Below are positions 1 to 64,000 of a stretch of 64,000 nt of DNA, one piece after another. The notes under the pieces were generated by a model. It had not been told where the DNA came from. It saw only the letters and a program-made list of their open reading frames with translations, and ran no database searches. The position numbers and the translations under genes were made by a program. Positions within the stretch are counted from its first letter, which is position 1. Every line of letters starts with the position of its first letter. Source of the DNA: Sacculina carcini (taxonomy: Eukaryota > Arthropoda > Thecostraca > Sacculinidae); assembly GCA_916048095.2 (NCBI GenBank), contig OU696586.1, positions 62,001 through 126,000 of the forward strand, written 5' to 3'.

Positions 1-10
1 TAGGTAACAC

Positions 11-43
11 TTATGTAACACTTAGGTAACATTTATGTAACAC
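11..43 (+). repeat. Recurring word C-G-C (first instance)
   Basis: Three units, C-G-C, in which the middle unit ends in T instead of C (AACAT) and both neighbours read TTATG. The word recurs throughout the window, usually after B-A-B-A and before a run of A units. A sister form has TCATGTAACAC as the third unit (for example near 1,750, 7,168, 9,163 and 10,306). Because G is nearly always met in this context, the three units have been copied as a block. Confidence 0.9.
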
Positions 44-142
44 TTAGGTAACACTTAGGTAACACTTAGGTAACACTTAGGTAACACTTAGGGCACACTT
101 AGGTAACACTTAGGGCACACTTAGGTAACACTTAGGTAACAC

Positions 143-197
143 TTGAGGCACACTTAGTTAACACTTAGGGCACACTTAGGTAACACTTAGGGCATAC
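143..197 (+). repeat. Recurring word E-D-B-A-F (first instance)
   Basis: Five units, 55 bp, in fixed order E-D-B-A-F. The word recurs dozens of times, for example starting near 474, 2,327, 9,515, 13,178, 18,984, 48,720 and 61,214, and is followed by a run of 3-15 A units. E is almost always followed by D; near 63,569 D is replaced by A. Variation in length lies in the A run after the word, not inside it. Confidence 0.9.
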
Positions 198-599
198 TTA
201 GGTAACACTTAGGTAACACTTAGGTAACACTTAGGTAACACTTAGGTAACACTTAGGTAACACTTAGGTAACACTTAGGTAACACTTAGGGCACACTTAG
301 TTAACACTTAGGGCACACTTAGGTAACACTTAGGTAACACTTAGGTAACACTTAGGGCACACTTAGGTAACACTTAGGGCACACTTAGGTAACACTTAGG
401 GCACACTTAGGTAACACTTAGGGCACACTTAGGTAACACTTAGGGCACACTTAGGTAACACTTAGGTAACACTTGAGGCACACTTAGTTAACACTTAGGG
501 CACACTTAGGTAACACTTAGGGCATACTTAGGTAACACTTAGGTAACACTTAGGTAACACTTAGGGTACACTTAGTTAACACTTAAGGCACACTTAGGT

Positions 600-1260
600 A
601 ACACTTAGTTAACACTTAGGGTACACTTAGGTAACACTTAGGTAACACTTAGGTAACACTTAGGTAAGACTTAGGTAACACTTAGGTAACACTTAGGTAA
701 CACTTAGGTAACACTTAGGTAACACTTAGGTAACACTTAGGTAACACTTATGTAACACTTAGGTAACACTTAGGGCACACTTAGGTAACACTTAGGGCAC
801 ACTTAGGTAACACTTATGTAACACTTAGGTAACATTTATGTAACACTTAGGTAACACTTAGGTAACACTTAGGTAACACTTAGGTAACACTTAGGGCACA
901 CTTAGGTAACACTTAGGGCACACTTAGGTAACACTTAGTTAACACTTAGGGTACACTTAGGTAACACTTAGGTAACACTTAGGTAACACTTAGGTAAGAC
1001 TTAGGTAACACTTAGGTAACACTTAGGTAACACTTAGGTAACACTTAGGTAACACTTAGGTAACACTTATGTAACACTTAGGTAACACTTAGGGCACACT
1101 TAGGTAACACTTAGGGCACACTTAGGTAACACTTATGTAACACTTAGGTAACATTTATGTAACACTTAGGTAACACTTAGGTAACACTTAGGTAACACTT
1201 AGGTAACACTTAGGTAACACTTAGGGCACACTTAGGTAACACTTAGGGCACACTTAGGTA
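600..1260 (+). repeat. 330-bp local tandem duplication (30 units x 2)
   Basis: A block containing D, H, a J unit, several A, C, B-A-B-A and C-G-C occurs twice in tandem. The GTT of D is at 608 and 938, and the GAC of J at 668 and 998, both exactly 330 bp (30 units) apart. The same pair is present at 6,086/6,416 and 35,977/36,307 (330 bp), and at 30,548/30,889 with one extra A unit (341 bp). It is therefore older than both the 5.4-kb and 29.9-kb duplications. Confidence 0.88.
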
Positions 1261-1935
1261 ACACTTAGGGCACACTTAGGTAACACTTAGGTAACACTTA
1301 GGTAACACTTAGGTAACACTTAGGTAACACTTAGGGCACACTTAGGGCACACTTAGGTAACACTTAGGTAACACTTAGGTAACACTTAGGTAACACTTGG
1401 GTAACACTTAGGTAACACTTAGGTAACACTTATGTAACACTTAGGTAACACTTAGGTAACACTTAGGTAACACTTAGGTAACACTTAGGTAACACTTAGG
1501 TAACACTTAGGTAACACTTAGGTAACACTTAGGTAACACTTAGGGCACACTTAGGGCACACTTAGGTAACACTTAGGGCACACTTAGGTAACACTTAGGG
1601 TACACTTAGGTAACACTTGGGTAACACTTAGGTAATACTTAGGACACACTTAGGTAACACTTAGGTAACACTTAGGTAACACTTAGGTAACACTTAGGGC
1701 ACACTTAGGTAACACTTAGGGCACACTTAGGTAACACTTATGTAACACTTAGGTAACATTCATGTAACACTTAGGTAACACTTAGGGCACACTTAGGTAA
1801 CACTTAGGTAACACTTAGGGCACACTTAGGTAACACTTAGGGCACACTTAGGTAACACTTAGGTAACACTTGAGGCACACTTAGTTAACACTTAGGGCAC
1901 ACTTAGGTAACACTTAGGGCATACTTAGGTAACAC

Positions 1936-1951
1936 TTAGGTTAGGTAACAC
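1936..1951 (+). repeat. Register shift: 5-bp TTAGG insertion
   Basis: Reads TTAGG followed by a full A unit, so two TTAGG stand in tandem and unit phase moves by 5. The alternative reading is a unit missing its last 6 bp. It sits shortly after an E-D-B-A-F word. Confidence 0.95.
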
Positions 1952-4900
1952 TTAGGTAACACTTAGGTAACACTTAGGTAACACTTAGGTAACACTTAGG
2001 GCACACTTAGGGCACACTTAGGTAACACTTAGGGCACACTTAGGTAACACTTAGGGTACACTTAGGTAACACTTGGGTAACACTTAGGTAACACTTAGGA
2101 CACACTTAGGTAACACTTAGGTAACACTTAGGTAACACTTAGGTAACACTTAGGGCACACTTAGGTAACACTTAGGGCACACTTAGGTAACACTTATGTA
2201 ACACTTAGGTAACATTTATGTAACACTTAGGTAACACTTAGGTAACACTTAGGTAACACTTAGGTAACACTTAGGGCACACTTAGGTAACACTTAGGGCA
2301 CACTTAGGTAACACTTAGGTAACACTTGAGGCACACTTAGTTAACACTTAGGGCACACTTAGGTAACACTTAGGGCATACTTAGGTAACACTTAGGTAAC
2401 ACTTAGGTAACACTTAGGTAACACTTAGGGCACACTTAGGTAACACTTAGGTAACACTTAGGGCACACTTAGGTAACACTTAGGGCACACTTAGGTAACA
2501 CTTATGTAACACTTAGGTAACATTTATGTAACACTTAGGTAACACTTAGGGCACACTTAGGTAACACTTAGGGCACACTTAGGTAACACTTAGGTAACAC
2601 TTAGGGCACACTTAGGTAACACTTGGGTAACACTTAGGTTACACTTAGGGCACACTTAGGTAACACTTAGGTAACACTTAGGTAACACTTAGGTAACACT
2701 TAGGTAACACTTAGGTAACACTTAGGTAACACTTAGGTAACACTTAGGTAACACTTAGGGTACACTTAGTTAACACTTAGGGCACACTTAGGTAACACTT
2801 AGGTAACACTTAGGGCACACTTAGGTAACACTTAGGGCACACTTAGGTAACACTTATGTAACACTTAGGTAACATTTATGTAACACTTAGGTAACACTTA
2901 GGTAACACTTAGGTAACACTTAGGTAACACTTAGGGCACACTTAGGTAACACTTAGGGCACACTTAGGTAACACTTAGGGCACACTTAGGTAACACTTAG
3001 GTAACACTTGAGGCACACTTAGTTAACACTTAGGGCACACTTAGGTAACACTTAGGGCACACTTAGGTAACACTTAGGTAACACTTGAGGCACACTTAGT
3101 TAACACTTAGGGCACACTTAGGTAACACTTAGGGCATACTTAGGTAACACTTAGGTAACACTTAGGTAACACTTAGGTAACACTTAGGTAACACTTAGGT
3201 AACACTTAGGTAACACTTAGGTAACACTTAGGGCACACTTAGTTAACACTTAGGGAACACTTAGGTAACACTTAGGTAACACTTAGGTAACACTTAGGGC
3301 ACACTTAGGTAACACTTAGGGCACACTTAGGTAACACTTATGTAACACTTAGGTAACATTTATGTAACACTTAGGTAACACTTAGGGCACACTTAGGTAA
3401 CACTTAGGGCACACTTAGGCAACACTTAGGGCACACTTAGGTAACACTTAGGGCACACTTAGGTAACACTTAGGGTACACTTAGGTAACACTTAGGTAAC
3501 ACTTAGGGCACACTTAGGTAACACTTAGGTAACACTTAGGGCACACTTAGGTAACACTTAGGGCACACTTAGGTAACACTTATGTAACACTTAGGTAACA
3601 TTTATGTAACACTTAGGTAACACTTAGGTAACACTTAGGTAACACTTAGGTAACACTTAGGGCACACTTAGGTAACACTTAGGGCACACTTAGGTAACAC
3701 TTAGGTAACACTTGAGGCACACTTAGTTAACACTTAGGGCACACTTAGGTAACACTTAGGGCATACTTAGGTAACACTTAGGTAACACTTAGGTAACACT
3801 TAGGTAACACTTAGGTAACACTTAGGTAACACTTAGGTAACACTTAGGTAACACTTAGGGCACACTTAGTTAACACTTAGGGCACACTTAGGTAACACTT
3901 AGGTAACACTTAGGTAACACTTAGGGCACACTTAGGTAACACTTAGGGCACACTTAGGTAACACTTATGTAACACTTAGGTAACATTTATGTAACACTTA
4001 GGTAACACTTAGGTAACACTTAGGTAACACTTAGGTAACACTTAGGGCACACTTAGGTAACACTTAGGGCACACTTAGGTAACACTTAGGTAACACTTGA
4101 GGCACACTTAGTTAACACTTAGGGCACACTTAGGTAACACTTAGGGCACACTTAGGTAACACTTAGGTAACACTTAGGTAACACTTAGGTAACACTTAGG
4201 TAACACTTAGGTAACACTTAGGTAACACTTAGGGCACACTTAGTTAACACTTAGGGCACACTTAGGTAACACTTAGGTAACACTTAGGGCACACTTAGGT
4301 AACACTTAGGGCACACTTAGGTAACACTTATGTAACACTTAGGGCACACTTAGGTAACACTTAGGGCATACTTAGGTAACACTTAGGGAACACTTAGGGC
4401 ACACTTATGTAACACTTATGTAACACTTAGGTAACATTTATGTAACACTTAGGTAACACTTAGGGCACACTTAGGTAACACTTAGGGCACACTTAGGTAA
4501 CACTTAGGGCACACTTAGGTAACACTTAGGGCACACTTAGGTAACACTTAGGGCACACTTAGGTAACACTTAGGTAACACTTGAGGCACAATTAGTTAAC
4601 ACTTAGGGCACACTTAGGTAACACTTAGGGCACACTTAGGTAACACTTAGGTAACACTTAGGTAACACTTAGGTAACACTTAGGTAACACTTAGGGCACA
4701 CTTAGGTAACACTTAGGTAACACTTGAGGCACACTTAGTTAACACTTAGGGCACACTTAGGTAACACTTAGGGCATACTTAGGTAACACTTAGGTAACAC
4801 TTAGGTAACACTTAGGTAACACTTAGGTAACACTTAGGTAACACTTAGGTAACACTTAGGTAACACTTAGGGTACACTTAGTTAACACTTAGGGCACACT

Positions 4901-5658
4901 TAGGTAACACTTAGGTAACACTTAGGTAACACTTAGGGCACACTTAGGTAACACTTAGGGCACACTTAGGTAACACTTATGTAACACTTAGGTAACATTT
5001 ATGTAACACTTAGGTAACACTTAGGTAACACTTAGGTAACACTTAGGTAACACTTAGGGCACACTTAGGTAACACTTAGGGCACACTTAGGTAACACTTA
5101 GGGCACACTTAGGTAACACTTAGGTAACACTTAGGTAACACTTAGGTAACACTTAGGTAACACTTAGGGCACACTTAGGGCACACTTAGGTAACACTTAG
5201 GTAACACTTAGGTAACACTTAGGTAACACTTGGGTAACACTTAGGTAACACTTAGGTAACACTTAGGTAACACTTATGTAACACTTAGGTAACACTTAGG
5301 TAACACTTAGGTAACACTTAGGTAACACTTAGGTAACACTTAGGTAACACTTAGGTAACACTTAGGTAACACTTAGGTAACACTTAGGGCACACTTAGGG
5401 CACACTTAGGTAACACTTAGGGCACACTTAGGTAACACTTAGGTAACACTTAGGGCACACTTAGGTAACACTTAGGGCACACTTAGGTAACACTTAGGTA
5501 ACACTTAGGTAACACTTAGGTAACACTTAGGGTACACTTAGTTAACACTTAGGGCACACTTAGGTAACACTTAGGTAACACTTAGGGCACACTTAGGTAA
5601 CACTTAGGGCACACTTAGGTAACACTTATGTAACACTTAGGTAACATTTATGTAACAC

Positions 5659-5670
5659 TAAAGGTAACAC
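5659..5670 (+). repeat. 12-bp unit TAAAGGTAACAC
   Basis: One base longer than the repeat, it follows a C-G-C word and shifts phase by +1. It replaces the A unit normally found there. Confidence 0.95.
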
Positions 5671-8408
5671 TTAGGGCACACTTAGGTAACACTTAGGGCA
5701 CACTTAGGTAACACTTAGGGCACACTTAGGTAACACTTAGGGCACACTTAGGTAACACTTAGGGCACACTTAGGTAACACTTAGGTAACACTTGAGGCAC
5801 ACTTAGTTAACACTTAGGGCACACTTAGGTAACACTTAGGGCATACTTAGGTAACACTTAGGTAACACTTAGGTAACACTTAGGTAACACTTAGGTAACA
5901 CTTAGGTAACACTTAGGTAACACTTAGGGTACACTTAGTTAACACTTAGGGCACACTTAGGTAACACTTAGGTAACACTTAGGGTACACTTAGTTAACAC
6001 TTAAGGCACACTTAGGTAACACTTAGTTAACACTTAGGGTACACTTAGGTAACACTTAGGTAACACTTAGGTAACACTTAGGTAAGACTTAGGTAACACT
6101 TAGGTAACACTTAGGTAACACTTAGGTAACACTTAGGTAACACTTAGGTAACACTTAGGTAACACTTATGTAACACTTAGGTAACACTTAGGGCACACTT
6201 AGGTAACACTTAGGGCACACTTAGGTAACACTTATGTAACACTTAGGTAACATTTATGTAACACTTAGGTAACACTTAGGTAACACTTAGGTAACACTTA
6301 GGTAACACTTAGGGCACACTTAGGTAACACTTAGGGCACACTTAGGTAACACTTAGTTAACACTTAGGGTACACTTAGGTAACACTTAGGTAACACTTAG
6401 GTAACACTTAGGTAAGACTTAGGTAACACTTAGGTAACACTTAGGTAACACTTAGGTAACACTTAGGTAACACTTAGGTAACACTTATGTAACACTTAGG
6501 TAACACTTAGGGCACACTTAGGTAACACTTAGGGCACACTTAGGTAACACTTATGTAACACTTAGGTAACATTTATGTAACACTTAGGTAACACTTAGGT
6601 AACACTTAGGTAACACTTAGGTAACACTTAGGGCACACTTAGGTAACACTTAGGGCACACTTAGGTAACACTTAGGGCACACTTAGGTAACACTTAGGTA
6701 ACACTTAGGTAACACTTAGGTAACACTTAGGTAACACTTAGGGCACACTTAGGGCACACTTAGGTAACACTTAGGTAACACTTAGGTAACACTTAGGTAA
6801 CACTTGGGTAACACTTAGGTAACACTTAGGTAACACTTATGTAACACTTAGGTAACACTTAGGTAACACTTAGGTAACACTTAGGTAACACTTAGGTAAC
6901 ACTTAGGTAACACTTAGGTAACACTTAGGTAACACTTAGGTAACACTTAGGGCACACTTAGGGCACACTTAGGTAACACTTAGGGCACACTTAGGTAACA
7001 CTTAGGGTACACTTAGGTAACACTTGGGTAACACTTAGGTAACACTTAGGACACACTTAGGTAACACTTAGGTAACACTTAGGTAACACTTAGGTAACAC
7101 TTAGGGCACACTTAGGTAACACTTAGGGCACACTTAGGTAACACTTATGTAACACTTAGGTAACATTCATGTAACACTTAGGTAACACTTAGGGCACACT
7201 TAGGTAACACTTAGGTAACACTTAGGGCACACTTAGGTAACACTTAGGGCACACTTAGGTAACACTTAGGTAACACTTGAGGCACACTTAGTTAACACTT
7301 AGGGCACACTTAGGTAACACTTAGGGCATACTTAGGTAACACTTAGGTTAGGTAACACTTAGGTAACACTTAGGTAACACTTAGGTAACACTTAGGTAAC
7401 ACTTAGGGCACACTTAGGGCACACTTAGGTAACACTTAGGGCACACTTAGGTAACACTTAGGGTACACTTAGGTAACACTTGGGTAACACTTAGGTAACA
7501 CTTAGGACACACTTAGGTAACACTTAGGTAACACTTAGGTAACACTTAGGTAACACTTAGGGCACACTTAGGTAACACTTAGGGCACACTTAGGTAACAC
7601 TTATGTAACACTTAGGTAACATTTATGTAACACTTAGGTAACACTTAGGTAACACTTAGGTAACACTTAGGTAACACTTAGGGCACACTTAGGTAACACT
7701 TAGGGCACACTTAGGTAACACTTAGGTAACACTTGAGGCACACTTAGTTAACACTTAGGGCACACTTAGGTAACACTTAGGGCATACTTAGGTAACACTT
7801 AGGTAACACTTAGGTAACACTTAGGTAACACTTAGGGCACACTTAGGTAACACTTAGGTAACACTTAGGGCACACTTAGGTAACACTTAGGGCACACTTA
7901 GGTAACACTTATGTAACACTTAGGTAACATTTATGTAACACTTAGGTAACACTTAGGGCACACTTAGGTAACACTTAGGGCACACTTAGGTAACACTTAG
8001 GTAACACTTAGGGCACACTTAGGTAACACTTGGGTAACACTTAGGTTACACTTAGGGCACACTTAGGTAACACTTAGGTAACACTTAGGTAACACTTAGG
8101 TAACACTTAGGTAACACTTAGGTAACACTTAGGTAACACTTAGGTAACACTTAGGTAACACTTAGGGTACACTTAGTTAACACTTAGGGCACACTTAGGT
8201 AACACTTAGGTAACACTTAGGGCACACTTAGGTAACACTTAGGGCACACTTAGGTAACACTTATGTAACACTTAGGTAACATTTATGTAACACTTAGGTA
8301 ACACTTAGGTAACACTTAGGTAACACTTAGGTAACACTTAGGGCACACTTAGGTAACACTTAGGGCACACTTAGGTAACACTTAGGGCACACTTAGGTAA
8401 CACTTAGG
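5670..8408 (+). repeat. 5.4-kb-offset duplication, right member (copy 1)
   Basis: This is the partner of about 350-3,000. It carries the same unit order E-D-B-A-F, A run, H-D, O, the J-containing 330-bp pair, K, the TTAGG insertion and P. It starts just right of the 12-bp unit at 5,659, which is absent from the left member. That unit therefore either arose after this duplication or lies just outside the copied segment. Confidence 0.84.
7343..7358 (+). repeat. Register shift: 5-bp TTAGG insertion
   Basis: This is the same event as at 1,936, carried by the 5.4-kb-offset duplication (5,407 bp away). Confidence 0.95.
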
Positions 8409-10845
8409 TAACACTTAGGTAACACTTAGGTAACACTTAGGTAACACTTAGGGCACACTTAGGGCACACTTAGGTAACACTTAGGTAACACTTAGGTAAC
8501 ACTTGGGTAACACTTAGGTAACACTTAGGTAACACTTATGTAACACTTAGGTAACACTTGGGTAACACTTAGGTAACACTTAGGTAACATTTATGTAACA
8601 CTTAGGTAACACTTAGGGCACACTTAGGTAACACTTAGGGCACACTTAGGTAACACTTAGGGCACACTTAGGTAACACTTAGGGCACACTTAGGTAACAC
8701 TTAGGGCACACTTAGGTAACACTTAGGTAACACTTGAGGCACACTTAGTTAACACTTAGGGCACACTTAGGTAACACTTAGGGCATACTTAGGTAATACT
8801 TAGGTAACACTTAGGTAACACTTAGGTAACACTTAGGTAACACTTAGGTAACACTTAGGTAACACTTAGGTAACACTTAGGTAACACTTAGGGTACACTT
8901 AGTTAACACTTAGGGCACACTTAGGTAACACTTAGTTAACACTTAGGGTACACTTAGGTAACACTTAGGTAACACTTAGGTAACACTTAGGTAACACTTA
9001 GGTAACACTTAGGTAAGACTTAGGTAACACTTAGGTAACACTTAGGGTACACTTAGGTAACACTTAGGGTACACTTAGGTAACACTTAGGTAACACTTAG
9101 GGCACACTTAGGTAACACTTAGGGCACACTTAGGTAACACTTATGTAACACTTAGGTAACATTCATGTAACACTTAGGTAACACTTAGGGCACACTTAGG
9201 TAACACTTAGGGCACACTTAGGTAACACTTAGGTAACACTTAGGGCACACTTAGGCAACACTTAGGGCACACTTAGGTAACACTTAGGGCACACTTAGGT
9301 AACACTTAGGGTACACTTAGGTAACACTTAGGTAACACTTAGGGCACACTTAGGTAACACTTAGGGCACACTTAGGTAACACTTATGTAACACTTAGGTA
9401 ACATTTATGTAACACTTAGGTAACACTTAGGTAACACTTAGGTAACACTTAGGTAACACTTAGGGCACACTTAGGTAACACTTAGGGCACACTTAGGTAA
9501 CACTTAGGTAACACTTGAGGCACACTTAGTTAACACTTAGGGCACACTTAGGTAACACTTAGGGCATACTTAGGTAACACTTAGGTAACACTTAGGTAAC
9601 ACTTAGGTAACACTTAGGTAACACTTAGGTAACACTTAGGTAACACTTAGGTAACACTTAGGTAACACTTAGGTAACACTTAGGTAACACTTAGGTAACA
9701 CTTAGGTAACACTTAGGTAACACTTAGGTAACACTTAGGGCACACTTAGGGCACACTTAGGTAACACTTAGGGCACACTTAGGTAACACTTAGGTAACAC
9801 TTAGGGCACACTTAGGTAACACTTAGGGCACACTTAGGTAACACTTAGGTAACACTTAGGTAACACTTAGGTAACACTTAGGGTACACTTAGTTAACACT
9901 TAGGGCACACTTAGGTAACACTTAGGTAACACTTAGGGCACACTTAGGTAACACTTAGGGCACACTTAGGTAACACTTATGTAACACATAGGTAACATTT
10001 ATGTAACACTTAGGTAACACTTAGGGCACACTTAGGTAACACTTAGGGCACACTTAGGTAACACTTAGGGCACACTTAGGTAACACTTAGGGCACACTTA
10101 GGTAACACTTAGGTAACACTTGAGGCACACTTAGTTAACACTTAGGGCACACTTAGGTAACACTTAGGGCATACTTAGGTAACACTTAGGTAACACTTAG
10201 GTAACACTTAGGTAACACTTAGGTAACACTTAGGGTACACTTAGGGCACACTTAGGTAACACTTAGGGCACACTTAGGTAACACTTATGTAACACTTAGG
10301 TAACATTCATGTAACACTTAGGTAACACTTAGGGCACACTTAGGTAACACTTAGGGCACACTTAGGTAACACTTAGGTAACACTTAGGGCACACTTAGGC
10401 AACACTTAGGGCACACTTAGGTAACACTTAGGGCACACTTAGGTAACACTTAGGGTACACTTAGGTAACACTTAGGTAACACTTAGGGCACACTTAGGTA
10501 ACACTTAGGGCACACTTAGGTAACACTTATGTAACACTTAGGTAACATTTATGTAACACTTAGGTAACACTTAGGTAACACTTAGGTAACACTTAGGTAA
10601 CACTTAGGTAACACTTAGGTAACACTTAGGTAACACTTAGGTAACACTTAGGTAACACTTAGGTAACACTTAGGTAAGACTTAGGTAACACTTAGGTAAC
10701 ACTTAGGGTACACTTAGGTAACACTTAGGGTACACTTAGGTAACACTTGGGTAACACTTAGGTAACACTTGGGACACACTTAGGTAACACTTAGGTAACA
10801 CTTAGGTAACACTTAGGTAACACTTAGGGCACACTTAGGTAACAC
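7770..10845 (+). repeat. 3.07-kb tandem duplication, first member
   Basis: This block is repeated immediately downstream at about 10,845-13,930. Anchors: F at 7,778 and 10,847 (3,069 bp), P at 8,041 and 11,110 (3,069 bp), the ATAGGTAACAC unit beside 9,987 and 13,045 (3,058 bp) and N at 10,769 and 13,871 (3,102 bp). All spacings are exact multiples of 11. It begins where the F unit follows E-D-B-A and ends where N-A-A-A-A-B-A runs directly into F, which looks like the tandem junction. Copy 2 carries the same pair (about 37.67-40.80 and 40.80-43.87 kb). Confidence 0.86.
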
Positions 10846-13800
10846 TTAGGGCATACTTAGGTAACACTTAGGTAACACTTAGGTAACACTTAGGTAACAC
10901 TTAGGGCACACTTAGGTAACACTTAGGTAACACTTAGGGCACACTTAGGTAACACTTAGGGCACACTTAGGTAACACTTATGTAACACTTAGGTAACATT
11001 TATGTAACACTTAGGTAACACTTAGGGCACACTTAGGTAACACTTAGGGCACACTTAGGTAACACTTAGGTAACACTTAGGGCACACTTAGGTAACACTT
11101 GGGTAACACTTAGGTTACACTTAGGGCACACTTAGGTAACACTTAGGTAACACTTAGGTAACACTTAGGTAACACTTAGGTAACACTTAGGTAACACTTA
11201 GGTAACACTTAGGTAACACTTAGGTAACACTTAGGGTACACTTAGTTAACACTTAGGGCACACTTAGGTAACACTTAGGTAACACTTAGGGCACACTTAG
11301 GTAACACTTAGGGCACACTTAGGTAACACTTATGTAACACTTAGGTAACATTTATGTAACACTTAGGTAACACTTAGGTAACACTTAGGTAACACTTAGG
11401 TAACACTTAGGGCACACTTAGGTAACACTTAGGGCACACTTAGGTAACACTTAGGGCACACTTAGGTAACACTTAGGTAACACTTAGGTAACACTTAGGT
11501 AACACTTAGGTAACACTTAGGGCACACTTAGGGCACACTTAGGTAACACTTAGGTAACACTTAGGTAACACTTGGGTAACACTTAGGTAACACTTAGGTA
11601 ACACTTATGTAACACTTAGGTAACACTTGGGTAACACTTAGGTAACACTTAGGTAACATTTATGTAACACTTAGGTAACACTTAGGGCACACTTAGGTAA
11701 CACTTAGGGCACACTTAGGTAACACTTAGGGCACACTTAGGTAACACTTAGGGCACACTTAGGTAACACTTAGGGCACACTTAGGTAACACTTAGGGCAC
11801 ACTTAGGTAACACTTAGGTAACACTTGAGGCACACTTAGTTAACACTTAGGGCACACTTAGGTAACACTTAGGGCATACTTAGGTAACACTTAGGTAACA
11901 CTTAGGTAACACTTAGGTAACACTTAGGTAACACTTAGGTAACACTTAGGTAACACTTAGGTAACACTTAGGTAACACTTAGGGTACACTTAGTTAACAC
12001 TTAGGGCACACTTAGGTAACACTTAGTTAACACTTAGGGTACACTTAGGTAACACTTAGGTAACACTTAGGTAACACTTAGGTAACACTTAGGTAACACT
12101 TAGGTAAGACTTAGGTAACACTTAGGTAACACTTAGGGTACACTTAGGTAACACTTAGGGCACACTTAGGTAACACTTAGGGCACACTTAGGTAACACTT
12201 ATGTAACACTTAGGTAACATTCATGTAACACTTAGGTAACACTTAGGGCACACTTAGGTAACACTTAGGGCACACTTAGGTAACACTTAGGTAACACTTA
12301 GGGCACACTTAGGCAACACTTAGGGCACACTTAGGTAACACTTAGGGCACACTTAGGTAACACTTAGGGTACACTTAGGTAACACTTAGGTAACACTTAG
12401 GGCACACTTAGGTAACACTTAGGGCACACTTAGGTAACACTTATGTAACACTTAGGTAACATTTATGTAACACTTAGGTAACACTTAGGTAACACTTAGG
12501 TAACACTTAGGTAACACTTAGGGCACACTTAGGTAACACTTAGGGCACACTTAGGTAACACTTAGGTAACACTTGAGGCACACTTAGTTAACACTTAGGG
12601 CACACTTAGGTAACACTTAGGGCATACTTAGGTAACACTTAGGTAACACTTAGGTAACACTTAGGTAACACTTAGGTAACACTTAGGTAACACTTAGGTA
12701 ACACTTAGGTAACACTTAGGTAACACTTAGGTAACACTTAGGTAACACTTAGGTAACACTTAGGTAACACTTAGGTAACACTTAGGTAACACTTAGGGCA
12801 CACTTAGGGCACACTTAGGTAACACTTAGGGCACACTTAGGTAACACTTAGGTAACACTTAGGGCACACTTAGGTAACACTTAGGGCACACTTAGGTAAC
12901 ACTTAGGTAACACTTAGGTAACACTTAGGTAACACTTAGGGTACACTTAGTTAACACTTAGGGCACACTTAGGTAACACTTAGGTAACACTTAGGGCACA
13001 CTTAGGTAACACTTAGGGCACACTTAGGTAACACTTATGTAACACATAGGTAACATTTATGTAACACTTAGGTAACACTTAGGGCACACTTAGGTAACAC
13101 TTAGGGCACACTTAGGTAACACTTAGGGCACACTTAGGTAACACTTAGGGCACACTTAGGTAACACTTAGGTAACACTTGAGGCACACTTAGTTAACACT
13201 TAGGGCACACTTAGGTAACACTTAGGGCATACTTAGGTAACACTTAGGTAACACTTAGGTAACACTTAGGTAACACTTAGGTAACACTTAGGTAACACTT
13301 AGGTAACACTTAGGTAACACTTAGGGTACACTTAGGGCACACTTAGGTAACACTTAGGGCACACTTAGGTAACACTTATGTAACACTTAGGTAACATTCA
13401 TGTAACACTTAGGTAACACTTAGGGCACACTTAGGTAACACTTAGGGCACACTTAGGTAACACTTAGGTAACACTTAGGGCACACTTAGGCAACACTTAG
13501 GGCACACTTAGGTAACACTTAGGGCACACTTAGGTAACACTTAGGGTACACTTAGGTAACACTTAGGTAACACTTAGGGCACACTTAGGTAACACTTAGG
13601 GCACACTTAGGTAACACTTATGTAACACTTAGGTAACATTTATGTAACACTTAGGTAACACTTAGGTAACACTTAGGGTACACTTAGGTAACACTTAGGT
13701 AACACTTAGGTAACACTTAGGTAACACTTAGGTAACACTTAGGTAACACTTAGGTAACACTTAGGTAACACTTAGGTAAGACTTAGGTAACACTTAGGTA

Positions 13801-13930
13801 ACACTTAGGGTACACTTAGGTAACACTTAGGGTACACTTAGGTAACACTTGGGTAACACTTAGGTAACACTTGGGACACACTTAGGTAACACTTAGGTAA
13901 CACTTAGGTAACACTTAGGTAACACTTAGG
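10845..13930 (+). repeat. 3.07-kb tandem duplication, second member
   Basis: This is the direct tandem partner of 7,770-10,845. At its left edge an F unit (10,847) is preceded by N-A4-B-A instead of the usual E-D-B-A, which is how I place the junction. After N at 13,871 it continues B-A-B-A-C-G and leaves the shared block. Confidence 0.86.
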
Positions 13931-14079
13931 GCACACTTAGGTAACACTTAGGGCACACTTAGGTAACACTTATGTAACACTTAGGTAACATTCATGTAAC
14001 ACTTAGGTAACACTTAGGGCACACTTAGGTAACACTTAGGGCACACTTAGGTAACACTTAGGTAACACTTAGGGCACAC

Positions 14080-14089
14080 TAGGTAACAC
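14080..14089 (+). repeat. 10-bp unit TAGGTAACAC after B
   Basis: A single T is missing at the B/A boundary (GGCACACTAGG), shifting phase by -1. It lies 209 bp (19 units) after an N unit at 13,871, the first of a series of such cassettes. Confidence 0.95.
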
Positions 14090-14164
14090 TTAGGGTACAC
14101 TTAGGTAACACTTAGGGCACACTTAGGTAACACTTAGGGCACACTTAGGTAACACTTAGGGCAC

Positions 14165-14965
14165 ACTTAGGTAACACTTAGGGCACACTTAGGTAACACT
14201 TAGGTAACACTTGGGTAACACTTAGGTAACACTTAGGTAACACTTATGTAACACTTAGGTAACACTTGGGTAACACTTAGGTAACACTTAGGTAACATTT
14301 ATGTAACACTTAGGTAACACTTAGGGCACACTTAGGTAACACTTAGGGCACACTTAGGTAACACTTAGGGCACACTTAGGTAACACTTAGGGCACACTTA
14401 GGTAACACTTAGGGCACACTTAGGTAACACTTAGGGCACACTTAGGTAACACTTAGGTAACACTTGAGGCACACTTAGTTAACACTTAGGGCACACTTAG
14501 GTAACACTTAGGGCATACTTAGGTAACACTTAGGTAACACTTAGGTAACACTTAGGTAACACTTAGGTAACACTTAGGTAACACTTAGGTAACACTTAGG
14601 TAACACTTAGGTAACACTTAGGGTACACTTAGTTAACACTCAGGGCACACTTAGGTAACACTTAGTTAACACTTAGGGTACACTTAGGTAACACTTAGGT
14701 AACACTTAGGTAACACTTAGGTAACACTTAGGTAACACTTAGGTAAGACTTAGGTAACACTTAGGTAACACTTAGGGTACACTTAGGTAACACTTAGGGT
14801 ACACTTAGGTAACACTTAGGTAACACTTAGGGCACACTTAGGTAACACTTAGGGCACACTTAGGTAACACTTATGTAACACTTAGGTAACATTCATGTAA
14901 CACTTAGGTAACACTTAGGGCACACTTAGGTAACACTTAGGGCACACTTAGGTAACACTTAGGTA
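14165..14965 (+). repeat. 0.8-kb block, repeated 1.65 kb downstream
   Basis: The run B-A-B-A-A-I, then C, a second I, G-C, E-D-B-A-F, H-D, and the J/H units recurs at about 15,815-16,605. I is at 14,211 and 15,861 (1,650 bp, 150 units); the GAC of J is at 14,747 and 16,386 (1,639 bp). One base change is private to this copy: the T to C at 14,641 in the unit after D. Shorter relatives with two I units flanking C occur near 8.5 and 11.6 kb. Confidence 0.75.
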
Positions 14966-15814
14966 ACACTTAGGTAACACTTAGGGCACACTTAGGTAAC
15001 ACTTAGGGCACACTTAGGTAACACTTAGGTAACACTTGAGGCACACTTAGTTAACACTTAGGGCACACTTAGGTAACACTTAGGGCATACTTAGGTAACA
15101 CTTAGGTAACACTTAGGTAACACTTAGGTAACACTTAGGTAACACTTAGGTAACACTTAGGTAACACTTAGGGCACACTTAGTTAACACTTAGGGAACAC
15201 TTAGGTAACACTTAGGTAACACTTAGGTAACACTTAGGGTACACTTAGGTAACACTTAGGTAACACTTAGGGCACACTTAGGTAACACTTAGGTAACACT
15301 TAGGGCACACTTAGGTAACACTTAGGGCACACTTAGGTAACACTTATGTAACACTTAGGTAACATTTATGTAACACTTAGGTAACACTTAGGTAACACTT
15401 AGGTAACACTTAGGTAACACTTAGGGCACACTTAGGTAACACTTAGGGCACACTTAGGTAACATTTATGTAACACTTAGGTAACACTTAGGTAACACTTA
15501 GGTAACACTTAGGTAACACTTAGGGCACACTTAGGTAACACTTAGGGCACACTTAGGTAACACTTAGGTAACACTTGAGGCACACTTAGTTAACACTTAG
15601 GGCACACTTAGGTAACACTTAGGGCATACTTAGGTAACACTTAGGTAACACTTAGGTAACACTTAGGTAACACTTAGGTAACACTTAGGTAACACTTAGG
15701 TAACACTTAGGGCACACTTAGTTAACACTTAGGGCATACTTAGGTAACACTTAGGTAACACTTAGGTAACACTTAGGGCACACTTAGGTAACACTTAGGG
15801 CACACTTAGGGCAC

Positions 15815-16605
15815 ACTTAGGTAACACTTAGGGCACACTTAGGTAACACTTAGGTAACACTTGGGTAACACTTAGGTAACACTTAGGTAACACTTATGTA
15901 ACACTTAGGTAACACTTGGGTAACACTTAGGTAACACTTAGGTAACATTTATGTAACACTTAGGTAACACTTAGGGCACACTTAGGTAACACTTAGGGCA
16001 CACTTAGGTAACACTTAGGGCACACTTAGGTAACACTTAGGGCACACTTAGGTAACACTTAGGTAACACTTAGGGCACACTTAGGTAACACTTAGGTAAC
16101 ACTTGAGGCACACTTAGTTAACACTTAGGGCACACTTAGGTAACACTTAGGGCATACTTAGGTAACACTTAGGTAACACTTAGGTAACACTTAGGTAACA
16201 CTTAGGTAACACTTAGGTAACACTTAGGTAACACTTAGGTAACACTTAGGTAACACTTAGGGTACACTTAGTTAACACTTAGGGCACACTTAGGTAACAC
16301 TTAGTTAACACTTAGGGTACACTTAGGTAACACTTAGGTAACACTTAGGTAACACTTAGGTAACACTTAGGTAACACTTAGGTAAGACTTAGGTAACACT
16401 TAGGTAACACTTAGGGTACACTTAGGTAACACTTAGGGTACACTTAGGTAACACTTAGGTAACACTTAGGGCACACTTAGGTAACACTTAGGGCACACTT
16501 AGGTAACACTTATGTAACACTTAGGTAACATTCATGTAACACTTAGGTAACACTTAGGGCACACTTAGGTAACACTTAGGGCACACTTAGGTAACACTTA
16601 GGTAA
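15815..16605 (+). repeat. 0.8-kb block, second member
   Basis: This is the partner of 14,165-14,965. It ends at an L unit near 16,620, where the first member instead continues with A-A-A-B-A-B-A-A-E. Confidence 0.74.
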
Positions 16606-17158
16606 CACTTAGGGCACACTTAGGCAACACTTAGGGCACACTTAGGTAACACTTAGGGCACACTTAGGTAACACTTAGGTAACACTTAGGGCACACTTAG
16701 GTAACACTTAGGTAACACTTAGGTAACACTTAGGGCACACTTAGGTAACACTTAGGGCACACTTAGGTAACACTTAGGTAACACTTGAGGCACACTTAGT
16801 TAACACTTAGGGCACACTTAGGTAACACTTAGGGCATACTTAGGTAACACTTAGGGCACACTTAGGTAACATTTATGTAACACTTAGGTAACACTTAGGT
16901 AACACTTAGGTAACACTTAGGTAACACTTAGGGCACACTTAGGTAACACTTAGGGCACACTTAGGTAACACTTAGGTAACACTTAGGTAACACTTAGGTA
17001 ACACTTAGGGCACACTTAGGTAACACTTAGGGCACACTTAGGTAACACTTATGTAACACTTAGGTAACATTCATGTAACACTTAGGTAACACTTAGGGCA
17101 CACTTAGGTAACACTTAGGGCACACTTAGGTAACACTTAGGTAACACTTAGGGCACAC

Positions 17159-17168
17159 TAGGTAACAC
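17159..17168 (+). repeat. 10-bp unit TAGGTAACAC after B
   Basis: Same missing T as at 14,080. No N unit is present 209 bp upstream, so the cassette's left part differs here. Confidence 0.94.
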
Positions 17169-20138
17169 TTAGGGTACACTTAGGTAACACTTAGGTAACA
17201 CTTAGGGCACACTTAGGTAACACTTAGGGCACACTTAGGTAACACTTATGTAACACTTAGGTAACATTTATGTAACACTTAGGTAACACTTAGGTAACAC
17301 TTAGGTAACACTTAGGTAACACTTAGGGCACACTTAGGTAACACTTAGGGCACACTTAGGTAACACTTAGGTAACACTTGAGGCACACTTAGTTAACACT
17401 TAGGGCACACTTAGGTAACACTTAGGGCATACTTAGGTAACACTTAGGTAACACTTAGGTAACACTTAGGTAACACTTAGGTAACACTTAGGTAACACTT
17501 AGGGTACACTTAGTTAACACTTAGGGCACACTTAGGTAACACTTAGGTAACACTTAGGTAACACTTAGGGCACACTTAGGTAACACTTAGGGCACACTTA
17601 GGTAACACTTATGTAACACTTAGGTAACATTTATGTAACACTTAGGTAACACTTAGGTAATACTTAGGTAACACTTAGGTAACACTTAGGGTACACTTAG
17701 GTAACACTTAGGGCACACTTAGGTAACACTTAGGGCACACTTAGGTAACACTTAGGTAACACTTAGGTAACACTTAGGTAACACTTAGGTAACACTTAGG
17801 GCACACTTAGGGCACACTTAGGTAACACTTAGGTAACACTTAGGTAACACTTATGTAACACTTAGGTAACACTTAGGTAACACTTAGGTAACACTTATGT
17901 AACACTTAGGTAACACTTAGGTAACACTTAGGGCACACTTAGGTAACACTTAGGGCACACTTAGGTAACACTTAGGTAACACTTAGGTAACACTTAGGTA
18001 ACACTTAGGGCACACTTAGGGCACACTTAGGTAACACTTATGTAACACTTAGGTAACACTTAGGTAACACTTAGGGCACACTTAGGTAACACTTAGGGCA
18101 CACTTAGGTAACACTTAGGTAACACTTGAGGCACACTTAGTTAACACTTAGGGCACACTTAGGTAACACTTAGGGCATACTTAGGTAACACTTAGGTAAC
18201 ACTTAGGTAACACTTAGGTAACACTTAGGTAACACTTAGGTAACACTTAGGTAACACTTAGGGCACACTTAGTTAACACTTAGGGAACACTTAGGTAACA
18301 CTTAGGTAACACTTAGGTAACACTTAGGTAACACTTAGGGCACACTTAGGTAACACTTAGGGCACACTTAGGTAACACTTATGTAACACTTAGGTAACAT
18401 TTATGTAACACTTAGGTAACACTTAGGGCACACTTAGGTAACACTTAGGGCACACTTAGGCAACACTTAGGGCACACTTAGGTAACACTTAGGGCACACT
18501 TAGGTAACACTTAGGGTACACTTAGGTAACACTTAGGTAACACTTAGGGCACACTTAGGTAACACTTAGGTAACACTTAGGGCACACTTAGGTAACACTT
18601 AGGGCACACTTAGGTAACACTTATGTAACACTTAGGTAACATTTATGTAACACTTAGGTAACACTTAGGTAATACTTAGGTAACACTTAGGTAACACTTA
18701 GGGTACACTTAGGTAACACTTAGGGCACACTTAGGTAACACTTAGGGCACACTTAGGTAACACTTAGGTAACACTTAGGTAACACTTAGGTAACACTTAG
18801 GTAACACTTAGGGCACACTTAGGGCACACTTAGGTAACACTTAGGTAACACTTAGGTAACACTTAGGTAACACTTATGTAACACTTAGGTAACACTTAGG
18901 TAACACTTAGGTAACACTTATGTAACACTTAGGGCACACTTAGGTAACACTTAGGGCACACTTAGGTAACACTTAGGTAACACTTGAGGCACACTTAGTT
19001 AACACTTAGGGCACACTTAGGTAACACTTAGGGCATACTTAGGTAACACTTAGGTAACACTTAGGTAACACTTAGGTAACACTTAGGTAACACTTAGGTA
19101 ACACTTAGGTAACACTTAGGGCACACTTAGTTAACACTTAGGGCACACTTAGGTAACACTTAGGTAACACTTAGGTAACACTTAGGGCACACTTAGGTAA
19201 CACTTAGGGCACACTTAGGGCACACTTAGGTAACACTTAGGGCACACTTAGGTAACACTTAGGTAACACTTGGGTAACACTTAGGTAACACTTAGGTAAC
19301 ACTTATGTAACACTTAGGTAACACTTAGGTAACACTTAGGTAACACTTAGGTAACACTTAGGTAACACTTAGGGCACACTTAGTTAACACTTAGGGAACA
19401 CTTAGGTAACACTTAGGTAACACTTAGGTAACACTTAGGGCACACTTAGGTAACACTTAGGGCACACTTAGGTAACACTTATGTAACACTTAGGTAACAT
19501 TTATGTAACACTTAGGTAACACTTAGGGCACACTTAGGTAACACTTAGGGCACACTTAGGCAACACTTAGGGCACACTTAGGTAACACTTAGGGCACACT
19601 TAGGTAACACTTAGGGTACACTTAGGTAACACTTAGGTAACACTTAGGGCACACTTAGGTAACACTTAGGGCACACTTAGGTAACACTTATGTAACACTT
19701 AGGTAACATTTATGTAACACTTAGGTAACACTTAGGTAACACTTAGGTAACACTTAGGTAACACTTAGGTAACACTTAGGTAACACTTAGGTAACACTTA
19801 GGTAACACTTAGGTAACACTTAGGTAACACTTAGGTAAGACTTAGGTAACACTTAGGTAACACTTAGGGTACACTTAGGTAACACTTAGGGTACACTTAG
19901 GTAACACTTGGGTAACACTTAGGTAACACTTGGGACACACTTAGGTAACACTTAGGTAACACTTAGGTAACACTTAGGTAACACTTAGGGCACACTTAGG
20001 TAACACTTAGGGCACACTTAGGTAACACTTATGTAACACTTAGGTAACATTCATGTAACACTTAGGTAACACTTAGGGCACACTTAGGTAACACTTAGGG
20101 CACACTTAGGTAACACTTAGGTAACACTTAGGGCACAC

Positions 20139-20148
20139 TAGGTAACAC
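20139..20148 (+). repeat. 10-bp unit TAGGTAACAC after B
   Basis: Same missing T, 209 bp after the N at 19,930. Confidence 0.95.
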
Positions 20149-21325
20149 TTAGGGTACACTTAGGTAACACTTAGGTAACACTTAGGGCACACTTAGGTAA
20201 CACTTAGGGCACACTTAGGTAACACTTATGTAACACTTAGGTAACATTTATGTAACACTTAGGTAACACTTAGGTAACACTTAGGTAACACTTAGGTAAC
20301 ACTTAGGGCACACTTAGGTAACACTTAGGGCACACTTAGGTAACACTTAGGTAACACTTGAGGCACACTTAGTTAACACTTAGGGCACACTTAGGTAACA
20401 CTTAGGGCATACTTAGGTAACACTTAGGTAACACTTAGGTAACACTTAGGTAACACTTAGGTAACACTTAGGTAACACTTAGGGTACACTTAGTTAACAC
20501 TTAGGGCACACTTAGGTAACACTTAGGTAACACTTAGGTAACACTTAGGTAACACTTAGGTAACACTTAGGGTACACTTAGGGCACACTTAGGTAACACT
20601 TAGGGCACACTTAGGTAACACTTATGCAACACTTAGGTAACATTCATGTAACACTTAGGTAACACTTAGGGCACACTTAGGTAACACTTAGGGCACACTT
20701 AGGTAACACTTAGGTAACACTTAGGGCACACTTAGGGCACACTTAGGCAACACTTAGGGCACACTTAGGTAACACTTAGGGCACACTTAGGTAACACTTA
20801 GGGTACACTTAGGTAACACTTAGGTAACACTTAGGGCACACTTAGGTAACACTTAGGGCACACTTAGGTAACACTTATGTAACACTTAGGTAACATTTAT
20901 GTAACACTTAGGTAACACTTAGGTAACACTTAGGGTACACTTAGGTAACACTTAGGTAACACTTAGGTAACACTTAGGTAACACTTAGGTAACACTTAGG
21001 TAACACTTAGGTAACACTTAGGTAAGACTTAGGTAACACTTAGGTAACACTTAGGGTACACTTAGGTAACACTTAGGGTACACTTAGGTAACACTTGGGT
21101 AACACTTAGGTAACACTTGGGACACACTTAGGTAACACTTAGGTAACACTTAGGTAACACTTAGGTAACACTTAGGGCACACTTAGGTAACACTTAGGGC
21201 ACACTTAGGTAACACTTATGTAACACTTAGGTAACATTCATGTAACACTTAGGTAACACTTAGGGCACACTTAGGTAACACTTAGGGCACACTTAGGTAA
21301 CACTTAGGTAACACTTAGGGCACAC

Positions 21326-21335
21326 TAGGTAACAC
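21326..21335 (+). repeat. 10-bp unit TAGGTAACAC after B
   Basis: Same missing T, 209 bp after the N at 21,117 and 1,187 bp after the previous cassette. Confidence 0.95.
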
Positions 21336-24300
21336 TTAGGGCACACTTAGGTAACACTTATGTAACACTTAGGTAACATTTATGTAACACTTAGGTAACA
21401 CTTAGGTAACACTTAGGTAACACTTAGGTAACACTTAGGGCACACTTAGGTAACACTTAGGGCACACTTAGGTAACACTTAGGTAACACTTGAGGCACAC
21501 TTAGTTAACACTTAGGGCACACTTAGGTAACACTTAGGGCATACTTAGGTAACACTTAGGTAACACTTAGGTAACACTTAGGTAACACTTAGGTAACACT
21601 TAGGTAACACTTAGGGTACACTTAGTTAACACTTAGGGCACACTTAGGTAACACTTAGGTAACACTTAGGTAACACTTAGGGCACACTTAGGTAACACTT
21701 AGGGCACACTTAGGTAACACTTATGTAACACTTAGGTAACATTTATGTAACACTTAGGTAACACTTAGGTAACACTTAGGTAACACTTAGGTAACACTTA
21801 GGGCACACTTAGGTAACACTTAGGGCACACTTAGGTAACACTTAGGGCACACTTAGGTAACACTTAGGTAACATTTAGGTAACACTTAGGTAACACTTAG
21901 GTAACACTTAGGGCACACTTAGGGCACACTTAGGTAACACTTAGGTAACACTTAGGTAACACTTAGGTAACACTTGGGTAACACTTAGGTAACACTTAGG
22001 TAACACTTATGTAACACTTAGGTAACACTTAGGTAACACTTAGGTAACACTTAGGTAACACTTAGGTAACACTTAGGTAACACTTAGGTAACACTTAGGT
22101 AACACTTAGGTAACACTTAGGGCACACTTAGGGCACACTTAGGTAACACTTATGTAACACTTAGGTAACACTTAGGTAACACTTAGGGCACACTTAGGTA
22201 ACACTTAGGGCACACTTAGGTAACACTTAGGTAACACTTGAGGCACACTTAGTTAACACTTAGGGCACACTTAGGTAACACTTAGGGCATACTTAGGTAA
22301 CACTTATGTAACACTTAGGTAACATTTATGTAACACTTAGGTAACACTTAGGTAACACTTAGGTAACACTTAGGTAACACTTAGGGCACACTTAGGTAAC
22401 ACTTAGGGCACACTTAGGTAACACTTAGGGCACACTTAGGTAACACTTAGGTAACACTTGAGGCACACTTAGTTAACACTTAGGGCACACTTAGGTAACA
22501 CTTAGGGCACACTTAGGTAACACTTAGGTAACACTTGAGGCACACTTAGTTAACACTTAGGGCACACTTAGGTAACACTTAGGGCATACTTAGGTAACAC
22601 TTAGGTAACACTTAGGTAACACTTAGGTAACACTTAGGTAACACTTAGGTAACACTTAGGTAACACTTAGGTAACACTTAGGGCACACTTAGTTAACACT
22701 TAGGGAACACTTAGGTAACACTTAGGTAACACTTAGGTAACACTTAGGGCACACTTAGGTAACACTTAGGGCACACTTAGGTAACACTTATGTAACACTT
22801 AGGTAACATTTATGTAACACTTAGGTAACACTTAGGGCACACTTAGGTAACACTTAGGGCACACTTAGGCAACACTTAGGGCACACTTAGGTAACACTTA
22901 GGGCACACTTAGGTAACACTTAGGGTACACTTAGGTAACACTTAGGTAACACTTAGGGCACACTTAGGTAACACTTAGGTAACACTTAGGGCACACTTAG
23001 GTAACACTTAGGGCACACTTAGGTAACACTTATGTAACACTTAGGTAACATTTATGTAACATTTAGGTAACACTTAGGTAACACTTAGGTAACACTTAGG
23101 TAACACTTAGGGCACACTTAGGTAACACTTAGGGCACACTTAGGTAACACTTAGGTAACACTTGAGGCACACTTAGTTAACACTTAGGGCACACTTAGGT
23201 AACACTTAGGGCATACTTAGGTAACACTTAGGTAACACTTAGGTAACACTTAGGTAACACTTAGGTAACACTTAGGTAACACTTAGGTAACACTTAGGTA
23301 ACACTTAGGGCACACTTAGTTAACACTTAGGGCACACTTAGGTAACACTTAGGTAACACTTAGGTAACACTTAGGGCACACTTAGGTAACACTTAGGGCA
23401 CACTTAGGTAACACTTAGGGCACACTTAGGTAACACTTAGGGCACACTTAGGTAACACTTAGGGCACACTTAGGTAACACTTAGGTAACACTTGAGGCAC
23501 ACTTAGTTAACACTTAGGGCACACTTAGGTAACACTTAGGGCATACTTAGGTAACACTTAGGTAACACTTAGGTAACACTTAGGTAACACTTAGGTAACA
23601 CTTAGGTAACACTTAGGTAACACTTAGGTAACACTTAGGGTACACTTAGTTAACACTTAGGGCACACTTAGGTAACACTTAGGTAACACTTAGGGTACAC
23701 TTAGTTAACACTTAAGGCACACTTAGGTAACACTTAGTTAACACTTAGGGTACACTTAGGTAACACTTAGGTAACACTTAGGTAACACTTAGGTAAGACT
23801 TAGGTAACACTTAGGTAACACTTAGGTAACACTTAGGTAACACTTAGGTAACACTTAGGTAACACTTAGGTAACACTTATGTAACACTTAGGTAACACTT
23901 AGGGCACACTTAGGTAACACTTAGGGCACACTTAGGTAACACTTATGTAACACTTAGGTAACATTTATGTAACACTTAGGTAACACTTAGGTAACACTTA
24001 GGTAACACTTAGGTAACACTTAGGGCACACTTAGGTAACACTTAGGGCACACTTAGGTAACACTTAGGTAACACTTGAGGCACACTTAGTTAACACTTAG
24101 GGCACACTTAGGTAACACTTAGGGCATACTTAGGTAACACTTAGGTAACACTTAGGTAACACTTAGGTAACACTTAGGTAACACTTAGGTAACACTTAGG
24201 TAACACTTAGGGCACACTTAGTTAACACTTAGGGCACACTTAGGTAACACTTAGGTAACACTTAGGTAACACTTAGGGCACACTTAGGTAACACTTAGGG

Positions 24301-25229
24301 CACACTTAGGGCACACTTAGGTAACACTTAGGGCACACTTAGGTAACACTTAGGTAACACTTGGGTAACACTTAGGTAACACTTAGGTAACACTTATGTA
24401 ACACTTAGGTAACACTTAGGTAACACTTAGGTAACACTTAGGTAACACTTAGGTAACACTTAGGGCACACTTAGTTAACACTTAGGGAACACTTAGGTAA
24501 CACTTAGGTAACACTTAGGTAACACTTAGGGCACACTTAGGTAACACTTAGGGCACACTTAGGTAACACTTATGTAACACTTAGGTAACATTTATGTAAC
24601 ACTTAGGTAACACTTAGGGCACACTTAGGTAACACTTAGGGCACACTTAGGCAACACTTAGGGCACACTTAGGTAACACTTAGGGCACACTTAGGTAACA
24701 CTTAGGGTACACTTAGGTAACACTTAGGTAACACTTAGGGCACACTTAGGTAACACTTAGGGCACACTTAGGTAACACTTATGTAACACTTAGGTAACAT
24801 TTATGTAACACTTAGGTAACACTTAGGTAACACTTAGGGTACACTTAGGTAACACTTAGGTAACACTTAGGTAACACTTAGGTAACACTTAGGTAACACT
24901 TAGGTAACACTTAGGTAACACTTAGGTAAGACTTAGGTAACACTTAGGTAACACTTAGGGTACACTTAGGTAACACTTAGGGTACACTTAGGTAACACTT
25001 GGGTAACACTTAGGTAACACTTGGGACACACTTAGGTAACACTTAGGTAACACTTAGGTAACACTTAGGTAACACTTAGGGCACACTTAGGTAACACTTA
25101 GGGCACACTTAGGTAACACTTATGTAACACTTAGGTAACATTCATGTAACACTTAGGTAACACTTAGGGCACACTTAGGTAACACTTAGGGCACACTTAG
25201 GTAACACTTAGGTAACACTTAGGGCACAC

Positions 25230-25239
25230 TAGGTAACAC
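25230..25239 (+). repeat. 10-bp unit TAGGTAACAC after B
   Basis: Same missing T, 209 bp after the N at 25,021. Confidence 0.95.
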
Positions 25240-26878
25240 TTAGGGTACACTTAGGTAACACTTAGGTAACACTTAGGGCACACTTAGGTAACACTTAGGG
25301 CACACTTAGGTAACACTTATGTAACACTTATGTAACACTTAGGTAACATTTATGTAACACTTAGGTAACACTTAGGTAACACTTAGGTAACACTTAGGTA
25401 ACACTTAGGTAACACTTAGGGCACACTTAGGTAACACTTAGGGCACACTTAGGTAACACTTAGGTAACACTTGAGGCACACTTAGTTAACACTTAGGGCA
25501 CACTTAGGTAACACTTAGGGCATACTTAGGTAACACTTAGGTAACACTTAGGTAACACTTAGGTAACACTTAGGTAACACTTAGGTAACACTTAGGGTAC
25601 ACTTAGTTAACACTTAGGGCACACTTAGGTAACACTTAGGTAACACTTAGGTAACACTTAGGTAACACTTAGGTAACACTTAGGGTACACTTAGGGCACA
25701 CTTAGGTAACACTTAGGGCACACTTAGGTAACACTTAGGGCATACTTAGGTAACACTTAGGTAACACTTAGGTAACACTTAGGTAACACTTAGGTAACAC
25801 TTAGGTAACACTTAGGTAACACTTAGGTAACACTTAGGTAACACTTAGGTAACACTTAGGTAACACTTAGGGCACACTTAGTTAACACTTAGGGCACACT
25901 TAGGTAACACTTAGGTAACACTTAGGTAACACTTAGGGCACACTTAGGTAACACTTAGGGCACACTTAGGGCACACTTAGGTAACACTTAGGTAACACTT
26001 AGGTAACACTTGGGTAACACTTAGGTAACACTTAGGTAACACTTATGTAACACTTAGGTAACACTTAGGTAACACTTAGGTAACACTTAGGTAACACTTA
26101 GGTAACACTTAGGGCACACTTAGTTAACACTTAGGGAACACTTAGGTAACACTTAGGTAACACTTAGGTAACACTTAGGGCACACTTAGGTAACACTTAG
26201 GGCACACTTAGGTAACACTTATGTAACACTTAGGTAACATTTATGTAACACTTAGGTAACACTTAGGGCACACTTAGGTAACACTTAGGGCACACTTAGG
26301 CAACACTTAGGGCACACTTAGGTAACACTTAGGGCACACTTAGGTAACACTTAGGGTACACTTAGGTAACACTTAGGTAACACTTAGGGCACACTTAGGT
26401 AACACTTAGGGCACACTTAGGTAACACTTATGTAACACTTAGGTAACATTTATGTAACACTTAGGTAACACTTAGGTAACACTTAGGGTACACTTAGGTA
26501 ACACTTAGGTAACACTTAGGTAACACTTAGGTAACACTTAGGTAACACTTAGGTAACACTTAGGTAACACTTAGGTAAGACTTAGGTAACACTTAGGTAA
26601 CACTTAGGGTACACTTAGGTAACACTTAGGGTACACTTAGGTAACACTTGGGTAACACTTAGGTAACACTTGGGACACACTTAGGTAACACTTAGGTAAC
26701 ACTTAGGTAACACTTAGGTAACACTTAGGGCACACTTAGGTAACACTTAGGGCACACTTAGGTAACACTTATGTAACACTTAGGTAACATTCATGTAACA
26801 CTTAGGTAACACTTAGGGCACACTTAGGTAACACTTAGGGCACACTTAGGTAACACTTAGGTAACACTTAGGGCACAC

Positions 26879-26888
26879 TAGGTAACAC
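26879..26888 (+). repeat. 10-bp unit TAGGTAACAC after B
   Basis: Same missing T, 209 bp after the N at 26,670; partner of 20,139 in the 6.75-kb-offset duplication. Confidence 0.95.
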
Positions 26889-28076
26889 TTAGGGTACACT
26901 TAGGTAACACTTAGGTAACACTTAGGGCACACTTAGGTAACACTTAGGGCACACTTAGGTAACACTTATGTAACACTTAGGTAACATTTATGTAACACTT
27001 AGGTAACACTTAGGTAACACTTAGGTAACACTTAGGTAACACTTAGGTAACACTTAGGGCACACTTAGGTAACACTTAGGGCACACTTAGGTAACACTTA
27101 GGTAACACTTGAGGCACACTTAGTTAACACTTAGGGCACACTTAGGTAACACTTAGGGCATACTTAGGTAACACTTAGGTAACACTTAGGTAACACTTAG
27201 GTAACACTTAGGTAACACTTAGGTAACACTTAGGGTACACTTAGTTAACACTTAGGGCACACTTAGGTAACACTTAGGTAACACTTAGGTAACACTTAGG
27301 TAACACTTAGGTAACACTTAGGGTACACTTAGGGCACACTTAGGTAACACTTAGGGCACACTTAGGTAACACTTATGTAACACTTAGGTAACATTCATGT
27401 AACACTTAGGTAACACTTAGGGCACACTTAGGTAACACTTAGGGCACACTTAGGTAACACTTAGGTAACACTTAGGGCACACTTAGGGCACACTTAGGCA
27501 ACACTTAGGGCACACTTAGGTAACACTTAGGGCACACTTAGGTAACACTTAGGGTACACTTAGGTAACACTTAGGTAACACTTAGGGCACACTTAGGTAA
27601 CACTTAGGGCACACTTAGGTAACACTTATGTAACACTTAGGTAACATTTATGTAACACTTAGGTAACACTTAGGTAACACTTAGGGTACACTTAGGTAAC
27701 ACTTAGGTAACACTTAGGTAACACTTAGGTAACACTTAGGTAACACTTAGGTAACACTTAGGTAACACTTAGGTAAGACTTAGGTAACACTTAGGTAACA
27801 CTTAGGGTACACTTAGGTAACACTTAGGGTACACTTAGGTAACACTTGGGTAACACTTAGGTAACACTTGGGACACACTTAGGTAACACTTAGGTAACAC
27901 TTAGGTAACACTTAGGTAACACTTAGGGCACACTTAGGTAACACTTAGGGCACACTTAGGTAACACTTATGTAACACTTAGGTAACATTCATGTAACACT
28001 TAGGTAACACTTAGGGCACACTTAGGTAACACTTAGGGCACACTTAGGTAACACTTAGGTAACACTTAGGGCACAC

Positions 28077-28086
28077 TAGGTAACAC
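28077..28086 (+). repeat. 10-bp unit TAGGTAACAC after B
   Basis: Same missing T, 209 bp after the N at 27,868; partner of 21,326 at 6,751 bp. Confidence 0.95.
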
Positions 28087-30119
28087 TTAGGGCACACTTA
28101 GGTAACACTTATGTAACACTTAGGTAACATTTATGTAACACTTAGGTAACACTTAGGTAACACTTAGGTAACACTTAGGTAACACTTAGGGCACACTTAG
28201 GTAACACTTAGGGCACACTTAGGTAACACTTAGGTAACACTTGAGGCACACTTAGTTAACACTTAGGGCACACTTAGGTAACACTTAGGGCACACTTAGG
28301 TAACACTTAGGGAACACTTAGGTAACACTTAGGTAACACTTAGGTAACACTTAGGTAACACTTAGGGTACACTTAGTTAACACTTAGGGCACACTTAGGT
28401 AACACTTAGGTAACACTTAGGTAACACTTAGGGCACACTTAGGTAACACTTAGGGCACACTTAGGTAACACTTATGTAACACTTAGGTAACATTTATGTA
28501 ACACTTAGGTAACACTTAGGTAACACTTAGGTAACACTTAGGTAACACTTAGGGCACACTTAGGTAACACTTAGGGCACACTTAGGTAACACTTAGGGCA
28601 CACTTAGGTAACACTTAGGTAACATTTAGGTAACACTTAGGTAACACTTAGGTAACACTTAGGGCACACTTAGGGCACACTTAGGTAACACTTAGGTAAC
28701 ACTTAGGTAACACTTAGGTAACACTTGGGTAACACTTAGGTAACACTTAGGTAACACTTATGTAACACTTAGGTAACACTTAGGTAACACTTAGGTAACA
28801 CTTAGGTAACACTTAGGTAACACTTAGGTAACACTTAGGTAACACTTAGGTAACACTTAGGTAACACTTAGGGCACACTTAGGGCACACTTAGGTAACAC
28901 TTATGTAACACTTAGGTAACACTTAGGTAACACTTAGGGCACACTTAGGTAACACTTAGGGCACACTTAGGTAACACTTAGGTAACACTTGAGGCACACT
29001 TAGTTAACACTTAGGGCACACTTAGGTAACACTTAGGGCATACTTAGGTAACACTTATGTAACACTTAGGTAACATTTATGTAACACTTAGGTAACACTT
29101 AGGTAACACTTAGGTAACACTTAGGTAACACTTAGGGCACACTTAGGTAACACTTAGGGCACACTTAGGTAACACTTAGGGCACACTTAGGTAACACTTA
29201 GGTAACACTTGAGGCACACTTAGTTAACACTTAGGGCACACTTAGGTAACACTTAGGGCACACTTAGGTAACACTTAGGTAACACTTGAGGCACACTTAG
29301 TTAACACTTAGGGCACACTTAGGTAACACTTAGGGCATACTTAGGTAACACTTAGGTAACACTTAGGTAACACTTAGGTAACACTTAGGTAACACTTAGG
29401 TAACACTTAGGTAACACTTAGGTAACACTTAGGGCACACTTAGGTAACACTTAGGGAACACTTAGGTAACACTTAGGTAACACTTAGGTAACACTTAGGG
29501 CACACTTAGGTAACACTTAGGGCACACTTAGGTAACACTTATGTAACACTTAGGTAACATTTATGTAACACTTAGGTAACACTTAGGGCACACTTAGGTA
29601 ACACTTAGGGCACACTTAGGCAACACTTAGGGCACACTTAGGTAACACTTAGGGCACACTTAGGTAACACTTAGGGTACACTTAGGTAACACTTAGGTAA
29701 CACTTAGGGCACACTTAGGTAACACTTAGGTAACACTTAGGGCACACTTAGGTAACACTTAGGGCACACTTAGGTAACACTTATGTAACACTTAGGTAAC
29801 ATTTATGTAACACTTAGGTAACACTTAGGTAACACTTAGGTAACACTTAGGTAACACTTAGGGCACACTTAGGTAACACTTAGGGCACACTTAGGTAACA
29901 CTTAGGTAACACTTGAGGCACACTTAGTTAACACTTAGGGCACACTTAGGTAACACTTAGGGCATACTTAGGTAACACTTAGGTAACACTTAGGTAACAC
30001 TTAGGTAACACTTAGGTAACACTTAGGTAACACTTAGGTAACACTTAGGTAACACTTAGGGCACACTTAGTTAACACTTAGGGCACACTTAGGTAACACT
30101 TAGGTAACACTTAGGTAAC

Positions 30120-32880
30120 ACTTAGGGCACACTTAGGTAACACTTAGGGCACACTTAGGTAACACTTAGGGCACACTTAGGTAACACTTAGGGCACACTT
30201 AGGTAACACTTAGGGCACACTTAGGTAACACTTAGGTAACACTTGAGGCACACTTAGTTAACACTTAGGGCACACTTAGGTAACACTTAGGGCATACTTA
30301 GGTAACACTTAGGTAACACTTAGGTAACACTTAGGTAACACTTAGGTAACACTTAGGTAACACTTAGGTAACACTTAGGTAACACTTAGGGTACACTTAG
30401 TTAACACTTAGGGCACACTTAGGTAACACTTAGGTAACACTTAGGGTACACTTAGTTAACACTTAAGGCACACTTAGGTAACATTTAGTTAACACTTAGG
30501 GTACACTTAGGTAACACTTAGGTAACACTTAGGTAACACTTAGGTAAGACTTAGGTAACACTTAGGTAACACTTAGGTAACACTTAGGTAACACTTAGGT
30601 AACACTTAGGTAACACTTAGGTAACACTTATGTAACACTTAGGTAACACTTAGGGCACACTTAGGTAACACTTAGGGCACACTTAGGTAACACTTATGTA
30701 ACACTTAGGTAACATTTATGTAACACTTAGGTAACACTTAGGTAACACTTAGGTAACACTTAGGTAACACTTAGGTAACACTTAGGGCACACTTAGGTAA
30801 CACTTAGGGCACACTTAGGTAACACTTAGTTAACACTTAGGGTACACTTAGGTAACACTTAGGTAACACTTAGGTAACACTTAGGTAAGACTTAGGTAAC
30901 ACTTAGGTAACACTTAGGTAACACTTAGGTAACACTTAGGTAACACTTAGGTAACACTTATGTAACACTTAGGTAACACTTAGGGCACACTTAGGTAACA
31001 CTTAGGGCACACTTAGGTAACACTTATGTAACACTTAGGTAACATTTATGTAACACTTAGGTAACACTTAGGTAACACTTAGGTAACACTTAGGTAACAC
31101 TTAGGGCACACTTAGGTAACACTTAGGGCACACTTAGGTAACACTTAGGGCACACTTAGGTAACACTTAGGTAACACTTAGGTAACACTTAGGTAACACT
31201 TAGGTAACACTTAGGGCACACTTAGGGCACACTTAGGTAACACTTAGGTAACACTTAGGTAACACTTAGGTAACACTTGGGTAACACTTAGGTAACACTT
31301 AGGTAACACTTATGTAACACTTAGGTAACACTTAGGTAACACTTAGGTAACACTTAGGTAACACTTAGGTAACACTTAGGTAACACTTAGGTAACACTTA
31401 GGTAACACTTAGGTAACACTTAGGGCACACTTAGGGCACACTTAGGTAACACTTAGGGCACACTTAGGTAACACTTAGGGTACACTTAGGTAACACTTGG
31501 GTAACACTTAGGTAACACTTAGGACACACTTAGGTAACACTTAGGTAACACTTAGGTAACACTTAGGTAACACTTAGGGCACACTTAGGTAACACTTAGG
31601 GCACACTTAGGTAACACTTATGTAACACTTAGGTAACATTCATGTAACACTTAGGTAACACTTAGGGCACACTTAGGTAACACTTAGGTAACACTTAGGG
31701 CACACTTAGGTAACACTTAGGGCACACTTAGGTAACACTTAGGTAACACTTGAGGCACACTTAGTTAACACTTAGGGCACACTTAGGTAACACTTAGGGC
31801 ATACTTAGGTAACACTTAGGTTAGGTAACACTTAGGTAACACTTAGGTAACACTTAGGTAACACTTAGGTAACACTTAGGGCACACTTAGGGCACACTTA
31901 GGTAACACTTAGGGCACACTTAGGTAACACTTAGGGTACACTTAGGTAACACTTGGGTAACACTTAGGTAACACTTAGGACACACTTAGGTAACACTTAG
32001 GTAACACTTAGGTAACACTTAGGTAACACTTAGGGCACACTTAGGTAACACTTAGGGCACACTTAGGTAACACTTATGTAACACTTAGGTAACATTTATG
32101 TAACACTTAGGTAACACTTAGGTAACACTTAGGTAACACTTAGGTAACACTTAGGGCACACTTAGGTAACACTTAGGGCACACTTAGGTAACACTTAGGT
32201 AACACTTGAGGCACACTTAGTTAACACTTAGGGCACACTTAGGTAACACTTAGGGCATACTTAGGTAACACTTAGGTAACACTTAGGTAACACTTAGGTA
32301 ACACTTAGGGCACACTTAGGTAACACTTAGGTAACACTTAGGGCACACTTAGGTAACACTTAGGGCACACTTAGGTAACACTTATGTAACACTTAGGTAA
32401 CATTTATGTAACACTTAGGTAACACTTAGGGCACACTTAGGTAACACTTAGGGCACACTTAGGTAACACTTAGGTAACACTTAGGGCACACTTAGGTAAC
32501 ACTTGGGTAACACTTAGGTTACACTTAGGGCACACTTAGGTAACACTTAGGTAACACTTAGGTAACACTTAGGTAACACTTAGGTAACACTTAGGTAACA
32601 CTTAGGTAACACTTAGGTAACACTTAGGTAACACTTAGGGTACACTTAGTTAACACTTAGGGCACACTTAGGTAACACTTAGGTAACACTTAGGGCACAC
32701 TTAGGTAACACTTAGGGCACACTTAGGTAACACTTATGTAACACTTAGGTAACATTTATGTAACACTTAGGTAACACTTAGGTAACACTTAGGTAACACT
32801 TAGGTAACACTTAGGGCACACTTAGGTAACACTTAGGGCACACTTAGGTAACACTTAGGGCACACTTAGGTAACACTTAG
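30120..32880 (+). repeat. 5.4-kb-offset duplication, left member (copy 2)
   Basis: This is the copy-2 equivalent of 350-3,000, with O at 30,463, the TTAGG insertion at 31,816 and P near 32,514. It retains the ten-unit stretch that copy 1 lacks near 530-560. Confidence 0.83.
31816..31831 (+). repeat. Register shift: 5-bp TTAGG insertion
   Basis: This is the copy-2 equivalent of the insertion at 1,936, exactly 29,880 bp away. Confidence 0.95.
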
Positions 32881-35538
32881 GTAACACTTGAGGCACACTT
32901 AGTTAACACTTAGGGCACACTTAGGTAACACTTAGGGCACACTTAGGTAACACTTAGGTAACACTTGAGGCACACTTAGTTAACACTTAGGGCACACTTA
33001 GGTAACACTTAGGGCATACTTAGGTAACACTTAGGTAACACTTAGGTAACACTTAGGTAACACTTAGGTAACACTTAGGTAACACTTAGGTAACACTTAG
33101 GTAACACTTAGGGCACACTTAGTTAACACTTAGGGAACACTTAGGTAACACTTAGGTAACACTTAGGTAACACTTAGGGCACACTTAGGTAACACTTAGG
33201 GCACACTTAGGTAACACTTATGTAACACTTAGGTAACATTTATGTAACACTTAGGTAACACTTAGGGCACACTTAGGTAACACTTAGGGCACACTTAGGC
33301 AACACTTAGGGCACACTTAGGTAACACTTAGGGCACACTTAGGTAACACTTAGGGTACACTTAGGTAACACTTAGGTAACACTTAGGGCACACTTAGGTA
33401 ACACTTAGGTAACACTTAGGGCACACTTAGGTAACACTTAGGGCACACTTAGGTAACACTTATGTAACACTTAGGTAACATTTATGTAACACTTAGGTAA
33501 CACTTAGGTAACACTTAGGTAACACTTAGGTAACACTTAGGGCACACTTAGGTAACACTTAGGGCACACTTAGGTAACACTTAGGTAACACTTGGGGCAC
33601 ACTTAGTTAACACTTAGGGCACACTTAGGTAACACTTAGGGCATACTTAGGTAACACTTAGGTAACACTTAGGTAACACTTAGGTAACACTTAGGTAACA
33701 CTTAGGTAACACTTAGGTAACACTTAGGTAACACTTAGGGCACACTTAGTTAACACTTAGGGCACACTTAGGTAACACTTAGGTAACACTTAGGTAACAC
33801 TTAGGGCACACTTAGGTAACACTTAGGGCACACTTAGGTAACACTTATGTAACACTTAGGTAACATTTATGTAACACTTAGGTAACACTTAGGTAACACT
33901 TAGGTAACACTTAGGTAACACTTAGGGCACACTTAGGTAACACTTAGGGCACACTTAGGTAACACTTAGGTAACACTTGAGGCACACTTAGTTAACACTT
34001 AGGGCACACTTAGGTAACACTTAGGGCATACTTAGGTAACACTTAGGTAACACTTAGGTAACACTTAGGTAACACTTAGGTAACACTTAGGTAACACTTA
34101 GGTAACACTTAGGGCACACTTAGGTAACACTTAGGGCACACTTAGGTAACACTTAGGTAACACTTAGGGCACACTTAGGTAACACTTAGGGCACACTTAG
34201 GTAACACTTATGTAACACTTAGGGCACACTTAGGTAACACTTAGGGCATACTTAGGTAACACTTAGGTAACACTTAGGGCACACTTATGTAACACTTATG
34301 TAACACTTAGGTAACATTTATGTAACACTTAGGTAACACTTAGGGCACACTTAGGTAACACTTAGGGCACACTTAGGTAACACTTAGGGCACACTTAGGT
34401 AACACTTAGGGCACACTTAGGTAACACTTAGGGCACACTTAGGTAACACTTAGGTAACACTTGAGGCACAATTAGTTAACACTTAGGGCACACTTAGGTA
34501 ACACTTAGGGCATACTTAGGTAACACTTAGGTAACACTTAGGTAACACTTAGGTAACACTTAGGTAACACTTAGGGCACACTTAGGTAACACTTAGGTAA
34601 CACTTGAGGCACACTTAGTTAACACTTAGGGCACACTTAGGTAACACTTAGGGCATACTTAGGTAACACTTAGGTAACACTTAGGTAACACTTAGGTAAC
34701 ACTTAGGTAACACTTAGGTAACACTTAGGTAACACTTAGGTAACACTTAGGGTACACTTAGTTAACACTTAGGGCACACTTAGGTAACACTTAGGTAACA
34801 CTTAGGTAACACTTAGGGCACACTTAGGTAACACTTAGGGCACACTTAGGTAACACTTATGTAACACTTAGGTAACATTTATGTAACACTTAGGTAACAC
34901 TTAGGTAACACTTAGGTAACACTTAGGTAACACTTAGGGCACACTTAGGTAACACTTAGGGCACACTTAGGTAACACTTAGGGCACACTTAGGTAACACT
35001 TAGGTAACACTTAGGTAACACTTAGGTAACACTTAGGTAACACTTAGGTAACACTTAGGGCACACTTAGGGCACACTTAGGTAACACTTAGGTAACACTT
35101 AGGTAACACTTAGGTAACACTTGGGTAACACTTAGGTAACACTTAGGTAACACTTATGTAACACTTAGGTAACACTTAGGTAACACTTAGGTAACACTTA
35201 GGTAACACTTAGGTAACACTTAGGTAACACTTAGGTAACACTTAGGTAACACTTAGGTAACACTTAGGGCACACTTAGGGCACACTTAGGTAACACTTAG
35301 GGCACACTTAGGTAACACTTAGGTAACACTTAGGGCACACTTAGGTAACACTTAGGGCACACTTAGGTAACACTTAGGTAACACTTAGGTAACACTTAGG
35401 TAACACTTAGGGTACACTTAGTTAACACTTAGGGCACACTTAGGTAACACTTAGGTAACACTTAGGGCACACTTAGGTAACACTTAGGGCACACTTAGGT
35501 AACACTTATGTAACACTTAGGTAACATTTATGTAACAC

Positions 35539-35550
35539 TAAAGGTAACAC
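35539..35550 (+). repeat. 12-bp unit TAAAGGTAACAC
   Basis: This is the copy-2 equivalent of 5,659, exactly 29,880 bp away, and the only other 12-bp unit I found. Confidence 0.95.
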
Positions 35551-38300
35551 TTAGGGCACACTTAGGTAACACTTAGGGCACACTTAGGTAACACTTAGGG
35601 CACACTTAGGTAACACTTAGGGCACACTTAGGTAACACTTAGGGCACACTTAGGTAACACTTAGGTAACACTTGAGGCACACTTAGTTAACACTTAGGGC
35701 ACACTTAGGTAACACTTAGGGCATACTTAGGTAACACTTAGGTAACACTTAGGTAACACTTAGGTAACACTTAGGTAACACTTAGGTAACACTTAGGTAA
35801 CACTTAGGTAACACTTAGGGTACACTTAGTTAACACTTAGGGCACACTTAGGTAACACTTAGGTAACACTTAGGGTACACTTAGTTAACACTTAAGGCAC
35901 ACTTAGGTAACACTTAGTTAACACTTAGGGTACACTTAGGTAACACTTAGGTAACACTTAGGTAACACTTAGGTAAGACTTAGGTAACACTTAGGTAACA
36001 CTTAGGTAACACTTAGGTAACACTTAGGTAACACTTAGGTAACACTTAGGTAACACTTATGTAACACTTAGGTAACACTTAGGGCACACTTAGGTAACAC
36101 TTAGGGCACACTTAGGTAACACTTATGTAACACTTAGGTAACATTTATGTAACACTTAGGTAACACTTAGGTAACACTTAGGTAACACTTAGGTAACACT
36201 TAGGGCACACTTAGGTAACACTTAGGGCACACTTAGGTAACACTTAGTTAACACTTAGGGTACACTTAGGTAACACTTAGGTAACACTTAGGTAACACTT
36301 AGGTAAGACTTAGGTAACACTTAGGTAACACTTAGGTAACACTTAGGTAACACTTAGGTAACACTTAGGTAACACTTATGTAACACTTAGGTAACACTTA
36401 GGGCACACTTAGGTAACACTTAGGGCACACTTAGGTAACACTTATGTAACACTTAGGTAACATTTATGTAACACTTAGGTAACACTTAGGTAACACTTAG
36501 GTAACACTTAGGTAACACTTAGGGCACACTTAGGTAACACTTAGGGCACACTTAGGTAACACTTAGGGCACACTTAGGTAACACTTAGGTAACACTTAGG
36601 TAACACTTAGGTAACACTTAGGTAACACTTAGGGCACACATAGGGCACACTTAGGTAACACTTAGGTAACACTTAGGTAACACTTAGGTAACACTTGGGT
36701 AACACTTAGGTAACACTTAGGTAACACTTATGTAACACTTAGGTAACACTTAGGTAACACTTAGGTAACACTTAGGTAACACTTAGGTAACACTTAGGTA
36801 ACACTTAGGTAACACTTAGGTAACACTTAGGTAACACTTAGGGCACACTTAGGGCACACTTAGGTAACACTTAGGGCACACTTAGGTAACACTTAGGGTA
36901 CACTTAGGTAACACTTGGGTAACACTTAGGTAACACTTAGGACACACTTAGGTAACACTTAGGTAACACTTAGGTAACACTTAGGTAACACTTAGGGCAC
37001 ACTTAGGTAACACTTAGGGCACACTTAGGTAACACTTATGTAACACTTAGGTAACATTCATGTAACACTTAGGTAACACTTAGGGCACACTTAGGTAACA
37101 CTTAGGTAACACTTAGGGCACACTTAGGTAACACTTAGGGCACACTTAGGTAACACTTAGGTAACACTTGAGGCACACTTAGTTAACACTTAGGGCACAC
37201 TTAGGTAACACTTAGGGCATACTTAGGTAACACTTAGGTTAGGTAACACTTAGGTAACACTTAGGTAACACTTAGGTAACACTTAGGTAACACTTAGGGC
37301 ACACTTAGGGCACACTTAGGTAACACTTAGGGCACACTTAGGTAACACTTAGGGTACACTTAGGTAACACTTGGGTAACACTTAGGTAACACTTAGGACA
37401 CACTTAGGTAACACTTAGGTAACACTTAGGTAACACTTAGGTAACACTTAGGGCACACTTAGGTAACACTTAGGGCACACTTAGGTAACACTTATGTAAC
37501 ACTTAGGTAACATTTATGTAACACTTAGGTAACACTTAGGTAACACTTAGGTAACACTTAGGTAACACTTAGGGCACACTTAGGTAACACTTAGGGCACA
37601 CTTAGGTAACACTTAGGTAACACTTGAGGCACACTTAGTTAACACTTAGGGCACACTTAGGTAACACTTAGGGCATACTTAGGTAACACTTAGGTAACAC
37701 TTAGGTAACACTTAGGTAACACTTAGGGCACACTTAGGTAACACTTAGGTAACACTTAGGGCACACTTAGGTAACACTTAGGGCACACTTAGGTAACACT
37801 TATGTAACACTTAGGTAACATTTATGTAACACTTAGGTAACACTTAGGGCACACTTAGGTAACACTTAGGGCACACTTAGGTAACACTTAGGTAACACTT
37901 AGGGCACACTTAGGTAACACTTGGGTAACACTTAGGTTACACTTAGGGCACACTTAGGTAACACTTAGGTAACACTTAGGTAACACTTAGGTAACACTTA
38001 GGTAACACTTAGGTAACACTTAGGTAACACTTAGGTAACACTTAGGTAACACTTAGGGTACACTTAGTTAACACTTAGGGCACACTTAGGTAACACTTAG
38101 GTAACACTTAGGGCACACTTAGGTAACACTTAGGGCACACTTAGGTAACACTTATGTAACACTTAGGTAACATTTATGTAACACTTAGGTAACACTTAGG
38201 TAACACTTAGGTAACACTTAGGTAACACTTAGGGCACACTTAGGTAACACTTAGGGCACACTTAGGTAACACTTAGGGCACACTTAGGTAACACTTAGGT
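35550..38300 (+). repeat. 5.4-kb-offset duplication, right member (copy 2)
   Basis: This is the copy-2 equivalent of 5,670-8,408, with O at 35,892 (5,429 from 30,463), the TTAGG insertion at 37,234 (5,418 from 31,816) and P at 37,932. A private base change turns one B unit plus its neighbour into CACACATAGGG at 36,640. Confidence 0.83.
37234..37249 (+). repeat. Register shift: 5-bp TTAGG insertion
   Basis: This is the copy-2 equivalent of the insertion at 7,343, 29,891 bp away. Confidence 0.95.
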
Positions 38301-41300
38301 AACACTTAGGTAACACTTAGGTAACACTTAGGTAACACTTAGGGCACACTTAGGGCACACTTAGGTAACACTTAGGTAACACTTAGGTAACACTTGGGTA
38401 ACACTTAGGTAACACTTAGGTAACACTTATGTAACACTTAGGTAACACTTGGGTAACACTTAGGTAACACTTAGGTAACATTTATGTAACACTTAGGTAA
38501 CACTTAGGGCACACTTAGGTAACACTTAGGGCACACTTAGGTAACACTTAGGGCACACTTAGGTAACACTTAGGGCACACTTAGGTAACACTTAGGGCAC
38601 ACTTAGGTAACACTTAGGGCACACTTAGGTAACACTTAGGTAACACTTGAGGCACACTTAGTTAACACTTAGGGCACACTTAGGTAACACTTAGGGCATA
38701 CTTAGGTAATACTTAGGTAACACTTAGGTAACACTTAGGTAACACTTAGGTAACACTTAGGTAACACTTAGGTAACACTTAGGTAACACTTAGGTAACAC
38801 TTAGGTAACACTTAGGGTACACTTAGTTAACACTTAGGGCACACTTAGGTAACACTTAGTTAACACTTAGGGTACACTTAGGTAACACTTAGGTAACACT
38901 TAGGTAAGACTTAGGTAACACTTAGGTAACACTTAGGTAAGACTTAGGTAACACTTAGGTAACACTTAGGGTACACTTAGGTAACACTTAGGGTACACTT
39001 AGGTAACACTTAGGTAACACTTAGGGCACACTTAGGTAACACTTAGGGCACACTTAGGTAACACTTATGTAACACTTAGGTAACATTCATGTAACACTTA
39101 GGTAACACTTAGGGCACACTTAGGTAACACTTAGGGCACACTTAGGTAACACTTAGGTAACACTTAGGGCACACTTAGGCAACACTTAGGGCACACTTAG
39201 GTAACACTTAGGGCACACTTAGGTAACACTTAGGGTACACTTAGGTAACACTTAGGTAACACTTAGGGCACACTTAGGTAACACTTAGGGCACACTTAGG
39301 TAACACTTATGTAACACTTAGGTAACATTTATGTAACACTTAGGTAACACTTAGGTAACACTTAGGTAACACTTAGGGCACACTTAGGTAACACTTAGGG
39401 CACACTTAGGTAACACTTAGGTAACACTTGAGGCACACTTAGTTAACACTTAGGGCACACTTAGGTAACACTTAGGGCATACTTAGGTAACACTTAGGTA
39501 ACACTTAGGTAACACTTAGGTAACACTTAGGTAACACTTAGGTAACACTTAGGTAACACTTAGGTAACACTTAGGTAACACTTAGGTAACACTTAGGTAA
39601 CACTTAGGTAACACTTAGGTAACACTTAGGTAACACTTAGGTAACACTTAGGGCACACTTAGGGCACACTTAGGTAACACTTAGGGCACACTTAGGTAAC
39701 ACTTAGGTAACACTTAGGGCACACTTAGGTAACACTTAGGGCACACTTAGGTAACACTTAGGTAACACTTAGGTAACACTTAGGTAACACTTAGGGTACA
39801 CTTAGTTAACACTTAGGGCACACTTAGGTAACACTTAGGTAACACTTAGGGCACACTTAGGTAACACTTAGGGCACACTTAGGTAACACTTATGTAACAC
39901 ATAGGTAACATTTATGTAACACTTAGGTAACACTTAGGGCACACTTAGGTAACACTTAGGGCACACTTAGGTAACACTTAGGGCACACTTAGGTAACACT
40001 TAGGGCACACTTAGGTAACACTTAGGTAACACTTGAGGCACACTTAGTTAACACTTAGGGCACACTTAGGTAACACTTAGGGCATACTTAGGTAACACTT
40101 AGGTAACACTTAGGTAACACTTAGGTAACACTTAGGTAACACTTAGGTAACACTTAGGTAACACTTAGGTAACACTTAGGGTACACTTAGGGCACACTTA
40201 GGTAACACTTAGGGCACACTTAGGTAACACTTATGTAACACTTAGGTAACATTCATGTAACACTTAGGTAACACTTAGGGCACACTTAGGTAACACTTAG
40301 GGCACACTTAGGTAACACTTAGGTAACACTTAGGGCACACTTAGGCAACACTTAGGGCACACTTAGGTAACACTTAGGGCACACTTAGGTAACACTTAGG
40401 GTACACTTAGGTAACACTTAGGTAACACTTAGGGCACACTTAGGTAACACTTAGGGCACACTTAGGTAACACTTATGTAACACTTAGGTAACATTTATGT
40501 AACACTTAGGTAACACTTAGGTAACACTTAGGGTACACTTAGGTAACACTTAGGTAACACTTAGGTAACACTTAGGTAACACTTAGGTAACACTTAGGTA
40601 ACACTTAGGTAACACTTAGGTAAGACTTAGGTAACACTTAGGTAACACTTAGGGTACACTTAGGTAACACTTAGGGTACACTTAGGTAACACTTGGGTAA
40701 CACTTAGGTAACACTTGGGACACACTTAGGTAACACTTAGGTAACACTTAGGTAACACTTAGGTAACACTTAGGGCACACTTAGGTAACACTTAGGGCAT
40801 ACTTAGGTAACACTTAGGTAACACTTAGGTAACACTTAGGTAACACTTAGGGCACACTTAGGTAACACTTAGGTAACACTTAGGGCACACTTAGGTAACA
40901 CTTAGGGCACACTTAGGTAACACTTATGTAACACTTAGGTAACATTTATGTAACACTTAGGTAACACTTAGGGCACACTTAGGTAACACTTAGGGCACAC
41001 TTAGGTAACACTTAGGTAACACTTAGGGCACACTTAGGTAACACTTGGGTAACACTTAGGTTACACTTAGGGCACACTTAGGTAACACTTAGGTAACACT
41101 TAGGTAACACTTAGGTAACACTTAGGTAACACTTAGGTAACACTTAGGTAACACTTAGGTAACACTTAGGTAACACTTAGGGTACACTTAGTTAACACTT
41201 AGGGCACACTTAGGTAACACTTAGGTAACACTTAGGGCACACTTAGGTAACACTTAGGGCACACTTAGGTAACACTTATGTAACACTTAGGTAACATTTA

Positions 41301-43870
41301 TGTAACACTTAGGTAACACTTAGGTAACACTTAGGTAACACTTAGGTAACACTTAGGGCACACTTAGGTAACACTTAGGGCACACTTAGGTAACACTTAG
41401 GGCACACTTAGGTAACACTTAGGTAACACTTAGGTAACACTTAGGTAACACTTAGGTAACACTTAGGGCACACTTAGGGCACACTTAGGTAACACTTAGG
41501 TAACACTTAGGTAACACTTGGGTAACACTTAGGTAACACTTAGGTAACACTTATGTAACACTTAGGTAACACTTGGGTAACACTTAGGTAACACTTAGGT
41601 AACATTTATGTAACACTTAGGTAACACTTAGGGCACACTTAGGTAACACTTAGGGCACACTTAGGTAACACTTAGGGCACACTTAGGTAACACTTAGGGC
41701 ACACTTAGGTAACACTTAGGGCACACTTAGGTAACACTTAGGGCACACTTAGGTAACACTTAGGTAACACTTGAGGCACACTTAGTTAACACTTAGGGCA
41801 CACTTAGGTAACACTTAGGGCATACTTAGGTAACACTTAGGTAACACTTAGGTAACACTTAGGTAACACTTAGGTAACACTTAGGTAACACTTAGGTAAC
41901 ACTTAGGTAACACTTAGGTAACACTTAGGGTACACTTAGTTAACACTTAGGGCACACTTAGGTAACACTTAGTTAACACTTAGGGTACACTTAGGTAACA
42001 CTTAGGTAACACTTAGGTAACACTTAGGTAACACTTAGGTAACACTTAGGTAAGACTTAGGTAACACTTAGGTAACACTTAGGGTACACTTAGGTAACAC
42101 TTAGGGCACACTTAGGTAACACTTAGGGCACACTTAGGTAACACTTATGTAACACTTAGGTAACATTCATGTAACACTTAGGTAACACTTAGGGCACACT
42201 TAGGTAACACTTAGGGCACACTTAGGTAACACTTAGGTAACACTTAGGGCACACTTAGGCAACACTTAGGGCACACTTAGGTAACACTTAGGGCACACTT
42301 AGGTAACACTTAGGGTACACTTAGGTAACACTTAGGTAACACTTAGGGCACACTTAGGTAACACTTAGGGCACACTTAGGTAACACTTATGTAACACTTA
42401 GGTAACATTTATGTAACACTTAGGTAACACTTAGGTAACACTTAGGTAACACTTAGGTAACACTTAGGGCACACTTAGGTAACACTTAGGGCACACTTAG
42501 GTAACACTTAGGTAACACTTGAGGCACACTTAGTTAACACTTAGGGCACACTTAGGTAACACTTAGGGCATACTTAGGTAACACTTAGGTAACACTTAGG
42601 TAACACTTAGGTAACACTTAGGTAACACTTAGGTAACACTTAGGTAACACTTAGGTAACACTTAGGTAACACTTAGGTAACACTTAGGTAACACTTAGGT
42701 AACACTTAGGTAACACTTAGGTAACACTTAGGTAACACTTAGGGCACACTTAGGGCACACTTAGGTAACACTTAGGGCACACTTAGGTAACACTTAGGTA
42801 ACACTTAGGGCACACTTAGGTAACACTTAGGGCACACTTAGGTAACACTTAGGTAACACTTAGGTAACACTTAGGTAACACTTAGGGTACACTTAGTTAA
42901 CACTTAGGGCACACTTAGGTAACACTTAGGTAACACTTAGGGCACACTTAGGTAACACTTAGGGCACACTTAGGTAACACTTATGTAACACATAGGTAAC
43001 ATTTATGTAACACTTAGGTAACACTTAGGGCACACTTAGGTAACACTTAGGGCACACTTAGGTAACACTTAGGGCACACTTAGGTAACACTTAGGGCACA
43101 CTTAGGTAACACTTAGGTAACACTTGAGGCACACTTAGTTAACACTTAGGGCACACTTAGGTAACACTTAGGGCATACTTAGGTAACACTTAGGTAACAC
43201 TTAGGTAACACTTAGGTAACACTTAGGTAACACTTAGGTAACACTTAGGTAACACTTAGGTAACACTTAGGGTACACTTAGGGCACACTTAGGTAACACT
43301 TAGGGCACACTTAGGTAACACTTATGTAACACTTAGGTAACATTCATGTAACACTTAGGTAACACTTAGGGCACACTTAGGTAACACTTAGGGCACACTT
43401 AGGTAACACTTAGGTAACACTTAGGGCACACTTAGGCAACACTTAGGGCACACTTAGGTAACACTTAGGGCACACTTAGGTAACACTTAGGGTACACTTA
43501 GGTAACACTTAGGTAACACTTAGGGCACACTTAGGTAACACTTAGGGCACACTTAGGTAACACTTATGTAACACTTAGGTAACATTTATGTAACACTTAG
43601 GTAACACTTAGGTAACACTTAGGGTACACTTAGGTAACACTTAGGTAACACTTAGGTAACACTTAGGTAACACTTAGGTAACACTTAGGTAACACTTAGG
43701 TAACACTTAGGTAAGACTTAGGTAACACTTAGGTAACACTTAGGGTACACTTAGGTAACACTTAGGGTACACTTAGGTAACACTTGGGTAACACTTAGGT
43801 AACACTTGGGACACACTTAGGTAACACTTAGGTAACACTTAGGTAACACTTAGGTAACACTTAGGGCACA
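37670..43870 (+). repeat. 3.07-kb tandem duplication pair in copy 2
   Basis: The pair in copy 2 has its junction F near 40,797, again preceded by the N-A4-B-A context (N at 40,715). N recurs at 43,806, 3,091 bp on. ATAGGTAACAC units lie beside 39,900 and 42,991, also 3,091 bp apart. Spacings differ from copy 1 by whole units only. Confidence 0.83.
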
Positions 43871-44036
43871 CTTAGGTAACACTTAGGGCACACTTAGGTA
43901 ACACTTATGTAACACTTAGGTAACATTCATGTAACACTTAGGTAACACTTAGGGCACACTTAGGTAACACTTAGGGCACACTTAGGTAACACTTAGGGCA
44001 CACTTAGGTAACACTTAGGTAACACTTAGGGCACAC

Positions 44037-44046
44037 TAGGTAACAC
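44037..44046 (+). repeat. 10-bp unit TAGGTAACAC after B
   Basis: This is the copy-2 equivalent of 14,080. The N at 43,806 is 231 bp upstream instead of 209, so two units were gained between them. Confidence 0.95.
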
Positions 44047-44552
44047 TTAGGGTACACTTAGGTAACACTTAGGGCACACTTAGGTAACACTTAGGGCACA
44101 CTTAGGTAACACTTAGGGCACACTTAGGTAACACTTAGGGCACACTTAGGTAACACTTAGGTAACACTTGGGTAACACTTAGGTAACACTTAGGTAACAC
44201 TTATGTAACACTTAGGTAACACTTGGGTAACACTTAGGTAACACTTAGGTAACATTTATGTAACACTTAGGTAACACTTAGGGCACACTTAGGTAACACT
44301 TAGGGCACACTTAGGTAACACTTAGGGCACACTTAGGTAACACTTAGGGCACACTTAGGTAACACTTAGGGCACACTTAGGTAACACTTAGGTAACACTT
44401 GAGGCACACTTAGTTAACACTTAGGGCACACTTAGGTAACACTTAGGGCATACTTAGGTAACACTTAGGTAACACTTAGGTAACACTTAGGTAACACTTA
44501 GGTAACACTTAGGTAACACTTAGGTAACACTTAGGTAACACTTAGGTAACAC

Positions 44553-44562
44553 TTAGGTACAC
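44553..44562 (+). repeat. 10-bp unit TTAGGTACAC (private)
   Basis: One A or G of an A or H unit is lost just before a D unit. The equivalent place in copy 1 (near 14,620) has the full 11-bp H unit, so this indel postdates the 29.9-kb duplication. It is the only register change I find without a relative. Confidence 0.94.
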
Positions 44563-45949
44563 TTAGTTAACACTTAGGGCACACTTAGGTAACACTTAGT
44601 TAACACTTAGGGTACACTTAGGTAACACTTAGGTAACACTTAGGTAACACTTAGGTAACACTTAGGTAACACTTAGGTAAGACTTAGGTAACACTTAGGT
44701 AACACTTAGGGTACACTTAGGTAACACTTAGGGTACACTTAGGTAACACTTAGGTAACACTTAGGGCACACTTAGGTAACACTTAGGGCACACTTAGGTA
44801 ACACTTATGTAACACTTAGGTAACATTCATGTAACACTTAGGTAACACTTAGGGCACACTTAGGTAACACTTAGGGCACACTTAGGTAACACTTAGGTAA
44901 CACTTAGGTAACACTTAGGGCACACTTAGGTAACACTTAGGGCACACTTAGGTAACACTTAGGTAACACTTGAGGCACACTTAGTTAACACTTAGGGCAC
45001 ACTTAGGTAACACTTAGGGCATACTTAGGTAACACTTAGGTAACACTTAGGTAACACTTAGGTAACACTTAGGTAACACTTAGGTAACACTTAGGTAACA
45101 CTTAGGGCACACTTAGGTAACACTTAGGGAACACTTAGGTAACACTTAGGTAACACTTAGGTAACACTTAGGGTACACTTAGGTAACACTTAGGTAACAC
45201 TTAGGGCACACTTAGGTAACACTTAGGTAACACTTAGGGCACACTTAGGTAACACTTAGGGCACACTTAGGTAACACTTATGTAACACTTAGGTAACATT
45301 TATGTAACACTTAGGTAACACTTAGGTAACACTTAGGTAACACTTAGGTAACACTTAGGGCACACTTAGGTAACACTTAGGGCACACTTAGGTAACATTT
45401 ATGTAACACTTAGGTAACACTTAGGTAACACTTAGGTAACACTTAGGTAACACTTAGGGCACACTTAGGTAACACTTAGGGCACACTTAGGTAACACTTA
45501 GGTAACACTTGAGGCACACTTAGTTAACACTTAGGGCACACTTAGGTAACACTTAGGGCATACTTAGGTAACACTTAGGTAACACTTAGGTAACACTTAG
45601 GTAACACTTAGGTAACACTTAGGTAACACTTAGGTAACACTTAGGGCACACTTAGTTAACACTTAGGGCATACTTAGGTAACACTTAGGTAACACTTAGG
45701 TAACACTTAGGGCACACTTAGGTAACACTTAGGGCACACTTAGGGCACACTTAGGTAACACTTAGGGCACACTTAGGTAACACTTAGGTAACACTTGGGT
45801 AACACTTAGGTAACACTTAGGTAACACTTATGTAACACTTAGGTAACACTTGGGTAACACTTAGGTAACACTTAGGTAACATTTATGTAACACTTAGGTA
45901 ACACTTAGGGCACACTTAGGTAACACTTAGGGCACACTTAGGTAACACT

Positions 45950-48050
45950 TAGGGCACACTTAGGTAACACTTAGGGCACACTTAGGTAACACTTAGGTAA
46001 CACTTAGGGCACACTTAGGTAACACTTAGGTAACACTTGAGGCACACTTAGTTAACACTTAGGGCACACTTAGGTAACACTTAGGGCATACTTAGGTAAC
46101 ACTTAGGTAACACTTAGGTAACACTTAGGTAACACTTAGGTAACACTTAGGTAACACTTAGGTAACACTTAGGTAACACTTAGGTAACACTTAGGGTACA
46201 CTTAGTTAACACTTAGGGCACACTTAGGTAACACTTAGTTAACACTTAGGGTACACTTAGGTAACACTTAGGTAACACTTAGGTAACACTTAGGTAACAC
46301 TTAGGTAACACTTAGGTAAGACTTAGGTAACACTTAGGTAACACTTAGGGTACACTTAGGTAACACTTAGGGTACACTTAGGTAACACTTAGGTAACACT
46401 TAGGGCACACTTAGGTAACACTTAGGGCACACTTAGGTAACACTTATGTAACACTTAGGTAACATTCATGTAACACTTAGGTAACACTTAGGGCACACTT
46501 AGGTAACACTTAGGGCACACTTAGGTAACACTTAGGTAACACTTAGGGCACACTTAGGCAACACTTAGGGCACACTTAGGTAACACTTAGGGCACACTTA
46601 GGTAACACTTAGGTAACACTTAGGGCACACTTAGGTAACACTTAGGTAACACTTAGGTAACACTTAGGGCACACTTAGGTAACACTTAGGGCACACTTAG
46701 GTAACACTTAGGTAACACTTGAGGCACACTTAGTTAACACTTAGGGCACACTTAGGTAACACTTAGGGCATACTTAGGTAACACTTAGGGCACACTTAGG
46801 TAACATTTATGTAACACTTAGGTAACACTTAGGTAACACTTAGGTAACACTTAGGTAACACTTAGGGCACACTTAGGTAACACTTAGGGCACACTTAGGT
46901 AACACTTAGGTAACACTTAGGTAACACTTAGGTAACACTTAGGGCACACTTAGGTAACACTTAGGGCACACTTAGGTAACACTTATGTAACACTTAGGTA
47001 ACATTCATGTAACACTTAGGTAACACTTAGGGCACACTTAGGTAACACTTAGGGCACACTTAGGTAACACTTAGGTAACACTTAGGGCACACTAGGTAAC
47101 ACTTAGGGTACACTTAGGTAACACTTAGGTAACACTTAGGGCACACTTAGGTAACACTTAGGGCACACTTAGGTAACACTTATGTAACACTTAGGTAACA
47201 TTTATGTAACACTTAGGTAACACTTAGGTAACACTTAGGTAACACTTAGGTAACACTTAGGGCACACTTAGGTAACACTTAGGGCACACTTAGGTAACAC
47301 TTAGGTAACACTTGAGGCACACTTAGTTAACACTTAGGGCACACTTAGGTAACACTTAGGGCATACTTAGGTAACACTTAGGTAACACTTAGGTAACACT
47401 TAGGTAACACTTAGGTAACACTTAGGTAACACTTAGGGTACACTTAGTTAACACTTAGGGCACACTTAGGTAACACTTAGGTAACACTTAGGTAACACTT
47501 AGGGCACACTTAGGTAACACTTAGGGCACACTTAGGTAACACTTATGTAACACTTAGGTAACATTTATGTAACACTTAGGTAACACTTAGGTAATACTTA
47601 GGTAACACTTAGGTAACACTTAGGGTACACTTAGGTAACACTTAGGGCACACTTAGGTAACACTTAGGGCACACTTAGGTAACACTTAGGTAACACTTAG
47701 GTAACACTTAGGTAACACTTAGGTAACACTTAGGGCACACTTAGGGCACACTTAGGTAACACTTAGGTAACACTTAGGTAACACTTGGGTAACACTTAGG
47801 TAACACTTAGGTAACACTTATGTAACACTTAGGTAACACTTAGGTAACACTTAGGTAACACTTATGTAACACTTAGGTAACACTTAGGTAACACTTAGGG
47901 CACACTTAGGTAACACTTAGGGCACACTTAGGTATCACTTAGGTAACACTTAGGTAACACTTAGGTAACACTTAGGGCACACTTAGGGCACACTTAGGTA
48001 ACACTTATGTAACACTTAGGTAACACTTAGGTAACACTTAGGGCACACTT
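45950..48050 (+). repeat. 6,477-bp-offset duplication, left member
   Basis: This block recurs at about 52,420-54,530. The GAC of J at 46,320 and 52,797, the 10-bp unit at 47,093 and 53,570, and a GTAATAC unit at 47,593 and 54,070 are all exactly 6,477 bp apart. That exactness implies a recent copy with no net unit gain or loss between these anchors. GGTATCAC near 47,933 is a base change private to this member. Confidence 0.85.
47093..47102 (+). repeat. 10-bp unit TAGGTAACAC after B
   Basis: This is the copy-2 equivalent of 17,159, at offset 29,934; like it, it has no N unit 209 bp upstream. Confidence 0.94.
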
Positions 48051-49874
48051 AGGTAACACTTAGGGCACACTTAGGTAACACTTAGGTAACACTTGAGGCA
48101 CACTTAGTTAACACTTAGGGCACACTTAGGTAACACTTAGGGCATACTTAGGTAACACTTAGGTAACACTTAGGTAACACTTAGGTAACACTTAGGTAAC
48201 ACTTAGGTAACACTTAGGTAACACTTAGGGCACACTTAGTTAACACTTAGGGAACACTTAGGTAACACTTAGGTAACACTTAGGTAACACTTAGGTAACA
48301 CTTAGGGCACACTTAGGTAACACTTAGGGCACACTTAGGTAACACTTATGTAACACTTAGGTAACATTTATGTAACACTTAGGTAACACTTAGGGCACAC
48401 TTAGGTAACACTTAGGGCACACTTAGGCAACACTTAGGGCACACTTAGGTAACACTTAGGGCACACTTAGGTAACACTTAGGGTACACTTAGGTAACACT
48501 TAGGTAACACTTAGGGCACACTTAGGTAACACTTAGGTAACACTTAGGGCACACTTAGGTAACACTTAGGGCACACTTAGGTAACACTTATGTAACACTT
48601 AGGTAACATTTATGTAACACTTAGGTAACACTTAGGTAACACTTAGGTAACACTTAGGTAACACTTAGGGCACACTTAGGTAACACTTAGGGCACACTTA
48701 GGTAACACTTAGGTAACACTTGAGGCACACTTAGTTAACACTTAGGGCACACTTAGGTAACACTTAGGGCATACTTAGGTAACACTTAGGTAACACTTAG
48801 GTAACACTTAGGTAACACTTAGGTAACACTTAGGTAACACTTAGGTAACACTTAGGGCACACTTAGTTAACACTTAGGGCACACTTAGGTAACACTTAGG
48901 TAACACTTAGGTAACACTTAGGGCACACTTAGGTAACACTTAGGGCACACTTAGGGCACACTTAGGTAACACTTAGGGCACACTTAGGTAACACTTAGGT
49001 AACACTTGGGTAACACTTAGGTAACACTTAGGTAACACTTATGTAACACTTAGGTAACACTTAGGTAACACTTAGGTAACACTTAGGTAACACTTAGGTA
49101 ACACTTAGGGCACACTTAGTTAACACTTAGGGAACACTTAGGTAACACTTAGGTAACACTTAGGTAACACTTAGGGCACACTTAGGTAACACTTAGGGCA
49201 CACTTAGGTAACACTTATGTAACACTTAGGTAACATTTATGTAACACTTAGGTAACACTTAGGGCACACTTAGGTAACACTTAGGGCACACTTAGGCAAC
49301 ACTTAGGGCACACTTAGGTAACACTTAGGGCACACTTAGGTAACACTTAGGGTACACTTAGGTAACACTTAGGTAACACTTAGGGCACACTTAGGTAACA
49401 CTTAGGGCACACTTAGGTAACACTTATGTAACACTTAGGTAACATTTATGTAACACTTAGGTAACACTTAGGTAACACTTAGGGTACACTTAGGTAACAC
49501 TTAGGTAACACTTAGGTAACACTTAGGTAACACTTAGGTAACACTTAGGTAACACTTAGGTAACACTTAGGTAAGACTTAGGTAACACTTAGGTAACACT
49601 TAGGGTACACTTAGGTAACACTTAGGGTACACTTAGGTAACACTTGGGTAACACTTAGGTAACACTTGGGACACACTTAGGTAACACTTAGGTAACACTT
49701 AGGTAACACTTAGGTAACACTTAGGGCACACTTAGGTAACACTTAGGGCACACTTAGGTAACACTTATGTAACACTTAGGTAACATTCATGTAACACTTA
49801 GGTAACACTTAGGGCACACTTAGGTAACACTTAGGGCACACTTAGGTAACACTTAGGTAACACTTAGGGCACAC

Positions 49875-49884
49875 TAGGTAACAC
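49875..49884 (+). repeat. 10-bp unit TAGGTAACAC after B
   Basis: This is the copy-2 equivalent of 20,139, 209 bp after the N at 49,666. Confidence 0.95.
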
Positions 49885-52419
49885 TTAGGGTACACTTAGG
49901 TAACACTTAGGTAACACTTAGGTAACACTTAGGGCACACTTAGGTAACACTTAGGGCACACTTAGGTAACACTTATGTAACACTTAGGTAACATTTATGT
50001 AACACTTAGGTAACACTTAGGTAACACTTAGGTAACACTTAGGTAACACTTAGGGCACACTTAGGTAACACTTAGGGCACACTTAGGTAACACTTAGGTA
50101 ACACTTGAGGCACACTTAGTTAACACTTAGGGCACACTTAGGTAACACTTAGGGCATACTTAGGTAACACTTAGGTAACACTTAGGTAACACTTAGGTAA
50201 CACTTAGGTAACACTTAGGTAACACTTAGGGTACACTTAGTTAACACTTAGGGCACACTTAGGTAACACTTAGGTAACACTTAGGTAACACTTAGGTAAC
50301 ACTTAGGTAACACTTAGGGTACACTTAGGGCACACTTAGGTAACACTTAGGGCACACTTAGGTAACACTTATGTAACACTTAGGTAACATTCATGTAACA
50401 CTTAGGTAACACTTAGGGCACACTTAGGTAACACTTAGGGCACACTTAGGTAACACTTAGGTAACACTTAGGGCACACTTAGGGCACACTTAGGCAACAC
50501 TTAGGGCACACTTAGGTAACACTTAGGGCACACTTAGGTAACACTTAGGGTACACTTAGGTAACACTTAGGTAACACTTAGGGCACACTTAGGTAACACT
50601 TAGGGCACACTTAGTTAACACTTAGGTAACACTTAGGTAACACTTAGGTAACACTTAGGTAACACTTAGGGCACACTTAGTTAACACTTAGGGAACACTT
50701 AGGTAACACTTAGGTAACACTTAGGTAACACTTAGGGCACACTTAGGTAACACTTAGGGCACACTTAGGTAACACTTATGTAACACTTAGGTAACATTTA
50801 TGTAACACTTAGGTAACACTTAGGGCACACTTAGGTAACACTTAGGGCACACTTAGGCAACACTTAGGGCACACTTAGGTAACACTTAGGGCACACTTAG
50901 GTAACACTTAGGGTACACTTAGGTAACACTTAGGTAACACTTAGGGCACACTTAGGTAACACTTAGGGCACACTTAGGTAACACTTATGTAACACTTAGG
51001 TAACATTTATGTAACACTTAGGTAACACTTAGGTAACACTTAGGGTACACTTAGGTAACACTTAGGTAACACTTAGGTAACACTTGAGGCACACTTAGTT
51101 AACACTTAGGGCACACTTAGGTAACACTTAGGGCATACTTAGGTAACACTTAGGTAACACTTAGGTAACACTTAGGTAACACTTAGGTAACACTTAGGTA
51201 ACACTTAGGTAACACTTAGGTAACACTTAGGGTACACTTAGTTAACACTTAGGGCACACTTAGGTAACACTTAGGTAACACTTAGGTAACACTTAGGTAA
51301 CACTTAGGTAACACTTAGGGTACACTTAGGGCACACTTAGGTAACACTTAGGGCACACTTAGGTAACATTCATGTAACACTTAGGTAACACTTAGGGCAC
51401 ACTTAGGTAACACTTAGGGCACACTTAGGTAACACTTAGGTAACACTTAGGGCACACTTAGGGCACACTTAGGCAACACTTAGGGCACACTTAGGTAACA
51501 CTTAGGGCACACTTAGGTAACACTTAGGGTACACTTAGGTAACACTTAGGTAACACTTAGGGCACACTTAGGTAACACTTAGGGCACACTTAGGTAACAC
51601 TTATGTAACACTTAGGTAACATTTATGTAACACTTAGGTAACACTTAGGTAACACTTAGGTAACACTTAGGTAACACTTAGGGCACACTTAGGTAACACT
51701 TAGGGCACACTTAGGTAACACTTAGGGCACACTTAGGTAACACTTAGGTAACATTTAGGTAACACTTAGGTAACACTTAGGTAACACTTAGGGCACACTT
51801 AGGGCACACTTAGGTAACACTTAGGTAACACTTAGGTAACACTTAGGTAACACTTGGGTAACACTTAGGTAACACTTAGGTAACACTTATGTAACACTTA
51901 GGTAACACTTAGGTAACACTTAGGTAACACTTAGGTAACACTTAGGTAACACTTAGGTAACACTTAGGTAACACTTAGGTAACACTTAGGTAACACTTAG
52001 GGCACACTTAGGGCACACTTAGGTAACACTTATGTAACACTTAGGTAACACTTAGGTAACACTTAGGGCACACTTAGGTAACACTTAGGGCACACTTAGG
52101 TAACACTTAGGTAACACTTGAGGCACACTTAGTTAACACTTAGGGCACACTTAGGTAACACTTAGGGCATACTTAGGTAACACTTAGGTAACACTTAGGT
52201 AACACTTAGGTAACACTTAGGTAACACTTAGGTAACACTTAGGTAACACTTAGGTAACACTTAGGGCACACTTAGTTAACACTTAGGGAACACTTAGGTA
52301 ACACTTAGGTAACACTTAGGTAACACTTAGGGCACACTTAGGTAACACTTAGGGCACACTTAGGTAACACTTATGTAACACTTAGGTAACATTTATGTAA
52401 CACTTAGGTAACACTTAGG

Positions 52420-54530
52420 GCACACTTAGGTAACACTTAGGGCACACTTAGGTAACACTTAGGGCACACTTAGGTAACACTTAGGTAACACTTAGGGCAC
52501 ACTTAGGTAACACTTAGGTAACACTTGAGGCACACTTAGTTAACACTTAGGGCACACTTAGGTAACACTTAGGGCATACTTAGGTAACACTTAGGTAACA
52601 CTTAGGTAACACTTAGGTAACACTTAGGTAACACTTAGGTAACACTTAGGTAACACTTAGGTAACACTTAGGGTACACTTAGTTAACACTTAGGGCACAC
52701 TTAGGTAACACTTAGTTAACACTTAGGGTACACTTAGGTAACACTTAGGTAACACTTAGGTAACACTTAGGTAACACTTAGGTAACACTTAGGTAAGACT
52801 TAGGTAACACTTAGGTAACACTTAGGGTACACTTAGGTAACACTTAGGGTACACTTAGGTAACACTTAGGTAACACTTAGGGCACACTTAGGTAACACTT
52901 AGGGCACACTTAGGTAACACTTATGTAACACTTAGGTAACATTCATGTAACACTTAGGTAACACTTAGGGCACACTTAGGTAACACTTAGGGCACACTTA
53001 GGTAACACTTAGGTAACACTTAGGGCACACTTAGGCAACACTTAGGGCACACTTAGGTAACACTTAGGGCACACTTAGGTAACACTTAGGTAACACTTAG
53101 GGCACACTTAGGTAACACTTAGGTAACACTTAGGTAACACTTAGGGCACACTTAGGTAACACTTAGGGCACACTTAGGTAACACTTAGGTAACACTTGAG
53201 GCACACTTAGTTAACACTTAGGGCACACTTAGGTAACACTTAGGGCATACTTAGGTAACACTTAGGGCACACTTAGGTAACATTTATGTAACACTTAGGT
53301 AACACTTAGGTAACACTTAGGTAACACTTAGGTAACACTTAGGGCACACTTAGGTAACACTTAGGGCACACTTAGGTAACACTTAGGTAACACTTAGGTA
53401 ACACTTAGGTAACACTTAGGGCACACTTAGGTAACACTTAGGGCACACTTAGGTAACACTTATGTAACACTTAGGTAACATTCATGTAACACTTAGGTAA
53501 CACTTAGGGCACACTTAGGTAACACTTAGGGCACACTTAGGTAACACTTAGGTAACACTTAGGGCACACTAGGTAACACTTAGGGTACACTTAGGTAACA
53601 CTTAGGTAACACTTAGGGCACACTTAGGTAACACTTAGGGCACACTTAGGTAACACTTATGTAACACTTAGGTAACATTTATGTAACACTTAGGTAACAC
53701 TTAGGTAACACTTAGGTAACACTTAGGTAACACTTAGGGCACACTTAGGTAACACTTAGGGCACACTTAGGTAACACTTAGGTAACACTTGAGGCACACT
53801 TAGTTAACACTTAGGGCACACTTAGGTAACACTTAGGGCATACTTAGGTAACACTTAGGTAACACTTAGGTAACACTTAGGTAACACTTAGGTAACACTT
53901 AGGTAACACTTAGGGTACACTTAGTTAACACTTAGGGCACACTTAGGTAACACTTAGGTAACACTTAGGTAACACTTAGGGCACACTTAGGTAACACTTA
54001 GGGCACACTTAGGTAACACTTATGTAACACTTAGGTAACATTTATGTAACACTTAGGTAACACTTAGGTAATACTTAGGTAACACTTAGGTAACACTTAG
54101 GGTACACTTAGGTAACACTTAGGGCACACTTAGGTAACACTTAGGGCACACTTAGGTAACACTTAGGTAACACTTAGGTAACACTTAGGTAACACTTAGG
54201 TAACACTTAGGGCACACTTAGGGCACACTTAGGTAACACTTAGGTAACACTTAGGTAACACTTGGGTAACACTTAGGTAACACTTAGGTAACACTTATGT
54301 AACACTTAGGTAACACTTAGGTAACACTTAGGTAACACTTATGTAACACTTAGGTAACACTTAGGTAACACTTAGGGCACACTTAGGTAACACTTAGGGC
54401 ACACTTAGGTAACACTTAGGTAACACTTAGGTAACACTTAGGTAACACTTAGGGCACACTTAGGGCACACTTAGGTAACACTTATGTAACACTTAGGTAA
54501 CACTTAGGTAACACTTAGGGCACACTTAGG
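52420..54530 (+). repeat. 6,477-bp-offset duplication, right member
   Basis: This is the partner of 45,950-48,050, and also a third relative of about 16.0-18.0 kb in copy 1. It is followed by an N cassette (54,735) and a block matching 21.1-22.2 and 27.9-28.9 kb, so this stretch is a mosaic of segments found elsewhere in the window. Confidence 0.82.
53570..53579 (+). repeat. 10-bp unit TAGGTAACAC after B
   Basis: Duplicate of 47,093, exactly 6,477 bp away, and likewise without an N unit upstream. Confidence 0.94.
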
Positions 54531-54943
54531 TAACACTTAGGGTACACTTAGGTAACACTTAGGTAACACTTAGGTAACACTTAGGTAACACTTAGGTAAC
54601 ACTTAGGTAACACTTAGGTAACACTTAGGTAACACTTAGGTAAGACTTAGGTAACACTTAGGTAACACTTAGGGTACACTTAGGTAACACTTAGGGTACA
54701 CTTAGGTAACACTTGGGTAACACTTAGGTAACACTTGGGACACACTTAGGTAACACTTAGGTAACACTTAGGTAACACTTAGGTAACACTTAGGGCACAC
54801 TTAGGTAACACTTAGGGCACACTTAGGTAACACTTATGTAACACTTAGGTAACATTCATGTAACACTTAGGTAACACTTAGGGCACACTTAGGTAACACT
54901 TAGGGCACACTTAGGTAACACTTAGGTAACACTTAGGGCACAC

Positions 54944-54953
54944 TAGGTAACAC
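54944..54953 (+). repeat. 10-bp unit TAGGTAACAC after B
   Basis: Same missing T, 209 bp after the N at 54,735. The following block matches 21.3-22.2 and 28.1-28.9 kb. Confidence 0.95.
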
Positions 54954-56359
54954 TTAGGGCACACTTAGGTAACACTTATGTAACACTTAGGTAACATTTA
55001 TGTAACACTTAGGTAACACTTAGGTAACACTTAGGTAACACTTAGGTAACACTTAGGGCACACTTAGGTAACACTTAGGGCACACTTAGGTAACACTTAG
55101 GTAACACTTGAGGCACACTTAGTTAACACTTAGGGCACACTTAGGTAACACTTAGGGCATACTTAGGTAACACTTAGGTAACACTTAGGTAACACTTAGG
55201 TAACACTTAGGTAACACTTAGGTAACACTTAGGGTACACTTAGTTAACACTTAGGGCACACTTAGGTAACACTTAGGTAACACTTAGGTAACACTTAGGG
55301 CACACTTAGGTAACACTTAGGGCACACTTAGGTAACACTTATGTAACACTTAGGTAACATTTATGTAACACTTAGGTAACACTTAGGTAACACTTAGGTA
55401 ACACTTAGGTAACACTTAGGGCACACTTAGGTAACACTTAGGGCACACTTAGGTAACACTTAGGGCACACTTAGGTAACACTTAGGTAACATTTAGGTAA
55501 CACTTAGGTAACACTTAGGTAACACTTAGGGCACACTTAGGGCACACTTAGGTAACACTTAGGTAACACTTAGGTAACACTTAGGTAACACTTGGGTAAC
55601 ACTTAGGTAACACTTAGGTAACACTTATGTAACACTTAGGTAACACTTAGGTAACACTTAGGTAACACTTAGGTAACACTTAGGTAACACTTAGGTAACA
55701 CTTAGGTAACACTTAGGTAACACTTAGGTAACACTTAGGGCACACTTAGGGCACACTTAGGTAACACTTATGTAACACTTAGGTAACACTTAGGTAACAC
55801 TTAGGGCACACTTAGGTAACACTTAGGTAACACTTAGGGCACACTTAGTTAACACTTAGGGAACACTTAGGTAACACTTAGGTAACACTTAGGTAACACT
55901 TAGGGCACACTTAGGTAACACTTAGGGCACACTTAGGTAACACTTAGGTAACACTTAGGTAACACTTATGTAACACTTAGGTAACACTTAGGTAACACTT
56001 AGGTAACACTTAGGTAACACTTAGGTAACACTTAGGTAACACTTAGGTAACACTTAGGTAACACTTAGGTAACACTTAGGGCACACTTAGGGCACACTTA
56101 GGTAACACTTATGTAACACTTAGGTAACACTTAGGTAACACTTAGGGCACACTTAGGTAACACTTAGGGCACACTTAGGTAACACTTAGGTAACACTTGA
56201 GGCACACTTAGTTAACACTTAGGGCACACTTAGGTAACACTTAGGGCATACTTAGGTAACACTTAGGTAACACTTAGGTAACACTTAGGTAACACTTAGG
56301 TAACACTTAGGTAACACTTAGGTAACACTTAGGTAACACTTAGGGCACACTTAGTTAAC

Positions 56360-59300
56360 ACTTAGGGAACACTTAGGTAACACTTAGGTAACACTTAGGT
56401 AACACTTAGGGCACACTTAGGTAACACTTAGGGCACACTTAGGTAACACTTATGTAACACTTAGGTAACATTTATGTAACACTTAGGTAACACTTAGGGC
56501 ACACTTAGGTAACACTTAGGGCACACTTAGGCAACACTTAGGGCACACTTAGTTAACACTTAGGGCACACTTAGGTAACACTTAGGGCATACTTAGGTAA
56601 CACTTAGGTAACACTTAGGTAACACTTAGGTAACACTTAGGTAACACTTAGGTAACACTTAGGGCACACTTAGTTAACACTTAGGGCACACTTAGGTAAC
56701 ACTTAGGTAACACTTAGGTAACACTTAGGTAACACTTAGGGCACACTTAGGTAACACTTAGGGCACACTTAGGTAACACTTATGTAACACTTAGGTAACA
56801 TTTATGTAACACTTAGGTAACACTTAGGTAACACTTAGGTAACACTTAGGTAACACTTAGGGCACACTTAGGTAACACTTAGGGCACACTTAGGTAACAC
56901 TTAGGTAACACTTGAGGCACACTTAGTTAACACTTAGGGCACACTTAGGTAACACTTAGGGCATACTTAGGTAACACTTAGGTAACACTTAGGTAACACT
57001 TAGGTAACACTTAGGTAACACTTAGGTAACACTTAGGTAACACTTAGGGCACACTTAGTTAACACTTAGGGCACACTTAGGTAACACTTAGGTAACACTT
57101 AGGGCACACTTAGGTAACACTTAGGGCACACTTAGGTAACACTTATGTAACACTTAGGGCACACTTAGGTAACACTTAGGGCATACTTAGGTAACACTTA
57201 GGTAACACTTAGGGCACACTTATGTAACACTTATGTAACACTTAGGTAACATTTATGTAACACTTAGGTAACACTTAGGGCACACTTAGGTAACACTTAG
57301 GGCACACTTAGGTAACACTTAGGGCACACTTAGGTAACACTTAGGGCACACTTAGGTAACACTTAGGGCACACTTAGGTAACACTTAGGTAACACTTGAG
57401 GCACACTTAGTTAACACTTAGGGCACACTTAGGTAACACTTAGGTAACACTTGAGGCACACTTAGTTAACACTTAGGGCACACTTAGGTAACACTTAGGG
57501 CATACTTAGGTAACACTTAGGTAACACTTAGGTAACACTTAGGTAACACTTAGGTAACACTTAGGTAACACTTAGGGTACACTTAGTTAACACTTAGGGC
57601 ACACTTAGGTAACACTTAGGTAACACTTAGGTAACACTTAGGGCACACTTAGGTAACACTTAGGGCACACTTAGGTAACACTTATGTAACACTTAGGTAA
57701 CATTTATGTAACACTTAGGTAACACTTAGGTAACACTTAGGTAACACTTAGGTAACACTTAGGGCACACTTAGGTAACACTTAGGGCACACTTAGGTAAC
57801 ACTTAGGTAACACTTGAGGCACACTTAGTTAACACTTAGGGCACACTTAGGTAACACTTAGGGCATACTTAGGTAACACTTAGGTAACACTTAGGTAACA
57901 CTTAGGTAACACTTAGGTAACACTTAGGTAACACTTAGGGTACACTTAGTTAACACTTAGGGCACACTTAGGTAACACTTAGGTAACACTTAGGTAACAC
58001 TTAGGGCACACTTAGGTAACACTTAGGGCACACTTAGGTAACACTTATGTAACACTTAGGTAACATTTATGTAACACTTAGGTAACACTTAGGTAACACT
58101 TAGGTAACACTTAGGTAACACTTAGGGCACACTTAGGTAACACTTAGGGCACACTTAGGTAACACTTAGGGCACACTTAGGTAACACTTAGGTAACACTT
58201 AGGTAACACTTAGGTAACACTTAGGTAACACTTAGGTAACACTTAGGGCACACTTAGGGCACACTTAGGTAACACTTAGGTAACACTTAGGTAACACTTA
58301 GGTAACACTTGGGTAACACTTAGGTAACACTTAGGTAACACTTATGTAACACTTAGGTAACACTTAGGTAACACTTAGGTAACACTTAGGTAACACTTAG
58401 GTAACACTTAGGTAACACTTAGGTAACACTTAGGTAACACTTAGGTAACACTTAGGGCACACTTAGGGCACACTTAGGTAACACATATGTAACACTTAGG
58501 TAACACTTAGGTAACACTTAGGGCACACTTAGGTAACACTTAGGGCACACTTAGGTAACACTTAGGTAACACTTGAGGCACACTTAGTTAACACTTAGGG
58601 CACACTTAGGTAACACTTAGGGCATACTTAGGTAACACTTAGGTAACACTTAGGTAACACTTAGGTAACACTTAGGTAACACTTAGGTAACACTTAGGTA
58701 ACACTTAGGTAACACTTAGGGCACACTTAGTTAACACTTAGGGAACACTTAGGTAACACTTAGGTAACACTTAGGTAACACTTAGGGCACACTTAGGTAA
58801 CACTTAGGGCACACTTAGGTAACACTTATGTAACACTTAGGTAACATTTATGTAACACTTAGGTAACACTTAGGGCACACTTAGGTAACACTTAGGGCAC
58901 ACTTAGGCAACACTTAGGGCACACTTAGGTAACACTTAGGGCACACTTAGGTAACACTTAGGGTACACTTAGGTAACACTTAGGTAACACTTAGGGCACA
59001 CTTAGGTAACACTTAGGTAACACTTAGGGCACACTTAGGTAACACTTAGGGCACACTTAGGTAACACTTATGTAACACTTAGGTAACATTTATGTAACAC
59101 TTAGGTAACACTTAGGTAACACTTAGGTAACACTTAGGTAACACTTAGGGCACACTTAGGTAACACTTAGGGCACACTTAGGTAACACTTAGGTAACACT
59201 TGAGGCACACTTAGTTAACACTTAGGGCACACTTAGGTAACACTTAGGGCATACTTAGGTAACACTTAGGTAACACTTAGGTAACACTTAGGTAACACTT

Positions 59301-62300
59301 AGGTAACACTTAGGTAACACTTAGGGCACACTTAGTTAACACTTAGGGCACACTTAGGTAACACTTAGGTAACACTTAGGTAACACTTAGGGCACACTTA
59401 GGTAACACTTAGGGCACACTTAGGTAACACTTATGTAACACTTAGGTAACATTTATGTAACACTTAGGTAACACTTAGGTAACACTTAGGTAACACTTAG
59501 GTAACACTTAGGGCACACTTAGGTAACACTTAGGGCACACTTAGGTAACACTTAGGTAACACTTGAGGCACACTTAGTTAACACTTAGGGCACACTTAGG
59601 TAACACTTAGGGCATACTTAGGTAACACTTAGGTAACACTTAGGTAACACTTAGGTAACACTTAGGTAACACTTAGCTAACACTTAGGTAACACTTAGGG
59701 CACACTTAGTTAACACTTAGGGCACACTTAGGTAACACTTAGGTAACACTTAGGGCACACTTAGGTAACACTTAGGGCACACTTAGGTAACACTTATGTA
59801 ACACTTAGGGCACACTTAGGTAACACTTAGGGCATACTTAGGTAACACTTAGGTAACACTTAGGGCACACTTATGTAACACTTATGTAACACTTAGGTAA
59901 CATTTATGTAACACTTAGGTAACACTTAGGGCACACTTAGGTAACACTTAGGGCACACTTAGGTAACACTTAGGGCACACTTAGGTAACACTTAGGGCAC
60001 ACTTAGGTAACACTTAGGGCACACTTAGGTAACACTTAGGTAACACTTGAGGCACAATTAGTTAACACTTAGGGCACACTTAGGTAACACTTAGGGCATA
60101 CTTAGGTAACACTTAGGTAACACTTAGGTAACACTTAGGTAACACTTAGGTAACACTTAGGGCACACTTAGGTAACACTTAGGTAACACTTGAGGCACAC
60201 TTAGTTAACACTTAGGGCACACTTAGGTAACACTTAGGGCATACTTAGGTAACACTTAGGTAACACTTAGGTAACACTTAGGTAACACTTAGGTAACACT
60301 TAGGTAACACTTAGGTAACACTTAGGTAACACTTAGGGTACACTTAGTTAACACTTAGGGCACACTTAGGTAACACTTAGGTAACACTTAGGGTACACTT
60401 AGTTAACACTTAGGGCACACTTAGGTAACACTTAGTTAACACTTAGGGTACACTTAGGTAACACTTAGGTAACACTTAGGTAACACTTAGGTAACACTTA
60501 GGTAACACTTAGGTAAGACTTAGGTAACACTTAGGTAACACTTAGGGTACACTTAGGTAACACTTAGGGTACACTTAGGTAACACTTAGGTAACACTTAG
60601 GTAACACTTAGGACACACTTAGGTAACACTTAGGTAACACTTAGGTAACACTTAGGGCACACTTAGGTAACACTTAGGGCACACTTAGGTAACACTTATG
60701 TAACACTTAGGTAACATTTATGTAACACTTAGGTAACACTTAGGTAACACTTAGGTAACACTTAGGTAACACTTAGGGCACACTTAGGTAACACTTAGGG
60801 CACACTTAGGTAACACTTAGGGCACACTTAGGTAACACTTAGGTAACACTTAGGTAACACTTAGGTAACACTTAGGTAACACTTAGGGCACACTTAGGGC
60901 ACACTTAGGTAACACTTAGGTAACACTTAGGTAACACTTAGGTAACACTTGGGTAACACTTAGGTAACACTTAGGTAACACTTATGTAACACTTAGGTAA
61001 CACTTAGGTAACACTTAGGTAACACTTAGGTAACACTTAGGTAACACTTAGGTAACACTTAGGTAACACTTAGGTAACACTTAGGTAACACTTAGGGCAC
61101 ACTTAGGGCACACTTAGGTAACACTTATGTAACACTTAGGTAACACTTAGGTAACACTTAGGGCACACTTAGGTAACACTTAGGGCACACTTAGGTAACA
61201 CTTAGGTAACACTTGAGGCACACTTAGTTAACACTTAGGGCACACTTAGGTAACACTTAGGGCATACTTAGGTAACACTTAGGTAACACTTAGGTAACAC
61301 TTAGGTAACACTTAGGTAACACTTAGGTAACACTTAGGTAACACTTAGGTAACACTTAGGGCACACTTAGTTAACACTTAGGGAACACTTAGGTAACACT
61401 TAGGTAACACTTAGGTAACACTTAGGGCACACTTAGGTAACACTTAGGGCACACTTAGGTAACACTTATGTAACACTTAGGTAACATTTATGTAACACTT
61501 AGGTAACACTTAGGGCACACTTAGGTAACACTTAGGGCACACTTAGGCAACACTTAGGGCACACTTAGTTAACACTTAGGGCATACTTAGGTAACACTTA
61601 GGGCATACTTAGGTAACACTTAGGTAACACTTAGGTAACACTTAGGTAACACTTAGGTAACACTTAGGTAACACTTAGGGCACACTTAGTTAACACTTAG
61701 GGCACACTTAGGTAACACTTAGGTAACACTTAGGTAACACTTAGGGCACACTTAGGTAACACTTAGGGCACACTTAGGTAACACTTATGTAACACTTAGG
61801 TAACATTTATGTAACACTTAGGTAACACTTAGGTAACACTTAGGTAACACTTAGGTAACACTTAGGGCACACTTAGGTAACACTTAGGGCACACTTAGGT
61901 AACACTTAGGTAACACTTGAGGCACACTTAGTTAACACTTAGGGCACACTTAGGTAACACTTAGGGCATACTTAGGTAACACTTAGGTAACACTTAGGTA
62001 ACACTTAGGTAACACTTAGGTAACACTTAGGTAACACTTAGGTAACACTTAGGGCACACTTAGTTAACACTTAGGGCACACTTAGGTAACACTTAGGTAA
62101 CACTTAGGGCACACTTAGGTAACACTTAGGGCACACTTAGGTAACACTTATGTAACACTTAGGGCACACTTAGGTAACACTTAGGGCACACTTAGGTAAC
62201 ACTTAGGTAACACTTAGGGCACACTTATGTAACACTTATGTAACACTTAGGTAACATTTATGTAACACTTAGGTAACACTTAGGGCACACTTAGGTAACA

Positions 62301-64000
62301 CTTAGGGCACACTTAGGTAACACTTAGGGCACACTTAGGTAACACTTAGGGCACACTTAGGTAACACTTAGGGCACACTTAGGTAACACTTAGGTAACAC
62401 TTGAGGCACACTTAGTTAACACTTAGGGCACACTTAGGTAACACTTAGGTAACACTTGAGGCACACTTAGTTAACACTTAGGGCACACTTAGGTAACACT
62501 TAGGGCATACTTAGGTAACACTTAGGTAACACTTAGGTAACACTTAGGTAACACTTAGGTAACACTTAGGTAACACTTAGGGTACACTTAGTTAACACTT
62601 AGGGCACACTTAGGTAACACTTAGGTAACACTTAGGTAACACTTAGGGCACACTTAGGTAACACTTAGGGCACACTTAGGTAACACTTATGTAACACTTA
62701 GGTAACATTTATGTAACACTTAGGTAACACTTAGGTAACACTTAGGTAACACTTAGGTAACACTTAGGGCACACTTAGGTAACACTTAGGGCACACTTAG
62801 GTAACACTTAGGTAACACTTGAGGCACACTTAGTTAACACTTAGGGCACACTTAGGTAACACTTAGGGCATACTTAGGTAACACTTAGGTAACACTTAGG
62901 TAACACTTAGGTAACACTTAGGTAACACTTAGGTAACACTTAGGGTACACTTAGTTAACACTTAGGGCACACTTAGGTAACACTTAGGTAACACTTAGGT
63001 AACACTTAGGGCACACTTAGGTAACACTTAGGGCACACTTAGGTAACACTTATGTAACACTTAGGTAACATTTATGTAACACTTAGGTAACACTTAGGTA
63101 ACACTTAGGTAACACTTAGGTAACACTTAGGGCACACTTAGGTAACACTTAGGGCACACTTAGGTAACACTTAGGGCACACTTAGGTAACACTTAGGTAA
63201 CACTTAGGTAACACTTAGGTAACACTTAGGTAACACTTAGGGCACACTTAGGGCACACTTAGGTAACACTTAGGTAACACTTAGGTAACACTTAGGTAAC
63301 ACTTGGGTAACACTTAGGTAACACTTAGGTAACACTTATGTAACACTTAGGTAACACTTAGGTAACACTTAGGTAACACTTAGGTAACACTTAGGTAACA
63401 CTTAGGTAACACTTAGGTAACACTTAGGTAACACTTAGGTAACACTTAGGGCACACTTAGGGCACACTTAGGTAACACATATGTAACACTTAGGTAACAC
63501 TTAGGTAACACTTAGGGCACACTTAGGTAACACTTAGGGCACACTTAGGTAACACTTAGGTAACACTTGAGGCACACTTAGGTAACACTTAGGGCACACT
63601 TAGGTAACACTTAGGGCACACTTAGGTAACACTTAGGTAACACTTAGGTAACACTTAGGTAACACTTAGGTAACACTTAGGTAACACTTAGGTAACACTT
63701 AGGTAACACTTAGGGCACACTTAGGTAACACTTAGGGAACACTTAGGTAACACTTAGGTAACACTTAGGTAACACTTAGGGCACACTTAGGTAACACTTA
63801 GGGCACACTTAGGTAACACTTATGTAACACTTAGGTAACATTTATGTAACACTTAGGTAACACTTAGGGCACACTTAGGTAACACTTAGGGCACACTTAG
63901 GCAACACTTAGGGCACACTTAGGTAACACTTAGGGCACACTTAGGTAACACTTAGGGTACACTTAGGTAACACTTAGGTAACACTTAGGGCACACTTAGG
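56360..64000 (+). repeat. Local tandem series with 2.35-2.65 kb period
   Basis: Four successive members are marked by L units at 56,527, 58,903, 61,543 and 63,897, with spacings of 2,376, 2,640 and 2,354 bp (216, 240 and 214 units). The B-C-C junction at 57,220, 59,871 and 62,225 gives 2,651 and 2,354 bp. M units near 56,362, 58,738, 61,378 and 63,732 agree. The change ACACATATG occurs at 58,483 and 63,477 but not in the member between. The last member has lost two D units to A (near 63,580 and 63,723). The series continues beyond the window. Related B-C-C blocks lie at 4,405 and 34,285. Confidence 0.83.

Follow-up and report, generated by a model that had tools for sequence, protein, structure and literature searches.

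The almost unbroken 11-bp register of the 64,000-bp stretch analysed here (the window) can be explained by concerted evolution of the ordinary kind in a subtelomeric satellite that has been copied repeatedly and recently, a reading to which we assign a probability of about 0.8 and which needs no phase-keeping machinery. The window is one tandem array throughout (positions 1 to 64000, forward strand) of an 11-bp unit with the consensus TTAGGTAACAC. It corresponds to bases 62,001-126,000 of C21, toward the 5' end of this chromosome-sized contig of 8.09 Mb, in a genome of 264 Mb in 43 contigs. The array continues directly upstream (stretch L010) and directly downstream (L011) of the window, and the satellite is present from the first bases of C21 and recurs out to at least 344.6 kb, the intervening stretches having been sampled rather than read throughout. 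Exact dimers of the unit number 133,334 genome-wide, which implies at least 1.47 Mb of satellite. The unit contains the telomere repeat TTAGG, the insect and arthropod type (PMC9498494), and six further bases. A literature search with six rotations of the forward 11-mer, judged by title and the start of the abstract, found no paper on it as a satellite, and a search by phrase for 11-bp satellites or tandem repeats found nothing related.

Unit lengths and the four indel events

Wrap-around dynamic programming against TTAGGTAACAC divides the window into 5,820 complete units, a tally that omits the two partial units at its edges: 5,801 of 11 bp, 13 of 10 bp, four of 5 bp and two of 12 bp. The resulting 19 indel groups stand at the same positions as those of a preliminary description of this DNA, which had counted only 19 off-length units of four kinds in 64 kb and had proposed a dynamic-programming split with a table of unit lengths as the check. 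Of six scoring schemes, five agree on the unit lengths, and the one that makes gaps very cheap departs from them with 5,735 units of 11 bp. An alignment-free count based on 3,358 exact consensus anchors, separated by 77 bp at the widest, gave exactly 19 phase changes, with phase 0 at the first anchor and 9 at the last, and thereby confirms the coordinates and arithmetic of the earlier phase record.

That record had been regarded as vulnerable to many compensating indel pairs hidden between anchors, which are not borne out. Indel groups of zero net length are absent in three of the six schemes, number 90 in two and reach 322 in the scheme with the cheapest gaps; 90 is also the number of TTGAGGCACAC and TTGAGGCACAA units taken together (87 and 3). 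The 11-bp units of the window are of 28 kinds, every one of which differs by a single substitution from some other kind present, so that 27 steps link all 28. Because single substitutions thus account for every kind, compensating pairs are not required and were rejected. The off-length units are as follows.

1936..1940, forward strand: 5-bp unit TTAGG, one extra telomere-type repeat; event family 1
7343..7347, forward strand: 5-bp unit TTAGG; copy, event family 1
31816..31820, forward strand: 5-bp unit TTAGG; copy, event family 1
37234..37238, forward strand: 5-bp unit TTAGG; copy, event family 1
5659..5670, forward strand: 12-bp unit TAAAGGTAACAC; event family 2
35539..35550, forward strand: 12-bp unit TAAAGGTAACAC; copy, event family 2, 29,880 bp from the first
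14080..28086, forward strand: seven 10-bp units TAGGTAACAC, starting at 14080, 17159, 20139, 21326, 25230, 26879 and 28077; event family 3
44037..54953, forward strand: five 10-bp units TAGGTAACAC, starting at 44037, 47093, 49875, 53570 and 54944; event family 3
44553..44562, forward strand: single 10-bp unit TTAGGTACAC; event 4

Their surroundings over 22 units show the 19 to be copies of four events, as the preliminary description had suggested with its estimate of perhaps four independent indels. The four 5-bp units agree with one another in the 22 units to either side, and so do the two 12-bp units. Among the twelve TAGGTAACAC units the left flank hardly varies, and the right flank is one of a few. 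The single TTAGGTACAC unit has lost one G, since TTAGGGTACAC stands in the partner copy at 14618. Candidate origins of the 5-bp unit, and of similar TTAGG islands on C43, are telomerase, telomere recombination, a simple deletion of 6 bp and a duplication of 5 bp. The T loss in the T-less unit, which as an exact pattern occurs in 48 places of the genome (37 on C21, three on C12 and eight on C30), may have arisen more than once.

About 42% of window units deviate from the consensus by substitution, against 0.33% that are off-length. This disparity could suggest that phase is actively maintained, either through selection against off-length units, imposed by a protein or a nucleosome array dependent on 11-bp spacing, or through recombination that repairs them away, but such maintenance appears highly improbable. 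Off-length units have not failed to spread: as exact patterns, the doubled TTAGG is found in 24 places, all on C21, where the T-less unit has its 37, and the array on C30 carries a 170-bp non-satellite block in at least six copies. A helical turn takes about 10.5 bp, 11 bp is not a whole turn, and rotational phase would drift anyway at 11 bp per unit.

Indels compared with substitutions

The proportion of 19 among about 5,800 units is the wrong comparison, because copied units are not independent and it is kinds of mutational event that have to be compared. The window and 15 loci together supply 13,200 units. In these, 2,320 contexts occur at least twice, and the 43 variable ones comprise 41 substitutions and two 1-bp indels; one of the two indels, on C12, is possibly an error of the consensus, and without it the count would be 1/42. 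Counted by unit kinds, the window has at least 27 substitution steps against four kinds of indel, a type-based ratio that undercounts recurrent substitutions. Published indel-to-substitution ratios are given as 4.61:51.65 in D. melanogaster and 6.69:14.50 in C. elegans (PMC4978911), and as 1:11.5 in the bumblebee, a value described there as low relative to earlier estimates of 1:3.11-5.8 (PMC5854123). With an indel share of 8%, two or fewer indels among 43 have a probability of 0.32, and four or fewer among 31 a probability of 0.90. The depletion beyond mutation bias that active phase keeping would entail would show more clearly at higher shares, the probability of two or fewer among 43 being 0.034 at 15% and 0.005 at 20%; the observed 2/43 would be low, in favour of phase keeping, if the true share were 15-20%.

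Grouping of variant units by their surroundings gave five to six indel clusters among 82-146 (4-6%). Indel and substitution clusters did not differ in size (Mann-Whitney p 0.35-0.62 in four settings), in a test that omits the commonest variant, TTAGGGCACAC. Its clusters are over-split among indels and substitutions alike: the twelve TAGGTAACAC units, which go back to one event, fall into two or three. This similarity of size is a further argument against active phase keeping. It also bears on a passive bias, in which off-length units would spread less well, without selection, by lowering local homology in unequal exchange. Such a bias is suggested by the share of off-length units among those outside the three commonest kinds, 1.7% (19/1,100) against 4-6% of context clusters, but the difference in cluster size that it calls for is not significant, with five to six indel clusters, and we regard it as improbable.

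Neutral copying simulations were run until 19% of units were derived, matching the window. With an indel share of 8%, an off-length share as low as observed was reached in 6%, 2% and 4.7% of runs (150 runs each), in 8.0% (400 runs) and in 11.6% (250 runs), which places the window in the lower tail and is a point in favour of phase keeping. At a 15% share, no run of 150 was as low, and at shares of 2-6%, 17-67% of runs were. For comparison within the same genome we took a different satellite, of 68 bp, found at the 5' ends of C22 (L019) and C35 (L022). In two samples of about 3 kb, indels make up 23/224 and 21/250 of its variant occurrences (8-10%) and 12/95 and 4/65 of its distinct variants, in a unit with longer base runs than the 11-mer. 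The longest base run is two in TTAGGTAACAC and three in the common variants of the unit. A mild, roughly two-fold shortage of indels is therefore possible, and the short base runs of the 11-mer may explain any such shortage.

Block copying and the regularity of other arrays

The preliminary description had offered two explanations of the register, a phase that is kept or a very recent expansion of the array. Our results favour the second. Exact duplicates of at least 1.1 kb (at least 100 units) cover 50.6% of window units, with a dominant offset of 29.9 kb, and those of at least 550 bp (at least 50 units) cover 81.3%; multi-unit blocks copied at high identity thus give the satellite higher-order repeats. 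The long duplication aligns cleanly over these parts.

132..20622, forward strand: long duplication, first copy, cleanly aligning part; pairs with 29902-50369
29902..50369, forward strand: long duplication, second copy, cleanly aligning part; pairs with 132-20622

The clean part of the 29.9-kb pair, about 20.5 kb, holds 16 substitution-type unit differences and one small indel, which are 17 of the 56 unit differences of the long pair and come from its first 20.6 kb; the other 39, two of them length differences, were dropped, as beyond 20.6 kb the alignment seems to match non-corresponding copies. The clean part has 18 nucleotide differences. At about 3e-9 mutations per base and generation, close to a quoted Drosophila rate of 2.8e-9, the duplication would be, as a rough inference, some 150,000 generations old, barring later conversion. 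The alternative of a kept phase fares less well, since independent substitutions are also few (41:2 by contexts, at least 27:4 by kinds) and indel units have been amplified like others.

The earlier statement that the remaining length change comes in whole 11-bp units holds in the alignment of the two halves of about 30 kb: it has 56 gap runs, of which 54 have a length divisible by 11. Two are 10 mod 11, the value to be expected if the gap holds a 10-bp unit. Among length changes between identical 12-unit flanks, 13 of 23 families are multiples of 11, and the other ten each hold an off-length unit already counted in the sampled arrays, so this comparison adds no information.

The preliminary description had also called for a look at other arrays of the genome, and these show that regularity is common in the satellite family and not uniform. 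The arrays on C4 (0/844 off-length units), C20 (0/634), C15 (1/634) and the minus arm of C21 (0/726) are as regular as the window, and the plus arm of C21 has 29/8,546, the 19 of the window included. Those on C12 and C43 are less so. On C43, there are four off-length entries among 618 units, from two islands of six TTAGG (L024:776 and L032:1211) that lie in the array at the position of the unit's own TTAGG. Elsewhere on this contig (L032:3843-6000), non-array sequence interrupts or ends the array, and two open reading frames in it resemble, by eye, a non-LTR retroelement. C30 has 61 off-length entries among 817 units, and was considered as an array out of register. This was rejected, as 58 of the 61 come from a single copied non-satellite block and three are small indels. 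The block is AT-rich and about 170 bp long and lies inside the array, with four copies in L030 (C30:25001-31000) and two in L021 (C30:1-3000).

C12 bears on whether the regularity is partly technical, real small indels having been erased when the assembly consensus was built. In 6 kb sampled near its 3' end, five of 544 units are off-length, of five different kinds, each a 1-bp gain or loss next to an identical base, as would be seen with poor consensus support, and these units may be consensus errors. HiFi reads are reported to carry short homopolymer indel errors in telomeric repeats (PMC11406999), which also points toward such erasure. The three indel families in 18 places with shared contexts, together with the one single unit, speak for copied indels having been kept, an argument that covers copied and not private indels. 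On this balance a partly technical origin of the regularity is unlikely.

Chromosome ends and the turnover of the array

The satellite is found at or near the sampled ends of C4, C12, C15, C20, C21 and C30, and one piece of the C2 interior has ten exact units. It is absent from the sampled ends of C3, C18, C22, C25 and C35 and from the 3' end of C2, and none was seen in the sampled stretches of C1, C5, C10 and C40, which begin with N. On C4 the 11-bp array gives way, without a break in phase, to TTAGG-type units that extend over 8,016 bases, the junction falling at the TTAGG of the 11-mer (L026:1812-9827). This tract has 1,603 five-base units with seven single-base variants and no length change. 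A ~580-bp repeat beside the array on C4 (L025:7900-8480) recurs, among the matches listed, at the ends of C3, C18 and C2 (L013, L017 and L028) with 81-85% identity. The satellite therefore lies next to the telomere position at several chromosome ends, the telomere tract itself being present on C4 and in none of the stretches sampled at other ends. Since the tract lies outside the array, the 11-mer is not the terminal repeat at C4, the one end where this can be read.

The strand with TTAGG points to the contig end on C4, C12, C15, C20 and C30, and the opposite way in the outer part of C21, where the array reverses head to head between 251,360 and 260,001. Both C21 arms have the doubled TTAGG, which as an exact pattern is on no other contig, and a common set of variants. 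These shared features make it probable that one arm is a copy of the other. The head-to-head turn may be a terminal inverted duplication or an assembly misjoin.

Telomere-type motifs are also carried by the monomer of PaB6 in Prospero, a pericentromeric satellite of 249 bp (PMC4273535), whereas the unit described here has 11 bp and lies at contig ends. The 10-bp telomere motif TTAGGGATGG of Cimex (PMC11354137) is likewise a longer relative of TTAGG at chromosome ends; here, the C4 end keeps a TTAGG tract outside the 11-bp array. It is conceivable, though on balance doubtful, that the satellite arose from telomere repeats and trades sequence with the telomere itself, in which case the TTAGG insertions of the window family and of the six-TTAGG islands on C43 would record telomerase or telomere recombination, and the C21 arms a terminal inverted duplication. 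Off-length units would then be relics of the repair of chromosome ends.

Short units in long tandem arrays next to the telomere, local homogenisation and higher-order repeats are traits that the array has in common with known telomere-adjacent repeats; what sets it apart is the 11-bp unit, a telomere repeat plus six other bases, and the spread of array sequence over hundreds of kb of C21. On the reading we prefer, concerted evolution by recent copying, a subtelomeric array of this type would grow and turn over by homologous copying in blocks that range from tens of units to hundreds or more. Candidate routes include unequal exchange, slippage over repeats, break-induced copying and copying from a sister. 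Homologous copying aligns units with units, so length changes would be multiples of 11 bp, and whole-unit change would need no protein that counts helical turns. Point-like indels alone would break the phase, arising at about the normal rate relative to substitutions, and only about four would be present, each in one to twelve copies, because most of the window would descend from few recent template blocks. The copying in blocks, the shared contexts, the 41:2 ratio and the like copying of indel and substitution events are features of the array as read; the exact recombination route and an absence of selection on phase are what we infer.

Independent events, rather than units, are thus what should be counted when the regular register of a young satellite is assessed; with unit counts alone, copy number gives ordinary mutation the look of constraint. 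The four indel events provide clean markers for tracing how a subtelomeric array copies itself.
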